A stretch of 64,000 nucleotides of DNA from NCBI RefSeq assembly GCF_017310035.1, contig NZ_CP022296.1, forward strand, positions 2,046,001 to 2,110,000, read 5' to 3'. The stretch's first letter is position 1. The number at the start of each line of letters is the position of its first letter. This document shows positions 1 to 64,000 of the stretch, one piece after another. Below the pieces are notes generated by a model, which had not been told where the DNA came from, made no database searches, and worked only from the letters and a program-made list of their open reading frames with translations. The position numbers were made by a program, and so were the translations under genes. The DNA is from Nocardioides sp. S5. GTDB lineage: Bacteria; Actinomycetota; Actinomycetes; Propionibacteriales; Nocardioidaceae.

Positions 1-2
1 GC

Positions 3-3000
3 GTCGCGGCGGGCGATGGCACGCGGTCCCTAACGACGCCGTTGACGCGCTACCACTCCGAGGTCGGTACGCCGCCCGGGCGCTGGCTCGGTTCCGGCGT
101 GGTCGCATTCGGGGCCAGCCAACTCCGGCCCGGCATGCAGGTGACCGAGGAGCAACTCGCCCTGCTCGTCGGCATGGGCCGAGACCCCATCACCGGAGGG
201 CAACTGGGCAAGGCCTATCCGTCGTACAAGCGGCTGTCGGACCGCATTGAGGAGCGCGTCGCCGCGCTCGACCCGGAGATGACCCAGGAGGACTACGCGG
301 CCGAAACGACACGGATCGAGGCAGAGGAGACCCGCGCTGGTATGCGACGAGCGGTCGCCGGATTCGACCTCACGTTCAGCGTCCCGAAGTCGGTCTCTGT
401 CCTCTGGGGTGTCGCAGACGCAATCACCCAGGAACGGATCGTCGCCGCCCATCACGCCGCGGTGTCAGACGTCATTGCGCTCTTTGAACGAGAGGTTGCC
501 GCCACCCGTGCGGGCATCTCCGATGCCGACGGCGCCGTCGCCCAGGTCGACGTGGCTGGCGTCGCCGCCGTCGCCTACGACCACTTCGACTCGAGGGCCG
601 GCGACCCGCAGCTCCACACCCATGTCGTCATCGCCAACAAGGTCCTCACCGTCATGGACAGCCGCTGGCGCAGCCTCGACGGACGCCCTGTCTTCGCCTC
701 ACGTACAGGCCTGTCCGCCTATTACGACGCCCTCCTTGCCGACCGGCTGTCGCGCGGCCTCGGCATCGAATGGGAGCTGCGGCAGCGCGGTCCCGACCGA
801 AATCCCCGCTGGGAGATAGCAGGTGTCACCGACCAGTTGATCACCGAGTTCTCCAGCCGCACCCGCGAGATCGAGCTCGAGAAGGACGAACTCATCGCGG
901 AGTACGTCGCACGGCACGGGCGGATGCCATCAGCCAGGACCATTGTCGAACTTCGGGCCCAGGCGACGCTGGCCACGCGCCCGCCGAAGGAGATCCGGTC
1001 GCTCGCCGATCTCACCGCGGGTTGGCGGCGAAGGGCCGCCGAGCGGTTGGGGACCGAGCCCACCGGGTGGTCGCAGTCGGTGATCGGTCGAGAGGGCGAC
1101 CTCCTGACAGCGGAGGACGTGCCGCTGGCTGCGATCGATGCGATCGGTGCCCAGGTGGTCGCGGCGGTCTCGGTGAAGCGGGCCGTGTGGACGCACTGGA
1201 ACCTGATGGCCGAGGCGGCGAAGCAGACGATGGATCTGAGGTTCGCGACGACCGAAGACCGCGAGGCCGTCGTCGGCCTCATCGTCGACGCGGCCCAGGA
1301 ACGCTCCGTAGCCCTGACGCCGCCCGAGCTTGCCCTTAGCCCGGCTCGGTTCCAGCGCGAGGACGGCACGAGCCGGTTCCGCCCGCGGCACAGTGAGAAG
1401 TACTCCTCGATCGCAGTGCTCAACGCCGAAGCGCGACTGTTGGCACGCGCCGAGAAGGTGGCCGCGCCAACGGTGTCAGGCGGGGTTGCAGGGCGTGCAG
1501 GTGGCCGTGGCACGGTCTCACTGACCGGTCAGCAGCGGCGTGCTGTGGAGCGCATCTGTCGCTCAGGGCGCCAGATTGACCTTCTCGTCGGGCCTGCCGG
1601 CGCTGGCAAGACCACCACGATGAGAGCGCTCCGCACGGCCTGGATCAGCAAACACGGGCGGGGGAGTGTCGTCGGTCTGGCGCCGTCCGCCGCTGCAGCC
1701 CAGGCGCTGGCCGACGACCTCGGCGTCGCGTGCGAGAACACGGCGAAGTGGCTCCACGAATCCGACCAGGGCCGGACCGAACTGCGGCGTGGCCAACTGG
1801 TGATCGTCGACGAGGCGACTCTCGCCGACACGATGACCCTGGATCGGCTCACGGGGATCGCCGCTTGTGCGGGCGCCAAGGTCCTGCTGGTCGGCGATCC
1901 CCACCAGCTTCAGTCCGTCGATGCCGGCGGCGCCTTCGCGCTCCTCGTCGACCGGCGCGCGGACGCGCCGGAGTTGAATGAGATCCACCGGTTCGCCAAC
2001 GAGTGGGAGAGGGAGGCCTCCCTTGCGCTGAGTCGCGGAGACGTCCAGGTTATCTCGGCGTACGCCCGTCACAAGCGGATCCGCGAGGGCCTCACGGACG
2101 AGATGGTCGACGCGGCTTACGTCGCTTGGCGCGCCGACTGCGCGGCCGGGCGCGCCAGCATCTTCGTAACCGAGTCGGTTCGGGACGTCCGCGCGCTCAA
2201 CGAACGCGCCCGGGCCGAGCGGCTGCTTATGGACGGCGCCGTCGATCACCGCGAGGCACAACTGGTCGACGGCTGCCGAGCGTCGGTCGGAGACGTCGTG
2301 ATCACGCGTCAGAACGACCGCCGCATCCGGACCACGCGTGGCGGGTGGGTGAAGAACGGCGACCGTTGGCTGGTCACCGACATCCGGCGAGACGGGTCTG
2401 TCGTAGTCAAGCGCCTCCGAGGCGACGGCCGGCGAACGGTCCTGCCGCCGGAGTACGTCGCCGAGAACCTCGATCTCGGCTACGCCGTCACCGCACATCG
2501 AGCACAAGGCGTCACCGTCGACACTGCACATGTCGTCGTGACCGCATCTACGACCCGAGAGAACCTGTACGTCTCGATGACCCGCGGCCGCGAGTCCAAC
2601 ATCGCGTATGTCGCTCTCGACCAGCCCGACGACAGCCATTCCACGCCGGAGGCGGACGACGTCACAGCCAGGACGGTCCTGTACGGCGTCCTCCAGCACA
2701 GCGGCGCCGACATCTCGGCGACGCAGACCATCGAGGCCGAGTACGAACTCCACGGCGGCGTCGACCGGCTTGCAGCCGAACTCGAGACGATCGCCGCCGA
2801 CGCCCAGCACGACCGCTTCGTCGGCCTCCTCAGCCGCTCCGGGCTGACCGCCGAGCAGCAGGCCGCGGTCGTCGGGTCGACGGCCTTCGGCCCGCTCGCT
2901 GCGGCACTTCGTCGCGCCGAGGCATACCACCACGATCTCGAACGTCTTCTGCCTCAAGTCGTTGGGCGACACGGTCTCGACGACGCCGACGACATCGCCG

Positions 3001-3467
3001 CGGTTCTGCGCTACCGGGTCGACAAACTCGCAGCGACTCCGCCGCGTGGTTGCCGCGTCCGTCCGCGGCTTATCGCGGGCCTGTTCCCCGAACCACTCGG
3101 CCCGATGTCAGCCGAGGACCGACAAGCGATCGACGAACGGAAGGAGTTGATCGAGTCGCGTGCACGGAATCTCCTCGATGTCGGCATCAGAGGCGGCACC
3201 GCTTGGACGCGTCGGCTCGGCGAACCTCCGCAGGATCCCGCCAAGTGCGAGCAATGGGTCCGAGCTGCGACGTCGATCGCCGCATACCGGGATCGCTACA
3301 AGGTCATCAGCGATCTGCCGCTGGCCGGCAGCGCGGCAAACAACGCCCAGCGTGCCGACCGTCAGCGCGTGCTGATGGCGCTGCGGGAAGCTGCCGCACT
3401 GTCGCGCCCCAGCCGCACCGAATCCCGCGTCGTCGGAGCCCAACTCCAGGCCGTCTCGGCTCCATAG
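3..3467 (+). CDS. MobF-family conjugative relaxase/helicase (TrwC/TraA-like), 5' end outside window
   Basis: This would nick oriT, stay covalently bound to the transferred strand and unwind DNA in conjugation. The frame is open from the left edge: codons before the TTG at 42 read VAAGDGTRSLTTP and run into LTRYHSE...PPGRWLG, a normal MobF N-terminus, so the true start lies upstream and TTG 42 is only the first start codon in the window. Counting from TTG 42, the relaxase core holds FDLTFSVPKSVSVLW (~110) and the metal-binding histidine cluster LHTHVV (~193). A RecD/UvrD-type helicase follows, with Walker A GPAGAGKTTT (~517), Walker B VIVDEAT (~588), TAHRAQG (~819) and LYVSMTRGRE (~843). About 270 C-terminal residues have no motif I recognise. 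The N-terminal tyrosine motif reads RYH, not the double tyrosine I expect in this family. The gene marks the island as mobile or once mobile. Confidence 0.9.
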   Translation, partial: VAAGDGTRSLTTPLTRYHSEVGTPPGRWLGSGVVAFGASQLRPGMQVTEEQLALLVGMGRDPITGGQLGKAYPSYKRLSDRIEERVAALDPEMTQEDYAAETTRIEAEETRAGMRRAVAGFDLTFSVPKSVSVLWGVADAITQERIVAAHHAAVSDVIALFEREVAATRAGISDADGAVAQVDVAGVAAVAYDHFDSRAGDPQLHTHVVIANKVLTVMDSRWRSLDGRPVFASRTGLSAYYDALLADRLSRGLGIEWELRQRGPDRNPRWEIAGVTDQLITEFSSRTREIELEKDELIAEYVARHGRMPSARTIVELRAQATLATRPPKEIRSLADLTAGWRRRAAERLGTEPTGWSQSVIGREGDLLTAEDVPLAAIDAIGAQVVAAVSVKRAVWTHWNLMAEAAKQTMDLRFATTEDREAVVGLIVDAAQERSVALTPPELALSPARFQREDGTSRFRPRHSEKYSSIAVLNAEARLLARAEKVAAPTVSGGVAGRAGGRGTVSLTGQQRRAVERICRSGRQIDLLVGPAGAGKTTTMRALRTAWISKHGRGSVVGLAPSAAAAQALADDLGVACENTAKWLHESDQGRTELRRGQLVIVDEATLADTMTLDRLTGIAACAGAKVLLVGDPHQLQSVDAGGAFALLVDRRADAPELNEIHRFANEWEREASLALSRGDVQVISAYARHKRIREGLTDEMVDAAYVAWRADCAAGRASIFVTESVRDVRALNERARAERLLMDGAVDHREAQLVDGCRASVGDVVITRQNDRRIRTTRGGWVKNGDRWLVTDIRRDGSVVVKRLRGDGRRTVLPPEYVAENLDLGYAVTAHRAQGVTVDTAHVVVTASTTRENLYVSMTRGRESNIAYVALDQPDDSHSTPEADDVTARTVLYGVLQHSGADISATQTIEAEYELHGGVDRLAAELETIAADAQHDRFVGLLSRSGLTAEQQAAVVGSTAFGPLAAALRRAEAYHHDLERLLPQVVGRHGLDDADDIAAVLRYRVDKLAATPPRGCRVRPRLIAGLFPEPLGPMSAEDRQAIDERKELIESRARNLLDVGIRGGTAWTRRLGEPPQDPAKCEQWVRAATSIAAYRDRYKVISDLPLAGSAANNAQRADRQRVLMALREAAALSRPSRTESRVVGAQLQAVSAP

Positions 3468-3568
3468 CCCGGGGGCGCGCGTCCGTTGTCCACAGGAGGT
3501 GATCTCAGGCGGCGTGGGGGCGGACGCCGGCGTATTACGAGCTGTGACCCCGTCAGAAAGGCGATCCC

Positions 3569-3931
3569 ATGATCATGCCTCTTGCTCTTCCCGTTGTCGC
3601 CGCGGTGGCCCTCGCGCACCGATACCTGGTGCTTAATGCCCCGTCGAACGTACTGATCCGCCGAGTGCGCGCAGCGGCGCCTACTCTAAGGAAGGGTGGC
3701 GCGATGCTCGCTCTATCGTCGGTCCTGCTTCTCGCGATGAAGGCCGTGTCGGATGGCATCGCAGCCGGCGCCCCCGGCTGGCTAAACCTGGTCCTCGTGA
3801 TGCTCGGCTGGGACGCAATCAAGTTCGCGATGCTGGCTGCGATCGAACTCTGGCGGGTCGTCATTGCCGGCCTGAAGTGGGTGGCGGCTACGCCAGCACC
3901 GGTGGCGCGAACCAAGGCGGTGCCTCGCTAG
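3569..3931 (+). CDS. small membrane protein of actinobacterial mobile elements
   Basis: A 120-residue protein of unknown function. The ATG at 3569 has a GAAAGG sequence about 8 nt upstream. The N-terminus (MIMPLALPVVAAVALAHRYL) is hydrophobic, and two more hydrophobic stretches follow (~45-60 and ~70-100), ending in a basic tail, so it is probably an integral membrane protein with two or three passes. It lies 101 nt after the relaxase. Small membrane proteins of this kind sit next to relaxases in actinobacterial integrative elements, which suggests a role in transfer or element upkeep. That role is inferred from context, not from a recognised domain. Confidence 0.7.
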   Translation: MIMPLALPVVAAVALAHRYLVLNAPSNVLIRRVRAAAPTLRKGGAMLALSSVLLLAMKAVSDGIAAGAPGWLNLVLVMLGWDAIKFAMLAAIELWRVVIAGLKWVAATPAPVARTKAVPR

Positions 3932-4039
3932 CCGGTAGACCTTTCGCGAAGAACCACCCGCTTTTGTCGGTCGTCTTTACTACAGTGCCTCGAGCGGCCA
4001 TTCCCGTGGCCGGGAGCAGGATTTCCTCGAGGATTGGTG
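3932..4039 (+). promoter_or_regulatory. leader of the dpdE-dpdD operon
   Basis: These 108 nt are the only gap ahead of the eight-gene operon, so its promoter should lie here or further up. A perfect 6-bp inverted repeat, CGGCCA-TTCCCG-TGGCCG, sits at 3995-4012. A loose -10-like TACAGT is at 3981-3986 with no good -35 at 17 nt. AGGA at 4030-4033 precedes ATG 4040 by 6 nt, which favours that start over the TTG (4034) and GTG (4037) just before it. Confidence 0.3.
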
Positions 4040-7000
4040 ATGCGGGTGGGTGGCAGCATCGGCTCGCTCGTGACGTTCGAGGGCGCCCCCGGCATTGGTC
4101 GCGTCACGGCCGTCGAGGGTGGCGCTGCATGCGTCACGTTCTTCGAATCGCCCGTCGAGGTCGAAGTAGAATTGGCTTGGGTCGACCTTGGTCTTCTGCG
4201 CGGAGTGACTCTCGACGAACAGACGCGTGTCTTCGTGCCGACGGTCGATGGCCGCTGGCGTGCCGGTCGGGTCGTGGGTGGGCGCGCGCCTGAGTATTTT
4301 GTCCGGTTCCCCAACGTCCACTACGACGTCGAGGTTCCCGAGGCGAGTCTTCGAGTCCGCTGGGACCGACCCACGAAAGACCCTGTCCAGGTGTTGCTGG
4401 CCGGCGCCAATGAGACTCCGCGATTTCGGGACGCGCGCCAGCCTGTCCGCAATCTCCTGCTGGCCGAGCGGGCGGCGTCGATGTCCGCAACCGGACTCGC
4501 CTCGGCTGGTGTCGGCATCCACGAGCACCAAGTGAACGCGGCCCTCCGCATCATCAATGACCCGATTCAGAGGTACCTTCTCGCCGATGAGGTCGGGATG
4601 GGCAAGACGATTCAGGCCGGCTTCGTTGTTCGGCAGTTGCTGATCGATGACCCATCCCGTCGCGTCGGTTTCATCGTTCCAGAAGCACTTCGCGAGCAAT
4701 GGCAAGCCGAACTGTTGGACAAGTTCTACCTCGATGACTTCGCGAGATCGGATGGCCGACTTCCCTTCGCCATTCGCGGCCATCACGAGGTCGATGAGTG
4801 GAACAAGTTTCAGAGCGCTGACCTGCTTGTGATTGACGAGGCGCATCAGTTGGCCCGTGCCGAGTCCCCAGACGACCAGCCATACCGCCAACTGACAGCG
4901 GTCGCCCACGCGGTTCCACGCCTCCTCCTGCTCTCCGCGACCCCGTTCTCCCAGAGGACGACGAGTCACCTCGCGTTGCTGCATTTGCTGGATCCGGCAC
5001 TCTTCAAGTGGAGCGAGTTGGACGGCTTTGAACGCCTCCTCGGAACGCGCCGAGAGCTCGCTATGGCCGTGTTCGGACTCGACGAAGAGCCTGATCCGGA
5101 GAACCCCGAGCTGCTGGCGTATCAGTTCGATGCCCTTCGTCGGTTGCTGCCCGCAGACGAACTCCTGTCGGCTGGGATGGCCACGGCGATGGCGGCCTTC
5201 GGAGAGAGCGACATCGCCGACCCGATCGATCTGAAGCGTGCCGTCGCAGCGGTACGTGCGCACGTGTCGGAGACCTATCGCTTGCATCACCGGGTCATTC
5301 GAAACCGGCGCCACGTCGTGGAGCAACAGAGGCTCGACGACGAGGGCAACATGGCCCCGTTCGAGTTCACGGGTCGCGAACGTCCAAAGGTCATCCGGCT
5401 GGATTCCGCTGAAGGTGACGCGGCGGTCCATGCGGTCGAGACGTGGCTTCGGATGATCAGTGCCGATGTCGCGGATCGCGAGATGGACCCCGCACCGTAC
5501 GCCCGGGCCGCAAGCGTGCTCGTCTCTCGTTTGGGCGCAGGGACCCGTGACGATGTCGTTGCGGCGCTTGAAGCGCGACTTCTTCGGTCGAGCGCACCCG
5601 GCGTGACAGAGCCAGAGCTTCAGCGCCTGACCGAAGCTGAGGTACGTCCGTTCGAGCAGCGCGTCCTAGAAGACCTCCAAGAGGCCTCTGAGCGCGACGG
5701 TAGTGATGAACTCGCCGGTGCAATTGTCAAGCGCGTCAAGCCGGGTCAGCGTGCCGTGGTGTTCTGTGGTCCGGGTGCGCTTGCGGGTCAAGTAGCAGCG
5801 GCGTTGCGCGCCCTGTCTGCTCCGCTCGGCCCAGTGCATGAACATCTAGTCAGTTCCGTGACTGGTTCCCGCCAGGATGCTGTGCTGGCGTGGCGTGAGA
5901 AGGGTGGAGTCCTCGTCGCTGATCAGAGCGGCGATGTGGGTCGCAATTTTCAGCAAGCCGAGATCGTGATTCACGCTCGTTTGCCCTGGGGGCCGAACGA
6001 ATTCGAGCAGCGGATTGGTCGCGTCGACCGTTACGGCAGTGGGCGACCCGCGGCGCAGTACGTCGTATCTGACCTTGACCCGGATGGTCTCCACACCACG
6101 TGGTTGCGAGTTCTCGGGACTGGCTTTGGTATCTTCGAAGAGTCGATCTCGGCCATGCAGGAGATCGCCGACAGCCTCGCAGATGCGTTTTGGAACAACC
6201 TGCTCGTGGAGGGACGTGACTATGCCCTCGACAAGATGGCTGACATCGGGGCAGCTCTAGCTGCTGAACGCCGACGGATCAACGAACTCGATGCCCTCGA
6301 GTCGAGTTACGGAGGGGGAGAGGGTGAGGCCCTTGCCAAGAACATCTCGTCCTTCGACTCACGGCACGAGCAGATCGAGCGGGCCTACCTGAAACTCATC
6401 ACCGGCGCCGAAGGCTTCATGCTGTCGAATAGACGCCAGAGCGACGGAAGCATTCGGTTCGATCGCGATCCGCATCAGGCGCCACTGGTCAGCCCGCGAT
6501 TGCTCGCCCGAGTCGTCACGCGACCAGAATCGCGTACCGGGTACTTCGATCGATGGCAGTTGACTGCCGGCCGTCGAATGTTCCGACGTGGCAACCCGTT
6601 TATCGACGGAATCGAGTCCGTTCTGGCGATTGACGACCGTGGTCAGGCCAGCGCTCAGTGGCGACTTGATCATGGCTGGCCGCATGACCCACTCGTGTAC
6701 TTTGGATACGACTTTCTCATCGAAGCGAATCTCGCCCCAGTCCTGGACGCGATCGGCCAAGGGCAAGACGGACTTGCGGTCGCTAGGCGTCGCGGAGATG
6801 TCGCGCTGGCTCCTGTGTTCCGGAGGATCTGGATCGCCGTCAATGACATGGCCCCGGTGGAGGACGACGGGGTCATTGCGTATCTCAATCAGCCCGTGAT
6901 GAAGGGCCGCGACGTCAACCTGAATGCATCCAGGATTGCCGCCTTGCATGGAGTTCTTGGGGGCGACGGAGTTCTCCAGACAGTCGGACCCGAGGGGTAT

Positions 7001-7270
7001 GCGATCGCGCGCGATCACCTGGGCAGAAAGGCAGACCTAGCTCGGGTGACAAAGCGGGCCGCAGCGACCGTTTCAGAGAGGACGGACTTGCTCGTCGCCC
7101 AGACGAAGGCTCGACAAGTGGCCGCCGGGATGGTCGCCGATCCGGGCGCCTGGAGCCGTGAAATCGCGATTGGCCGTGCTTTGGAGGACGGCGTCTCCGC
7201 ACCAAGCGTCCGCATGACGGCGGTGACGTGCTTGGTGCGCTCGGCCCAGTCGTGGAGCGAGTATGTCTAG
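4040..7270 (+). CDS. dpdE: DpdE, SNF2-like helicase of the 7-deazaguanine DNA system
   Basis: A 1076-residue SNF2/RapA-type ATPase. The N-terminal ~130 residues look like small beta-rich (SH3/tudor-like) segments with repeated V-x-F and V-x-V patterns. The helicase core has Walker A inside DEVGMGKT (~183-190), DEAH (~266-269), LLLLSATPFSQ (~297) and motif VI QRIGRVDRYGSGR (~657). In Dpd clusters the SNF2 protein DpdE is in the set dispensable for inserting the base and thought to act in restriction. It is first of eight overlapping genes, and its stop overlaps the dpdF start by 8 nt. The call rests on domain type plus cluster position. Taken alone it would be a generic DEAD/SNF2 helicase like DISARM DrmD. 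Confidence 0.85.
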   Translation: MRVGGSIGSLVTFEGAPGIGRVTAVEGGAACVTFFESPVEVEVELAWVDLGLLRGVTLDEQTRVFVPTVDGRWRAGRVVGGRAPEYFVRFPNVHYDVEVPEASLRVRWDRPTKDPVQVLLAGANETPRFRDARQPVRNLLLAERAASMSATGLASAGVGIHEHQVNAALRIINDPIQRYLLADEVGMGKTIQAGFVVRQLLIDDPSRRVGFIVPEALREQWQAELLDKFYLDDFARSDGRLPFAIRGHHEVDEWNKFQSADLLVIDEAHQLARAESPDDQPYRQLTAVAHAVPRLLLLSATPFSQRTTSHLALLHLLDPALFKWSELDGFERLLGTRRELAMAVFGLDEEPDPENPELLAYQFDALRRLLPADELLSAGMATAMAAFGESDIADPIDLKRAVAAVRAHVSETYRLHHRVIRNRRHVVEQQRLDDEGNMAPFEFTGRERPKVIRLDSAEGDAAVHAVETWLRMISADVADREMDPAPYARAASVLVSRLGAGTRDDVVAALEARLLRSSAPGVTEPELQRLTEAEVRPFEQRVLEDLQEASERDGSDELAGAIVKRVKPGQRAVVFCGPGALAGQVAAALRALSAPLGPVHEHLVSSVTGSRQDAVLAWREKGGVLVADQSGDVGRNFQQAEIVIHARLPWGPNEFEQRIGRVDRYGSGRPAAQYVVSDLDPDGLHTTWLRVLGTGFGIFEESISAMQEIADSLADAFWNNLLVEGRDYALDKMADIGAALAAERRRINELDALESSYGGGEGEALAKNISSFDSRHEQIERAYLKLITGAEGFMLSNRRQSDGSIRFDRDPHQAPLVSPRLLARVVTRPESRTGYFDRWQLTAGRRMFRRGNPFIDGIESVLAIDDRGQASAQWRLDHGWPHDPLVYFGYDFLIEANLAPVLDAIGQGQDGLAVARRRGDVALAPVFRRIWIAVNDMAPVEDDGVIAYLNQPVMKGRDVNLNASRIAALHGVLGGDGVLQTVGPEGYAIARDHLGRKADLARVTKRAAATVSERTDLLVAQTKARQVAAGMVADPGAWSREIAIGRALEDGVSAPSVRMTAVTCLVRSAQSWSEYV

Positions 7271-9815
7271 AGACGATCTCGGCGCCGCCGCGATTGCCCT
7301 CGGCGTCTGGCCGAATGCTCCGTACATCGACGATGAGCCCAGAATCATCTCCGATGCGTGCAGTCGCCTGCTCGACGCGCTGGCAGCCCTAACGAGTGGT
7401 GCCGCAGGCTGGCGCGATGTCGCAACGTTGGTACGGCAGGTTCTCGTGACCGCGGCGGCCACGTACGGGTCGCGTCCATCACTGATCGTGCCTGTCGGTG
7501 ATGTCTGGCCTACAGCGGAACAGTGGCGCGAGCTGAACTGCGTTCCAAGTAGCCTTGCCGACGGGCGCTTCAGCATCCGCGCCCTCAACTGGGCGCCGGA
7601 TCCTCCGACCGCCGGCGACGCAGAGTCAGTCGCCCAGGAGCAGGTTCTCGCAGCCTTTCGTGATGCAGACCCGGTTTTTGCATCGGTCCGAGCTGACCCG
7701 TTCTGGCCAAAGGCCCACGGCGCGGACTTCAAGGTCTACCGCGGGGAGACTCAGCGTCAAGCCGCGCGCGCAGCGGTGCTGAGCCGTGACGAAACACTGA
7801 TGGTTGCCCTACCGACAGGACGTGGCAAGACTGCCGTGGCTTGGTCCAAGACGATGCTCAGCGCCTCTGGCGTCACAGTGGTCGTTGTACCGACGATTGT
7901 GCTTGCCCTGGACTTGGAACGACGCACCCAGGAGTTGGCGCGAACTCGCAACCTCAACTTGAGCCCACTCAATCGTTTTGCCTACGTCGGCTCGCTAGAT
8001 TCGACAACCAAAGAATCGCTTCGTGCTGCCATTCGTGCGGGCACCCAACGACTCCTCTACACAAGCCCGGAAGCCTTCGTGAGTGGGCTCGCTCCGGCGA
8101 TTCTCGACTGCGCAAGCAGAGGGCTACTCCAGCAGATCGTCATCGACGAAGCTCATCTGATCGACCAGTGGGGCACGGACTTTCGTCCCGAGTTTCAGAC
8201 GATGCCCGGCCTCGTCGCCGAAGCTCGCGACCTCGCCCCGGAAGGTTCCCGTCCTTCAGTCCTGCTCCTTAGCGCGACGCTGGGCCAACGCTCAGTCGAC
8301 GTCCTGCAGCGCTTGTTCGGCACAGAGGACTCGGAGTTCGTGTGGGGCACTGAACTGCGTGCCGAACCGGCGATCTTTGTCGACCGGGCAGACACCGAGG
8401 CCACGCGCCGCCGCGCCATCTTGAATGCGGTGGATGCACTTCCAAAGCCGCTGATTCTGTACACGACACGTGTCCGGGACGCGCAGGAATGGGTCACCCT
8501 CCTCAAAGCCGCGGGCTATCGCCGGGTAGCCGGCATCACAGGCGCGTCGACGGAGCACGAACGAGCCGAGGTCGTGGAGTCCGTGCGAGGTGTTCGGTAC
8601 GACGGCCGTCGTACCGCGACCACGGTCGACGTCGTCGTGGGCACCTCAGCATTCGGGCTCGGGCTGGACCTTCCGAACGTGCGTAGCGTCCTACATGCAT
8701 GCGTGCCCGAAACCATTGACAGGTACTACCAGGAAGTTGGTCGAGGCGGCCGAGACGGACGGCCCACGGTTGCCTACCTGTGCGAGGCCCCGGGAGACCG
8801 CGACGTCGCCAAGCGCTTGAACTCGGCGGTTCTCATCGGCGATGAGAAAGGCTGGAGTCGGTGGCAAGACCTTCTCCGCCAAGGCAAAAACGTCTCCGGC
8901 CTGAGGTATCGGGTCAACAGGAGTGTCGTCCCTGCGTACCTCCCCGAGGGGTTCAACGAGAGCGCACAGTGGAACGTTCGCACTCTTACGCTCATGGCAC
9001 AGGCAGGGGCGATTCGATTCCAGGTTCCACGCTGGAACGATGGCGGCATCGACGGCGAGACTGATCGCGACACGTTCTATGAGTCGGTGCAGGACCTCCT
9101 CGAGTTCGAGTTGACAAATGGGGAGCTCCTCAACCACTCCGGTTGGACGGGAGCCACGGAGCGACTTCGGTCCGAACTTCGGTCCTCCCAAGAACTCGCG
9201 CTGCGGGCGATGCTTGACGTGGTGGACGGCCATCGCTGTGTCGGACGGATTCTGGCCAGTCACTACCGCGTCCGGTATCGCGGTGGCTTGCTCTCGACAG
9301 CACCACGATGCCGAGGATGCCCGCACTGCCGGACGAACCCTGACACCGCGCCCGGCCTGAATGCGCCCGAACCAAGCCCGACACTCCCGAGAGTCGGGAC
9401 GCCGACGGACCCCTTGCAAGCGTGGCGCGGAGGATCGCCCTCGGCTTTCGTTTGGTACGGGGCCGGCGAACGACCCGACGCCATCCTCACGCGGTTGGCT
9501 CAGCGCGGGCTGCGACTGTTCGCGGGTCTGTCGATCCAAGAGGCCGATGCCCTCCAGCGAAGTGTGCCAACGTGTCCCGTGATCTTGGATGACCCTGAAT
9601 CGGTCGTTCCGCTCATGCTGAGCCATCCGGATCCTCTTGTCGTCGCCGTTGCTGATGGGACCGTGCCGCTTGATTTGCGAGAAAGGCTGGACCTTGGTTT
9701 GGTCACTTACGTGGTCGGGCCCCAGTCCACAATGAGCGATGTCAAACCAGGTTGGACGCTGGCGGACACCGCTGACGTGAGTATTCGAGCGAGCGCGCTC
9801 ATGACGGAGTTGTAG
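7263..9815 (+). CDS. dpdF: DpdF, RecQ-like ATP-dependent helicase
   Basis: An 850-residue protein. After ~165 residues without a recognised domain it has a RecQ-type core: PTGRGKT (~184), IDEAHLIDQWG (~295), LLLSATL (~335), GLGLDLPNVRSV (~466) and GRGGRDGR (~494). Downstream, C-x23-C-x2-C-x2-C at ~659-688 matches the RecQ C-terminal zinc site, apart from a longer first spacer (16 in classical RecQ). The last ~130 residues show no known motif. The ATG overlaps the end of dpdE, implying coupled translation. In the Dpd system this family belongs with the helicases of the restriction arm. The substrate is unknown; unwinding of DNA lacking the modification is an inference. Confidence 0.87.
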   Translation: MSRDDLGAAAIALGVWPNAPYIDDEPRIISDACSRLLDALAALTSGAAGWRDVATLVRQVLVTAAATYGSRPSLIVPVGDVWPTAEQWRELNCVPSSLADGRFSIRALNWAPDPPTAGDAESVAQEQVLAAFRDADPVFASVRADPFWPKAHGADFKVYRGETQRQAARAAVLSRDETLMVALPTGRGKTAVAWSKTMLSASGVTVVVVPTIVLALDLERRTQELARTRNLNLSPLNRFAYVGSLDSTTKESLRAAIRAGTQRLLYTSPEAFVSGLAPAILDCASRGLLQQIVIDEAHLIDQWGTDFRPEFQTMPGLVAEARDLAPEGSRPSVLLLSATLGQRSVDVLQRLFGTEDSEFVWGTELRAEPAIFVDRADTEATRRRAILNAVDALPKPLILYTTRVRDAQEWVTLLKAAGYRRVAGITGASTEHERAEVVESVRGVRYDGRRTATTVDVVVGTSAFGLGLDLPNVRSVLHACVPETIDRYYQEVGRGGRDGRPTVAYLCEAPGDRDVAKRLNSAVLIGDEKGWSRWQDLLRQGKNVSGLRYRVNRSVVPAYLPEGFNESAQWNVRTLTLMAQAGAIRFQVPRWNDGGIDGETDRDTFYESVQDLLEFELTNGELLNHSGWTGATERLRSELRSSQELALRAMLDVVDGHRCVGRILASHYRVRYRGGLLSTAPRCRGCPHCRTNPDTAPGLNAPEPSPTLPRVGTPTDPLQAWRGGSPSAFVWYGAGERPDAILTRLAQRGLRLFAGLSIQEADALQRSVPTCPVILDDPESVVPLMLSHPDPLVVAVADGTVPLDLRERLDLGLVTYVVGPQSTMSDVKPGWTLADTADVSIRASALMTEL

Positions 9816-10685
9816 ATGAAGGTTCTTGACCCGGGTCAGGGAGTCGTACTCCCGCAGGCCATGTGGCTCTGCTACTCGACGATCGCCAAGGCCTCCGGCC
9901 TCGCCGCCGAGGAGGTCTTCAGCCTTGTCCTGCCGCAGGAGTTGCGATCGCAGGCGCCGTCGGATGGGGCGCATGCCAAGCAGGCCCTGTCTGCGCTGGT
10001 TGAGTTCGGGCTCGTGTCCTCGGACGATGGCCTGCTTAGCGCTGAAACATTGGACGCTGCGGGATTCCTACGCCGACTGCGCTACCAGGTAGTACGCCCC
10101 CCAGCGGACGTGTCTGAGTCCTTCGACGGGGCATCGGACCTTCGTTCAGGACTTATCTGGTTGATGACACAAAGCCCCTTGGTGCCGCTGCACTGGAAGA
10201 GCAACGTGCAGGTGGCCATGCCGCCTGGTCTGTTCACAAACGACACGCGATGGAACAACTTCCCCACGTGGGCAACAACGCTTGGCTTCGCCCGCCCCGC
10301 GCTTCGGGCCCTTGTGCCGGCAGATGCAGCCAACAGGGCACACCTGGTGGCAGATCCGACAGAGGCGATTCTCGATGTCATCGCACACCCGTCCTCCGAA
10401 CGACTGCCCACTGGCGTCCAGATTCCGGTGGCGTCCTTCATGGCCTTCTTGAGACGAGAGCTCCCTGTTCTGCCGGGCCACCCCTCAGCGACCTATGAGG
10501 GAATAGAGAGCGATCCTCAGGATCAGCTTGCGGCCGTCGGACTGGCTCTCAACAGCGCCGAGGCGCGAGGTGTTCTCACAATGGGTTACCAGTCGGACCC
10601 GACCGGCGTTTTGGCCCTGCCGGACAGCGGGCGGAAGGCAGGCGCCAGGTACGTCTCAACCATTCAGATTGAGGCAGGCAAGTGA
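9816..10685 (+). CDS. dpdG: DpdG, Dpd system protein of unknown biochemical role
   Basis: A 289-residue soluble-looking protein. The ATG directly abuts the dpdF stop codon, and its TGA is overlapped by the next start (GTGA). I see no catalytic motif. The N-terminus (~15-85: LCYSTIAKASGLAAEEV, then a short basic stretch) could be a winged-helix-like region, a guess from helix patterning. It is assigned as DpdG because it lies between the RecQ-like DpdF and the large ATPase DpdH, in the order the gene names reflect, and has a plausible length. It is probably a structural or adaptor subunit working with DpdH. Confidence 0.75.
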   Translation: MKVLDPGQGVVLPQAMWLCYSTIAKASGLAAEEVFSLVLPQELRSQAPSDGAHAKQALSALVEFGLVSSDDGLLSAETLDAAGFLRRLRYQVVRPPADVSESFDGASDLRSGLIWLMTQSPLVPLHWKSNVQVAMPPGLFTNDTRWNNFPTWATTLGFARPALRALVPADAANRAHLVADPTEAILDVIAHPSSERLPTGVQIPVASFMAFLRRELPVLPGHPSATYEGIESDPQDQLAAVGLALNSAEARGVLTMGYQSDPTGVLALPDSGRKAGARYVSTIQIEAGK

Positions 10686-13678
10686 GCACTCTTCCGATTG
10701 GCTTCACCTGTTGGCAGGCAGAGTCGGTTGCTGCCACCATCCCAACGGAGGCGGCAACCCCCTCCGATCAGGTCCTGCTGGCAACCCACTCGCCGCTGCG
10801 CATCCGGCGCGAAGGTGCGACGACTCAAAAGCAAGCCGAATTCGTCTCCGAGCACGATGTCGTGAGGGAGTTCCTGACCTCGACGCCGAACGCCGGCGTG
10901 CTGATTGCGCCTGTTCTCGGCGAGTCCGGGGCCGGCAAGTCGCACCTCGTACGGTGGGCCAACGCAAACATTCCCCGCGTCGGGGGTCGGCACGTCATCT
11001 ACCTGCAGAAGACGCAGACCAGCCTTCGGGACGTTGTCGAGCAACTCCTGAGCGGCAAGACCGGGCCAGCCTTCGACGAGATTCGTCGGCAGGTTTCGGG
11101 TCTCGGCACTGCTATCTCCATCGAGGAGATGGAACGAAAGATCCTGGCCGAGCTCGCTGAAGCGCTTCGCTCACGCGAGCCCCAGGGGTTTCTCGACAAG
11201 CCACTGGTCGGGGAGCGAGGACTAGCCCTGCTCTTCCTTGACCCACTCTTCCGAGAGCACCTGCTGCGTCCCGGGTCATTCATCAACAGACGTGCGGTAC
11301 ACGCGCTCAACGGTCGTGATCCCGATGAGCCTGATGTCCCGCTGGAGTTCACGGTTGACGAACTTCCGCTGGACATCACCGACGTCGCCAATCTGGCCGA
11401 CGCATCGAGGGCTGCTCAGAACCTGTTCAAGCAGGTCGTAGTCAACACAGACATGCAACTTGAGGCCGTCAGGATTCTGAACGACTCCCTCGACCTCGCA
11501 GTCATGAAGGCCGCCAATCTGGGTGTCGGGAACGTCAACCGAGCCTTTATGAAGCTCCGTGAAGAGTTGGTCGGCGAAGAGATCGTGCTCCTGATCGAGG
11601 ACGTCGCGCTGATCCAGGGTGTCAGACGCGACCTACTGGACGCGATTCACGAGTCCAGCATTGTTCAGGGGCAGGAGAAGTACGCGACGGTGCGGACGCT
11701 CCTTGCGGTTACACCGTCGTACTACAGAGAGAACCTGCCCGAGACGTTTCGAACTCGCGCAGAGGCAAGTTCGCCGAGTTACGTCGTTGACGTGCAGATT
11801 GACGGCGCCAAGACGAACGACGCGGACCTTGTCGACTTCGTTGGTCGCTACCTGAACGCGGCTCGGCTCGGTAAAGATGTCCTTGAGGCAGAGATGTCTG
11901 CTAACAAGGCCGCTCCCAACGCCTGTGACGCCTGCCCGTTCAGCGACTCCTGCCACAGCACTTTCGGTACTTCCGAGGCCGGGCACGGTCTGTACCCCTA
12001 CAACGAACCCGCGGTGCTGCGCGCGGTGCGCGCATGCGTCGACCCGGACAACCCGCAACTCTTCAGCCCGCGGCGGGTCCTTGCCGGTGCTGTACGCGAG
12101 GTACTGATGGATGCCGCCGGGCAGTTGCCCCGTGGTGACTTTCCGCCGGGCCGACTCCTGGGCGAGCGAACTCGAACTGCCGGCCTTCCAGCGCTTCCAC
12201 TCGCTGTTCGTCAGCGTCTGGAAGAGGACTACCCGAAGGACTTGGCGCCGCGGCTTGAGTCCATGCTCGCCTTCTGGGGGAAGGCCGGTACGCGGCCCAT
12301 CCCAGACGCGGTCTTCACGACGTTTGGTCTTGACCCGATCGCCTCGGGCGATGGTTCGGATCTAGTCGAGGAGCCTGAGTCGACGGGCCGCGACGAGGCT
12401 GCGCGTCGGGCCACGGCGGACGGGTTGCCGAAATCCGTCCAGCGGCAACTCGAGGCTATCGAGGAATGGTCGGCAAAGGACAAGACGCTTCCTCAGGACA
12501 TGGCGCGCGTCATCCGCTCCCTGGTCCGCGAGGCCGTCCTCGCCCGCGTTGAGTGGTTCGATCCGGTCATTAAGTCTCCGGATACCGAAACCATCAAGCG
12601 AGCCGTGCCGGACAACGCGCGAAGCATCTCGATCGAAGGCGCGCAGGAAGGAATCGGTCAAGGCGTCGAACCGATTGTGCGGCTTAAGCGGACTGCCCGA
12701 AATGCGGTGCTACTTCAAGGCTTGATCCTGATCCAGTCCGGCTTTGCAGACCTCTCAGGAGATGCACTCGCGCGGCTCGACGCCTTGGCGGTGGGTGCAG
12801 TGCCCGCAGCCCGGGCGCGCATCCTCGCTGCAATGGAATACGACGAAGTTGCGATGGTCGCAGCCGCGCGTTCCCTCATCATTGGCGCACTTGCGTGCGG
12901 CCACATTGCATCGACGGCCCGTGATGTCGACCTAATTCGCGCGGTGGCGTGGCGCGGCGACATGGCCCGCGAGGACGTCGCCAGTCGTCACCCCCAGTGG
13001 GCCGACAGCCATCGGGGATACATGGCAGAGCGGGGCGCAGCCGTTGAGCGTTTCCTCGGTGGCATCGGCGCGGCACAGGGTGCCGGAGGCGTGCACGCGC
13101 TCGACAGCGTGCGCCTCACGAAGCTGGTGAAGGCCGCCAGATCCCAACTCGACGAACTTCCAACCTCGGTTCCCACTTGGTGCGCGGACGCCAACCGCAA
13201 ACTCAGCATCCTGGTTCAGGTCGCGCCCGCCCAGATCTCTTACTGGTCGGACCTCGTTCGGCGTGTGCGGCGATTGCTTCCGGAATCCGAGTCATACATC
13301 GACACCGTTGACGCCGTTGTACTCGCTGCGCGCGAAGGCCAGGCCCAAGGCCTCGTCAAGGTCAAGGACCTTCCGGCGCTGGAGCAGGCGAATGAGGCCG
13401 CGCGCAGACTGGACGCACGAGGGTTGACCGAGGTCGAGAAGGCGCTTGCCGGTGCTACGGGCCAGGACGGGGTGGCCCTGGCGCGTCACCTCGGTCCATC
13501 AGTCGGGAGAGATCTGAAGCTCATCGCCGAGTATCTGGAAGAGACAGAACGCTGGGTCGAGTCCGGAATCAGCGACGCGGAGATTGATCCGGGCGCCAAG
13601 ATCGATATCGACGAAGCAATCGACGGCCAAGTAACGCGCTGGCTGAACATCCTCTCGAACGGGGCAGAAAATGACTGA
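10682..13678 (+). CDS. dpdH: DpdH, large P-loop ATPase with cysteine cluster
   Basis: A 998-residue protein starting at a GTG that overlaps the dpdG stop. The N-terminal third holds a P-loop, GESGAGKS (~80-87), and a later acidic strand, IVLLIEDVALIQG (~302), which may be the Walker B element of an AAA/STAND-like ATPase. Cysteines at ~415, 418, 424 and 452 (C-x2-C-x5-C-x27-C) look like a zinc or Fe-S site. The C-terminal half is mostly helical with long charged stretches. The stop overlaps dpdI by 8 nt. DpdH is among the conserved Dpd accessory proteins attributed to restriction; its exact action is not established. The family call rests on P-loop, size and position. Confidence 0.82.
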   Translation: MSTLPIGFTCWQAESVAATIPTEAATPSDQVLLATHSPLRIRREGATTQKQAEFVSEHDVVREFLTSTPNAGVLIAPVLGESGAGKSHLVRWANANIPRVGGRHVIYLQKTQTSLRDVVEQLLSGKTGPAFDEIRRQVSGLGTAISIEEMERKILAELAEALRSREPQGFLDKPLVGERGLALLFLDPLFREHLLRPGSFINRRAVHALNGRDPDEPDVPLEFTVDELPLDITDVANLADASRAAQNLFKQVVVNTDMQLEAVRILNDSLDLAVMKAANLGVGNVNRAFMKLREELVGEEIVLLIEDVALIQGVRRDLLDAIHESSIVQGQEKYATVRTLLAVTPSYYRENLPETFRTRAEASSPSYVVDVQIDGAKTNDADLVDFVGRYLNAARLGKDVLEAEMSANKAAPNACDACPFSDSCHSTFGTSEAGHGLYPYNEPAVLRAVRACVDPDNPQLFSPRRVLAGAVREVLMDAAGQLPRGDFPPGRLLGERTRTAGLPALPLAVRQRLEEDYPKDLAPRLESMLAFWGKAGTRPIPDAVFTTFGLDPIASGDGSDLVEEPESTGRDEAARRATADGLPKSVQRQLEAIEEWSAKDKTLPQDMARVIRSLVREAVLARVEWFDPVIKSPDTETIKRAVPDNARSISIEGAQEGIGQGVEPIVRLKRTARNAVLLQGLILIQSGFADLSGDALARLDALAVGAVPAARARILAAMEYDEVAMVAAARSLIIGALACGHIASTARDVDLIRAVAWRGDMAREDVASRHPQWADSHRGYMAERGAAVERFLGGIGAAQGAGGVHALDSVRLTKLVKAARSQLDELPTSVPTWCADANRKLSILVQVAPAQISYWSDLVRRVRRLLPESESYIDTVDAVVLAAREGQAQGLVKVKDLPALEQANEAARRLDARGLTEVEKALAGATGQDGVALARHLGPSVGRDLKLIAEYLEETERWVESGISDAEIDPGAKIDIDEAIDGQVTRWLNILSNGAEND

Positions 13679-14345
13679 GCCGCAGCCTGTCGGCCTGCTC
13701 GTTCGGGCAAAACGACTTACGAGCCTGGCCCGACAGGCACGCGAAGGCGCCGAGGCCATCCAGGACCACACGCGGACTGAGACCGCCCTGGACAAACTCG
13801 ACGGAGCGCTGAGCGAACTTGAGGCAGCGGTCAAGCTTGAGTCCAAGCTGGTCAACAGTGGCGTGACATCCGCGAGCGGATTAGACCTGACCAAAGCCCC
13901 GAAGGATCTGCAGAGGCACATCGCGAGCGTTGGGCGACCGAGCCCGCAACTGCTAACGGCTCGAGCAAACGACGCCGCCAAGGCCGCCCGTGCACTCTCG
14001 GATTCCGCAACCACGGCCTGGGCGACCTGGTCGCAAGCTCGACTCAACGCTCTGCCGATCGACCGCATGGCTCGGCTCGGGTTTGAGCGACGCGGCGTCG
14101 AATTGCGCGTCGAGTCCCTGAAACGCATCGCGGGCGCGCCTCCGACGGCCGACAACGTGGACACGTTCCTTGAGACCTACGAGGCGGTGTCGTCGCGTCT
14201 GGCGAAGGTGACCCCGGAGGGCCCGCTGGACGCCCTTCTGGCGAAGTTGCCGTGTCACCTCGACGAGCTCACAGACGATGAGTTGCGACTGTTGCGGGTC
14301 GAGCACCCTGACATCGGCGCACAGATCGTTCTGAGGGTCGAATGA
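13671..14345 (+). CDS. dpdI: DpdI, small helical Dpd protein
   Basis: A 224-residue, strongly helical protein with no membrane segment or catalytic motif that I can see. Heptad-like patterning is clearest around 40-65 (DKLDGALSELEAAVKLESKL) and 95-120, suggesting a coiled coil and a scaffold or adaptor role. It overlaps the dpdH end by 8 nt and shares ATGA with the dpdJ start, so production is likely coupled to both. The name rests on its place between the DpdH ATPase and the DpdJ helicase; sequence alone would leave it hypothetical. Confidence 0.72.
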   Translation: MTEPQPVGLLVRAKRLTSLARQAREGAEAIQDHTRTETALDKLDGALSELEAAVKLESKLVNSGVTSASGLDLTKAPKDLQRHIASVGRPSPQLLTARANDAAKAARALSDSATTAWATWSQARLNALPIDRMARLGFERRGVELRVESLKRIAGAPPTADNVDTFLETYEAVSSRLAKVTPEGPLDALLAKLPCHLDELTDDELRLLRVEHPDIGAQIVLRVE

Positions 14346-17300
14346 CTTCGGTGAACGAAGAGCGGCTGGGGGGCCTGCTCAGCCGACTGGAGGATCTCGA
14401 ACTGCCCCTCCTCGCTTGGGGCGTGGTGGACGGCTTCCTGAGCGAAGACGACGTCATCAGGGCCATCGACGAACAACGGATTGTCGAGTTCGCCGCAGGC
14501 AGCACTGAGGTACCCTCCGCGGGGGAGTACCTCGAAGTCCTGGTGGACCGTGGACTTCTCTTCCGGCAGCCAACCGGCGATCTGCGCTATCGCACACGAT
14601 TCGCCGAGACTCTTCGACTGCTCCGTCTGCTTCGCCAGTTGTGGCCCCCCAGGGACACCAATGCCGACGGTTGGTGGCGGTCATACGCCCCATTGGTTGC
14701 GGACTATCGCCTGCGGGTCTCGCCGCGGCGGTACCCGAAGCGCGAACTGGACGTCGATCAGGTAGCGACCACACTCCAGACGTCCGTGAGTTGGTCGACC
14801 GAGCAGGACGCGATGTTGCGACGCGTCGTGGGAACGTCGAAGCTCGCGCCATTCCAGTTCCGTGCGACGGAGTCTGTCCTCGCCGCCATCGCAGCGGAGC
14901 GGCCGACCGCGCGGATCGTGACCGCAGGGACTGGTTCCGGCAAAACCTTGGCTTTCTATCTTCCCGCGTTGCTCGATCTGGCAACCGGAGGTGGGAGGCG
15001 GCGGGGACCGCACACGTTGGCGCTGTACCCGCGCATTGAACTGCTTCGTGATCAGGCCCGCGAAGCGATGCTGGTTGGAGAGCGCGCGGGCTTGATCGGC
15101 GCGCAGACGCCTCGGCCGTTGCGAATTGCGCTGCTTTACGGATCGACGCCGCGCAACACCGACTTTCAGCGCGGGACGGTGAGGGGATGGAGTCGGAGTG
15201 CTGCTGGCTGGGTTTCGCCCTTCTTCCCGTGCCTCGAGGACAACTGCACTGGCGAACAGGTATGGCTCGATGCCGACCGAGCGTCAGGTATTGAACGGCT
15301 CGCCTGCGCGACGTGTGGACGTGCCACCGCAGATGGAGCGCTGGCCATCACTCGTGAATCGATCGTCAGTCTCCCGCCCGACATTCTCTTCAGCACAACG
15401 GAGATGCTGAGCAAGCAAGCCACATCGTCCAAACTGGGTCCGCTTCTTGGCTGGAAGGGACCCATCGGGATCCGACTCGTGTTGCTCGACGAGGCACACA
15501 CGTACGCAGGTGTGCACGGAGCGCAGGTGGCGTACATGTTGCGTCGATGGCGACATGCGCTCAGACAGTGGGGCCCGGACAGTCCGGTTGTGGTCGGACT
15601 GTCCGCAACCCTCCGAGATGCCGGCGAGTTCTTCTCGACGCTCACCGGCGTCGACCGCGGCGACGTCGAAGTTATCGCCCCGGCACCGAATGAACTTGCT
15701 CCCATCAGCCGTGACTACGGGGTGGTCCTCCGAGGCGATCCGCTATCCGGTGCCGCGCTGCTCTCCACAACCATTCAAGCGCTCATGCTTGTCGGGCGCA
15801 TGATGGACCGGACTCCGCAGTTGTTCGGTTCGGTCGCATTCGCATTCACCGATGACCTGGATGTCATCAACCGTCTCTACGACAACCTGCGCGATGCCGA
15901 AGGCGCTTCGCCCCTCGGGCGTTCACGTGGCCAGGTGCTTGGCAGTCTGCGTGATCCGGGCCACCCGCACGCTGGCAAGCGGTACGACGACGGGCAGTCA
16001 TGGGACCTTGCGAACCGTCTGGGGCGCATGGCTGGACCGCTGAGGATTGCCCGGACTTCGTCACAAGACAGTGGCGTTGATGGGTCCGCGGATGTGGTGG
16101 TGGCTACGTCTTCTCTTGAGGTCGGCTTCAACGATCCGCGGGTCGGAGTGGTGCTTCAACACAAGGCCCCGCGCGACATGGCGTCATTCCTTCAGAGAAG
16201 GGGCCGAGCAGGGCGTCGCCTGGAGATGCGGCCGCTGACGCTTGTCGTCCTGTCGGACTACGGGCGAGACCGTGCGGCATACCAGTCCTATGAACAGTTG
16301 CTGGAACCGGAACTTCGAGCTCGCGCGATTCCGGTCGGCAACCGCTTCGTGGTTAAGATCCAGGCCGCTCATGCCCTTCTCGACTGGATTGCTCGTGTGG
16401 GTTCCGTGGACGCGCGCTCGTTTGCGTCACCTCCGTGGTCGTCCCAAGTGCCGGACCCGTCGAGGGTGGTCAACCTTCTTCGCGACCTCCTAAATTCGGC
16501 ATCGCGGCAGGACGAACTGAAGCTCCATGTGCAGCGGGCGTTGGCGGTCAGTCCGGACGAGGCGAACGCCGCGCTCTGGGAGGAACCCCGCTCGCTCATG
16601 CTGTCCGTCGTGCCGACCTTGCTTCGTCGACTTGAGAACAGTTGGCAGGCCCTTCCTGGATTGTCGGACGCCGGAGCCGTTGCCGGCCAGCCCCTGCCCG
16701 AGTTCCTCACGGGGACTCTCTTCGATTCGCTCAATACGCCGGATGTCATCCTCGCGATGCCCTCTGATTTCCGCTCGGGAGAACCGCAGACAATGGCGAT
16801 CGGGCAAGCCATGAGGGAAGCGGTCCCCGGGCGGGTAAGCCGCAGATTCGGCCACGCCCACGCCTCACACCGGACTTGGCTGCCGATCCCCGACGTCGGC
16901 GACATACTCGAGCTTCGAGCCATTGTATCCAAGGGGCATGCGCTGGGGGAGTGGGCGGATCTCTCTGGCGAGCACTTCATCGTCGTTCGCCCACTGGAAC
17001 TGCAGTTGTCGGCCCCGCCCCGCGACGTCGCAGACACGTCGTCCGCCCGCCCGATCTGGCGATCCGGTTTCTCCTTTACGCAGGCTTCGCTCCAGGAGAT
17101 GGACGTTCCCACGCCATCTGCCTGGGCTGGGTTGATCTCACAGTTCGCGTTTGCGCTTCATGTTTCGGGCAGCCCTGTGACGGTTCGCCGGTTCTGCGTG
17201 GGGGCACACGGCGAGTTGGTCACGCAGGACGCCCGCGGCCCAGCCCGTAGAGCCCTCACCGTGCGCTACGCACACGAGGGGAAGCCTGCAGCACTCGGGT

Positions 17301-18733
17301 TCGAACTCGAGGCCGATGCACTCATCGTTGAGGGCTACGTACCGTCCTCGCGCGACCGCGGAGAACTCCTGAATTCGGCGGCTTGGCGCACGCTCTGCTT
17401 CCGCCGTCGCGTCCTGGAGGACTCGACGTTGGACGGGATCGCAAATCACTTCCAGCGCCGCTGGTTGGTCGAGGTGTATCTCTATGCCTATGCGCAACTG
17501 CGCCTCCGTGGGTCTTCGTCCGGGGACGCGACGGACGCGTTGCGCGGGGGCGTCTGGGCCGCCGATCTGGCTGCGTTCCTCGCCAGTGCATATCGGTCAG
17601 ACGACCCTGCGCTGGTTTCGAATCAGCGCATCCTTAGCGACCTTGAGCATCTGTCTGGTCACGCCGACGTCCAGGCTGCGATTGAGGGGCATTCGTCCCT
17701 GCTGACGGACGCCCAGCTCGGGCACGAAACTGCCGACCTTTGGCGGCGGGCATTCGCAGACACACTTGCTGCGGCGTTGCTGGACGCCACGTTCGAGACC
17801 ATTCCGGATGCTCAGGAGTCGGACCTCGTTGCCGACGTTGTTTTCGACAGCGAGCACTTGGACCGGTTCCAGGTCATTGTCTCGGAAACCTCTGTCGGCG
17901 GGCTCGGGGTGATGGAGGCCCTCAGCCGGTCATACGCAGTGGATCCGCGGCGCTTCTGGGAGGCCGTGGGACGTGCGGTTGGGAGGTCAGACGCGGAGGA
18001 AACCGATCGGTCCATGCGGATCGCCCTCGCACAGCTTGACGATCCGAGTTCACGGTTCACGACCGCTGTGGGCGATTTCAGAGCCGGCACCGATTCAGCA
18101 TCTCTCGACATCGCGTTCTCGGAGCTTCGAGAGGCGTGGACGCAGTTCGACGGACCGCCGACGCATCTGGCCCTGTCCACGTTCGCTGCGCGCCTTCTCC
18201 GTCCTGGCGCTCGACCTCAAATCGATCGACGCGTGTCCTGGCTCGCGACCAAGTGGCTTGAGGTTGAAGCTGAGGTTGGCATTGAGGTTGACGCTCGAAC
18301 GCTGGCGTACTTCGGTGCGTCCGGGCTACTTGGTGAATCGATCGCGCCGTTGAACTTGGATTCCGCATTCAGCATGCTGTGGCCCCGGGGCTACGACGCG
18401 CGAAACCAGCGTCTGCAGTACTGGCAGCCATTTAGGGATGACGTGCTGATTGAGCGACTGATCTTGGACGATGTTGTCCGTGACCGAGCGGTCGCGATCG
18501 ACGTCACCAGCGCGGACTGGATGCAGGAGTACCGGACGGCCTTGTCCGCCGACGGACGCGTGCGACTTACCGCTCCGGACTCAGCCCGTTCTGGACTTGC
18601 CGTCGCGATCAGGACTTGTCTTGCAACTCCGATCGAGCGGACGGGTTTGCGTGTCTATCCCCGACTTGAAGGAGTCGACCGACGGTTCGGCCTTTGGAAC
18701 GCACGCGTGGCGTTCGCGGAGGAGTTGCAATGA
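14342..18733 (+). CDS. dpdJ: DpdJ, very large DEAH-type helicase
   Basis: A 1463-residue superfamily 2 helicase. Motifs in order: TAGTGSGKT (~195), LLDEAHTY (~382), VGLSATLRD (~418), VVVATSSLEVGFND (~585) and QRRGRAGRR (~618). Between motifs I and II, two cysteine pairs, C-x4-C (~296) and C-x2-C (~321), look like an inserted zinc ribbon. About 800 C-terminal residues carry no motif I know. The layout (Lhr/DrmA-like helicase followed by a PLD-type protein) recalls DISARM DrmA-DrmC, but the surrounding transglycosylase and preQ0 genes place it in Dpd. It overlaps dpdI (ATGA) and dpdK (ATGA). It probably drives DNA translocation or unwinding in restriction. Confidence 0.86.
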   Translation: MTSVNEERLGGLLSRLEDLELPLLAWGVVDGFLSEDDVIRAIDEQRIVEFAAGSTEVPSAGEYLEVLVDRGLLFRQPTGDLRYRTRFAETLRLLRLLRQLWPPRDTNADGWWRSYAPLVADYRLRVSPRRYPKRELDVDQVATTLQTSVSWSTEQDAMLRRVVGTSKLAPFQFRATESVLAAIAAERPTARIVTAGTGSGKTLAFYLPALLDLATGGGRRRGPHTLALYPRIELLRDQAREAMLVGERAGLIGAQTPRPLRIALLYGSTPRNTDFQRGTVRGWSRSAAGWVSPFFPCLEDNCTGEQVWLDADRASGIERLACATCGRATADGALAITRESIVSLPPDILFSTTEMLSKQATSSKLGPLLGWKGPIGIRLVLLDEAHTYAGVHGAQVAYMLRRWRHALRQWGPDSPVVVGLSATLRDAGEFFSTLTGVDRGDVEVIAPAPNELAPISRDYGVVLRGDPLSGAALLSTTIQALMLVGRMMDRTPQLFGSVAFAFTDDLDVINRLYDNLRDAEGASPLGRSRGQVLGSLRDPGHPHAGKRYDDGQSWDLANRLGRMAGPLRIARTSSQDSGVDGSADVVVATSSLEVGFNDPRVGVVLQHKAPRDMASFLQRRGRAGRRLEMRPLTLVVLSDYGRDRAAYQSYEQLLEPELRARAIPVGNRFVVKIQAAHALLDWIARVGSVDARSFASPPWSSQVPDPSRVVNLLRDLLNSASRQDELKLHVQRALAVSPDEANAALWEEPRSLMLSVVPTLLRRLENSWQALPGLSDAGAVAGQPLPEFLTGTLFDSLNTPDVILAMPSDFRSGEPQTMAIGQAMREAVPGRVSRRFGHAHASHRTWLPIPDVGDILELRAIVSKGHALGEWADLSGEHFIVVRPLELQLSAPPRDVADTSSARPIWRSGFSFTQASLQEMDVPTPSAWAGLISQFAFALHVSGSPVTVRRFCVGAHGELVTQDARGPARRALTVRYAHEGKPAALGFELEADALIVEGYVPSSRDRGELLNSAAWRTLCFRRRVLEDSTLDGIANHFQRRWLVEVYLYAYAQLRLRGSSSGDATDALRGGVWAADLAAFLASAYRSDDPALVSNQRILSDLEHLSGHADVQAAIEGHSSLLTDAQLGHETADLWRRAFADTLAAALLDATFETIPDAQESDLVADVVFDSEHLDRFQVIVSETSVGGLGVMEALSRSYAVDPRRFWEAVGRAVGRSDAEETDRSMRIALAQLDDPSSRFTTAVGDFRAGTDSASLDIAFSELREAWTQFDGPPTHLALSTFAARLLRPGARPQIDRRVSWLATKWLEVEAEVGIEVDARTLAYFGASGLLGESIAPLNLDSAFSMLWPRGYDARNQRLQYWQPFRDDVLIERLILDDVVRDRAVAIDVTSADWMQEYRTALSADGRVRLTAPDSARSGLAVAIRTCLATPIERTGLRVYPRLEGVDRRFGLWNARVAFAEELQ

Positions 18734-19248
18734 CGGATCGGCTTCAGCGGACCGTGCGGACTCGGCCTCGAAACGGGCTGGCCATCGCCGACGTACTGGC
18801 GGGTGTCTTCGCATCCGAGTTGTGTTCACCAAGCCCAGAGCTGTGGCTGGTGAGCGGATGGGTCAGCGATGTCATGGTCCTCGATAACTCTTCGCGCCAG
18901 TTCGACGGCCTGATCGGGCACGATGCGGGTTCGAGTCTGACTCTGTCTGACGTCCTTCGCATCTTGGTATTGAAGGGAACCGACGTGCACGTGGCCCTCC
19001 GCGACGTCGACCACAACCACGACTTCCTCAGGCGACTCGGAAGCGAGCCAAGAATCCACACGTACCTGAGTGCGGATCTGCACGAGAAGATCCTGGTCGG
19101 CTGGGACTGGACGCTAAAGGGCTCCATGAACTTCACATGGAATGGCCTGCAGCGAAACGAGGAAAGCATCGATCTGCAGGTGGGACCCACTGTCGCTTCG
19201 ACTCAGCGACTGGAGTTGCGAACTCGCTGGCTTGGCGGCGGCGAATGA
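18730..19248 (+). CDS. dpdK: DpdK, phospholipase D-like putative nuclease
   Basis: A 172-residue single-domain PLD-family protein. The signature is H-x-K at ~118-120 followed by GSMNFTWNG (~132), the usual HKD half-site plus GS-N-F-T strand. The conserved Asp sits one residue further from the Lys than in the classical H-x-K-x4-D spacing (five residues between). A single half-site implies an active dimer, as in bacterial Nuc-type enzymes. The start chosen is ATG 18730, which overlaps the dpdJ stop in ATGA; the longer open frame upstream has no support. DpdK is the best candidate for the DNA-cutting subunit, but cleavage is inferred from the family. Confidence 0.87.
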   Translation: MTDRLQRTVRTRPRNGLAIADVLAGVFASELCSPSPELWLVSGWVSDVMVLDNSSRQFDGLIGHDAGSSLTLSDVLRILVLKGTDVHVALRDVDHNHDFLRRLGSEPRIHTYLSADLHEKILVGWDWTLKGSMNFTWNGLQRNEESIDLQVGPTVASTQRLELRTRWLGGGE

Positions 19249-21230
19249 ATGACATCAGCGTGGATCAGTTGGTCCTGCAGTTCTTTTCTAGCCCAAACCT
19301 CGTGTGGCCAGGCATGGCCGCTGACCATCCCGCGGCCGAACGAATCACCGCGTTCCTTCGAGCCTTGGACTCTCGTGGAGAGTGCCCGTTGGTACTGCCG
19401 CGGCGAGACGTGGACGGCCAGCCGTCGACGGTCTATGTCGTCTGCTGGGATCACTCGCACGCGGGGCGCATGCGGCCACTGCTGCATGCTGCCGTCGCGG
19501 ACTATCTCAGCCCATTCGATGGACGCGTTGCCTCCCTGATGGCCGCCGATCCTGTGGAAGCTGCCGTCCTTGCGATGGTTGGCTCGGGGACGACGTTCGT
19601 CTTGCGACCGACCACGCAGACCGAGGGCCGCCTGGTCGTGGCACTGAAGCGCCTGGTGCGTTCGCTTCAAGGTCGACCCCGTAGGAACCCGGTACTGCCG
19701 AGGCCCGTGGGTCGAATGCTGCGGGAGTTCGATCTGGCATTGGCCGCTGGTGCAACCGAGCAATCTGCCGCCGTTCTCCAAGAAATCGAGCGCGCGGGCG
19801 GGATCTCCCATGAGAACGTTGCCTTCCTCCAGATCCAGAGGTTGAGCCGTCTCGGTCGCGACCGTGAACTCCTCGCTCACGGGTCTATGCCGACCGTTGT
19901 TCACACTGAGCCGCCTCAGGCGGTTCGTGAAGCCATCCTCGCGGCGTGGGGACGCTGCAACCTCCGGGCTGACGGGGCGTTGGACCTCGACGGCGCAGCT
20001 TGGCGCCTAGCTAATGAACCCATCGACATCGCGATGTTGGTTGGGGAGGGCATTGCGACAAGTGCCGATGTCGATGCCTTGTCGGTGGCGGCGCTCGTTG
20101 CGTTGGCCCGAGACGATGCTCGACTGGGCCTTGCGCTTTATGCGAGCGACCAACTGCCAGACGAACTCAAGCTGCGCCTCGCAACGTTTGTGGCGACAGG
20201 GGCCGACGATGAGGCAGGCGCTCAAGACCGTGAGCAAAGTTCGCAGACAGAGACGAAGACCGCCCCGACATCGGAAACCGTTGCCGATGATGGAGTTGTA
20301 TCAGTTGATTCTTGGTTCATGTGGCTCGAGGGGCTTGAGGACGGTGCCGCGACCGCTCCCGCTACGGAACTAGTCGAGGCATGGGAGCCGGCCTGGCGCG
20401 TTGACGCGCGACTGGCGCAGGCCATCGACGACCTCTCCGATCTCGCAACTGACGCGCTTCTGTCTGGAGTTGCAGCCTTCCTGGACACGGCTGACGCCGG
20501 CCACCCATCTCCTCGAACCGCAAGGGCGCTCGCAAGTCGGTATCTGATCGAGGAGCGCTTCGGGCCGGCCGACCTCGCGGCGCTTGCCGCCCTCGTTGCG
20601 ATCTTCCTGAGTAGCGCCCCGGGTCGGGACGAGTACACGTCGCTCTTGGACGACATTGCGACCTTCGCCCCGCAGTGGAGTTCAGTGGCGTCCGCAGCAC
20701 AGGCGCTAGACCTTGCCGACACGGTTGCTTGTGGTCCTCGAGGCGTCCCCGAGGCACAGGCTCAGTTCATCTCCACTGTTCTGGCACCCCTCAACGCTCA
20801 GCGTCAGCGTCTGACCAGCGGTCTTCGGTCGCTCGCCTCGATGATCACCACCGATGTGGGACTTGACTGGGACTGGACGGTCGCCGACGTCGGCGAGGCG
20901 AGCAACCCCGCTCAGCTACCTTCGGGACTGATCGTCCTGATCTACAGCCTGGATGCTGGAACGCTTGCAAGGGTCGCGGCGTCCCTCGCCGAGCAGTACC
21001 CGACGATCACAGTTCACCAGTCGTCGGACAAGGTGGGCACGCCCGCGCTCCGTCAACACAGTCGCAATGCCGACCTCATTGCGATTGCAACGGGCCGCGC
21101 GGCCCACGCAGCGACAGGCTTTATCACAGACAATGCGCGAGGCCGGATCTGCTACCCCGACGGGTGCGGATCCGCGTCGATGTTGCGGGTCATTGAATCT
21201 GGTCTCGACGAATTGCGCGCGACGAGCTAA
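19245..21230 (+). CDS. dpdD: DpdD, large Dpd system protein
   Basis: A 661-residue protein starting at ATG 19245, which overlaps the dpdK stop (ATGA). The N-terminal ~140 residues look alpha/beta, with a hydrophobic strand then ...VVCWDHSHAGRM; the middle is helical and repeat-like; a low-complexity acidic linker lies around 325-350. The C-terminal ~140 residues include a strand GLIVLIYSLDAGTLARVAASLAEQ and end near FITDNARGRICYPDG, suggesting another alpha/beta domain. I recognise no catalytic motif. It closes the operon and ends 3 nt from the convergent dpdB-like gene. DpdD is the remaining large, otherwise unassigned member of the Dpd set, so this call is by elimination and context. Confidence 0.72.
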   Translation: MNDISVDQLVLQFFSSPNLVWPGMAADHPAAERITAFLRALDSRGECPLVLPRRDVDGQPSTVYVVCWDHSHAGRMRPLLHAAVADYLSPFDGRVASLMAADPVEAAVLAMVGSGTTFVLRPTTQTEGRLVVALKRLVRSLQGRPRRNPVLPRPVGRMLREFDLALAAGATEQSAAVLQEIERAGGISHENVAFLQIQRLSRLGRDRELLAHGSMPTVVHTEPPQAVREAILAAWGRCNLRADGALDLDGAAWRLANEPIDIAMLVGEGIATSADVDALSVAALVALARDDARLGLALYASDQLPDELKLRLATFVATGADDEAGAQDREQSSQTETKTAPTSETVADDGVVSVDSWFMWLEGLEDGAATAPATELVEAWEPAWRVDARLAQAIDDLSDLATDALLSGVAAFLDTADAGHPSPRTARALASRYLIEERFGPADLAALAALVAIFLSSAPGRDEYTSLLDDIATFAPQWSSVASAAQALDLADTVACGPRGVPEAQAQFISTVLAPLNAQRQRLTSGLRSLASMITTDVGLDWDWTVADVGEASNPAQLPSGLIVLIYSLDAGTLARVAASLAEQYPTITVHQSSDKVGTPALRQHSRNADLIAIATGRAAHAATGFITDNARGRICYPDGCGSASMLRVIESGLDELRATS

Positions 21231-21233
21231 ACC

Positions 21234-22340
21234 TCACTTCTTGAGGGCGCGGAGCAGGTGGCTTGTGAGGACCTTGACGTCGTTTGGAGTGTTCTGGATA
21301 CCGTTCCATCGACGAACCTGCTCCTCGCCGAAGTCCCACGTGCCGCTGGTCCACGCACAGTGCTCGCCGAGGCGTCCCAGCGTCTTCTCGAGGTTCATAC
21401 CCGCGAGTTCTGCCGTTGGCACCCCATCGGTCAGCGCGTCCATCACGTAACCCATGGCCTGAATGCCGGCACCGTGCGTAAGCCGCGACTTGGTGGGCGC
21501 GAGATCCCAGGCCTCGGGGAACGCCAACTGCACAATCGTCCAGAAGTAGTTCAGATGGAGGACCATTTGGTCGACGTCGCCGGTGCCATCGTCGGGATTG
21601 CGATACTGGTACAGCGCTCCGTCGTAGAGGCTGTTTTCGATCATCTTGAGGACGCTGTTGTCCTTGATGTAACCCTCCGCCATTGTCGGCGTGGCGATGC
21701 GCCCGGCGAACGGCGCGCCCGCGGCCCGGTTTCCGAAGTTGAGTCGTGCTAGGACCTCGGCGGGGAGTTGCTTACGGGCGTATGCGGTGGGGAGGTGACC
21801 CATCGTGTCAGGAAGCAATTCGTGGATCAGACCCTTCGGCAGGGGCTTGGTGTTATTCACCAGGATGAACTGGCTGCGCTGCTCGGCCTCGCCACGCGCG
21901 ATGAAGGCAACCGCGGCGACCCCAAACTCTGCGAGGTCTGCGTCGCGGATCGCGGCGCTTCGCTGCTGGCCGTCTACCAGCCAGGCCGGCTTCTGGTCTT
22001 CGGGCAGTGACTCGTCGATGGGAATCACGAGTTCGCCAGCCGTCACGTAGTCGACTTGGCTCACCATGCCCGAGGCCTCGAAGTTGACGCGCTCGTCGAA
22101 CGCAACGACGACGGCGTTCGGCAGCATCGCGCCGTCCGACTCCAAGTAGCGCCGGATGGCCTTAATGTGGCTCAAGACCTCCGGGCGTTGGTAGCCCTGC
22201 AGGGTGACATCGTCGCGGTGAACCCGACTGACGGTTGCGAAATCGTGGATGCGCTTGCCGTCCACGCCGAACGTGTAGATGAACTGTGGACCCTGCCTGA
22301 TTCGCAGAGCGGGCAGTCGCAGTTCGTAGCGGTCAGCCAT
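21234..22340 (-). CDS. dpdB: DpdB-like DGQHR-domain protein, copy 1
   Basis: A 368-residue member of the DGQHR/DndB-like family (ParB-related fold). The signature reads DGQQR at 123-127, with Gln where the family name has His. It shares GYQRPE (~49), a HGxGIxAMG segment, HCAW and a NxxQNTP end motif with the 379-residue-class protein encoded at 23559-24695, so the two are clear paralogues. In Salmonella, DpdB works with DpdA to insert preQ0 into DNA. It is last in the minus-strand operon, and its ATG overlaps the dpdA stop by 8 nt. Which paralogue is the functional DpdB cannot be told by eye; they may form a heteromer. Confidence 0.82.
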   Translation of the reverse strand: MADRYELRLPALRIRQGPQFIYTFGVDGKRIHDFATVSRVHRDDVTLQGYQRPEVLSHIKAIRRYLESDGAMLPNAVVVAFDERVNFEASGMVSQVDYVTAGELVIPIDESLPEDQKPAWLVDGQQRSAAIRDADLAEFGVAAVAFIARGEAEQRSQFILVNNTKPLPKGLIHELLPDTMGHLPTAYARKQLPAEVLARLNFGNRAAGAPFAGRIATPTMAEGYIKDNSVLKMIENSLYDGALYQYRNPDDGTGDVDQMVLHLNYFWTIVQLAFPEAWDLAPTKSRLTHGAGIQAMGYVMDALTDGVPTAELAGMNLEKTLGRLGEHCAWTSGTWDFGEEQVRRWNGIQNTPNDVKVLTSHLLRALKK

Positions 22341-23562
22341 TGGTACTCCTGTGAGACTTCAGTTGCGCCATCTTCGTGGCGAGTACGGACATGTTGTGGA
22401 AACCGCGACGCTTGTTGCGTTCAGTCCCACGAAAGATCGCAATCTCGACACCATGGTCACGGCAGATCTTGCAAGAGCAGCGCGTCCACGGCGCGGCGGC
22501 GAGGGTCTCCTCGTATGCATCGCGGTACGACTTCTTGGTCCTGCAGACGAGGCTGTACTCCTCGAGTCGGTCGAGGCACGCCCTACGGGACGCGGCAGAT
22601 CCGTCGTAGGCCCGAAGCGCCTTGAGCGTCTCACGCTCGGCACTGATCGCCTCCGTCTGACTCACGTGCCCGGCAAGGATGGCGCGCTTCAGCGTGGGGT
22701 TGCCGTCGACCTGCGGAACGCGAATCGCAACGTAGGCGCGGTCCGGCGTGTGAAAGTTCTTGCGGTCGTCCATGAAGGCCTGGCGAAACGCTGAGGTGCT
22801 GTCGAAACTGGTCACGCCGAGGGCCGCGAAGTCATCCATGGACTCGACTCGCGTGATGCCGAGAAGATGCAGATGCGTGTCGCTCTTCAACACGCCACCG
22901 ATCTCATCCAGGCTAGCCAGAATCTCCCGGGTCTTGAGCGGCACCATGCCTCCGAGAGCGATGCGCTGGTAGCCCATGTCCTGGAGGGCTCGCACGCTGT
23001 CAGCGTAGGTCGCCGGGCTCCATCCTTGGGCCGCGCCCACAGGTTCGACCTCACTGGCGCGGTCGCGGCATAGCGACATGAACTCTTCGGCAAGTCGGAG
23101 CGTCAGCCTGCGTCGGGCTTCCCAGTCGGGATTGGCGTCTTCTCCATCGGTGCTTTCGGTGAACCCAAAAACCACATGGTCGGTGCTGACGCCAGCATCG
23201 AATCCGCACTCTTCGTAGAAGCTGAGGGTCTGCGCTGGGGTGACCGGGGGAGTCGGTTCGTCGATGTAGTTGAACGCGCCGTTGTCGCCTAAAGCCTCTA
23301 CACCGGGTGGGAGCCGGAAGAACTTGTGAACCCCCATCCGATGCATCCTGGCGCGTTGGGCGGTGGTGTACTTGCCAGCTCCCTTGATGGATCCGTCCAC
23401 GATGGACTTGCTGACCAAGATGCCGTGGTAGGGCGCATGGTCGAGAACCTCGTGCGCGTACCGGTCGTCGCGCTGACGGACGCGGTGCGCCGGGTACTCG
23501 TCGCGCATGAAGTCGTAGGCCGGGCTGACCAGATCTTGGCTGTCGGGGAAGAAGAACTTCAC
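22333..23562 (-). CDS. dpdA: DpdA, DNA 7-deazaguanine transglycosylase (TGT-like)
   Basis: A 409-residue enzyme expected to swap guanine in DNA for preQ0, using the base-exchange chemistry of tRNA-guanine transglycosylase. TGT hallmarks are visible: GDNGAF with Asp93 (general acid/base position), FDSTSAFR with Asp254 (nucleophile position), LGGMVPL (~203, binding loop region) and a C-terminal zinc site C-x-C-x2-C at ~362-367 with His at ~388. Start GTG 23562 overlaps the stop of the preceding gene (GTGA) and opens KFFFPDSQD; the longer frame upstream lies inside that gene and is rejected. Its place between two DGQHR genes and beside queC-E-D identifies it as the DNA enzyme and not tRNA TGT. 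Confidence 0.93.
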   Translation of the reverse strand: MKFFFPDSQDLVSPAYDFMRDEYPAHRVRQRDDRYAHEVLDHAPYHGILVSKSIVDGSIKGAGKYTTAQRARMHRMGVHKFFRLPPGVEALGDNGAFNYIDEPTPPVTPAQTLSFYEECGFDAGVSTDHVVFGFTESTDGEDANPDWEARRRLTLRLAEEFMSLCRDRASEVEPVGAAQGWSPATYADSVRALQDMGYQRIALGGMVPLKTREILASLDEIGGVLKSDTHLHLLGITRVESMDDFAALGVTSFDSTSAFRQAFMDDRKNFHTPDRAYVAIRVPQVDGNPTLKRAILAGHVSQTEAISAERETLKALRAYDGSAASRRACLDRLEEYSLVCRTKKSYRDAYEETLAAAPWTRCSCKICRDHGVEIAIFRGTERNKRRGFHNMSVLATKMAQLKSHRSTNG

Positions 23563-24695
23563 TTGCGCTGGGTCCGTTCCGCGAGGTAGGTCCGCACAAG
23601 GAAGTTGGAGAGTGCGCTGATGTGACGGGGGGTGTTCTGCAGGTCGTTCCACGCAAGCCCGAGCGCTTCCCAGGCCCCCTCGGTCCATGCGCAGTGACTG
23701 ACGATGAGGGTGAGTTCCTCCGCGGCAACCGCCCTGGCGTTGGGATCGTCGTCGCGGACGTGCGTCATGACCCGGTCCATTAGCCGACCCATCGCTCTGA
23801 TCCCTACGCCGTGCATCAGGCGACTTTCAGTTGCGGGTTTCGCCCAGGCGTCGTGGAAGACATCGTGAACGGCTCCCCAGTAGGCGATCAGCGCGCGCCG
23901 GATGCCTTCCGTGTCGGTGGTACCGGTGGCGATGTTGCGATACGGGAAGAGGACGCCAGAGGGCGACTCGATGGATTCGCGGATCGCTTCGATCAGGCTG
24001 GTGTCGGTGACGAACGTCGACTTCTTGTCGTCGGGAGCTGTGGACGCTCGCCGGATGATTCCTTGGAACGGCGACTCGCTGTCCTGGTTCAGCATGTCAA
24101 CGAGGGCGGATGGGAGTTGTCGCGTGGCCATGCGGGCCGACGGCACCCGAGCAATCTCAGGCAGGAGTTCCGTGACCAGACCGGTAGGTAGGGGTTGCAC
24201 GGTGTTCACCCGTAGGAACTGCTCGCGCTGCAGTTCCAGTGTCGGTGCGACGAACCCGGCTACAGGGACAGGAAGCCGGCGGTTCTTGGTCCGCGCGAGC
24301 GCCAAGCTGCGTTGCTGGCCATCGACGATCCAGGCAGGACGCGGACCGTCAACGTCTAGTGCGATCGGAATCTCTAGTGTTCCAGACACAGCAAGACCGT
24401 CGCTGGTTGATGGACCGCGACTTGACTTCCACCGGACCTCGGGCGGAAGTGCAAGAATCAACCCGTTCGGGAACAAGGGGTCTTCCGAGTCCAGATACTC
24501 CTGAATTTGCTTCACGTGTTTCTGCTTCTCTGGCCGCTGGTAGCCAATTAACTTCCCAGCCTCGTCGCGACCGATCCGAGCAACGTCGGCAACGAGGTCG
24601 ATCTCTTCGGCAGCAAGGGTGAATAGGTACAGCGGCATGTCTCCACCTTGGAGCACCTTCAGTGCTCGCCGCTCTAGCCACTCCATCTCACTCAT
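23559..24695 (-). CDS. dpdB: DpdB-like DGQHR-domain protein, copy 2
   Basis: A 378-residue DGQHR/DndB-like protein with DGQQR at 125-129, GYQRPE at ~51, SRLMHGVGIRAMG and a NDLQNTP motif near the C-terminus. It is the paralogue of the protein encoded at 21234-22340 and lies on the other side of dpdA. The stop overlaps the dpdA start (GTGA), and its own ATG overlaps the stop of the dpdC-like gene (ATGA), so all four are probably translated as a unit. By place immediately before dpdA it is an equally good candidate for the true DpdB, the ATP-dependent partner of the transglycosylase. Confidence 0.82.
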   Translation of the reverse strand: MSEMEWLERRALKVLQGGDMPLYLFTLAAEEIDLVADVARIGRDEAGKLIGYQRPEKQKHVKQIQEYLDSEDPLFPNGLILALPPEVRWKSSRGPSTSDGLAVSGTLEIPIALDVDGPRPAWIVDGQQRSLALARTKNRRLPVPVAGFVAPTLELQREQFLRVNTVQPLPTGLVTELLPEIARVPSARMATRQLPSALVDMLNQDSESPFQGIIRRASTAPDDKKSTFVTDTSLIEAIRESIESPSGVLFPYRNIATGTTDTEGIRRALIAYWGAVHDVFHDAWAKPATESRLMHGVGIRAMGRLMDRVMTHVRDDDPNARAVAAEELTLIVSHCAWTEGAWEALGLAWNDLQNTPRHISALSNFLVRTYLAERTQRK

Positions 24696-25561
24696 GCTGT
24701 GAACGCTTCCTCAAATAGTCCGGAGAACCTGCGCTGCTCGCACGCGATGCCGGATGCACGCAGTTCTTTCAGCGCAACGGTTTTCGACAGGCGTGGGCGC
24801 TGTGCGCGCATGTCGCGAATCAGTACGCGGATGGTGTCGTCCGAGACAGGACGACGGTCGTACCGCTCGACCTGGCTCGCGTCCTGAGCCCAGTCGGCCC
24901 AGGCTTGACGCACCGCGTCCGAACTCACGCACTTGCCGTCGGCCAGTTCCAGCCATCGGATGGCCATCCGGGTGTTCAGGCTAGACACGGTGCCGCCGAG
25001 CGCTGCACGCAGATTCCGGTTGGAGGCCACGCGCACGGTGGCTGGCGTGTTTGAGGCTCCTCCGATCACCACTGTGGTTTCAGGGTCGAGGGATCGCAAA
25101 CGCGGCGACATGGCTGATGCATAGGTCTCGGACAGAACCCAGATCGCCGGGCGGCTCAAGGCGGGTTCGCTGCCGTGAGGGAGGAGATCCCACCAAGCCC
25201 TCGCATCGCTATTCCGCGTGGCGACCGAGTCTGACTGACGTCGAGCAAAGGTCGCCGCGTAACTGGGGGCACTGTCGTCCACCCTGCGCAGGCCGAGGCC
25301 CGCGGATGCAACGAAAACGTCAGGTTCCCATCCAGTGCGCTGAGCCGTTGCTGCCAAGCGCTTCGCCTGAGTCCAGGTTTCGCCCTTGTAGAGATCGAGC
25401 AGGCGGCCGACCGGCGGTTCGGCTTCCAAGCGTGCACGCCACTCCGCTGCCCTCTCGCCGACGGTGCCGGCGGGCAGGGTGCTGGCCCTCAGGGTCTCAG
25501 CCGGTGCGACCGCCTTCCGGTCTGTGCACGTGACCACGATCGTCAGTTTTCGGTGCGACAT
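24692..25561 (-). CDS. dpdC: DpdC-like protein (YaaA/DUF6884-like), probable preQ0-in-DNA tailoring enzyme
   Basis: A 289-residue protein. Start ATG 25561 opens [16 protein letters not shown]; upstream in-frame sequence is arginine-rich noise in the divergent promoter region. The N-terminal half resembles the YaaA/DUF6884 pattern: a hydrophobic strand followed by CTDRK, then [10 protein letters not shown] (~61) and FVASAGLGL (~84) with a following P-x-Y-x-A-T-F. The C-terminus is helical, ending in a possible helix-turn-helix (~235-285). DpdC converts inserted preQ0 to the amide form (dADG) in Salmonella. First place in the dpdA operon supports the name, but the family link is from pattern memory only. 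Confidence 0.62.
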
Positions 25562-25663
25562 GACCCCTCGATGGTGAAACTGCAGTTCGGTTCCGGCTAC
25601 TCTACATCGCAGTTTCCGGGTTCGGAGCTCACATGGCCGGCGCGTAGTGGAGAGGTGGAGATA
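25562..25663. promoter_or_regulatory. divergent dpdC / queC promoter region with inverted repeat
   Basis: These 102 nt separate the divergent modification operon (minus) and preQ0 operon (plus). A perfect 8-bp inverted repeat, GAAACTGC at 25576-25583 and GCAGTTTC at 25609-25616, brackets a loop holding CTACTCTAC (25597-25605). That loop contains -10-like hexamers on both strands (TACTCT plus, TAGAGT minus). This geometry suits one operator controlling both operons. AGAGG at 25651-25655 lies 8 nt before the queC ATG. No regulator gene is visible nearby. Confidence 0.45.
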
Positions 25664-26362
25664 ATGGGCCGTAAGGCGGTAGTGCTGCTCAGCGGGGGTC
25701 TGGACTCGACGACGGTCCTGGCTGTCGCGAAGGACCAGGGCTTCGAGCCGTACGCAATCAGCTTCCGCTACGGCCAGCGGCACGTAGTCGAACTTGAGTC
25801 TGCTCGCCGGGTTGCTGCTGGAGCAGGCGCCGCGGGGCACGTGGTTTGTGACGTCGACCTCCGCGTCTTTGGCGGTTCGGCGCTCACCGCCGACGTAGAC
25901 GTGCCAAAGCACGAGTCGGCGGATGAGTTGTCGGATAGCGAGATCCCGATCACGTATGTCCCGGCGCGTAACACCGTGTTCCTGTCATTCGCACTCGCGT
26001 ACGCCGAGGTCATCGGCTCGACGGACATCTTCATCGGTGTCAGCGCGCTGGACTACTCGGGGTATCCGGACTGCCGCCCGGAGTACATCGCGGCCTATGA
26101 GCAGATGGCGAACCTGGCGACCCGAGCGGGCGTGGAAGGCAACGCAGTCAATATCCACACGCCGCTCATCAATCTGACGAAGGCGCAGACGGTCGAACTT
26201 GGGACGCGCCTCGGCGTCGACTACTCGCTCACACTGTCGTGCTACGACCCCGACGCGGAGGGGCGCGCATGTGGTCACTGCGACTCATGCCTCCTGCGAC
26301 TGCGCGGGTTCGCGGACGCGGGCCTCGCCGATCCAGTCCGCTACAAGGAGGCGACTGAGTGA
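25664..26362 (+). CDS. queC: QueC, 7-cyano-7-deazaguanine (preQ0) synthase
   Basis: A 232-residue enzyme that makes preQ0 from 7-carboxy-7-deazaguanine, ammonia and ATP. The PP-loop motif LSGGLDSTT is at ~9-17, and the C-terminal zinc site runs C...C-x2-C-x2-C (from [17 protein letters not shown], ~194-210). Start ATG 25664 is chosen because it gives the standard [12 protein letters not shown] opening and has an AGAGG site; the open frame upstream is promoter region. It is the first gene of queC-queE-queD-VUT, sharing GTGA with queE. In this setting preQ0 is destined for DNA, through DpdA, not for tRNA queuosine. Confidence 0.95.
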
Positions 26363-26994
26363 CGTACAAAGTTAAGGAGATCTTCTACACGCTGCAGGGG
26401 GAGGGCACCCACGCCGGTCGACCGGCCGTGTTCTGCCGCTTCAGTTCGTGCAACTTGTGGACCGGTAGGGAAGTCGACCGCGCGCGTGCGGTCTGCAAGT
26501 TCTGCGACACAGACTTCGTCGGAACTGACGGTGAGGGCGGAGGCAAGTTCGCGGACGCCCAGGCGCTTGCCGACGCGATCGCCGCGAAGTGGCCTGTCGA
26601 TGGCGGCGGCCGCCCGATGGTCGTCTGCACCGGCGGTGAACCTCTCCTTCAGTTGGATGCGCCGGCCGTGGATGCGCTCCACGAACTTGGCTTCTACGTC
26701 GCAGTCGAGACGAACGGGACGATCGCCCCGCCTCAGGGCATCGACTGGCTCTGCGTGAGTCCCAAGGTCGGATCGGAACTCATCGTCGAGAAGGGTCACG
26801 AACTCAAGTTCGTGATCCCCCAGGGTGGCGTCGACCCAACCACCTTTGAGCACCTTGAGTTCGAGAGCTTTCGCGTTCAGCCGATGGACGGCCCCGACGT
26901 TGCCGCAAACACGGAACTGGCCGTGAAGTTCTGCCTTGACCACCCCCTCTGGCAGCTCAGCCTGCAGACCCATAAGCACCTAGGAATTCCGTGA
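26359..26994 (+). CDS. queE: QueE, 7-carboxy-7-deazaguanine synthase (radical SAM)
   Basis: A 211-residue radical SAM enzyme that contracts the ring of 6-carboxy-tetrahydropterin to 7-carboxy-7-deazaguanine. [13 protein letters not shown] (~11-23) is the typical opening. The cluster-binding cysteines at 31, 46 and 49 give C-x14-C-x2-C in place of the classical C-x3-C-x2-C, a variant known in a QueE subgroup. A GGEP-type CTGGEPLLQ lies near 90. GTG start overlaps queC, and the stop overlaps queD, both as GTGA. Confidence 0.94.
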
Positions 26995-27365
26995 GCTACG
27001 AATCTGAGATCTACCGCGAGTTCACCTTTGAGGCTGCGCATCGACTGCCTCACGTGCCCGAAGGGCACAAGTGCGCTCGGCTGCACGGCCACTCATACCT
27101 CGCCGCCGTCCACGTCTCCGGGCCGGTGGGGGAGCAGACCGGCTGGGTCCAGGACTTCGGCGACATCAAGGCCGCATTCAAGCCGCTCGAGGACCAACTC
27201 GATCACCATTACCTCAACGATGTAGCCGGCCTCGACAACCCGACTAGCGAGGTCCTTGCCAAGTGGATCTGGGATCGGCTCGTCCCGGAACTTCCAAACC
27301 TCAAGGAGGTACGGGTCCGCGAGACTTGCACCTCCGGATGCATCTACCGCGGAGTGGAACAGTGA
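26991..27365 (+). CDS. queD: QueD, 6-carboxy-5,6,7,8-tetrahydropterin synthase
   Basis: A 124-residue enzyme of the 6-pyruvoyl-tetrahydropterin synthase fold, making 6-carboxytetrahydropterin from dihydroneopterin triphosphate. Zinc ligands are His17 (AAHRLP) and His32/His34 (LHGHSY), and the catalytic Cys28 lies in [16 protein letters not shown] and the C-terminal [13 protein letters not shown] stretch also fit. GTG starts inside the queE stop, and its own stop is shared with the transporter start. The GTP cyclohydrolase (FolE) that feeds this step is not in the window, so it must come from elsewhere in the genome. Confidence 0.94.
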
Positions 27366-27949
27366 CTGCGCAACTGGAACGCGAACCACTAACGGCAGGT
27401 GCTGAGCGGTCGAGGCTCGCCCTCAGCGTGGCTCTCGTCGCCTACGTCGCGGCTGTTGTCCTGGCCAATATCGTGACGGAGCGGCTCGGGCTCGTGTCTG
27501 TTGGCTTTGGGCTGCTCGTAACGGCAGGTACGTACGCCGCTGGCTTTGCACTCCTGGCGCGCGACTTCGTCCACCGATTCGGCAGCCGAGGCTGGGCCAT
27601 CGCCGCTATCGCACTCGGCGGGGCTATCTCGTGGGCGCTCTCATCGCCCGCCCTTGCGGTCGCCTCGACGGTCGCGTTCGTGAGCGCCGAACTGGTCGAC
27701 TTGGTCGTCTATGAGCCGATCAGGCGCGCGAAGGGGTTCATTCAGGGAGCCCTCGTTTCCAACATCGTCTCGGCGCCGATCGACACGTTCGTCTTCCTGT
27801 CGCTTGCGGGCTTCCCTTTGACGCTGGAGACGGTCGGCGGTCAGTTCATCGGCAAGGTTTTGTGGGCGACAGCCATTCCTCTGTCGCTCTACTGGCTGGG
27901 ACGTCGCTGGTTGACGTCCCGCAGATCACGCGACCAGACGACCGGGTGA
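27362..27949 (+). CDS. VUT/YhhQ-family transporter, probable preQ0/7-deazaguanine precursor importer
   Basis: A 195-residue membrane protein with about five or six hydrophobic segments (from ~21 on: [15 protein letters not shown], then ~43-60, ~78-100, ~105-120, ~138-158 and ~165-185). The [17 protein letters not shown] and [14 protein letters not shown] segments match the COG1738 (DUF165) family, whose E. coli member YhhQ imports preQ0 and preQ1. The GTG at 27362 overlaps the queD stop, so it belongs to the preQ0 operon; the longer frame upstream is queD read out of frame. Its presence suggests salvage of precursors alongside de novo synthesis. Substrate is inferred from family and operon. 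Confidence 0.85.
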
Positions 27950-28001
27950 CTCGCCACGGCCGGCTTCCGCGAACATCAGGTCTCCTGAGCGTAAATGAGG
28001 G

Positions 28002-28808
28002 ATGGGGGAGTACGTGGCAAGGTCCTACACCACGGCCGGAGAAGACTTCGTCGCATTCTTGGTTGGCCGGCACATTGGTGACTACGAGTGGGAGCGTCTG
28101 GCTACGGCTCTAGTCTCGACGGGCCGAGGCGACGACTGGTCGGCAGCGATTCAGGACATGGCTGTATTGCACCTTGCGCGAAGGCTGATTGCCGGCGGCG
28201 CGTCGATCGTGGCATCTAGTGCCGATTGGGATCTCGTCGTTGAACGGGAGATTAAGCAAATGGTCGTCGACACCATGGTTGTCGACTACTTCAGGGTCGG
28301 CGAGATCTACGCGCGGCTCGAGTTGGCGGTGGAAGCTGCCCGCAGCAAGATTTCCCCAGGAACGAGGAGCCAACTTCGCTCGGAGTGTCAGCGTGAAGCC
28401 CCATGGTGCTACCTGTGCGGTGCTGACCTAGACTTCGGCGCCAAGAACTCCGCTCTAGAGTTCACTCTGGACCATGTGTGGCCGCAGGCCTTCGGTGGCA
28501 ACTCAGATCCGGAAAATCTCCTTCCGGCTTGTCGCTCGTGCAACGAGCGAAAGGGACACGCCGCGTCATGGAGCCTCTACCCCGTGCAGGCCCTCGTGCA
28601 TGGCTACCGGTTGTCGAGTGACGATCTCGCAGCTATGCCCAAGGAAATGAGGTTCGCCGTTCACTCCCGGATCGCCATGCAGGAGGCGTCACTGAGTGGT
28701 TCGAGCCTCAAGGAGGCCTTCGTTAGGCTCGGGCGTCCCGACCTGCCAACCGTCGTCGACGAGTCGGCCAGCGTCGACGTGTTCAATCTCGCCGCAACTT
28801 TCCGTTGA
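28002..28808 (+). CDS. HNH endonuclease-domain protein
   Basis: A 268-residue protein. About 130 N-terminal residues are helical and unrecognised. The HNH zinc domain follows: CYLC (136-139), DH at 157-158, N172 within SDPENLLPACRSC, second CxxC at 177-180, then NERKGH. The C-terminal ~80 residues are helical. It would cut or nick DNA. It starts 52 nt after the transporter on the same strand and is coupled to a DGQHR protein by a TGATG junction. HNH proteins beside DndB-like proteins suggest a restriction pair; whether it reads the 7-deazaguanine mark or is independent is open. Confidence 0.85.
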   Translation: MGEYVARSYTTAGEDFVAFLVGRHIGDYEWERLATALVSTGRGDDWSAAIQDMAVLHLARRLIAGGASIVASSADWDLVVEREIKQMVVDTMVVDYFRVGEIYARLELAVEAARSKISPGTRSQLRSECQREAPWCYLCGADLDFGAKNSALEFTLDHVWPQAFGGNSDPENLLPACRSCNERKGHAASWSLYPVQALVHGYRLSSDDLAAMPKEMRFAVHSRIAMQEASLSGSSLKEAFVRLGRPDLPTVVDESASVDVFNLAATFR

Positions 28809-28828
28809 TGTTGATAGGGAGTCGATCT

Positions 28829-29947
28829 GTGACCTACTCGTACCCAGCGATCTACACGCGGCAGCGTGGAGCCGATTCTCGCGGTGTGCTGCTCGCGACC
28901 TTCACAGCGCCGGTTGGTGATGTCGTCAAGTGGGCCTCGGTTCAACGCCTGAATGTCGAGGGGAAAGGACACCAGAGGCTCCGGAACAAGGCAAAAGTTC
29001 GCGCCATCAGTCGTTTTCTCGCGCTCGATAGTCGCAATACTATTCCAACGGCAATCACGGTCGCGCTTCGCGGACTTGCTGTTGATGGCACACAGGAACT
29101 CGGTGCATGCGACTCGATCGGCATTCCTGACTCGGAGGAACCAATCGGCTTGGTAATTGACGGGCAGCACCGACTGTTCGGTATGGAGGAGTTCGACCCC
29201 ACTCTGAAGGTTAACGTCGTCGCATTGATCAACCCAAGCGACGAGGAGATTGCCTTTCAGTTCATGGTTATCAACAACAAGGCAAGTAAGGTTTCAACGG
29301 ACCACCTCAAGTTGCTCGCGCTTCAGTATCCCGAGGCTGCCCTTGGTGAACGACTCAAGACGGCACGAATGACCCTGGGTAGGCATGCCTCGCTCGTCGG
29401 TGTTGTAGACAACTCTGAGGACTCGCCTTTCTACCGCTCGGTGGAATGGCCTGTTGAGGACGTTGCCGGGGACCCGCGCGTAAATCTTGTGCTACCGGCA
29501 GCGGTGGAACAGTCGTTGGGAACGATCGCGCAGAAGAATCTCCCGGATCTTGCCGACGACGATGCGCTCCTCGAGTTCTTCTTCACGCTGTGGCGATCTG
29601 TGAAGGAGGCCTGGCCGGCGGGCTGGGCCCAGGGCAGCAAACTACTCAGCAAGGTTGGGGTCGTTACGCTTACGACCTTCGTTGTCGATGACTTGACCCC
29701 CCTCGCAGACCGTGGCTCGATCGACCTTGCCGACCCAGATGAAGTTGCAGCGGAAGTTCGCCTGATTCTTGATGACCTGACGCCTGCGTTCTGGACGAGC
29801 GAATGGACCGCGAAGAGTCTCGACACGTCTGCAGGGCGGAAGTTGGTTGTCGACGCTCTGACCCAGGTGCGCCGCAACCGCCGGCGTGGCAATCCGTGGT
29901 ACGCGGACGTCGACTTGATCGATACTCCGGACCTCAGTTCGGAATGA
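28829..29947 (+). CDS. DGQHR/DndB-like protein paired with the HNH nuclease
   Basis: A 372-residue protein of the DGQHR family with the canonical signature DGQHR at 111-115, followed by FMVINNKASKVSTDHLKLL (~145), typical of DndB-like proteins. It differs from the two dpdB paralogues in this island, which read DGQQR and share little else by eye. Start GTG 28829 is preferred because GGGAG at 28817-28821 sits 7 nt upstream. ATG 28808, in a TGATG overlap with the nuclease gene, is the alternative and would add seven residues. DndB is a regulator in phosphorothioation systems, so a sensing or control role over the neighbouring nuclease is plausible but inferred. Confidence 0.82.
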   Translation: MTYSYPAIYTRQRGADSRGVLLATFTAPVGDVVKWASVQRLNVEGKGHQRLRNKAKVRAISRFLALDSRNTIPTAITVALRGLAVDGTQELGACDSIGIPDSEEPIGLVIDGQHRLFGMEEFDPTLKVNVVALINPSDEEIAFQFMVINNKASKVSTDHLKLLALQYPEAALGERLKTARMTLGRHASLVGVVDNSEDSPFYRSVEWPVEDVAGDPRVNLVLPAAVEQSLGTIAQKNLPDLADDDALLEFFFTLWRSVKEAWPAGWAQGSKLLSKVGVVTLTTFVVDDLTPLADRGSIDLADPDEVAAEVRLILDDLTPAFWTSEWTAKSLDTSAGRKLVVDALTQVRRNRRRGNPWYADVDLIDTPDLSSE

Positions 29948-30029
29948 AGAGCAGGCAAGGGCAGCGAGGTGTCGAAGGGTGGTCAGTCGGGTCGTCACCA
30001 GACGGCCGAGGGTGTGAGTCGTCGGCCTC

Positions 30030-30329
30030 TTACGGGGCGGGCGGCGCGATGCGATCGCTTAGTGTGTCCATCGTTGCATCGATGGCGTCCAAGAGGACGT
30101 GATGAGACGCGAAGCCCATCTGCAGACCTTGATTGAGATATTGGAGCAGCCTGAGATCGCTCTCGACCGGACTGGCGTCGGAAGACACGGCAGGCAGCAT
30201 CTCCAAGACATCGATGAACTTCTCGAGTCCTGAATCGTCACCCGCGCGGTCGGTGGCTAGGAAGCGACGGTGATCGTGCCAAGCCACGACCAACTGCGCC
30301 GCTTCCGCCCAGTAGTTTTCAGACTGCAT
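30030..30329 (-). CDS. small hypothetical protein at the island edge
   Basis: A 99-residue protein with no family I recognise. ATG 30329 opens MQSENYWAEAAQLVVAWHDHRRF; the rest is acidic and helix-forming, ending DRIAPPAP. The open frame continues upstream, but that part is lower quality and runs towards the glnA terminator. Base composition (TTTTC, AGATATTGG) is more like the island than the core genes. It faces the DGQHR gene tail to tail with 82 nt between. It may be an immunity, regulator or orphan cargo gene; nothing in the sequence decides. Confidence 0.55.
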   Translation of the reverse strand: MQSENYWAEAAQLVVAWHDHRRFLATDRAGDDSGLEKFIDVLEMLPAVSSDASPVESDLRLLQYLNQGLQMGFASHHVLLDAIDATMDTLSDRIAPPAP

Positions 30330-30450
30330 GAGGGCACCTAACCACACCGAAATGACGCCCGCTCTCTCCGTGCCAGTTTGATTCTCGTGGTGAGTGGGCC
30401 ACGGCGGCACGGACTGCTCCCCCGGGACACATTGGGGCCACACGCAAACG

Positions 30451-30513
30451 AAAAACGACCCCTGACTCTGGAAGACGTCGGAAGGTGTCTTCGCAGGTCA
30501 GGGGCCGTTCTTA
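30451..30513 (-). terminator. intrinsic terminator after glnA
   Basis: Read on the minus strand, an inverted repeat (GGCCCCTGAC ... GTCAGGGGTC) encloses a nested GAAGAC/GTCTTC hairpin and is followed by a CGTTTTTCG T-run. It lies about 34 nt past the glnA stop codon. This intact core terminator marks where recognisable core sequence begins. Confidence 0.75.
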
Positions 30514-30546
30514 GGCACCTAGCCGGTGGGCATCACCCACGCGGGA

Positions 30547-31968
30547 CTAGATGTCGTAGTAGAGCTCGAACTCGTGCGGGTGCGGCCGCAGCTGAACCGG
30601 AGCGATCTCCTGGGTCCGCTTGAAGTGGATCCACGTCTCGATCAGGTCGTCGGTGAAGACACCGCCGGCCGTCAGGTAGTCGTGGTCGGCCTCGAGCGCG
30701 TCGAGCACGGCACCGAGGCTGGTCGGCACCTGGTCGATCTCGGCCATCTCGTCCGGCGGCAGCTCGTAGATGTCCTTGTCGATCGGAGCGGCGGGCTCGA
30801 TCTTGTTCTGGACGCCGTCGAGGCCGGCCAGCATCAGGGCCGCGAAGGCGAGGTAGGGGTTCGCCGAGGGGTCGGGGAAGCGGGTCTCGACGCGCTTGGC
30901 CTTCGGGTTCGCGCCCGTGATCGGGATGCGGACCGAGGCGGAGCGGTTGCGCGAGGAGTAGACCAGCGAGATCGGCGCCTCGTAGCCAGGGACCAGGCGG
31001 TGGTAGGAGTTCACCGTCGGGTTGGTGAAGGCCAGCAGCGACGGGGCGTGCTTGAGGATGCCGCCGATGTACCAGCGCGCCATGTCGGACAGGCCGGCGT
31101 AGCCGGTCTCGTCGAAGAACAGCGGCTCGCCGTCCTTCCACAGCGACTGGTGGACGTGCATGCCCGAGCCGTTGTCACCGAAGATGGGCTTCGGCATGAA
31201 GGTGACCGACTTGCCCTGCTCCCAGGCGGTGTTCTTGATGAGGTACTTGAACTTCATCACGTCGTCCGCAGCCTTGAGCAGCGTGTCGAAGCGGTAGTTG
31301 ATCTCCGCCTGGCCGGCCGTGCCGACCTCGTGGTGGGCGCGCTCGACGAGCAGGCCGCTGGCCTCGAGGTTCTTGACCATGTCGGCGCGCAGGTCGCTGT
31401 AGTGGTCGTAGGGCTCGACGGGGAAGTAGCCGCCCTTGAGACGGGTCTTGTAGCCCTTGTTCTGTCCGTCGTCCTTGCCCGAGTTCCACCAGCCCTCGAC
31501 GGAGTCGATGTGGTAGTAGCCCTCGTTGACACCGGTGGAGTAGCGGACGTTGTCGAAGATGTAGAACTCGGCCTCGGGGGCGAAGTAGGCGGTGTCCGCG
31601 ATGCCGGTCGAGTCGAGGTAGGCCAGCGCCTTGCGCGCGATGTTGCGCGGGTCGCGGCTGTAGGCCTCGCCGGTGATCGGGTCGTGGATGAAGAAGTTGA
31701 CGTTGAGGGTCTTGGACTTGCGGAACGGGTCGATGTAGGCCGTGGTCGGGTCCGGGAAGAGCGACATGTCGGACTCGTTGATGGCCTGGAATCCGCGGAT
31801 CGAGGAGCCGTCGAAGCCGAGGCCGTCGTCGAAGACGCTCTGGTCGAAGGACGAGGCCGGCACCGTGAAGTGCTGCATGATGCCCGGCAGGTCACAGAAA
31901 CGGACGTCGATCATCTCGACGCCCTCGTCCTTGATGAACTTGAGCAGCTCATCGGAGTTGTTGAACAT
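30547..31968 (-). CDS. glnA: type I glutamine synthetase
   Basis: A 473-residue enzyme condensing glutamate, ammonia and ATP to glutamine, the main nitrogen-assimilation step; active as a dodecamer in the cytoplasm. The start [11 protein letters not shown] at 31968 has a strong AGGAGG 6 nt upstream; the longer in-frame extension has no such site. Seen: [10 protein letters not shown] (~57), EAEFYIFD (~128), [10 protein letters not shown] (~265) and [10 protein letters not shown] (~400) near the C-terminus, whose Tyr is the adenylylation position of GSI-beta enzymes. Four GlnR half-sites lie about 96-133 nt upstream, so nitrogen control is expected. Confidence 0.97.
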
Positions 31969-32063
31969 TCGGTTCCTCCTCGACGGCGGCCAGCGCGCGT
32001 CCAAGTTGCAGCGTCACGGAACGGGGCCTCGTTGCACCGTGGTCGTCACGCTAGGCGGGAGCG

Positions 32064-32101
32064 GTTTCTAGACCGTATCCCGATTGTTTCGCCCGTGTTA
32101 C
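32064..32101 (-). promoter_or_regulatory. GlnR operator upstream of glnA
   Basis: Read on the minus strand the site is GTAAC, 6 nt, GAAAC, 6 nt, GATAC, 6 nt, GAAAC, which is the a1-b1-a2-b2 arrangement of actinobacterial GlnR boxes with only the third half-site off consensus (GATAC for GTNAC). It ends 96 nt before the glnA ATG. A possible -10 (TAGCGT on the minus strand, 32048-32053) lies just downstream. This predicts activation or repression of glnA by GlnR according to nitrogen supply. Confidence 0.75.
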
Positions 32102-32210
32102 ATGTGCCCGGAGGGTGGCGCGCGAGGGCGCGCTCCGGTCGCGCGTCGCGCCGCCGGACTTCACCCCTGGGGTTACTCGTGCGAAACGTGGCGCGGGTCT
32201 ACGGTCAGGC

Positions 32211-32983
32211 ATGACTCGGGGAACAGCACGCAAGCGGTGGGGCATCGGCATCTCGACGGTGGTGTGGTCCTGAGCGGCTGCGGCGCCGCCGGGGGAGACA
32301 GCGGCGCGCCGTCCAGCGCGTCGTACGGACTGACGACGCTCGTGCCCGCGGTGGCCGCCGCGGTCGGTGGCGAGGACTACGTGCACCTCGGCATCGGCGA
32401 CCACCGCGGCCGCGGCGAGGTGCAGGTCGACCTGTCGTGGGAGGACGGCACCCACGAGTTCCGCGCGATCACCGGCGACGAGCCCGGGGAGTTCCTGGAG
32501 TTCCGCCGGGTCGGCGGGCGGGTGTACGTCGGCGGCGAGGCGACCGGTGACCGGTGGACCTACATGCGCGATGACGATCCGCGTGCGCTCGGCGAGGAGC
32601 CGGGCTTCGACGCCGGAGCCTCTCCCGTCCTGCTGTCCCTCGACGTGGCCGGCGACTACGAGGTGCTCGTCGACGCGGTCGACGAGGTCGACGACGCGGG
32701 GGAGGAGGAGGTGGGCGGCGTGGCCACGACCCACTACGTCGTCACCGTGGACTCCGCCGCCTGGCTCGGCGCCCTGCCCGAGCACTCGGTGCACCGCGAG
32801 GTCGAGGTCGCCGACGAGCTGGTGCTCGACCTCTGGATCGACGAGGAGTCGCTGCCGGTGCGCCTGGAGTACACCGGGACGGGAAATACCGACCAGGTCC
32901 GCATCGACTACACGAACTGGGGCGGTTCGCTGGCCGTGGTGGAGCCCGAGGGCGCCGAGCCGGTCGGGTCCGAGGCGTCGTAG
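32211..32983 (+). CDS. LppX/LprG-like lipoprotein with apparent frameshift in the signal peptide
   Basis: The mature part is a ~235-residue lipoprotein: lipobox LSGC (Cys at 32279-32281), then a beta-rich domain ending EYTGTGNTDQVRIDYTNWGG, the style of mycobacterial LppX/LprAFG lipid-binding lipoproteins. ATG 32211 opens a good basic signal start, MTRGTARKRWGIGIST, but that frame stops at TGA 32271-32273. The domain continues in the next frame from about 32264. One missing base near GTGGTGTGGTCC would join both parts as ...TVVLVLSGC. So this is either a real frameshift (pseudogene) or a base-call error. GTG 32264 in the mature frame would leave no signal peptide. Confidence 0.65.
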
Positions 32984-33015
32984 GGGCGCGACCGGCCCGC
33001 GCCTACGCTGGGCCC

Positions 33016-33411
33016 GTGCCGCAGACCAGCCCGACGAACGCCTCAGCCGACCTCGCCCCTGCGTCCTTCGGGCGCCGGGTCCTCGCGCTGTTCGTCGACT
33101 GGGTGACCTGCCTCGCGGTCGTGGAGGGCCTGGTCGCAGCCGGCGTGGTCGGTGGGAACCCCAACGGCCTCGGCACGCTCGGCCTCTTCGTCGTCGAGTC
33201 CGCGCTCTTCACGGCCGTGGCCGGCGGCTCCTTCGGCAAGCTCGCGACCCGGCTGCGGGTGGTGCGCGACGGCGTACCCGGTCAGCCGGTCTCACTGGCC
33301 CGCGCGCTCGTGCGCAGCGCGCTGGTGGCGCTCCTGCTCCCGCCGCTGCTCACTGCCGGTGGCCGCGGGCTGCACGACGTCGCCGCCGGCACCCGGACCG
33401 TCGCGATCTAG
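33016..33411 (+). CDS. RDD-family membrane protein
   Basis: A 131-residue integral membrane protein with an RDD domain: FGRRVLALFVDW (~19-30, the R and D), FGKLATRLRVVRDG (~75) and a C-terminal HDVAAGTRTV. Three hydrophobic segments are visible (~22-45, ~55-72, ~98-118). RDD proteins are thought to be transporters or assembly factors; no substrate can be read here. GTG start at 33016. Its stop overlaps the stop of the facing DUF4191 gene by 4 nt (CTAG). An RDD gene near lipA and glnA is usual in actinobacteria. Confidence 0.87.
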   Translation: MPQTSPTNASADLAPASFGRRVLALFVDWVTCLAVVEGLVAAGVVGGNPNGLGTLGLFVVESALFTAVAGGSFGKLATRLRVVRDGVPGQPVSLARALVRSALVALLLPPLLTAGGRGLHDVAAGTRTVAI

Positions 33412-34115
33412 CGGCCGCGCTGCTGCGAGCGCATGCCCTTCATCGAGGTCGGGACCGGACCCTTGGGCAGCGGCAGCTTGCCGCGCTGCGCGTCGAGCGC
33501 CTTGAGCCGCTGGAGGATGTCGGTGATCTCGGCGGGCTTCACGTTGCGGCCGAGCTTCTGCACGTGGCGCACGAGCTTCGGGATCGGCACCTCGCCCTCG
33601 CCGCGACCGGCCACGATCTCGTGGATCGGCACGCCGTAGGCGACGCGCTCGTGCTTGCGGCGCTCGTTGACCATCAGCTGCTTCACGCGGGCCTGGCTCG
33701 TGCCCTCGCCCACCAGGACGATGCCGGGCGGGCCGACCACCCGGTGCACGACGTCCTGCTGCTTGGTGAATCCGACGACCGGGTCGACCTTCCAGCCGCG
33801 GCGCAGCATCTGCAGCGCACCGGCGGCCGCCGCGGGCTGGCCCTCCATCTGCTTGTACGCCGCCCGCTGGGCGCGGCGGCCGAAGACCAGCAGCGCTGCG
33901 AGCAGGCCGGTCATGAGCGCGATCACGATGGAGAGGACCAGCGAGATCCAGCCGTCGCCGGGCAGCAGCCACATGAGGCCGAAGCCGATCGCCGCGCCCA
34001 GCACGAAGACACCCAGGATGATCAGGCCCAGGCGCGGGTCGGTCCGCTTGGCCATCGTGTAGGTCTGCATGATCTGCCCACGGCGCGAGGTGGGCGTGGA
34101 GGCGGGGGTCGACAT
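33408..34115 (-). CDS. DUF4191 membrane protein
   Basis: A 235-residue protein with two adjacent transmembrane helices (~30-52 and ~56-77) and a basic cytoplasmic C-terminal domain containing VVGPPGIVLVGEG and LVRHVQKLGRNVKPAEI. This matches DUF4191, an actinobacterial family commonly encoded next to lipA. Function unknown. ATG 34115; 54 nt downstream of the lipA stop on the same strand, so co-transcription with lipA is likely. Confidence 0.88.
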   Translation of the reverse strand: MSTPASTPTSRRGQIMQTYTMAKRTDPRLGLIILGVFVLGAAIGFGLMWLLPGDGWISLVLSIVIALMTGLLAALLVFGRRAQRAAYKQMEGQPAAAAGALQMLRRGWKVDPVVGFTKQQDVVHRVVGPPGIVLVGEGTSQARVKQLMVNERRKHERVAYGVPIHEIVAGRGEGEVPIPKLVRHVQKLGRNVKPAEITDILQRLKALDAQRGKLPLPKGPVPTSMKGMRSQQRGR

Positions 34116-34169
34116 AGGTGGCCTTGTCCAGCTGGGAGGTGAGGTGGGGTACGCGGGTGGTGGAGCAGG

Positions 34170-35111
34170 TCAGACGGTGGCGGCGGAGCGCGCGTCCATG
34201 GCCTGACCGTACAGCCGTCCGGCGCGGTAGGACGAGCGGACCAGCGGTCCCGAGAGGGCGCCGGCGAAGCCGATATCGTCGGCCTCGGCCTTGAGCTCGA
34301 CGAACTCCTCGGGCTTGACCCAGCGCTCGACGGGGTGGTGGCGCGGGGAGGGGCGGAGGTACTGCGTGATGGTGATCAGCTCGCAGCCGGCGTCGTGCAG
34401 GTCGCGCAGCGCCTGGCTGACCTCCTCGCGGGTCTCACCCATGCCGAGGATCAGGTTGGACTTGGTCACCAGGCCGAAGGCGCGGGCCTGGGTGATGACG
34501 TCGAGGGAGCGGTCGTAGCGGAAGGCGGGACGGATCCGCTTGAAGATCCGCGGCACGGTCTCGACGTTGTGGGCCAGCACCTCGGGTCGCGACTCGAAGA
34601 CCTCCTGGAGGAGGTCGGGCTTGCCGTTGAAGTCGGGGATCAGGTTCTCGACACCGGTGCCCGGGTTCAGGTCGTGGATCGCGCGCACCGTCTCGGCGTA
34701 CAGCCAGGCGCCGCCGTCGGGCAGGTCGTCACGGGCGACGCCGGTGATGGTGGCGTACTTGAGCTCCATGCGCTGCACGGACTCCGCCACGCGGCGCGGC
34801 TCGTCGCGATCGAGGGGCTGCGGCTTGCCGGTGTCGATCTGGCAGAAGTCGCAGCGTCGGGTGCACTGGTCACCGCCGATGAGGAAGGTGGCCTCGCGGT
34901 CCTCCCAGCACTCGAAGATGTTGGGGCAGCCGGCGGACTGGCAGACGGTGTGGAGTCCCTCGGACTTCACGAGGTTCTGCAGCGCGGTGTACTCAGGGCC
35001 CATCTTGGCCTTGGTCTTGATCCACTCCGGCTTGCGTTCGATCGGGGTCTCCGCGTTGCGGATCTCCAGTCGGAGGAGCTTGCGTCCTTCAGGTGCGGGA
35101 GCGGCAGTCAC
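34170..35111 (-). CDS. lipA: lipoyl synthase (radical SAM)
   Basis: A 313-residue enzyme inserting two sulfurs into octanoyl groups on lipoyl domains, such as those of the E2 encoded at 43155-45107. It has the auxiliary cluster motif C-x4-C-x5-C ([12 protein letters not shown], ~51-62) and the radical SAM motif CTRRCDFC (C-x3-C-x2-C, ~77). GTG 35111 is chosen as the start ([19 protein letters not shown]); the short extension upstream is arginine-rich and unlike the family. Downstream on the same strand is the DUF4191 gene. Confidence 0.96.
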
Positions 35112-35168
35112 ACGCCTCACTCTACGACGGTGGGGAGGGGCTCCCAACTCACGGTCGGGGGAGCCCGC

Positions 35169-36149
35169 TCACGGCACGTCGCGCCGGTGTGTCGCCCACA
35201 CCGACAGCGCCACCGAGACCACGACGAGCACCGCCAGCACGACCCCGCCGTCGGCGGCTGACAGCGTCGACTCGCAGCCCCCGGTGACCGACCCGTCGGG
35301 AGCCTGGATGCAGGCGGACGGGTCGTAGTAGGAGAAGCCGCCGAGCACGAAGGCGAGGAAGTTCGTCGGCAGCAGCCACCGCGCGGCGTTGTCGCCGAGG
35401 ATCGCGGCGACGAGCAGCGACCCGGCGATCGCGACGCCGAACATCAGCGACAGCGTCGCCACGGTGCTGCGGAACAGCATGGTGAGCGCGTAGCCCAGCA
35501 GCCCGCCCACCCCGATGGCGAGGACCCCGCGGGCCTGCGTGGCCCAGATGTCGTTCCACGTCCCGGGAGGGGCCGTGATGTCGCGGCTCGACGCGAGCAG
35601 CGCCGCTCCTCCCCAGAAGAGCGCCAGCACGACTGCGCCGACCACGAGGCCGGTCACCAGCACGGCGGCGCCCTTGGCCGTCCACAGCCGCAGCCGTCGT
35701 GGCACGAACAGCAGCTGGTTGCTCATCGAGCCGGTGTTCCAGTCGTGACCGGCGTACGTCGTGCCGATGAGCATCAACAGGCCGGTGAGGATGGTGATGG
35801 CGGCCGCGCCGACGTCGGTGCGGAGCGACGTGAGGTCCAGTTCGCTGCGGTAGAGGTAGTTCTCGGCGCGGGGCGTGATCGCCTCCGCGCACTCGGCCGC
35901 GGTCCCGGCGGGGCCGAGGTACATCTCCGGGTCGGCCTCGCAGGCAGCGATCTCCTGGGTGACCCAGGGCTGGTCGGCGTCCTGGGCGGCGAGCTGCTCG
36001 GCCTGCGCGACGTCCGCGTCGCTGACCGGACGCGTCTCCCAGGCGTAGCCGGCGAGCAGGACCAGGGGCAGGGCGACGCAGACCACCAGCAGCACCACGA
36101 CGGCGCGCCGCCACCGCAGGCGGGCGAGCTCGACGCGCAGGAGCCTCAT
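35169..36149 (-). CDS. ABC transporter permease (ABC-2 type)
   Basis: A 326-residue membrane protein opening MRLLRVELARLRWRR with a first helix at ~16-38, a large soluble loop (~40-105), then five or so helices to the C-terminus. This layout, with a DUF-like extracytoplasmic loop after TM1, is typical of ABC-2 permeases of the NosY/YxlG kind. The ATG shares ATGA with the stop of the ATP-binding gene before it, so the two form one two-gene operon and one transporter. Substrate unknown. Inserted between lipA and lipB. Confidence 0.87.
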   Translation of the reverse strand: MRLLRVELARLRWRRAVVVLLVVCVALPLVLLAGYAWETRPVSDADVAQAEQLAAQDADQPWVTQEIAACEADPEMYLGPAGTAAECAEAITPRAENYLYRSELDLTSLRTDVGAAAITILTGLLMLIGTTYAGHDWNTGSMSNQLLFVPRRLRLWTAKGAAVLVTGLVVGAVVLALFWGGAALLASSRDITAPPGTWNDIWATQARGVLAIGVGGLLGYALTMLFRSTVATLSLMFGVAIAGSLLVAAILGDNAARWLLPTNFLAFVLGGFSYYDPSACIQAPDGSVTGGCESTLSAADGGVVLAVLVVVSVALSVWATHRRDVP

Positions 36150-37099
36150 CACGCCTCCTCCGACGTCGTCGCGACGCCCATCCGGTCGTCGGCGGTGAGC
36201 TCGAGGAAGATCGTCTCGAGGTCCGCGCGGACCGGCGTCAGCTCGGACAGGAACAGGCCCGCCTCGGCCAGGAGGCGGGTGATCCGCTCGCCGGGCTCGT
36301 CGGTCCCGACGTCCAGCGAGTCGGCGTCCACGCGTACGTCCATGCCGGCACCCTCGAGAACCGCGGCGGCCGCGGTCGCGTCGCCGACGCGGAGCCGGTA
36401 CGACGTACGGCCCAGCAGGTCCTCGACCTTGCCCGACGTCAGCATCCGGCCGTTGCCGATGATGGTCGCGCTGGTGCACACCTGCTGCACCTCGGCCAGG
36501 ATGTGCGAGCTCAGCAGGACGGTGACGCCGGCCTCTCCGAGGTCGCGGATCAGCTCGCGGATCTCCCGGATCCCGGCGGGGTCGAGGCCGTTGGTCGGCT
36601 CGTCGAGGATCAGCAGGTCGGGCGACTTGAGCAGGGTGGCCGCGATGGCGAGCCGCTGCTTCATGCCCAGTGAGTAGGACTTGAAGCGGTCCTCGGCGCG
36701 GTCGCCCAGACCGACCCGGACCAGGGCATCGTCGACCGCGGTGTCGGCGACGCCGACGGACCGGGCGAGCAGCAGCAGGTTCTGCCGCGCGGAGAAGGTG
36801 GGGGAGAACTTCGGCGACTCCACCACGGCACCGACGCGGCCGATGACCTCGTCGAGGTGGTCGGGCACCGGGGTGCCGAAGAGCGCCATGGTGCCGGCCG
36901 TGGGCCGGGCCAGTCCGAGCAGCATCCGGATAGTGGTGGTCTTGCCGGACCCGTTGGGCCCGAGGAAGCCGTGCACCCCACCGCGCGGCACCGCCAGGTC
37001 GAGGTCGTCGACCGCGACGCGGGTGCCTCCCCTGCCGCTGAACTCCTTGCGCAACCCGCTGGTCTCGATCACCAGCTCGGCACCGGTCGTGCCCGCCAC
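36149..37099 (-). CDS. ABC transporter ATP-binding protein
   Basis: A 316-residue nucleotide-binding subunit. Walker A GPNGSGKTTT (~48-57), Q-loop region near GRVGAVVESPKF, signature SLGMKQR (~143), Walker B LLILDEPTNGLDP (~162) and H-loop SSHILAEV (~196) are all intact. The C-terminal ~90 residues carry the extra domain common in CcmA/YxlF-type exporters. ATG at 37099. It overlaps the permease gene and should energise it. Confidence 0.93.
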   Translation of the reverse strand: MAGTTGAELVIETSGLRKEFSGRGGTRVAVDDLDLAVPRGGVHGFLGPNGSGKTTTIRMLLGLARPTAGTMALFGTPVPDHLDEVIGRVGAVVESPKFSPTFSARQNLLLLARSVGVADTAVDDALVRVGLGDRAEDRFKSYSLGMKQRLAIAATLLKSPDLLILDEPTNGLDPAGIREIRELIRDLGEAGVTVLLSSHILAEVQQVCTSATIIGNGRMLTSGKVEDLLGRTSYRLRVGDATAAAAVLEGAGMDVRVDADSLDVGTDEPGERITRLLAEAGLFLSELTPVRADLETIFLELTADDRMGVATTSEEA

Positions 37100-37189
37100 G
37101 TTCGCCCCCTCCGGGGCGTCGACGCGACGCCCTCCCCGTGGGGGCGACTCTGACAGGCGCGGGTCCGGGTCGGCGCGCAGGCGCGCCGG

Positions 37190-37918
37190 TCAGCGACCGG
37201 GAGTGACCAGCTGGATGCGCGGACCGTGGCCCGGCTCGGGACGGGGCTCGTAGTCGGGGGTCGCGACGTAGGGCTCCCAGAGGAGGTACGCCGACAGGTG
37301 CTCGCGCACGCCCGGCAGCACGTCGGCGACCGTGACGTCACGCCCGAGCTCCTGGGTCAGCGAGGTGACCCCGGCGTCGGCGATGCCGCACGGGACGAAC
37401 CGGTCGTACCACCCGAGGTCGACGTCGCAGTTCAGAGCGAAGCCGTGCATGGTCACGCCGCGGCTGACGCGGATCCCGATGGCGGCGATCTTGCGCTCGG
37501 GGCCGCGGTCGTCGGCGCGCAGCCACACGCCGCTGCGTCCCGGCACGCGGGCGGTGGCCACCCCGAGGTCGCGGCAGACCGCGATCAGGGCCTCCTCGAC
37601 ACGGCGTACGTAGTCGACGACCTTGACGTGGTCGGGCAGGCGGACGATGGGGTAGCCGACGAGCTGCCCGGGACCGTGGAAGGTGATCTTCCCACCGCGG
37701 TCGACGTCGATGACGTCCGCGCCGCCCGGGTCGAGCGGGCGCTCGTGGGGATCGGTGCGCTTGCCGGCGGTGAAGACGGGCGGGTGCTCCAGCAGCAGCA
37801 CCGAGTCGGGGCGCTCACCCGCGACCACGGCCTCGTGCACGCGACGCTGTGCGTCCCAGGCGGCGAGGTAGTCGACGGCGTCCTCGCCGAGACCGGCGAT
37901 CTCGAAGTCCAGCGGCAT
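37190..37918 (-). CDS. lipB: octanoyltransferase
   Basis: A 242-residue enzyme moving octanoyl from acyl carrier protein to lipoyl domains, the step before LipA. Conserved segments: [14 protein letters not shown] (~43), [16 protein letters not shown] (~75), [17 protein letters not shown] (~143, catalytic Lys) and [13 protein letters not shown] with the nucleophilic Cys (~177). ATG 37918 opens [12 protein letters not shown]. It lies upstream of the ABC pair on the same strand and precedes lipA, the usual lipB-lipA pairing interrupted by the ABC genes. Confidence 0.96.
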
Positions 37919-38072
37919 GCTCCGAGCCTACGCCCGGCCTGCCGGCCGGGCTGGTCTGCGTCATACGAAGCCACAGGTATGGGTGCGGGTTCGTATGACG
38001 CAGGGGCGGGGTGGGGCGGGGTGCCTGTGGATGACGCGAGCGCCGCCGGCGCCGATCGGCGAGGGTGGGCGG

Positions 38073-38663
38073 GTGGACCCACGACGACTGCTCCCCGTGC
38101 TCACCGCCCTCGCGTGCGCCTGCGTCGTGGCGACCCTGGTCGTCACGGTCGGGCGGCCGGGGGAGAGCCCCACCGGCCCGCCCGGTCCGGCTGCGGCACG
38201 GTCGTCGGAGGCACGGCCCTCCGAGGTGCAGGGGTCCGAGCCCACCAGCGCGTCCGCGATCCTCGCCGCCTGGGACGCGCGCCGCTCCGCGGCCTGGTCG
38301 GCAGCAGACGTCGAGACCCTAGCGGGGCTCTACACGGCTGGTTCGCGCACCGGGGCGGCGGACATACGGCTGCTCCGGCACTACCGCGACCGCGGCCTCA
38401 CCGTGGAGGGGCTCACGACCCAGCTCCTGGCGGTCGTGGTCGTGCAACGCGCGCCGCGCCGCCTGGTGCTGGACGTCACCGACCGGTTGGTCGCCGGGCG
38501 GGCAGTCGGCGGGACGCGAGCGGTCGCGCTGCCGACGGACCGGGCGTCCACCCGTCGCGTCGTGCTCGTACGTCCGGGGCGGACGTGGCTGGTCGCGAAG
38601 GCCCGCGATCAGGCGAGCGCGGCGGCGAGCACCTCGCGGACGTCCTCGTCCTCGAAGTCGTAG
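38073..38663 (+). CDS. hypothetical membrane-anchored or secreted protein
   Basis: A 196-residue protein. From GTG 38073 (GGTGGGCGG just upstream) it starts VDPRRLLPVLTALACACVVATLVV, a single signal-anchor or cleavable signal, then a Pro/Ala/Ser-rich linker and a ~120-residue domain with SAADVETLAGLYTAGS, which resembles SnoaL/NTF2-like extracytoplasmic domains. The frame is open further upstream but that part overlaps the lipB promoter region. Its 3' end overlaps the facing TIGR01777 gene by 55 nt. Function unknown. Confidence 0.65.
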   Translation: MDPRRLLPVLTALACACVVATLVVTVGRPGESPTGPPGPAAARSSEARPSEVQGSEPTSASAILAAWDARRSAAWSAADVETLAGLYTAGSRTGAADIRLLRHYRDRGLTVEGLTTQLLAVVVVQRAPRRLVLDVTDRLVAGRAVGGTRAVALPTDRASTRRVVLVRPGRTWLVAKARDQASAAASTSRTSSSSKS

Positions 38664-39499
38664 CCGGCGCGCTCCAGGGCCGCCGGGCGGGCGTTGATCG
38701 AGCCGAGCAGCTCGGAGGCCAGGTCACCGGCCGCGACCTTCATGACCGCCGACGGCACCGCGAGGAAGGCCTTGCGCTTCACCGCGGAGGCCAGGGTGCG
38801 GGTGAACTCGGCATTGGTGGGCGTGTGCGGGCAGCACAGGTTGAACGCGCCCGAGACGTCACGCGACTCGACCAGGTAGCTCACCGCTCCGACCCAGTCG
38901 CGCAGCGAGATCATCGGCATGTGCTGCTCGCCGGACCCGAGCCGGGCTCCGCCGCCCAGCTGGAAGAGCAGCCGCAGCTGCTTGAGGGGCGGGGAGGTGC
39001 GGTCCATCACGGGGGCGGTGCGGAGCACGCAGACCCGGGCGCCGGCGTCCTGCGCCGGGAGGGTCGCCTCCTCCCACGCGCGCGCCACGCGGGTGAGGAA
39101 GGCGTCGCCGGTGGTCTCGGTGTCCTCGGTCACAAGTCGGCCCCCGTGGTCGCCGTACCAGCTGATGCCGTTGCCGGCGAGGAAGGAGGGCGGTCGCTCA
39201 GCGGCGGCGATCGTGTCGGCGAGCAGACGCGTGGTCGAGACCCGGGAGTCCATCACCTCGCGGGCGTAGGCCTTGGAGTGCGGGTTGGCGGCGATGCTCG
39301 CTCCCGCCAGGTTGACCACGGCGTCGGCGCGGGCGACCGCGGCGGCGTCGATGTCACCGGTGCTCGGGTCCCACCGGGACTCGTGGGCCGAGGTGGGTTC
39401 GCGCCTCACGAGCGCGGTCACCTCGTGCCCGTGCACCCGCAGGTGCGTGGACAGGTGGGTGCCGAGGAATCCTGAGGCACCGGCGATGAGGACGCGCAT
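38609..39499 (-). CDS. TIGR01777-family NAD(P)-dependent epimerase-like protein
   Basis: A 296-residue short-chain dehydrogenase-like protein. ATG 39499 gives MRVLIAGASGFLGTHL, a Rossmann G-x-x-G-x-x-G opening; the ~65 residues before it in the open frame are arginine-rich and rejected. Mid-protein ISWYGDHG (~105) and the C-terminal DUF1731-like segment (RPAALERAGYDFEDEDVREVLA) fit the TIGR01777/YfcH family. Physiological substrate unknown. Followed on the same strand by nothing closer than lipB; overlaps the facing gene by 55 nt at the 3' end. Confidence 0.88.
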   Translation of the reverse strand: MRVLIAGASGFLGTHLSTHLRVHGHEVTALVRREPTSAHESRWDPSTGDIDAAAVARADAVVNLAGASIAANPHSKAYAREVMDSRVSTTRLLADTIAAAERPPSFLAGNGISWYGDHGGRLVTEDTETTGDAFLTRVARAWEEATLPAQDAGARVCVLRTAPVMDRTSPPLKQLRLLFQLGGGARLGSGEQHMPMISLRDWVGAVSYLVESRDVSGAFNLCCPHTPTNAEFTRTLASAVKRKAFLAVPSAVMKVAAGDLASELLGSINARPAALERAGYDFEDEDVREVLAAALA

Positions 39500-39531
39500 G
39501 ACCCCACCCAACCAGTGGGGGCCAAAGCCCC

Positions 39532-42500
39532 TCACCCCCCAAGGTGCCCCCAGCGGTCGGACAGCTCGCGCCACGGCCCGTGGTCGACGACCCGCCCCGC
39601 TTCGAGGACGACCACGCGGTCGGCCTGCGTCAGTGCGGCGGTCTTGCTGGTGGCACCGATCACGGCCGCGCCCCGGGCCCGCAGCGCCTTCCACAGCTCG
39701 ACCTCGGTGGCGGCGTCGAGCGCCGACGACACGTCGTCGGCGAGCAGCACGTCGGCTTCGGCGGCCAGCGCCCGCGCCAGCGCCAGGCGCTGGACCTGTC
39801 CGCCGGAGAGGCGTACGCCGCGGTGCCCGACGAGGGAGTCCGGCCCGCCCGCCTCCGCCACGTCGCGCCCCATCCGGGCGGTCTCGAGCGAGGGGAGCAC
39901 GGCGCGCTCGGCGTGGTCGAGGGCGACGTTGCCGGTGAAGGTGCCCGACAGCACCCGCGGCACCTGCGCGACGTGGGCCACGCGTCCGGGCCGCAGCGCG
40001 GTCTGCGGATCGGCGACGACCTGGTCGTTCCAGCGGATCTCGCCGGTGCTGGTGACCAGGCCGGCCAGCGCGCTGAGCAGGCTGGACTTGCCCGAGCCGA
40101 CCTGGCCGAGCAGCAGCACCAGCTCACCGGCACGGACGTCGAGGTCGATGCCCTGCACCCCGAGGGTGCCGTCGTCGTGCACCGCGTCGAGCCCGCGCAC
40201 GCTGAGCGTGCGCAACGGGTCGCGGTGGGCCGGCGCCGGGTCCGGGCCGGTGCCGCGGACGAGGTCCACCCCGGGAGGGAGGTCCATCAGGTCGCCGCCG
40301 CCGGCGAGCTCGCTGGTGGCGTTCATCCAGGCGCGGGTGCCGGGCGCCTCGGTGACGACCGAGCCGGCGACGCGGCCGAACCAGTCGAAGCCGCTGACCG
40401 CGTTGGCGACCAGCAGCGCGGTGGCGAGCTCCCACCGGCCGGTGAGCAGACCGGCCCAGGCGGCGACGACGCCGAGCTGCACCATCACGACGGGCACGCC
40501 GTCGAGCAGCGCCTGGACGCGGTGCTCGCGCACCGCGGCGTCGACGCGGCCGCCGTCGACGTCGCGCAGGTGCTGGTGGACCTGCGGAGTGGCGGCGGCC
40601 AGCTTGACGGTGCGCACCGACTCCAGCGCCGACACGAGCGACTGCCCGAACCGCGCGCGAGCCGTCGACGCGGCGGCGGCCGAGCGACCGGCCACCCGGC
40701 GGCCCAGGGTGGAGGCCAGCGCCGAGACGGCCATGACCGTCAGCAGGACCGCGCCGGCGACCCACGTCTGCGCGATCAGGGCGGTCATCGCGGCGACCAC
40801 GAGCCCGTTGACGAAGTCGACCCAGCGGTCGGTGTAGCGCGCGAGCCGGTCGGCGTCCATGGTGCGGGCGACGACCTCGCCCGGTGGCGTGCGGAGCAGG
40901 CGACGCTGGGAGGTCTGGCCGTGGAGGACGGCGGCCCGGACCCGCAGGCGCACCTCCACCCACCAGTGGGGGTAGGTGCGGAAGGCCTGGGACAGCAGGA
41001 AGGGGGCGACCACGAGCGAGGCCACCAGCGCGACCACCAGCAGACCGGGGTCATCGCCGGCCTGGAGGTCGGTGACGATGAGTCCCCAGACCCAGCCGGT
41101 GACGGCGCCGAACGCGCCGGTGAGGGACGCGGCCAGGAACAGGAAGGCGCCCAGCAGGCCCCACTGGGGCTGGATGCTGATGGTGTGCAGCACCTGGCGC
41201 GCCAGGCTCGGGGTCGGGGCCAGCTCGGGCGGGGGCGGGGGAGTCGTGCTGCGCCGCACCGCGCCGATCGTGGAGGCGTCGTGGTGGTGCTCCTCGACCA
41301 CCGACTCGTGGGCGGCGGCCTCGAGCAGGGTGCGGAAGGGGCCGTCCACCTGGGCGAGACGGGCGCGCGCACCCTGCTGGACGACCTGGCCCGACTCCAT
41401 CACCGCGACCTGCTCGGCGCGCTCGGTGGTGGAGAGCCGGTGGGCGACCAGGATGCCGGTGCGTCCGGAGATGAGGCGGTCGGCCGCGCGCACGACGCGC
41501 GCCTCGGTGACCGGGTCCATCCGGGCCGTCGCCTCGTCGAGGACGACGACGCTCACGTCGCGCACCAGCAGGCGGGCGAAGGCGACCAGCTGCTCCTCGC
41601 CCGCGGACAGGCTCGTGCCGCCCGGGCCGAGAACCGTGTCGAGGCCGGCCGGGAGGCCCGCCACCCAGTCGGTCAGTCCGAGCTCGGCGACCGCTGCCTC
41701 GACGCGCGTGCGGGGCACGTCGTCGAAGAGAGCGATGTTGTCGGCGAGGGTGCCCGCCAGCACCTCGGTGCGCTGGGTGACGACGCCCACCGCCGAGCGC
41801 AGCTGCTGGAGGTCGAGGTCGCGGACGTCGACCCCGCCGAGGAACACCGTGCCCCGCGGCGGCTCGACGGCTCGGGAGAGCAGCGAGGCCAGGGTGGACT
41901 TGCCCGAACCCGTGCGGCCCACGAGGGCGCAGGTGTGCCCGGCAGCCAGCAGCAGGTCGACGTCGCGCAGCGCGAACGTGCCGGTGCCGTAGCTGAAGTC
42001 GAGGTGGCGGAACTCGACGTCGAGGGGACCCTCGGGCACCGGTCGGCCGCCCGTCGGCTCGGCGGGCGCGGCCATCATCCCGCGCAGGCGCAGGACAGCG
42101 CCGAAGCCCTCCTGGAGGTCGGGCAGGTGACGCGCGAGCATGTCGACGCCGCCGACGAACATCGTGGTGACGAGGAAGAGCGTCACCAGCCGTGCGGTGG
42201 AGAGGTCGCCGCCCAGGACGAGCGCGACCCCGACCACGCCGACCGCGGCGAGCGCGCCGTGCAGGAGACCGCCGCTGCGGCGGGTGATGCGGACCTCGAC
42301 GGCCAGCACGGCGTCGAGGGTGCGGTGCACGACGGAGGCGAGGTGAGCGTTGCGACGCAGCACGTGGGCCTGCCCCAGTGACGTGCGCAGGTCGTCACGG
42401 GCCGCGACCCCCTCCTCGGTGGAGGCGGCGTGGTCGGTCCACGCGGCCTCCTCGATCACCTTCTTCTGCGAGACCTCCGGCAGGAGGCGGCGGATGGAGA

Positions 42501-43041
42501 GGAACGTGACGACCGCCGTGACGGGGAAGAGGAAGACCGCCGGCCACCACGTCAGGGACGCGACCACCCACAGCGGACCGGATGCCAGCAAGGTGCGCGC
42601 GGCCTGCCACACGCCCCAGCGCATCAGCTGACCGACCTCCCAGGTGTCGTCGTCGATGCGGTCGAGCACCTCGCCGACGGCCTGCTCGGAGAGCTCGGAC
42701 AGCGGCTGGGCCATCGCGGCGTCGAGCAGGTCCGAGCGCAGCTGGCCCTCGGCGCGGTCGCAGATCGTGGCCCAGATCGTCTTGGCGATGGTGTCGATGA
42801 CCGCGCCACCGACCACGCACAGCCCGAGCAGGAGCAGCAGCGTCTCGGTCGGACCGTCGGCGAGGCGTCCGGCGACCATCGAGCCCAGCGCGGAAGCGAT
42901 GGCGCCGACGAGGGACATCGAGAAGCAGAGATAGGTCAGTGGACGGCGGACGCGACGCCAGTCGACCGGCCGGCGGTGCGCCGGAAGGCCCGACGAGGAG
43001 GCGGTCGCGTCGGTGGGCCGGGTGGTGTCGGTGAGGGTCAC
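39532..43041 (-). CDS. fused ABC exporter with two TMD-NBD halves
   Basis: A 1169-residue single-chain exporter. NBD1 has Walker A GRTGSGKST (~374), signature LSAGE (~472), Walker B VVVLDEATARMD and H-loop VAHRLS. NBD2 has Walker A GQVGSGKSS (~985), signature LSGGQ (~1073), Walker B VLLADDVSSALD and GATSKTA in place of the H-loop His. So the site made of NBD2 Walker motifs plus the NBD1 signature is degenerate (no catalytic Glu, no His, altered signature) and the other is intact, as in asymmetric heterodimeric exporters. Two membrane domains lie at ~30-320 and ~640-900. GTG start at 43041. Exported substrate unknown. Confidence 0.92.
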   Translation of the reverse strand: MTLTDTTRPTDATASSSGLPAHRRPVDWRRVRRPLTYLCFSMSLVGAIASALGSMVAGRLADGPTETLLLLLGLCVVGGAVIDTIAKTIWATICDRAEGQLRSDLLDAAMAQPLSELSEQAVGEVLDRIDDDTWEVGQLMRWGVWQAARTLLASGPLWVVASLTWWPAVFLFPVTAVVTFLSIRRLLPEVSQKKVIEEAAWTDHAASTEEGVAARDDLRTSLGQAHVLRRNAHLASVVHRTLDAVLAVEVRITRRSGGLLHGALAAVGVVGVALVLGGDLSTARLVTLFLVTTMFVGGVDMLARHLPDLQEGFGAVLRLRGMMAAPAEPTGGRPVPEGPLDVEFRHLDFSYGTGTFALRDVDLLLAAGHTCALVGRTGSGKSTLASLLSRAVEPPRGTVFLGGVDVRDLDLQQLRSAVGVVTQRTEVLAGTLADNIALFDDVPRTRVEAAVAELGLTDWVAGLPAGLDTVLGPGGTSLSAGEEQLVAFARLLVRDVSVVVLDEATARMDPVTEARVVRAADRLISGRTGILVAHRLSTTERAEQVAVMESGQVVQQGARARLAQVDGPFRTLLEAAAHESVVEEHHHDASTIGAVRRSTTPPPPPELAPTPSLARQVLHTISIQPQWGLLGAFLFLAASLTGAFGAVTGWVWGLIVTDLQAGDDPGLLVVALVASLVVAPFLLSQAFRTYPHWWVEVRLRVRAAVLHGQTSQRRLLRTPPGEVVARTMDADRLARYTDRWVDFVNGLVVAAMTALIAQTWVAGAVLLTVMAVSALASTLGRRVAGRSAAAASTARARFGQSLVSALESVRTVKLAAATPQVHQHLRDVDGGRVDAAVREHRVQALLDGVPVVMVQLGVVAAWAGLLTGRWELATALLVANAVSGFDWFGRVAGSVVTEAPGTRAWMNATSELAGGGDLMDLPPGVDLVRGTGPDPAPAHRDPLRTLSVRGLDAVHDDGTLGVQGIDLDVRAGELVLLLGQVGSGKSSLLSALAGLVTSTGEIRWNDQVVADPQTALRPGRVAHVAQVPRVLSGTFTGNVALDHAERAVLPSLETARMGRDVAEAGGPDSLVGHRGVRLSGGQVQRLALARALAAEADVLLADDVSSALDAATEVELWKALRARGAAVIGATSKTAALTQADRVVVLEAGRVVDHGPWRELSDRWGHLGG

Positions 43042-43110
43042 GATGCCTTCAGGCTAGGTGCTGGGACTGACAGTGCGCCTGTGGTTTTCCGGGGGAGGCA
43101 GGACGCGGCG

Positions 43111-43142
43111 ACGCCCCGCCCGCACGCGGCGGACGGGGCGTC
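43111..43142 (-). terminator. possible terminator after sucB
   Basis: A GC-rich inverted repeat (CGCCCCGTCCGCC ... GCGGGCGGGGCG on the minus strand, one mismatch) lies 13 nt past the sucB stop codon. There is no clear T-run, so it could also be a plain hairpin in high-GC sequence. Confidence 0.4.
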
Positions 43143-43154
43143 GTACGGCGAACG

Positions 43155-45107
43155 TCAGACCTCGAACTGGCCCGACTCGAGGCGCTTCTTGACGTCCTGC
43201 AGGAACCGGCCGGCGTCGGCGCCGTCGACCAGGCGGTGGTCGTAGGTCAGCGACAGGTAGACCATGTGGCGCACCGCGATCGTCTCGCCCAGGTTGGCGT
43301 CGTCGATCACGACCGGACGCTTCACCACGGCACCGGGGCCGAGGATCGCGACCTGCGGCTTGTTGATGATCGGGGTGTCGAAGAGTGCCCCGAAGCTGCC
43401 CAGGTTGGTGATCGTGAAGGTGCCGCCGGACAGCTCGTCCGGCGTGATCTTGTTGGTGCGGGTGCGCTCGGCCACGTCGGCGATCTTCTTCGCGATCCCG
43501 GCGATGGACAGGTCACCCGCGTCCTTGACGACCGGCGTCAGCAGCCCCTTCTCGGTGTCCACGGCGAACGCGATGTTCTCGCGGTCGTAGTAGGTCACCT
43601 CACCCTTCTCGGCGTCGATCGCGGCGTTCAGCTTCGGGTGCACCTTGAGCGCGTCGATCGCCGCCTTGGCGAAGAACGGCAGGTAGGTCAGCTTCACGCC
43701 CTCCCGGGCCAGGAAGTCGGCCTTCGACGCCTCGCGCAGGCGGGCGATCGAGGTCACGTCGACCTCCATCACCTGCGTGAGCTGAGCGGTCTCGGTGAGC
43801 GACTCCACCATCCGCTTGGCGATGACCTTGCGCAGGCGCGAGAGCGGCTCGGTGGTGCCGCGCAGCGGGGAGGGGCTGGCCGACGCGGGAGCCGCCGTGG
43901 CGGGCGCGGCCGCCGCGGGCGCGGCCGGAGCGGTCGGAGCGGCCTGCTCCTGCTGCGCCTCCTTCGCAGCGGCGGCGGCGTCGAGCACGTCCTGCTTGCG
44001 GATGCGGCCGCCGACACCGGTGCCCTGCACCGAGCCGAGGTCCACGCCGTGCTGGTCGGCCATCTTGCGGACCAGCGGCGTGACGTACGCCGTCTGGTCC
44101 CGGCCGCCGCCCGACTGCTCGGCGGACGAGGGTGCGGCTGCGGACTCGGCCTGCGCCTGGTCGGGGCGCTGTGGCTCGGGCTCGCCCTCGGGAGCCGGTG
44201 CGTAGGGCGCCTCGCCCTTGGCCTCAGGCTCCACCTGCTGCTGCGACTCGGCCTGCTGCGGCTCCTCCTGCTTCTCGGACTCGGGGGTCTCGTCGCCCTC
44301 CGGCAGGCTGCCGGTCTCCTCGGCGACCTGCTCCTCCTGCTCGGCCTTCTTCTCGGCCTGCTCCTCGTCCTTGGGCTGGGCCTGCGCAGGCGCGGCGTCG
44401 CCGGAGCCGATGATCGCGAGCTCGGCGCCGACCTCGACGGTCTCGTCCTCCTCGGCCTTGATCTCCAGCAGCGTGCCGGCGACGGGCGAGGGGATCTCGG
44501 TGTCGACCTTGTCGGTGGACACCTCGAGCAGCGGCTCGTCGACGGCGACCTCGTCGCCGACCTGCTTCAGCCAGCGGGTCACGGTGCCCTCGGTCACGGA
44601 CTCACCCAGGGCCGGCAGCGTGACGGAGGTGCCGGAGCCGCCACCGGAGCCACCCGTGCTGCCGGAGTCGCCGGACGCCTTCTCGGCGGCGGGCTCGGAC
44701 TCGGCGGGGGCGTCGTCCTTCTCGGACTCAGGGGTCTCGTCGCCCTCCGGCAGGCTGCCGGTCTCCTCGGCGACCTGCTCCTCCTGCTCGGCCTTCTTCT
44801 CCGACTCCTCCTCGTCCTGCGGCTGCGCCTCGGGCTCGGCGGTGCCGGAGGCGTCGCCCGCGGACTCGCCCTCCTCGCCGATCACGCCCAGGACCGCGCC
44901 CACCTCGACGGTGTCGTCCTCGTTCGCGGTGATCTCGAGCAGCGTGCCCGCGACGGGGGAGGGGATCTCGGTGTCGACCTTGTCGGTGGAGACCTCCAGC
45001 AGCGGCTCGTCGACGGCGACCGTGTCACCGACCTGCTTGAGCCAGCGGGTGACGGTGCCCTCGGTGACGGACTCGCCGAGGGCGGGGAGGGTGACTTCGG
45101 AGGCCAT
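43155..45107 (-). CDS. sucB: dihydrolipoyl acyltransferase (E2) with two lipoyl domains
   Basis: A 650-residue E2 of a 2-oxo acid dehydrogenase complex. Start ATG 45107 opens [17 protein letters not shown]. Lipoyl domain 1 (~1-77, lysine in [13 protein letters not shown]) and domain 2 (~155-235, same motif) are joined by acidic linkers that share a near-identical segment. Then comes a peripheral-subunit-binding domain ([17 protein letters not shown], ~355) and the acyltransferase core ending with the catalytic [14 protein letters not shown] (~620). Such proteins are annotated SucB or a general actinobacterial E2 serving both pyruvate and 2-oxoglutarate dehydrogenases. It is 56 nt downstream of lpdA. 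The lipoyl groups depend on LipA/LipB. Confidence 0.93.
44271..44354. repeat. direct repeat copy A inside sucB
   Basis: This 84-bp segment is repeated at 44718-44801 with one mismatch (G to A at the tenth-to-thirteenth base region, TCGGGGG against TCAGGGG). It encodes the linker segment [20 protein letters not shown] after the second lipoyl domain. The copies are 447 bp (149 codons) apart. Confidence 0.9.
44718..44801. repeat. direct repeat copy B inside sucB
   Basis: The partner of the repeat at 44271-44354, 83 of 84 bases identical. It encodes the same linker segment after the first lipoyl domain. Nucleotide identity higher than protein function needs points to recent duplication or gene conversion. 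Confidence 0.9.
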
Positions 45108-45163
45108 TGGTGTTCCTTCGCTCGCGTGTAGGTAGGTGTGGGGCCAGAGCTGAAAAGCTGGGG

Positions 45164-46540
45164 TCAGGAGTGGGCGTGCAGCGGCTTGCCGGCCAGGGCC
45201 AGGTGGGCCTCGCCGAGCGCCTCGTTCTGGGTGGGGTGGGCGTGCAGCAGGGGCGCGACGTCCTCGGCGTGTGCCTCCCAGTTGTAGATGAGCTGCGCCT
45301 CGCCGATGAGCTCGCCGACGCGATCGCCCACCATGTGGACGCCGAGGACCGGGCCGTCGGTGAGCCCGACGAGCTTGACGAAGCCCTGGGTCTGGAGGAT
45401 CTGGCTCTTGCCGTTGCCCCCGAGGTCGTAGGTCACGGTCGTGACCGCGTCGCCGTGCAGCTCGCGGGCCGCCGCCTCGTCGAGGCCGACGGAGGCGATC
45501 TCGGGGTGGGAGTAGGTGACGCGGGGGATGCCGGACTCGTCGATCGGGCGCGGGTCGAGCCCGGCGATCTCCTCGGCGACGAAGATGCCCTGCTGGAAGC
45601 CGCGGTGGGCGAGCTGGAGGCCCGGCACGATGTCGCCGACGGCGTAGACGCCCTCGACGTTGGTGCGGCAGCGCTCGTCGGTGAGCACGAAGCCGCGGTC
45701 CATCTCGACGCCCTGCTCGGCGTAGCCCAGGCCGTCGGTCGACGGGCCGCGCCCGACCGCGACGAGGAGGATCTCGGCCTCGATCACGTCGCCGCCCTCG
45801 ACGGTGACGGCGACGCCGGTGTCGGTGGTCTTCACGCTCTGGAAGGGCGTGCCGGTCAGGAAGGAGATCTTGCGCTTGCGGAAGGCGCGCTCGAGTGCCT
45901 TCGAGGACGCCTCGTCCTCGGCCGCCACCAGGCGCGGGAGGGCCTCGATGATGGTGACGTCGGAGCCGAACGACTTCCACACGCTGGCGAACTCGCAACC
46001 GATGACGCCGCCGCCGAGCACGATGGCCGAGGCGGGGACGCGGTCGAGGCGCAGCGCGTGCTCGGAGGTGAGGACCTTCTCGCCGTCGACCTCGAGGCCG
46101 GGCAGGGACTTGCTGTAGGAGCCCGACGCGAGGACCACGGCCTTGCCGGCGTACGCCGTGCCGTCGACGGTGACCTCCCGCGGGCCGGTCAGCGCGCCGG
46201 TGCCCTCGATGACGGTGATGCCGCGTGACTTGATCAGGCCGGTGAGGCCCTTGAAGAGCCGGTCGACGACCTTGTCCTTGTAGGTGTTGACGCCCCCCAT
46301 GTCGATGCCGTCGAGGGTGGCGGTGACGCCGAACTGCGCGGCCTCGCGGGCCGAGTCGGCGACCTCCGCGGCGTGGAGCAGGGCCTTCGTCGGGATGCAA
46401 CCCACGTGGAGGCAGGTGCCTCCGAGGTTGCCCTTCTCGACCAGCCCGACCTTGAGCCCCAGCTGGGCTGCTCGCAGGGCACAGGCGTATCCGCCCGAAC
46501 CTGCCCCGAGGACGAGGACGTCGAACTCACCGTCCGCCAC
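45164..46540 (-). CDS. lpdA: dihydrolipoamide dehydrogenase (E3)
   Basis: A 458-residue flavoenzyme that reoxidises the lipoyl groups of the neighbouring E2. FAD-binding [17 protein letters not shown] (~11), redox disulfide [13 protein letters not shown] (~38-50), NAD-binding [13 protein letters not shown] (~180) and C-terminal [10 protein letters not shown] (catalytic His and Glu) are intact. GTG 46540 is preferred as start, with GGAGG 6 nt ahead of it; longer in-frame alternatives (ATG 46579) exist but lack that site and family support. Operon with sucB. Confidence 0.95.
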
Positions 46541-46688
46541 AGATTCCCTCCACACTTCCGACTCGCACAGCACGTGCATGGGCTCGCCCATCCTTGCACT
46601 CTTCGTGAGCCTGTCCACACCCGGTCGGGGTGGGTCGGCGTCGGCGATCCGCGGGCGCGGTGGGGACCGTCCGGGCAGAATGTGCGCC

Positions 46689-47060
46689 ATGGGTTTGTTC
46701 GATCGATTCCGCCGCAAGGGGCGTACGGGTGGGCGTACGAGTGCTCCGGCGCGGGACGCTGCCCGCACCGGCTCCACCCGCGTGCGTGCCTCCGACGGCG
46801 AGGACGCGCGCCACCTCGAGAGCTTCGTGACCACCCGTCAGGGGGTCGAGGGCTTCGTCGAGCCGCGCACCGCGGTCAGCGACGTCACCATCCTCCTCGT
46901 GGCCCACGACGGCGAGTGGACGCGTCGCCGGGTGCCCAGCGTGAAGTGGGCCCACGACTTCGCCAACCGCCACCAGGTGCCGTCGTACGACGCCGCGGTC
47001 GTGGGCGTGCCGCAGCGGATGCGCGACTACAACAAGCGCAAGAAGGCCGAAGGGATCTGA
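46689..47060 (+). CDS. conserved hypothetical protein of actinobacteria
   Basis: A 123-residue soluble protein opening MGLFDRFRRKGRTGGR, a basic N-terminus, then a compact domain with VTILLVAHDGEWTRRRVPS and FANRHQVPSYDAAVVGVPQRM. It has no catalytic motif. Divergent from lpdA (148 nt between starts) and convergent with pepA. I recall it as a protein of unknown function conserved near lpdA and pepA; no role can be read. Confidence 0.78.
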   Translation: MGLFDRFRRKGRTGGRTSAPARDAARTGSTRVRASDGEDARHLESFVTTRQGVEGFVEPRTAVSDVTILLVAHDGEWTRRRVPSVKWAHDFANRHQVPSYDAAVVGVPQRMRDYNKRKKAEGI

Positions 47061-47077
47061 CAGCGGACCTGAGCGGC

Positions 47078-48583
47078 TCAGCCCTCGGACAGCGACCGGG
47101 CGAGCTCGACCAGGGTCGTCACGCCGAAGCCGGTGGCCCCTGACGGCACGTGGCCGTAGGGACTGCCGAGGTTCATCTCCTTGCCGGCGATGTCGAGGTG
47201 CGCCCACGGCAGGCCGCCGGTGAACTCGCGCAGGAACGCCGAGGCGTAGAGGCCGCCGCCCCACCGCACCCAGTCGTGCTGCAGCAGGTCGGCGACCTTG
47301 GAGCTGGTGATCCGCTCCGACATCTCCTCGGGGATCGGCATCGGCCAGTGCTGCTCGCCCGCCGCGGCGCCGGCGGCGAGGACGGCGGGGACCTGGTCGT
47401 CGGTGCCCATGACGGCGCCGACCTTGTCGCCGAGCGCGAGCTGCATGTGGCCGGTGAGCGTGGCGATGTCGACGACGAGGTCGGGCTCCTCGAGCACGGC
47501 CAACGACAGCGCGTCGCCCAGCAGCATCCGGCCCTCGGCGTCGGTGTTGGCGATCTCGACGGTCGTGCCGTTGTGCATGGAGATCACGTCGCCGGGGCGC
47601 GTGGAGGTCGCGGAGACCATGTTCTCGGCCATCGGGGCGAAGGTCGTGACCTTGACGGGCAGCCCGAGGCGGGCGATCGCGAGCGTGGCGGCCACGACGC
47701 TGGCTGCGCCCGCCATGTCGCCCTTCATGTTGACCATGCTCGACGACGGCTTGATCGTGAGACCGCCGGAGTCGAACGTGACGCCCTTGCCGACCAGCGC
47801 GAGGTGCGCGACGGCGTCCTTGGGCGCCCAGGTCAGCTTGACCAGCCGCGAGGGCGACGCGGAGGAGTTGCCGACGCTGAGGATGCCGCCGCAGCCCATC
47901 TCCTCGAGCTGCTCGTGGTCGAAGACCTCGAGCTTCACCTTCGGCGCGCCCCGGCCCTTCGTGACGGCCTTGTGGGCGCTCGTCACGAGGTCGGCCAGGA
48001 GCGGGGGAGTGCAGTCCATCGGAGGCGTGTTGACCCAGTCGCGCGTCAGCGCGACGGCGTCGGCGAGGATCTCCGCCTTCTCGAGCGCGGCCACGGCCTC
48101 GGTGCGACGGGCGATCGGGGTGAGGACCACGACGTCGGCGGGCTCGGTGGTCTCGGCCTTCGCGGACTTGTAGGCGGTGAAGGTGTAGCCGCCGAGGCGG
48201 TGGCCCTCGACGACCGCGGCGACCAGCTCGGGGGTCTCGGCCGGCAGCGCCAGGGCGACCGACGCGGCGTTGGGCACGCTGCGGGCCGCGACGCCTGCGG
48301 CACGGCGTACGGCGACGGGGTCGGTCGCGTCGTCGCCGAGTCCGACGAAGACCAGGAGGGGCGCGTTGACCTCGTCGCGGGTCGGCGCCTTGACCGACTC
48401 TCCGGCCTTGCCGGTGACGCCCATCGTCGACAGGAACGCGCGCAGCCGCCGGCCGTAGGCCCCGGTGACGTCGTCGGCCGCGTCGCACAGCCGCGGACCG
48501 TCCGAGGTGGAGACGACGCCGACCACGACGGCGTCGGCGCGAGTCTTGGCGGGGCTGGAGCTGCGCAGGGAGTACGAGGTCAC
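47078..48583 (-). CDS. pepA: leucyl aminopeptidase (M17)
   Basis: A 501-residue cytosolic di-metal aminopeptidase releasing N-terminal amino acids. The M17 signature NTDAEGRMLLGDAL (~355) is exact, with KGVTFDSGGLTIKP (~270, metal and catalytic Lys) and MVNMKGDMAGAA (~288). The N-terminal ~180 residues form the usual alpha/beta domain. GTG 48583 opens MTSYSLRSSSPAK. Divergent from gcvT with 54 nt between, so both promoters must be compact. Confidence 0.95.
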   Translation of the reverse strand: MTSYSLRSSSPAKTRADAVVVGVVSTSDGPRLCDAADDVTGAYGRRLRAFLSTMGVTGKAGESVKAPTRDEVNAPLLVFVGLGDDATDPVAVRRAAGVAARSVPNAASVALALPAETPELVAAVVEGHRLGGYTFTAYKSAKAETTEPADVVVLTPIARRTEAVAALEKAEILADAVALTRDWVNTPPMDCTPPLLADLVTSAHKAVTKGRGAPKVKLEVFDHEQLEEMGCGGILSVGNSSASPSRLVKLTWAPKDAVAHLALVGKGVTFDSGGLTIKPSSSMVNMKGDMAGAASVVAATLAIARLGLPVKVTTFAPMAENMVSATSTRPGDVISMHNGTTVEIANTDAEGRMLLGDALSLAVLEEPDLVVDIATLTGHMQLALGDKVGAVMGTDDQVPAVLAAGAAAGEQHWPMPIPEEMSERITSSKVADLLQHDWVRWGGGLYASAFLREFTGGLPWAHLDIAGKEMNLGSPYGHVPSGATGFGVTTLVELARSLSEG

Positions 48584-48637
48584 CCGGGCATGCTAGGGGA
48601 GGTCTGGCTGTCCGCACGCTGCGGTAGGTTGCGAGCC

Positions 48638-49747
48638 ATGGCCGGATCGCTGAAGCAGTCGCCCCTCCACGACCGTCACGAGGCACTCGGCGCCAAGTTC
48701 GCCGAGTTCGGCGGGTGGTCGATGCCCCTGGAGTACCCGTCCGGCGTGGTCAAGGAGCACACCGCGGTGCGCGAGGCGGTCGGCATCTTCGACGTCAGCC
48801 ACCTCGGCAAGGCGATGGTGTCGGGTCCGGGCGCTGCCGACTTCGTCAACGCGACGCTGTCCAACGACCTCGCCAAGATCGAGCCCGGCAAGGCGCAGTA
48901 CACGCTCTGCCTCGACGAGTCCGGCGGCATCGTCGACGACCTCATCGCCTACTGGCACGACGACGAGCACGTGCTGCTGATCCCCAACGCCGCCAACACC
49001 GCCGAGGTCGTGCGTCGCCTGCAGGAGCAGGCGCCCGAGGGCGTGAAGGTCGTCAGCCACCACGACGACTACGCCGTGCTGGCCGTGCAGGGCACCCGCT
49101 CCGACGAGGTGCTGCAGAAGGTCGGTCTCCCGACCGGCCACGGCTACATGTCCTTCGTCGAGGCCGAGCTCGGCGACACCGGCGTCGGTGTCGTGGTGTG
49201 CCGCACGGGCTACACCGGCGAGCGCGGCTACGAGCTCGTCGTCGTCAACGACACCGCCGGGCAGCTGTGGGACGAGCTGATGGCGGCCGGCGAGGAGTGG
49301 GGGATCACCGCCTGTGGCCTGGGTGCGCGCGACACCCTGCGCACCGAGATGGGCTACCCCCTCCACGGCCAGGACATCAGCCTCGACACCAACCCGGTCG
49401 AGGCCGGGCTGTCGTGGGCGGTGGGCTGGAAGAAAGAAGCCTTCTGGGGTCGCGACGCGGTGCTCGAGGTCAAGGAGCAGGGCCCCAAGCGTCGCCTGCG
49501 CGGCCTGGTCGCCGTCGGGCGCGGCATCCCGCGTCCCGGGATGGGCGTGACCCTCACCCACGACGTCCCCCTCGCCGACATCACGTCGGGCACCTTCTCC
49601 CCGACGCTCAAGAAGGGCATCGGGCTCGCGCTGATCCCGACGATGGTGGCCGAGGACGCCCAGGTCGGCGTCGACGTCCGGGGCCGGCGCGAGATCTTCC
49701 AGCTGGTGAAGCCGCCGTTCGTCGACCCGTCGGTGAAGGAGTCCTGA
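48638..49747 (+). CDS. gcvT: glycine cleavage system T protein (aminomethyltransferase)
   Basis: A 369-residue folate-dependent enzyme taking the methylene from aminomethylated H protein onto tetrahydrofolate. FAEFGGWSMPLEYPSGVVKEH (~21) and GIFDVSHLGKAMVSG (~48) are the conserved N-terminal segments, GYTGERGYELVV (~190) the folate-site region, and a beta-barrel C-terminal domain follows (GTFSPTLKKGIGLALIP). ATG 48638 is chosen; the frame is open far upstream but inside pepA on the other strand. Other gcv genes are not in this window. Confidence 0.95.
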   Translation: MAGSLKQSPLHDRHEALGAKFAEFGGWSMPLEYPSGVVKEHTAVREAVGIFDVSHLGKAMVSGPGAADFVNATLSNDLAKIEPGKAQYTLCLDESGGIVDDLIAYWHDDEHVLLIPNAANTAEVVRRLQEQAPEGVKVVSHHDDYAVLAVQGTRSDEVLQKVGLPTGHGYMSFVEAELGDTGVGVVVCRTGYTGERGYELVVVNDTAGQLWDELMAAGEEWGITACGLGARDTLRTEMGYPLHGQDISLDTNPVEAGLSWAVGWKKEAFWGRDAVLEVKEQGPKRRLRGLVAVGRGIPRPGMGVTLTHDVPLADITSGTFSPTLKKGIGLALIPTMVAEDAQVGVDVRGRREIFQLVKPPFVDPSVKES

Positions 49748-49748
49748 C

Positions 49749-50000
49749 GTGCTCCCCGGACAGCCGCCGACCTTCCGCCAGCCCTCGGCCTCCGAGCGCC
49801 CGTGGTGGTGGCGCCTCGAGGACGCCGACGGCGCGACCGTCGAGGTGGCCGAGCACGCCGACCAGCGCTTCTCCACCCAGGGCGACGCCGAGTCGTGGGT
49901 CGGGGAGATCTGGGCCGAGCTCGCCGAGCACGGGGTGGCCGCGGTGACGCTCTTCGAGCACGACCGCCAGGTCTACGGACCCATGTCGCTGAGCGCCTGA
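49749..50000 (+). CDS. small conserved hypothetical protein
   Basis: An 83-residue protein, WWWRLEDADG... then AESWVGEIWAELAEHGVAAVTLFEHDRQVYGPMSL. GTG 49749 lies one nucleotide past the gcvT stop, so it is probably co-transcribed with gcvT. It looks like a small alpha/beta domain with no active-site motif. Function unknown. Confidence 0.78.
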   Translation: MLPGQPPTFRQPSASERPWWWRLEDADGATVEVAEHADQRFSTQGDAESWVGEIWAELAEHGVAAVTLFEHDRQVYGPMSLSA

Positions 50001-50036
50001 GCCATCCGCGACCGTCGTCGTGCCGAATCACCTCAC

Positions 50037-50897
50037 GTGAGCGCCGACGCCGACTTCGACCATTACGTCGCCGCCCGCTGGCCGGACCTGGTCGGCGGGC
50101 TCGAGGATGAGGGTGTGCCACCCGACGAGGCACGGCTCGCCGTCGCCGAGGTGCTCCTGGCGAGCCGCCGCGGCTGGGCACGGCGGGTGCGCGAGGAACA
50201 GGTCGACGTCAGCCTGTGGGCGGAGGTCCGCGAGCGGGCGGGACTGGCCGCCCGTCCCGGTGAGCCCGCGCCCCACGGCGTACGCCCCCTCGACCCGCGC
50301 GACGCGGCTGACCCGTGGCTGGCGCGCGCTGAGGTGCTGCGTGGCGCTCGACGACGGCGTGGCCTGCGACGCGGCGTCGCAGGGATGGTGGTCGCTGCCG
50401 TGCTCGCCGCCGGCTGGGCGTGGTGGGCGGCGCAGCCACGACCGCCCGAGGTGCGCGAGGAGGCCAACCCGCTCCCCGTGAACTGGTACGCCCAGGACGA
50501 GCTCCACCTCGCCGACGTGGTGGTCGAGCTGCCCGACGTCGAGGCGTTCGTCGCCGACGGCCCGGACGTCGCGGTGCGCCTGTCCGACGGTGAGCTCCTC
50601 CGGGTCGAGCCGGACGGTGAGGTGCAGCCGCTCGACGAGGCCCCCGCCGAGCTCGACGCGCCGACCCCGGCTCCAGCGTTCCTGCCGCCGGGGCGCTACG
50701 ACGTGCGTATCCAGAGCGTCCCGCTCCCCGAGGGCGGGTGGGCGCACCTGATCGACTCCTCGCGCCGCGACGGCAACCGCGACACGCTGCGCCAGTCGGA
50801 GTCGGGGCGGCGGGCGCTCGTGGTCTGCCCGACGGTGTCCACCTGCGAGCAGTCCCTCACCATCCCCGGCGCGGACGGCTCGGTCCGGCTGAGGTGA
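50037..50897 (+). CDS. hypothetical single-pass membrane protein
   Basis: A 286-residue protein. The N-terminal ~115 residues are acidic to basic and helical (MSADADFDHYVAARWPDLVGG resembles sigma-factor-adjacent proteins), followed by a basic stretch RGARRRRGLRRG and one transmembrane helix (~117-133), then an extracytoplasmic ~150-residue domain ending with a Cys pair (CPTVSTC) that could form a disulfide. GTG 50037. Such cytoplasmic-TM-outside layouts occur in anti-sigma-like proteins; no partner sigma gene is present. Confidence 0.7.
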   Translation: MSADADFDHYVAARWPDLVGGLEDEGVPPDEARLAVAEVLLASRRGWARRVREEQVDVSLWAEVRERAGLAARPGEPAPHGVRPLDPRDAADPWLARAEVLRGARRRRGLRRGVAGMVVAAVLAAGWAWWAAQPRPPEVREEANPLPVNWYAQDELHLADVVVELPDVEAFVADGPDVAVRLSDGELLRVEPDGEVQPLDEAPAELDAPTPAPAFLPPGRYDVRIQSVPLPEGGWAHLIDSSRRDGNRDTLRQSESGRRALVVCPTVSTCEQSLTIPGADGSVRLR

Positions 50898-50915
50898 GCG
50901 CGTAGCCTCCCGCCC

Positions 50916-51698
50916 GTGGCTGAGGCGTTGTGGACAGGTGTGGCTCGGGCGTACGCGCGGAGCTTCGCGGGGTTGACTGCGGGAGGGATCCCGACGCTGG
51001 TCGCCGGACTGCCGGCGGGTGGGCGCCTGCTCGACGTCGGCTGCGGCACCGGTGCACTCGTCCGGGCCGCCCGCGACGGCGGCACCGAGACGGTCGCGGT
51101 GGAGCTGGACCCCGACATGGCCGCACTGGCTGCGTCGAGGCTCGGCGCCGACGTCACGGTGGCCGGCCTGCCCGACCTGCCCTTCGCCGACGACGGCTTC
51201 GACACCGTCGTCGCGAGCTTCGTGCTCAACCACGTGGAGGACCCCCGGGCCGGGGCGCGGGAGCTGGTCCGGCTGGCCGCGCCCGGCGGTTCGGTCCGGG
51301 CGATGACCTGGACGTCGGCTCCCACCGCGCACGGTGCGTTGTTCCGCGAGGTCATGGAGGCGAGCGGTGCCGTCGAGCCGGTCTTTCCTCGCCTGCCCGA
51401 GGACCTCGACTTCGAGCGCAGCCTCGACGGGCTGGGCCAGCTGTTCGTCGCGGCCGGCGCGCCGGTGGTCGAGGCCCGGATGGTCGACTGGACCTGGCGC
51501 GTGAGCCCCGACGACTGGTGGGCCGGCGTCACCGGCGGGGTCGGGAACTCCGGCGTGGTGTGGGCGGCGCAGACCCCGGAGGTGCAGGTGCGCATGCGTG
51601 AGGAGCTCGACCGGCTGGCCGCGCCGGTGCTGGAGGACGGGGTGATGGTCTTCCCTGCGTCAGCGGCGTACGTCGAGGCGCGCGTGCCTCGGTCCTAG
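50916..51698 (+). CDS. class I SAM-dependent methyltransferase
   Basis: A 260-residue Rossmann-fold methyltransferase. Motif I LLDVGCGTGALVRAA (~34), an acidic residue in VAVELDPDMAAL (~58), and motif IV-like FADDGFDTVVASFVLNHVEDP (~90) are clear. The substrate cannot be told; overall it resembles the UbiE/Methyltransf_11 group acting on small molecules. GTG 50916, 18 nt after the preceding gene, same strand. Confidence 0.9.
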   Translation: MAEALWTGVARAYARSFAGLTAGGIPTLVAGLPAGGRLLDVGCGTGALVRAARDGGTETVAVELDPDMAALAASRLGADVTVAGLPDLPFADDGFDTVVASFVLNHVEDPRAGARELVRLAAPGGSVRAMTWTSAPTAHGALFREVMEASGAVEPVFPRLPEDLDFERSLDGLGQLFVAAGAPVVEARMVDWTWRVSPDDWWAGVTGGVGNSGVVWAAQTPEVQVRMREELDRLAAPVLEDGVMVFPASAAYVEARVPRS

Positions 51699-51728
51699 GA
51701 GGGTCCTGGGACGTCGTACAGTCGTCCC

Positions 51729-52523
51729 GTGCGCGCCTACCTCGACCTGCTCCAGCGGATCCTCGACGAGGGGGTGGAGAAGAGCGACCGCACCGGCACC
51801 GGGACGCTGAGCGTCTTCGGCCACCAGATGCGCTTCGACCTCGCCGAGGGCTTCCCCCTCGTCACGACCAAGAAGGTGCACACCCGCTCGGTCTTCGGTG
51901 AGCTGCTGTGGTTCCTGCGCGGCGACACCAACGTGAAGTGGCTCCAGGACCGCGGCATCACGATCTGGGACGAGTGGGCCGACGACAACGGCGACCTCGG
52001 CCCGGTCTACGGCCACCAGTGGCGCTCGTGGCCCACCCCCGACGGACGCCACGTCGACCAGGTCGCGCGCCTGGTCGAGGGCATCCGCACCAACCCCGAC
52101 TCGCGGCGCCACATCGTCTCGGCGTGGAACGTCGCCGATGTCGACGACATGGCGCTGCCGCCGTGCCACACCCTCTTCCAGTTCTACGTGGCGGAGGGGA
52201 AGCTCAGCTGCCAGCTCTACCAGCGCTCGGCCGACACCTTCCTGGGCGTCCCGTTCAACATCGCGTCCTACGCCCTGCTGACGCACATGGTCGCGCAGGT
52301 GACCGGTCTCGAGGTCGGCGAGTTCGTGCACACGATGGGCGACGCCCACCTCTACCTCAACCACGTCGAGCAGGCCCGGCTCCAGCTCTCCCGCGACCCG
52401 CGCCCCCTGCCGTGCCTCGTGCTCGATCCCACGGTCACGGAGATCGACGGCTTCGACCTCGAGCACATCGCTGTCGAGGGCTACGACCCCCACCCGGGCA
52501 TCAAGGCGCCCATCGCAGTCTGA
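51729..52523 (+). CDS. thyA: thymidylate synthase
   Basis: A 264-residue enzyme making dTMP from dUMP and methylene-tetrahydrofolate. The nucleophile Cys is in [13 protein letters not shown] (~145), with [11 protein letters not shown] (~121) and [15 protein letters not shown] segment near 205. GTG 51729 gives [15 protein letters not shown], the family's normal start. Ten nucleotides before dfrA, with which it is functionally linked: dihydrofolate made here is recycled by DHFR. Confidence 0.97.
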
Positions 52524-52533
52524 GGAGGTCCCC

Positions 52534-53019
52534 GTGACCGATCGCATCGTCCTGGTGGCCGCGCACGCCCGCAACCGCGTCATCGGCAACGGCCCCGACA
52601 TCCCGTGGCGGCTCCCGGGCGAGCAGGCGCAGTTCAAGGAGCTGACCTGGGGCCACACGCTGCTGATGGGCCGCACGACCTTCGAGTCGATCGGCCGACC
52701 GCTCCCGGGGCGTACGACGATCGTGCTGACCCGCGACGCCGACTGGTCCCACGACGGTGTGCTGGTCGCGCACACCGTCGAGGAGGCCCTCGACCTCGCC
52801 GCCCAGCAGGCCGGTGACCTGATGGTCGCCGGCGGTGGTGAGGTCTACGCCGCCCTCCTGCCCTACGCCACGCACCAGGTGCTGACCGAGGTCGACCTCG
52901 AGCCGGCGGGCGACGTGCACTACCCGCAGTACGCCGCCGGGGACTGGGTGGAGACCGCCCGGGAGAGCTTCGACGGCTACGAGCGCGTCTGGCTCGAGCG
53001 GATGGACCCCGCGGCATGA
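52534..53019 (+). CDS. dfrA: dihydrofolate reductase
   Basis: A 161-residue DHFR restoring tetrahydrofolate after the ThyA reaction. NRVIGNGPDIPW (catalytic Asp, ~18-28), LLMGRTTFESIGRPLPGR (~44) and VAGGGEVYAALLPYA (~97) are standard. GTG 52534 has AGGAGG a few bases upstream. Its stop overlaps the next ATG (ATGA). Confidence 0.96.
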   Translation: MTDRIVLVAAHARNRVIGNGPDIPWRLPGEQAQFKELTWGHTLLMGRTTFESIGRPLPGRTTIVLTRDADWSHDGVLVAHTVEEALDLAAQQAGDLMVAGGGEVYAALLPYATHQVLTEVDLEPAGDVHYPQYAAGDWVETARESFDGYERVWLERMDPAA

Positions 53020-53369
53020 AGGTCGCCGTCGACCCGACCTCGGGCGTGCCGCCCTTCGAGCAGGTCCGTGAGGCGATCCGCGCCCAGGTCGACGCCGGGG
53101 TCCTCGAGCCCGGCTTCCGGCTGCCGCCCGTGCGGACGCTGGCAGCGGAGCTCGACCTCGCCGCCAACACCGTCGCCCGGGCCTACAAGGAGCTCGAGGC
53201 GCTCGGTGTCGTCGAGACCCGCGGTCGCGCGGGGACGTTCGTTTCCGGCCGCGGCGTGGAGCGATCGCTGCGCGGGGCCGCAGCGTCGTACGCCGCCACG
53301 GCGCGCATGCTGGGCGTGTCCGAGGCCGACGCGATCGAGGCCGTACGCCGCGCGCTCGCTGCCGGCTGA
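53016..53369 (+). CDS. GntR-family transcriptional regulator (YhcF-like)
   Basis: A 117-residue regulator made up of a winged-helix domain and a short tail. The DNA-binding part runs FEQVREAIRAQVDAG...LPPVRTLAAELDLAANTVARAYKELEALGVVETRGRAGTFV (~10-75). No effector domain follows, as in the short YhcF group, which often control adjacent transporters. The ATG overlaps the dfrA stop (ATGA), so it is produced with thyA-dfrA. Target unknown. Confidence 0.88.
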   Translation: MKVAVDPTSGVPPFEQVREAIRAQVDAGVLEPGFRLPPVRTLAAELDLAANTVARAYKELEALGVVETRGRAGTFVSGRGVERSLRGAAASYAATARMLGVSEADAIEAVRRALAAG

Positions 53370-53409
53370 GCGCCGCCGTACGCGACGTCACATCCACCTG
53401 ACCGGGGGT

Positions 53410-53580
53410 GCCGGAATGCCGGCGCCGCCCACCTCGTTGGACCCAACAGCTGGCTCCGCATCATGCCCCCGGGCCTCGCCCCTTGCCGCTGCGAGCGGCC
53501 TTACGCCGAGAGGCGGCTGACGGACCAGCGAGCAGCACCGCGCAGCCACCCGCGGGTAAGCCCCGGCCAGGGTGGCTGCG
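53410..53580. ncRNA. hairpin-rich non-coding stretch, possible structured RNA
   Basis: The gap between the GntR gene and the Nudix gene holds a run of perfect hairpins: GCCGG-aatg-CCGGC (53410-53423), GTTG-gacc-CAAC (53436-53447), GCCGCT-gcg-AGCGGC (53485-53499), CGCC-GAGA-GGCG with a GNRA-type loop (53504-53515), and a 10-bp stem CGCAGCCACC/GGTGGCTGCG (53541-53550 with 53571-53580). I match it to no known RNA family, and high GC raises the chance rate of hairpins. Strand cannot be decided. Confidence 0.25.
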
Positions 53581-53614
53581 TGCTGTCCGGGCAGGGCGTG
53601 GCAGGCTCGCGGAC

Positions 53615-54013
53615 GTGGAACCGGTCGCCGACATCGTGGTCGCCGCCGTCGCCCTGGTGCGCGACGGCCACGTGCTGACGGTCCGCAAGCGCGGGACCGA
53701 GCGGTTCATGCTGGTCGGCGGCAAGCTCGAGCCGGGGGAGTCGGCGTACGACGCCGCCCTGCGCGAGGCCCGCGAGGAGGTCGGCCTGGTGCTGGAGGCC
53801 GCGACGCTGCTCGGGGAGTTCCTCTCCGAGGCGGCCAACGAGCCGGGGCACACGCTGCACTCGACGGTCTTCTGGGTGGAGTCCGACGCCGAGCCGGTGG
53901 CGGCCGCGGAGATCGCGGAGGTGCGGTGGACCCCGCTGCGCGGCCACCCCGACGACCTCGCCCCCATGCTCGAGCACCACGTCCTCCCGGTGATCGTCGA
54001 GTCCTTCACCTAG
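53615..54013 (+). CDS. Nudix hydrolase
   Basis: A 132-residue Nudix protein. The Nudix box is complete: G(x5)E(x7)REAREEVGL around GGKLEPGESAYDAALREAREEVGL (~37-60, described here by its ends: GGKLEPGES then REAREEVGL). GTG 53615 gives MEPVADIVVAAVALV; the open frame upstream crosses the non-coding hairpin region and is rejected. It would hydrolyse a nucleoside diphosphate derivative; the exact substrate is not predictable. Its stop overlaps that of the facing gene by 4 nt (CTAG). Confidence 0.88.
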   Translation: MEPVADIVVAAVALVRDGHVLTVRKRGTERFMLVGGKLEPGESAYDAALREAREEVGLVLEAATLLGEFLSEAANEPGHTLHSTVFWVESDAEPVAAAEIAEVRWTPLRGHPDDLAPMLEHHVLPVIVESFT

Positions 54014-54807
54014 GAACCGACCTCGAAGACGGCCAGCTGGTCGCGCCAGCCGTCGACCATGTCGCTGGTGCGCGTGTGCCCGCGCCGCTCGTCGTACGCC
54101 GCACATGCAGCGCGCACGCGTGCGAACGTCTCGCGCAGCGCGTCCGCGTCACCGTCGAGCGAGCGCCCCACCAGCCCGAGCAGGTCGTCGGCGGGCCATC
54201 CCTCGAGCGGGTGCGTGCGCAGCTCCCAGGCGAGGTACTTGTTGTAGGGGCGCACGCGTCCGGCCATGGTGAAGACCACGTCGAGCAGCCACGGCACCGA
54301 CTCGGCGGCGTCGAGCCGCGCCTCGAGCTCCCGTCCGTCGCGGTCGCTCTTGAGCGCGCGGTAGGCGAAGTTCACCCAGCCGTCGAGCCGGTCGTGCTCG
54401 ATCAGCACCGCGTCGGCCTCCTCGGGCGTCACCGTCGCCAGGCGGCGCACGGCTGCCGCGAGCTCGCCGCCGGTCCGGTCGAGCAGCACCGGCGCCCATG
54501 CGTAGGACCAGCGGGACCACCAGTGCTCGGTGCCGAAGGGTGGCACGGTCGTGAGCTCGGACCAGGAGTCGACGATCTCGTCGACCTCGGGGGACTTGTC
54601 GGTCGAGCGCCCGGCCGCGGCCTCGTCGGTGAGCACGACGACCACGTCGAGGTCGGAGCGCTCGGTGGCGAGGCCGCGGGCCGCCGAGCCGCTGAGCACG
54701 AGACCGAGAAGGTCGTCTCCGTGGGCGGCGTCGTTGCGGGCGGCCAGCGCCGCGATCGTGTCGTGCTGCGCAGGGGTGAGCCAGGCGGGAAGGTCGAGGT
54801 CGGGCAC
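54010..54807 (-). CDS. nucleotidyltransferase-domain protein
   Basis: A 265-residue protein of the polymerase-beta-like nucleotidyltransferase fold: GSAARGLATERSDLDV (~40-55) is the GS-x10-DxD-type active-site motif. The C-terminal ~170 residues are helical. This combination is seen in aminoglycoside adenylyltransferase-like and kanamycin-nucleotidyltransferase-like proteins, but resistance is not implied. ATG 54807 opens MPDLDLPAWLTPAQH. Adjacent on the same strand is the TfoX-like gene. Confidence 0.82.
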   Translation of the reverse strand: MPDLDLPAWLTPAQHDTIAALAARNDAAHGDDLLGLVLSGSAARGLATERSDLDVVVVLTDEAAAGRSTDKSPEVDEIVDSWSELTTVPPFGTEHWWSRWSYAWAPVLLDRTGGELAAAVRRLATVTPEEADAVLIEHDRLDGWVNFAYRALKSDRDGRELEARLDAAESVPWLLDVVFTMAGRVRPYNKYLAWELRTHPLEGWPADDLLGLVGRSLDGDADALRETFARVRAACAAYDERRGHTRTSDMVDGWRDQLAVFEVGS

Positions 54808-54819
54808 GGATCTCCTGGG

Positions 54820-55164
54820 TCAGGGGGACGACGGCTTGGGAGGGAGGGTGCGGACGAAACGCACCCCGCGGTCGACCCACTGCCCGAGCTGGTCGTCGCC
54901 GGCCACGGCTGCGGAGTCCACCAGCAGCCACCCTGCCATCGGACGACCGCGCATCTCCATCGCATTGACGGTCCGGCCGTCGGTCCACGTCGCGCAGTCG
55001 GCCGGGTCGGCGCGCACCATCAGGGCCCCGCTGCTCGCTGCGGCGACCGCCATGTGGCCCTCGACCATGAAGCCCAGCCCGCCGAACATCTTCTTCGACG
55101 TCACCCCCGGCTCGCCGTCGAGCAGGTCGCGGATCCGCAGTGCCAGCACCTCGTCGTAGGCCAC
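54820..55164 (-). CDS. TfoX N-terminal domain protein
   Basis: A 114-residue protein. GTG 55164 opens MAYDEVLALRIRDLLDG, followed by VTSKKMFGGLGFMVEGHM (~28), the hallmark of TfoX N-terminal domains, and MRGRPMAGWLLVD (~75). In actinobacteria such single-domain proteins have no proven role in competence. The long open frame upstream is the antisense of dapA. Divergent from dapA with 84 nt between starts. Confidence 0.85.
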   Translation of the reverse strand: MAYDEVLALRIRDLLDGEPGVTSKKMFGGLGFMVEGHMAVAAASSGALMVRADPADCATWTDGRTVNAMEMRGRPMAGWLLVDSAAVAGDDQLGQWVDRGVRFVRTLPPKPSSP

Positions 55165-55248
55165 GTCGCCCAGTATGGGGCGGGTCACCGACAGCGTGCG
55201 CGTGTCGCCGCCGACGACTCCGGCCCGGGGGAGCGATAACCTTCGCAC

Positions 55249-56139
55249 GTGAGTATCAACGTCCCGTTCGGCCGGCTGCTGACCGCGATGGCCACTGCCT
55301 TCCACGAGGACGGCACCGTCGACCTCGACGCCACGGCCCGCATCGCTGCCCACCTCGTCGACCACGGCAACGACGGCCTCGTCGTGAGCGGCACGACGGG
55401 GGAGAGCCCCACCACCTCGGTCGCCGAGGACGGCGAGATCCTGCGCGCGGTCAACGACGCGGTCGGTGACCGCGCCGTCGTGATCGCGGGCGTCGGCACC
55501 AACTCCACCGCCCACTCCGTGGAGCTCGCCGAGCAGGCCGCCAAGGTCGGTGCGGACGGCGTGCTGCTCGTCAGCCCCTACTACAACAAGCCCGGCCAGG
55601 TCGGCCTGCGCCACCACTTCAGCACGGTGGCCGAGGTCACCGACCTGCCGGTGATGCTCTACGACGTGCCGGGCCGCACCGCGACGACGATCGAGCTCGA
55701 GACCTACGAGGCGATGCGCCGCTACGACCACGTCACGTCGGTCAAGGAGGCCACCGGACTCCTGGCTCGCACCGCGCAGCTGGTCGACATGGGCTACGCG
55801 GTCTACTCCGGCGACGACGCCAACACCCTCGGCTACCTCGCCTACGGCGGGGTCGGCCTGGTCTCCGTCGTCGCCCACGCCGCCGGCGCCCAGCTGGCGT
55901 CCATGCTCAGCGCCTGGGCGGACGGCGACCACGCCGAGGCCCTGCGGATCCACACCTCGCTCGTCCCGGCCTTCGACGCCGTGATGGGCGCGCCCAACTA
56001 CGGAGCCACCACCGCCAAGGCAGCCCTCGAGCTGCTCGGCGTGCTCGACAACCGCCGCGTCCGCGGCCCACTGGTCGCCCTGGACGACGACGAGGTCACC
56101 GCGCTCCGCGCGGGGCTCGCCGCCGCCGGCCTCCTGTGA
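55249..56139 (+). CDS. dapA: 4-hydroxy-tetrahydrodipicolinate synthase
   Basis: A 296-residue class I aldolase of lysine and meso-diaminopimelate synthesis, condensing pyruvate with aspartate semialdehyde. VSGTTGESPTTS (~44), MLYDVPGRT with the active-site Tyr (~136) and HVTSVKEATG with the Schiff-base Lys (~165) are all present. GTG 55249. It is followed by RNase J after 31 nt, an arrangement common in actinobacteria. Confidence 0.95.
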   Translation: MSINVPFGRLLTAMATAFHEDGTVDLDATARIAAHLVDHGNDGLVVSGTTGESPTTSVAEDGEILRAVNDAVGDRAVVIAGVGTNSTAHSVELAEQAAKVGADGVLLVSPYYNKPGQVGLRHHFSTVAEVTDLPVMLYDVPGRTATTIELETYEAMRRYDHVTSVKEATGLLARTAQLVDMGYAVYSGDDANTLGYLAYGGVGLVSVVAHAAGAQLASMLSAWADGDHAEALRIHTSLVPAFDAVMGAPNYGATTAKAALELLGVLDNRRVRGPLVALDDDEVTALRAGLAAAGLL

Positions 56140-56170
56140 GAACCATCCTCCTCACGAACGAAGGAAACCC

Positions 56171-57856
<1,686 letters not shown>

Positions 57857-57915
57857 GCGCCCTAGAGTCCCCCACGGGGCTGGAGGGAACCGATGGCCCT
57901 CGTGGGGAGGTGGGC

Positions 57916-59700
57916 ATGCCGCGCAACCAGGGTGCGCTGAGTCGTCTGGCCGAGCTGATGCGACGCGTCAACTCCTCCACCGACACCGAGGTGATCCTCG
58001 AGGAGATCGCGCACGGCGTGGTCGACGTCCTCGGCTACGGCGTCGCGGCGATCGCCCGGCTCGAGGGCGACGTGCTGGTGATGACCAACGTCGCCGGCCC
58101 GCCCGACGTCGTCGCGCAGATCCTGCACCGCCGCACCCCTGCCGAGCAGATCCTCGACGAGTTCCGCGAGGCCGACAGGTGGGGCATCCTGCGCTTCGTC
58201 CCCGCAGGCCGGATGTCGGAGGAGCGGCTGCGCGCGGCCTGGATCCCCGAGGTCGAGCCCAGCGACGACCCGGACGCCTGGCACCCCCAGCACGCGCTCT
58301 ACGCCCCGCTCTACTCCGCCGGCGGTGAGCTCCTCGGCAACATGGCCGTCGACCTGCCGGCCGACGGCCGGGTGCCCGACGAGGCCGACCGCGAGCTGCT
58401 GGAGATGTTCGCCGTGCAGGCGGGTGTCGCGCTGTCCAACGCTCGTGAGCGGGAGCGGCTCACCGACCGCGCCCGCCTCGACCGGATGCTGACCTCGGTC
58501 GCGGCGGCCGGCGCCGGCGTCCAGGGCGGGCTCGCCCAGGCGATGACGGCGGCGGTGGAGGCCGTCGCGGAGGCGCTCGGCACCACCCAGTCCGTCGTAC
58601 GCACGTTCCCGAGCGACGTGCAGGGCCACCAGATCGGCGTCGGCACCCCGCGACCCTTCACCCCCGACCACGACGTGCCGGAGATCCGCGAGGACCTCGC
58701 CGCCCTCGACGACCTGCCGGTGCTGGTCGAGCTGGGGCTCCACGACGTCGCGTCGGCGCGGCTCCCGAGCAGTGCCGAGCCGGTGCAGCAGCTCATGCGG
58801 GCGCTGCGCGTCCAGCGCGCCCTCGTCTGCCCGCTCGTCTCGCAGGACGACCTCGTCGGCTACCTCGTGCTCGGTTTCGCCCGCAACACCCGGCCGTTGA
58901 CCCCGTCCGAGGCAGACGCGGTGCTGGAGGTGGGGCGCCTGCTCGCGCAGGCCGTGCGCGCCTCCCGTGTCCTGGAGACCGAGCAGCGCCTGGTCCAGGA
59001 GCTGCGCGAGCTCGCGCGCTACCGCAGCGAGCTGATCGCCACGATCTCCCACGAGCTCAAGACCCCGCTCACCGCGATCCTCGGTCACGCCGAGCTGATC
59101 GCGGACCGCCACCCGGACATGACGTCGCTCGACGCGATCATCCGCAACGCCCAGCGCCTGAACAACCTGGTCGCCAACCTCCTGCACTACTCCCGCATCC
59201 AGGGCCGCCGCGAGACGGTGCGCCGCGCCGTCGATCTCGCCGAGCTGTGCGAGGCCAGCGTCGACCTGCTCAGCATCCGGGCCAAGCAGGCGGGCGTCGG
59301 GCTCGCCTTCGATCGCACCGGGACCGCGCCGGTCGTGGTGTTCGGCGACCCCGAGGAGCTCGCCCGGGTCATCGACAACATGGTCGACAACGCCGTGAAG
59401 TACACCCCCGAGGACGGCTCGGTCGCGGTGTCGATGGAGGTGGGCGAGGACGAGGTGAGCATCGAGGTGACCGACACCGGCATCGGCATCTCGTCGGCCG
59501 ACCAGGGGAATGTCTTCTCGGCCTTCCACCGCTCCACCAACCCCAACGCGCTCTCCGTGCCCGGCACCGGCCTCGGCCTGCCGATCGCCCAGCGGATCGC
59601 GGAGTCCCACGGCGGCACGCTCTCGGTGCGCTCCGACCTGGGCCAGGGCAGCACCTTCCGCTTCACCCTGCCGCTGCGCTCCCCGCGAGAGCAGGGCTGA
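57916..59700 (+). CDS. GAF-domain sensor histidine kinase
   Basis: A 594-residue cytosolic sensor kinase without clear transmembrane segments. Two GAF-like domains (~20-180 and ~200-355) precede the dimerisation domain with the phosphorylated His in TISHELKTPLTAILGH (~378) and the ATPase domain: N box MVDNAVKYTPED (~492), G1 DTGIGIS (~518) and G2 GTGLGLPIAQRI (~550). ATG 57916, 6 nt after GGAG, is chosen over GTG 57910. No response regulator follows in the window. Its 3' end overlaps the facing cydDC gene by 38 nt. Confidence 0.9.
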   Translation: MPRNQGALSRLAELMRRVNSSTDTEVILEEIAHGVVDVLGYGVAAIARLEGDVLVMTNVAGPPDVVAQILHRRTPAEQILDEFREADRWGILRFVPAGRMSEERLRAAWIPEVEPSDDPDAWHPQHALYAPLYSAGGELLGNMAVDLPADGRVPDEADRELLEMFAVQAGVALSNARERERLTDRARLDRMLTSVAAAGAGVQGGLAQAMTAAVEAVAEALGTTQSVVRTFPSDVQGHQIGVGTPRPFTPDHDVPEIREDLAALDDLPVLVELGLHDVASARLPSSAEPVQQLMRALRVQRALVCPLVSQDDLVGYLVLGFARNTRPLTPSEADAVLEVGRLLAQAVRASRVLETEQRLVQELRELARYRSELIATISHELKTPLTAILGHAELIADRHPDMTSLDAIIRNAQRLNNLVANLLHYSRIQGRRETVRRAVDLAELCEASVDLLSIRAKQAGVGLAFDRTGTAPVVVFGDPEELARVIDNMVDNAVKYTPEDGSVAVSMEVGEDEVSIEVTDTGIGISSADQGNVFSAFHRSTNPNALSVPGTGLGLPIAQRIAESHGGTLSVRSDLGQGSTFRFTLPLRSPREQG

Positions 59701-62700
59701 GCCCACCGGTCACGACGGGACGGGCCGCGTCGAGGTGGACCACGCGGTCCATCGCCTCGAGCCCGATCGTGCCGTGCGTGATCCACACGACCGAGCGCCC
59801 CGGACGGGCGGCCGAGCCGAGCATCTGTGCCGCGACGGCCCGCGCAGTGGCGGCGTCGAGGTGGGCGGTGGGCTCGTCGAGCACCAGGACCGGAGCGTCG
59901 GCCAGCAGCGCCCTGGCCATCGCCAGGCGGGCGCGCTCACCCCCGGACACCTCACGCGACCCCGCACCGACGTGGGTGTGGACGCCGTCGGGCAGGCTGT
60001 CGATCCACTCGCCCAGCCGGGCGCGGTCCAGCGCGTCGCGCACGTCGTCGTCGCTGGCACCAGGTCGCGCCAGTCGCACGTTCTCGGCGACGGAGGAGGC
60101 GAAGACGTGGGGGTCGTCGTCGACGAGGCCCACCGTGCGTCGTACGTCGTCCAGCGTCAGCCGGCGCAGGTCCGTGCCGCCGAGCAGGGCCACGCCCGAC
60201 ACGGGGTCGATGAAGCGCACGAGCGTGGCCGCCAGGGTCGACTTGCCCGCGCCCGATGGGCCGGTGATCCCGACGTGCTCACCGGGTCGGAGGTCCAGGC
60301 TGTCGAGCGCCAGGACAGGACGCTCGGCCCAGCCGAGCTCCGCGTCGCGGAGAGCGAGCGCGTGGGTGGCGGGGAGCGGTTCCGGGGACGGCGGGTCGCT
60401 GACCGCCGGCGTGGTGGCCGCGAGGCGGTCGAGGCGCTCTCGGGCAGCGCCGGCGCGTACCGACAGGGCGCCTGCGTCGGCGAGCCCGCCGGTGACGTCG
60501 GCGAGTGCCAGCGGGACCAGCAGCAGCAGCGCGAGGAGCGCGGGTGAGACCTCGGCAGGCGTCACGGTCACGGCGACGAGCACCACGCCCAGGCCGGCGG
60601 CGGCGGTGGTGAGCGCGGAGGCGGCGGCGACGGCGCGCGCGGAGCGGCGTACGGCAGCGGCGAGCGCGTCTCCCTGCTGCCGCACCGCGTCCAGCGCTCG
60701 CGGCGTGGCGGCCCACTGCTCCAGCTCGCGCAGGCCGTGGGCGACCTCCTCGACGCCCGTGCCGAGGGCTGCGCGCGCGGCGAGGACCTCAGGCTCGACG
60801 GCCGACACTCCGCGGCGGGCCAGCGCGAAGGCCGCCGCACCGGTGGCACAGACGCCGAGCACGACCAGGCCGGCGGCCGGGGCGACGAGCCAGGTGAGCA
60901 GCGTCGCACCGCACCCCACGAGCACGGCCGTGGCGACCGGCTGCCGCACCCGGAGCCGGTCGTCGAGCAGGGCGTCGACGTCGTCGACGACCCGCGTGAG
61001 GAGGTCGCCGCGACGGGGGCCGAGGCGCCCGGGCACGAGCGGGACGAGGTCGGCGTAGACCTGCGCCCGGCGCTCGGCGAGCTCTCGCAGCACGACGTCG
61101 TGGCTCAGCACCCGCTCGGCGTGGCGCAGCACCGGGCGCGCGAGCCCGAAGAGGCGTACGCCGACGATCGCGACCATCAGGTAGAGCACCGGCGGTTGCT
61201 CGCTGGCGCGGGTGATGAGCCAGCCGGCCGTCGCCGTCAGCGCGACGCCGGACGCGGTCGACAGCGCTCCGAGCAGGGTCGCGGTGCGCAGGCCCCAGCG
61301 GGGCTGCGGGTCGTCGTCGGGTGCCGGGTCCGGTGCGGGGGCCGCCGCTGGGTGGCGGCACACGACAGGCGCCGCGGTGGTTTCGGTGTCGGGTGCCGCC
61401 ATGGTCGAGCGATCGATGTCGTGTGCCGCCACCCCCGGCGGAGTGGCAGCGGGCGCCAGCTCCAGCACCCGGTCCGCGGCGGCGAGCACCGCGGGGCGGT
61501 GGGCGACGACGAGGACCAGGCTGGTGCGGGCGAGCACGGCGATCGTGTCGAGCAGCACCTGCTCGGTCTCCTCGTCGAGGTGGGCGCTCGGCTCGTCGAG
61601 GAGCACGACGGGCCGGGCGGCCAGCACGACGCGCGCGAGCGCGACGCGGGCCCGCTGGCCGGCGGAGAGGCCGGCGCCGTCCTCGCCGAGGGGCGTGTCC
61701 AGGCCCTCTGGCAGGGCGCGCACCGCGTCGGCCAGGCCGACAGCGGCCAGTGCGGCCCACACCTCGTCGTCCCCGGCGTGGGTGCGCCCCAGACGGACGT
61801 TGGCGGCGATCGTGTCGGCGAGCAGCCACGGTCGCTGCGGTGCCCAGGCGACCTGGTCGCGCCACCACGCGGGGTCGGTCCGCGGCAGGGGAGTGCCGCC
61901 CACCACGACGACGCCGTCGCGCGGCGCCAGCTCGCCGCGCAGCGTCGCGAGCAAGGTCGACTTGCCGCAGCCGGACGGCCCCGCGATCGCGACGAGCCCG
62001 CGCTCGGGCAGGTCGAGGTCGAGGGGTGCGGTCAGGGGCGTGTCGTGGCCGACGACGAGCCCGTGCAGGCGCAGCGTCGCGCGTGCCGGGCGCTGCGCCC
62101 CGCGAGGCTGCGAGGCGGCCCGGGCCAGCAGCGCGTCGGCCTCGGCCAGGGCAGCGGTGCCCTCGGCGGCGGCGTGGAACTCCGCGCCCACGCGGCGCAG
62201 CGGCCAGTAGGCCTCCGGCGCCAGCAGCAGCACGGTGAGGGCGACGCGGAAGTCGACCGACCCCGACGCCAGCCGGAGACCGACGGTCACCGCCACCAGC
62301 GCGACGGAGAGCGTGGCGACCAGCTCGAGGACGGACGAGGAGGCGAAGGCGAGCTTGAGCGTGTCGACGGTCGCGCGGCGGTAGCGGTGGGTGACCGAGC
62401 GGATGGTCGCGACCTGGGCCTCGGCCCGCCGGTGCGCCACGAGCGTCGGCAGGCCGCGCGCCACGTCGAGGAAGTGGCCCGACAGCGCCTCCATCGCGCG
62501 CCACTGCGTCCGCGCCCGGTCGCGCGTGGTCAGGCCCACCAGGACCGCGAAGACCGGCACGAGCGGCAGGGTCAGCGCGACGACGAGCCCCGACAGCGGG
62601 TCGAGCCACGTGATCGCGACCAGGGTGAGGACGGGCAGGACGGCGGCGGGCACCAGCGCCGGGAGGTAGCGGGTGACGTAGGGCTCGACCCCGGCCACGC

Positions 62701-63043
62701 CGCGGGTCGCGAGCACCGACAAGCGGGCGGGCGCGACGTCCGCGGTGCGGCGTACGGCATCGAGGAGCCGCAGGCGCAGCGCGCCGGACACCTCGCCGGC
62801 CGCCCGCGCTGCCGCCACCTGGGCGGCGTACGCCGTCGCGGCGCGGAGCAGCACGAGTGCGGCGAGCCACCACCCCGCGGTCGTCCAGTCGCGGCCACTG
62901 ACCGCCGCCACCACCAGGGCGCCGAGCGCGAAGGCCTGCGCCACCGTCGCCAGGCCGCCGAGCACGCCGCCGGCGACCACGACCGCGAGCGCCCTGCGCG
63001 CCGGTCGCAGGTGGGTGCGGACGGACGCGTCGAGCGGCCTCAC
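59663..63043 (-). CDS. cydDC: fused CydD-CydC ABC transporter
   Basis: A 1126-residue single chain holding both halves of the transporter required for cytochrome bd assembly, thought to export reductants such as glutathione or cysteine, or to handle heme. CydD half: membrane domain (~1-320), Walker A GPSGCGKST (~357), LSAGQRAR, VVLLDEPSAHLD. CydC half: membrane domain (~560-850), Walker A GPSGAGKST (~930), VSGGERAR, VLVLDEPTAHLD. Both sites look catalytic. GTG 63043 overlaps the cydB stop (GTGA); the open frame upstream is antisense to cydB. Fusion is common in actinobacteria. Confidence 0.94.
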   Translation of the reverse strand: MRPLDASVRTHLRPARRALAVVVAGGVLGGLATVAQAFALGALVVAAVSGRDWTTAGWWLAALVLLRAATAYAAQVAAARAAGEVSGALRLRLLDAVRRTADVAPARLSVLATRGVAGVEPYVTRYLPALVPAAVLPVLTLVAITWLDPLSGLVVALTLPLVPVFAVLVGLTTRDRARTQWRAMEALSGHFLDVARGLPTLVAHRRAEAQVATIRSVTHRYRRATVDTLKLAFASSSVLELVATLSVALVAVTVGLRLASGSVDFRVALTVLLLAPEAYWPLRRVGAEFHAAAEGTAALAEADALLARAASQPRGAQRPARATLRLHGLVVGHDTPLTAPLDLDLPERGLVAIAGPSGCGKSTLLATLRGELAPRDGVVVVGGTPLPRTDPAWWRDQVAWAPQRPWLLADTIAANVRLGRTHAGDDEVWAALAAVGLADAVRALPEGLDTPLGEDGAGLSAGQRARVALARVVLAARPVVLLDEPSAHLDEETEQVLLDTIAVLARTSLVLVVAHRPAVLAAADRVLELAPAATPPGVAAHDIDRSTMAAPDTETTAAPVVCRHPAAAPAPDPAPDDDPQPRWGLRTATLLGALSTASGVALTATAGWLITRASEQPPVLYLMVAIVGVRLFGLARPVLRHAERVLSHDVVLRELAERRAQVYADLVPLVPGRLGPRRGDLLTRVVDDVDALLDDRLRVRQPVATAVLVGCGATLLTWLVAPAAGLVVLGVCATGAAAFALARRGVSAVEPEVLAARAALGTGVEEVAHGLRELEQWAATPRALDAVRQQGDALAAAVRRSARAVAAASALTTAAAGLGVVLVAVTVTPAEVSPALLALLLLVPLALADVTGGLADAGALSVRAGAARERLDRLAATTPAVSDPPSPEPLPATHALALRDAELGWAERPVLALDSLDLRPGEHVGITGPSGAGKSTLAATLVRFIDPVSGVALLGGTDLRRLTLDDVRRTVGLVDDDPHVFASSVAENVRLARPGASDDDVRDALDRARLGEWIDSLPDGVHTHVGAGSREVSGGERARLAMARALLADAPVLVLDEPTAHLDAATARAVAAQMLGSAARPGRSVVWITHGTIGLEAMDRVVHLDAARPVVTGGLSPALAGSAAAG

Positions 63044-64000
63044 GACGCGGTGTCGCTCGTGCCGGCGAGGACGGCCGTGGGGATGTGCCGCACCGAGATC
63101 CGCTTGCGGAAGACCCAGTAGGTCCACGCCTGGTAGCCCAGCACGATCGGGGTGAAGATCACCGCGACCCACGTCATCACCTTCAGCGTGTACGCCGTCG
63201 CGGCCGCGTTGGTCGTGGTGAGCGAGTACGCCGGGTCGGTGGTCGACGGCATCACGTCGGGGAACAGGCCCAGGAACAGGCCGGCGACGGCGAGCGCGAT
63301 CGTGACGAAGGTGCCCACGAAGGCCCACCCCTCACGCCCGGCCCGGGCCGAGACGAGCCCGGCGACCAGCGAGGCGGCGGCTGCGGCGAAGACGACCGCG
63401 GTGAGCGCGGTCCCGGTCTTCAGCTGCGTCCACACCAGGAAGACCACCGCGAGGACGGCGGCGACGACGCCGATGCGCACGGCCAGGTCGCGGGCGCGGT
63501 GGCGGATCTCGCCGTCGGTCTTGAGCGCGACGAACATCGCCCCGTGGGTGGCGAAGAGGGTGAGCGTCACCAGCCCGCCGAGCAGGCCGAACGGGTTCAG
63601 CAGGGTGAAGAGGCTGCCGGTGAACTCCTTGTCGGCGTCGATCGGCACGCCCGCGACGATGTTGGCGAACGCGACGCCCCACAGCAACGACGGGACGAAG
63701 GACCCGATGATCAGGGCGAGGTCCCATCGGCCCTTCCACTCGGTCTCCTCGCGCTTGTGGCGGTACTCGAAGGAGAGCCCGCGCACGATGAGCGCCACCA
63801 GGATGAGCAGGAGCGGCAGGTAGAAGCCGCTGAAGAGGGTGGCGTACCACTCGGGGAAGGCGGCGAAGGTCGCTCCGCCGGCCACCAGGACCCACACCTC
63901 GTTGCCGTCCCAGACCGGGCCGACGGTGTTGATCATGACGCGGCGCTCGGTGTCGTCGCGGGCCAGCACCGGCAGCAGCATCCCGACGCCGAAGTCGAAT
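63040..64000 (-). CDS. cydB: cytochrome bd oxidase subunit II, 5' end outside window
   Basis: At least 319 residues of CydB, with at least eight hydrophobic segments. It runs off the right edge: codons before the internal ATG at 63981 read FDFGVG, part of the GFDFGVGMLLP N-terminal signature, so only the first ~25 residues are missing. NTVGPVWDGNEVWVLVAGG (~20 from that ATG) is the diagnostic quinol-oxidase segment. Its stop overlaps cydDC, giving a cydB-cydDC unit; cydA should lie just beyond the edge. Confidence 0.95.
   Translation of the reverse strand, partial: FDFGVGMLLPVLARDDTERRVMINTVGPVWDGNEVWVLVAGGATFAAFPEWYATLFSGFYLPLLLILVALIVRGLSFEYRHKREETEWKGRWDLALIIGSFVPSLLWGVAFANIVAGVPIDADKEFTGSLFTLLNPFGLLGGLVTLTLFATHGAMFVALKTDGEIRHRARDLAVRIGVVAAVLAVVFLVWTQLKTGTALTAVVFAAAAASLVAGLVSARAGREGWAFVGTFVTIALAVAGLFLGLFPDVMPSTTDPAYSLTTTNAAATAYTLKVMTWVAVIFTPIVLGYQAWTYWVFRKRISVRHIPTAVLAGTSDTAS

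Follow-up and report, generated by a model that had tools for sequence, protein, structure and literature searches.

Does the window analysed here, i.e. the whole stretch of 64,000 nucleotides from Nocardioides sp. S5 (NZ_CP022296.1, positions 2,046,001 to 2,110,000), encode a complete Dpd system for placing 7-deazaguanine in DNA, and what might be the role of the two genes, for an HNH nuclease and a DGQHR protein, that lie just beyond it? The reading that we regard as probable is that of a Dpd system on an ICE-like element, accompanied by preQ0 supply genes of its own and by a linked HNH-DGQHR pair as a putative second line. Such a module next to Dpd may be a second tag-reading weapon.

The Dpd gene set and its probable mobile setting

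A preliminary description, made from the sequence of the window, claimed that all roles of the Dpd system are present between positions 4040 and 27949, and recommended a search with Dpd profiles. This search identified DpdA, B, D, E, F, H, J and K above the cut-offs. On the forward strand, each of six restriction genes exceeds its curated NCBIfam cut-off: dpdE, an SNF2-type helicase (4040..7270; 1046 bits, cut-off 500), dpdF, a RecQ-like helicase (7263..9815; 721 bits, cut-off 550), dpdH, an AAA-type ATPase (10682..13678; 815 bits, cut-off 450), dpdJ, a helicase (14342..18733; 1482 bits, cut-off 800), dpdK, a phospholipase-D-like protein (18730..19248; 163 bits, cut-off 100), and dpdD (19245..21230; 524 bits, cut-off 300). 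The reverse strand carries dpdC (24692..25561), dpdA, the DNA-guanine transglycosylase (22333..23562; NCBIfam DpdA 584 bits, cut-off 200), and two paralogues of dpdB, upstream B1 (23559..24695; 398 bits, cut-off 300) and downstream B2 (21234..22340; 511 bits, cut-off 300; DGQQR motif). The DpdC-like protein was recognized as such by the DpdC profile of PADLOC (E 1.5e-99), a library without a curated cut-off for this family, while the NCBIfam search returned no match for it. As the profile matches cover the Dpd genes almost end to end, these look intact.

The claim of completeness thus holds for A–F, H, J, K and queC-E-D, and is weaker for two roles. The probable dpdG (9816..10685, forward strand) scores 67.5 bits with the NCBIfam model, below the cut-off of 80, and is supported by its position. 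The gene in the dpdI slot (13671..14345, forward strand) encodes a protein of 224 aa that has no match in Pfam, PADLOC or NCBIfam. This protein exhibits 17% and 24% identity to the products of the genes that separate dpdH from dpdJ on two plasmids of proteobacteria, and is DpdI by position only; the H–J slot is occupied in other Dpd loci as well.

The layout is as originally described: dpdE–K and dpdD on the forward strand converge with C-B-A-B on the reverse strand (gap of 3 nt), and the supply operon queC-E-D diverges from dpdC, with 102 nt between them. With start codons picked by conservation, the three operons, counted up to the transporter gene, have 13 junctions between genes of the same strand; 12 of these are overlaps of 4 or 8 nt, the exception being dpdF/dpdG, which abut. 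The overlaps themselves had been noticed before; the strict stoichiometry read into them does not follow, since gene overlaps of 4 or 8 nt represent ordinary translational coupling. The C-B-A-B arrangement is not peculiar to this locus: dpdB genes flank dpdA on both sides in 18 of the 19 actinobacterial loci with both dpdA flanks on the contig (the exception is G1071), and in all 6 alphaproteobacterial plasmids opened, out of 25 plasmid records in which DpdA was matched. In the phylogenetic tree B1 forms a single clade spanning actinobacteria and alphaproteobacteria.

The Dpd genes sit on a low-GC island of this actinobacterium, in agreement with the island setting proposed earlier, and the system looks like the cargo of an ICE-like element at the 3' end of glnA, probably ~105 kb in size. 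Phage_integrase, TrwC and TraG-type genes are present, the TrwC-type relaxase (42..3467, forward strand; Pfam TrwC 278 bits, cut-off 25) being probably part of the same element, whose cargo also includes recombinases and a kinase-helicase protein. The probable right-end attachment arm (30430..30559, no strand assigned) shares short repeats, two 13-mers, with positions 1971072–1971121 of the genome, each occurring exactly twice in 244 kb. The right arm was found also in 10 of 58 other genomes of the same genus, while a search for an empty site corresponding to the left end of the element found none.

The type of DpdA and the supply of preQ0

Grouping of dpdA with tRNA TGTs would have spoken against a Dpd system. 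DpdA aligns over its whole length with the solved DNA-guanine transglycosylase 7UI4 (E 3.4e-119; tRNA TGT: E 0.71), and the CxCxxC...H zinc residues line up, as do the Asp of GDNGAF and that of SFDST, which corroborates the active-site Asp and zinc residues read earlier from the sequence alone; the two Asp residues are those regarded as catalytic in TGTs. A tRNA-guanine transglycosylase in a locus that makes queuosine is extremely unlikely: the TGT family of Pfam matches DpdA just above its cut-off (27.5 bits, cut-off 26.3), against which stand the 7UI4 match, the DpdA model score of 584 bits with a cut-off of 200, and the lack of a QueA match in the genome, by a search that was positive in 9 of 14 control genomes. 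Judged by these alignments, DpdA is of the DNA type, not the tRNA type. It is also the sole TGT-family match in the 4.75 Mb genome (below the Pfam cut-off in that genome search, which gave a match in 14 of 14 control genomes). Because DpdA is the sole match of its family and QueA was not found, the preQ0 made at the locus probably serves DNA. By the same token, most of the deazaguanine in its nucleic acids is expected in DNA, and Nocardioides sp. S5 would then be a clean test strain.

The genes queC, queE and queD, rightly assigned to preQ0 in the preliminary description, all exceed their cut-offs: queC (25664..26362; TIGR00364, 205 bits, cut-off 150), queE of the Cx14CxxC type (26359..26994; TIGR04508, 337 bits, cut-off 240) and queD (26991..27365; TIGR03367, 108 bits, cut-off 89), all on the forward strand. 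They are followed on that strand by a probable preQ0 transporter of the YhhQ/VUT type (27362..27949; Pfam Vut_1 39.2 bits, cut-off 27.2; TIGR00697 36.7 bits, below the cut-off of 50.95). Position 27949 is the end of this transporter gene, which had been left unnamed. The Dpd operon contains no GTP cyclohydrolase gene, so that the host FolE, present at genome position 575694, would have to serve; folE2 occurs near queD in the three relatives checked. From what the literature says of this family, FolE of the host would yield preQ0 together with QueD-E-C, and the transporter may also salvage it; DpdA, with the DpdB ATPases, would then replace guanine in DNA by preQ0, DpdC would convert dPreQ0 to dADG, and DpdD–K would target DNA that lacks the mark.

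The linked HNH-DGQHR pair

The genes of the proposed unit are indeed found between 4040 and 27949, but the latter position is not a clear end, as a linked pair follows just beyond it: the HNH nuclease gene (28002..28808) and the gene of B3, a third DGQHR protein with a ParB/Srx-like fold (28808..29947), both on the forward strand and overlapping by 1 nt. The preliminary description, whose span ends just short of it, had overlooked this pair. The nuclease matches HNH_5 (40.2 bits), HNH (32.8 bits), both above cut-offs, and HNH_4 in Pfam; four Cys, H158 and N172 are invariant in the alignment of 93 rows, D157 and N181 nearly so, and the AF2 model has a pLDDT of 95.7. B3 is a DGQHR domain protein by TIGR03187 (85.9 bits, cut-off 58.85) and by its DGQHR, QR and FxxxN motifs: in 77 aligned rows DGQHR, R57 and F152 are invariant, Q56 and N156 nearly so. 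The pair combines a ParB/Srx fold bearing a DGQxR motif with an HNH nuclease bearing D/E-H-N-N residues. It comprises two separate genes, and the Pfam search revealed neither the DUF262 nor the DUF1524 domain by which SspE, DndI and GmrSD are defined.

B3 was also considered as a DpdB and rejected, given its 68 bits with a cut-off of 300 and its position in a separate clade. Or is B3 perhaps an extra insertion factor, as a third DpdB would be, or else a regulator, for instance a negative one like DndB, with an incidental HNH gene beside it? The weak DpdB match and the only Pfam match of B3, to DndB (26.8 bits, below the cut-off of 29.1), point in this direction. We find this very unlikely, because the motif is DGQHR in 8 of 8 B3-type rows but DGQQR in every row of the B1 and B2 types, the B3-type rows form a clade of their own (support 99/89), and B3 co-occurs with HNH: for 29 of the 108 HNH homologues listed, the length of the longest contig recurs among the 120 B3 homologues listed, out of 224 (jitter control: mean 0.6, maximum 4).

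The pair was searched for with B3 and HNH, without any Dpd bait. The B3 search revealed it in three other genomes (G476, G1053 and G1104), each time within a Dpd cluster, after dpdD in the first two and between dpdB2 and queC in G1104, where the HNH and B3 matches are 39 nt apart within the modification operon. Among 395 genomes, DpdA occurs in 3, B3 in 3 and both in 2 (hypergeometric P 1.2e-4). The HNH search matched 2 of 72,556 plasmids, once after dpdD in a Dpd cluster and once, on ppae01, beside dndBCDE. At another Dpd locus (L036), the slot of the pair is occupied by a sequence-distant pair of a DpdB-like protein and an HNH protein. Since its places differ between loci, the neighborhood of the pair is not one inherited block.

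A plain Dpd system, with the pair an independent set of defence genes merely sharing islands or mobile elements with Dpd and Dnd, would agree with the much other cargo of the element (recombinases, kinase-helicase protein) and with the absence of the pair from 16 of the 21 Dpd loci examined. It is nevertheless rather unlikely, given that all five loci with both genes that were found without Dpd bait adjoin a DNA modification system and that the pair of G1104 lies inside the modification operon. The linkage suggests instead alternative effectors for Dpd, as in phosphorothioate systems.

By analogy, HNH and its ParB/Srx-fold DGQHR partner could represent the DndI/SspE/GmrSD arrangement split into two proteins: B3 would read the mark via NTP turnover and HNH would nick DNA according to this reading, as a second line beside DpdD–K. 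We give this NTP-driven nicking effector slightly less than an even chance. If true, a two-protein effector would render mark reading in Dpd restriction far easier to test than the DpdD–K set. More tentatively, HNH-DGQHR pairs might constitute a portable mark-reading effector module for chemically different self-marking systems, independent of DpdD–K in Dpd, so that one nuclease module may serve chemically different marks. A type-IV-like enzyme that cuts otherwise-modified foreign DNA and exempts self dADG is unlikely. GmrSD, which is a ParB/Srx NTPase plus HNH and cuts glucosylated DNA according to the portion of PMC4619093 available, and the GmrSD-family BrxU, which aligns weakly to the B3 model (residues 29–374), offer precedents, but the reading of a self mark agrees better with the fact that the pair is linked to two self-marking systems whose chemistry differs.

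Comparison with known systems

The Dpd system of Nocardioides sp. S5 is of an already known kind, with a reported number of 333 Dpd windows in actinobacteria. According to the available part of PMC11888242, the islands of Salmonella Montevideo and Kineococcus radiotolerans have the same core modification and restriction genes in an island setting, with preQ0 genes and a YhhQ-type transporter nearby, as here. In comparison with these islands, S5 has two diverged dpdB genes around dpdA, common to most of the actinobacterial and alphaproteobacterial loci seen, an operon without folE, and the linked HNH-DGQHR pair.

The pair resembles IscS-DndBCDE-DndI and SspABCD-SspE, where, in the accessible sections of PMC11662687 and PMC9646914, a DGQxR ParB-superfamily NTPase is coupled to an HNH nickase and DndI adjoins the larger DndFGH effector. 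SspE and DndI carry DUF262 and DUF1524 within one protein, whereas the S5 pair consists of two genes without a match to either, exhibits DGQHR instead of DGQQR, and lies beside a 7-deazaguanine system rather than a phosphorothioate one. The type IV enzymes GmrSD and BrxU likewise combine a ParB/Srx NTPase with an HNH domain with E/D-H-N-N residues, in one or two genes (PMC4619093, in the portion available); GmrSD cuts modified DNA, however, and the sequence families of the S5 pair differ. The Pseudomonas aeruginosa plasmid ppae01 (NZ_CP133095.1) has HNH and DGQHR genes in the same order as S5 (28% and 37% identity, respectively), adjoining the phosphorothioate genes dndBCDE, whereas the S5 pair adjoins Dpd.

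Gene content of the Dpd system and the specificity of DpdA

Profile scans (Pfam, PADLOC, NCBIfam) confirmed that the window carries a set of Dpd genes (4040–27949) that is of a known type: DpdA, two DpdB proteins, DpdD, DpdE, DpdF, DpdH, DpdJ, DpdK, QueC, QueE and QueD match curated families above cut-off, and the PADLOC DpdC profile matches the window DpdC with an E-value of 1.5e-99. The preliminary description had called the system complete, which stands for all these proteins, but DpdG scores 67.5 bits against a cut-off of 80, and these scans gave no family match for the gene that occupies the DpdI slot. The product of the latter exhibits 92%, 73% and 35% identity to its same-slot counterparts in three related Nocardioides loci; with the counterparts on two proteobacterial plasmids the values are 17% and 24%. 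With start codons picked by conservation, 12 of the 13 same-strand junctions of the Dpd operons overlap by 4 or 8 nt, in agreement with the earlier impression that nearly all do. The last gene of the operon, closing at 27949, encodes a Vut_1/YhhQ-family transporter; among the Dpd windows for which a 2025 preprint gives figures (2,335 unique, 333 of them actinobacterial), YhhQ is present in about 9% and QueD in 78% (PMC11888242). An unnamed ORF of 120 aa (3569–3931), for which Pfam gave no hit with an E-value of 1e-5 or lower, lies between the relaxase gene and dpdE.

The best solved structure for DpdA is 7UI4, annotated as 'DNA-guanine transglycosylase' (E 3.4e-119, residues 1–406 of 409), whereas a tRNA TGT structure was matched with an E-value of 0.71; in the alignment to 7UI4, the two Asp motifs and the CxCxxC...H set coincide. 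The genome, a single contig of 4.75 Mb that is 99.15% complete, contains dpdA as its sole match to PF01702, below cut-off (14 of 14 control genomes positive); QueA was not found (9 of 14 controls positive), and a FolE gene is located at 575694. Taken together, these results rule out DpdA as a tRNA transglycosylase. The searches for PF01702 and QueA revealed no other preQ0 user in the genome. A folE2 gene lies near queD in three relatives (L037, L042 and L047; three proteins scanned) and is missing from the window operon. Of 394 genomes of the class, 3 contain a DpdA match above cut-off.

Arrangement of dpdB and exchange of the two halves

The scan of genome contigs with the window DpdA identified 14 loci, in Nocardioides, Kribbella, Microbacterium, Agromyces, Nocardia and one planctomycete. 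When these were combined with the loci of compared genomes and those with both dpdA flanks on the contig were counted, 18 of the 19 actinobacterial loci had dpdB on either side of dpdA; the exception (G1071, L123/L124), dpdC-A-B2 without B1, the upstream paralogue, is a natural single-dpdB case. All six alphaproteobacterial plasmids opened exhibit dpdB on both sides; an Enterobacter plasmid carries just one dpdB. The preprint counts 801 extra dpdB copies among its Dpd windows (PMC11888242). In a 60-row tree, B1 forms one clade spanning actinobacteria and alphaproteobacteria (support 99/98) and the B3 type, a third DGQHR protein, forms a separate one (99/89, with distant B3 rows unsure owing to long branches); B2, the downstream paralogue, was not recovered as a single clade.

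Among related loci, L036 is 82–98% identical to the window in the modification and supply half and 27–39% in the restriction half, with no match to DpdI or DpdG; the corresponding values are 77–90% (DpdC 48%) and 29–36% for L040, without a DpdI match, and 64–95% and 81–98% for L037. Across L036, L040, L041 and L047 the restriction half is 27–41% identical, without a DpdI match, and the modification half, DpdC excepted, 75–98%. In every compared row that has a DpdC, this protein diverges more than B1, A or B2. Because the identities of the two halves differ in this way, we infer that the modification and restriction halves have probably been swapped separately within one genus.

A probable mobile element at the 3' end of glnA

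The ICE-like element carrying the Dpd system ends on the right at the glnA stop. Measured in 5-kb steps, GC content is 0.62–0.69 between 1971 kb of the genome and the glnA boundary (2076.5 kb), and 0.69–0.76 outside these limits. The probable right-end arm (window 30430–30559) shares two 13-mers, at window 30490 and 30547, with genome 1971072–1971121, where they recur together at 1971072 and 1971109; each occurs exactly twice in 244 kb. Because the searches found no empty site that would fix the left end, the length, about 105 kb, is estimated. The glnA query was matched in all 59 same-genus genomes searched (weakly in G439). Apart from the own genome these number 58, and in 10 of them the aligned region starts at query 123–151 and extends past the glnA stop through the arm. 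G429, G435, G419, G420 and G396, among others, contain copies of the arm at other sites; judged from the arm sequence alone, the glnA 3' end thus appears to be a hotspot of integration within the genus. The own genome holds a 79% copy of part of the arm at 3628141. The 97% identity of glnA to that of L036 suggests Nocardioides as the host.

Three recombinase genes lie side by side on the element (L050:13286–17542, genome 1979286–1983542), with Phage_integrase scores of 26.5, 42.9 and 62 bits against a cut-off of 27.1, which the first narrowly misses; a further recombinase gene at another place scores 82 bits. Genes for a TraG-type coupling protein and for T2SSE and T2SSF proteins are also present. 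One of the recombinases shares 43% identity with the product of a gene adjacent to glnA in G401. The same element also encodes a fusion of a protein kinase domain with AAA_11/AAA_12 helicase domains (L004:13380–16829), perhaps the product of a further defence gene.

The accessory HNH-B3 pair

The new part is an accessory pair, an HNH nuclease gene (28002–28808, +) overlapping by 1 nt the B3 gene (28808–29947, +), for which the mechanism proposed below, based on analogy, is plausible. Searches with B3 as sole query identified it in 2 of 396 phylum genomes (its own and G476) and in 3 of 395 in the class of G476 (G476, G1053, G1104); two overlapping order samples of 172 genomes each added none. 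L037, discovered via DpdA, was left out as an independent case. All three cases not found via Dpd sit in Dpd clusters, with B3 after dpdD in G476 and G1053 and between dpdB2 and queC in G1104. DpdA occurs in 3 of the 395 class genomes, in 2 of them together with B3 (P 1.2e-4); in G1053 DpdA was not found, yet dpdG-H-J-K-D are on the contig. Of the 21 Dpd loci examined in actinobacteria or planctomycetes, several of them short-flanked, 5 carry an orthologous pair; in L036 the same slot, from transporter to glnA, holds a distant pair (3020–5277) of a DpdB-like (503 aa) and an HNH (302 aa) protein.

Among 72,556 plasmids, HNH matched two. In that of A. vitis, HNH follows dpdD in a Dpd cluster, separated from the DGQHR gene by an IS5 transposase gene; in P. 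aeruginosa ppae01 (L126:14208–21094), an HNH and DGQHR pair is separated by 24 nt from dndE, part of a dndBCDE set. B3 matched these two plasmids and those of Azospirillum, where the match adjoins DpdA and may be its dpdB, and Bradyrhizobium, where a DGQHR-type protein and an unnamed neighbour gene (L129:15707–17672) lie about 5–6 kb from dpd genes, with no annotated HNH alongside. The P. aeruginosa DGQHR protein as query matched 20 plasmids, 15 of Providencia, with 21–28% identity outside itself; of those matches, A. vitis and Bradyrhizobium were opened.

As far as the cited accounts go, an NTPase of the ParB superfamily with a DGQQR motif is coupled to an HNH nickase in both DndI and SspE. 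DndI acts alongside DndFGH, and stimulated ATP hydrolysis frees it from self DNA that bears the mark; SspE is switched on by the mark (PMC11662687, PMC9646914). GmrSD is described with the same arrangement (PMC4619093). The HNH nucleases named in the consulted part of a Dnd survey are of the wHTH-SAD-HNH type, not an HNH-DGQHR pair (PMC10853773). Without a DUF262 or DUF1524 match, and encoded in two genes, the HNH-B3 pair is not a member of the DndI, SspE or GmrSD families. By analogy with them, it could act as a split reader-nuclease for Dpd, with nuclease activity, complex formation and dependence on the mark all predicted from this likeness.
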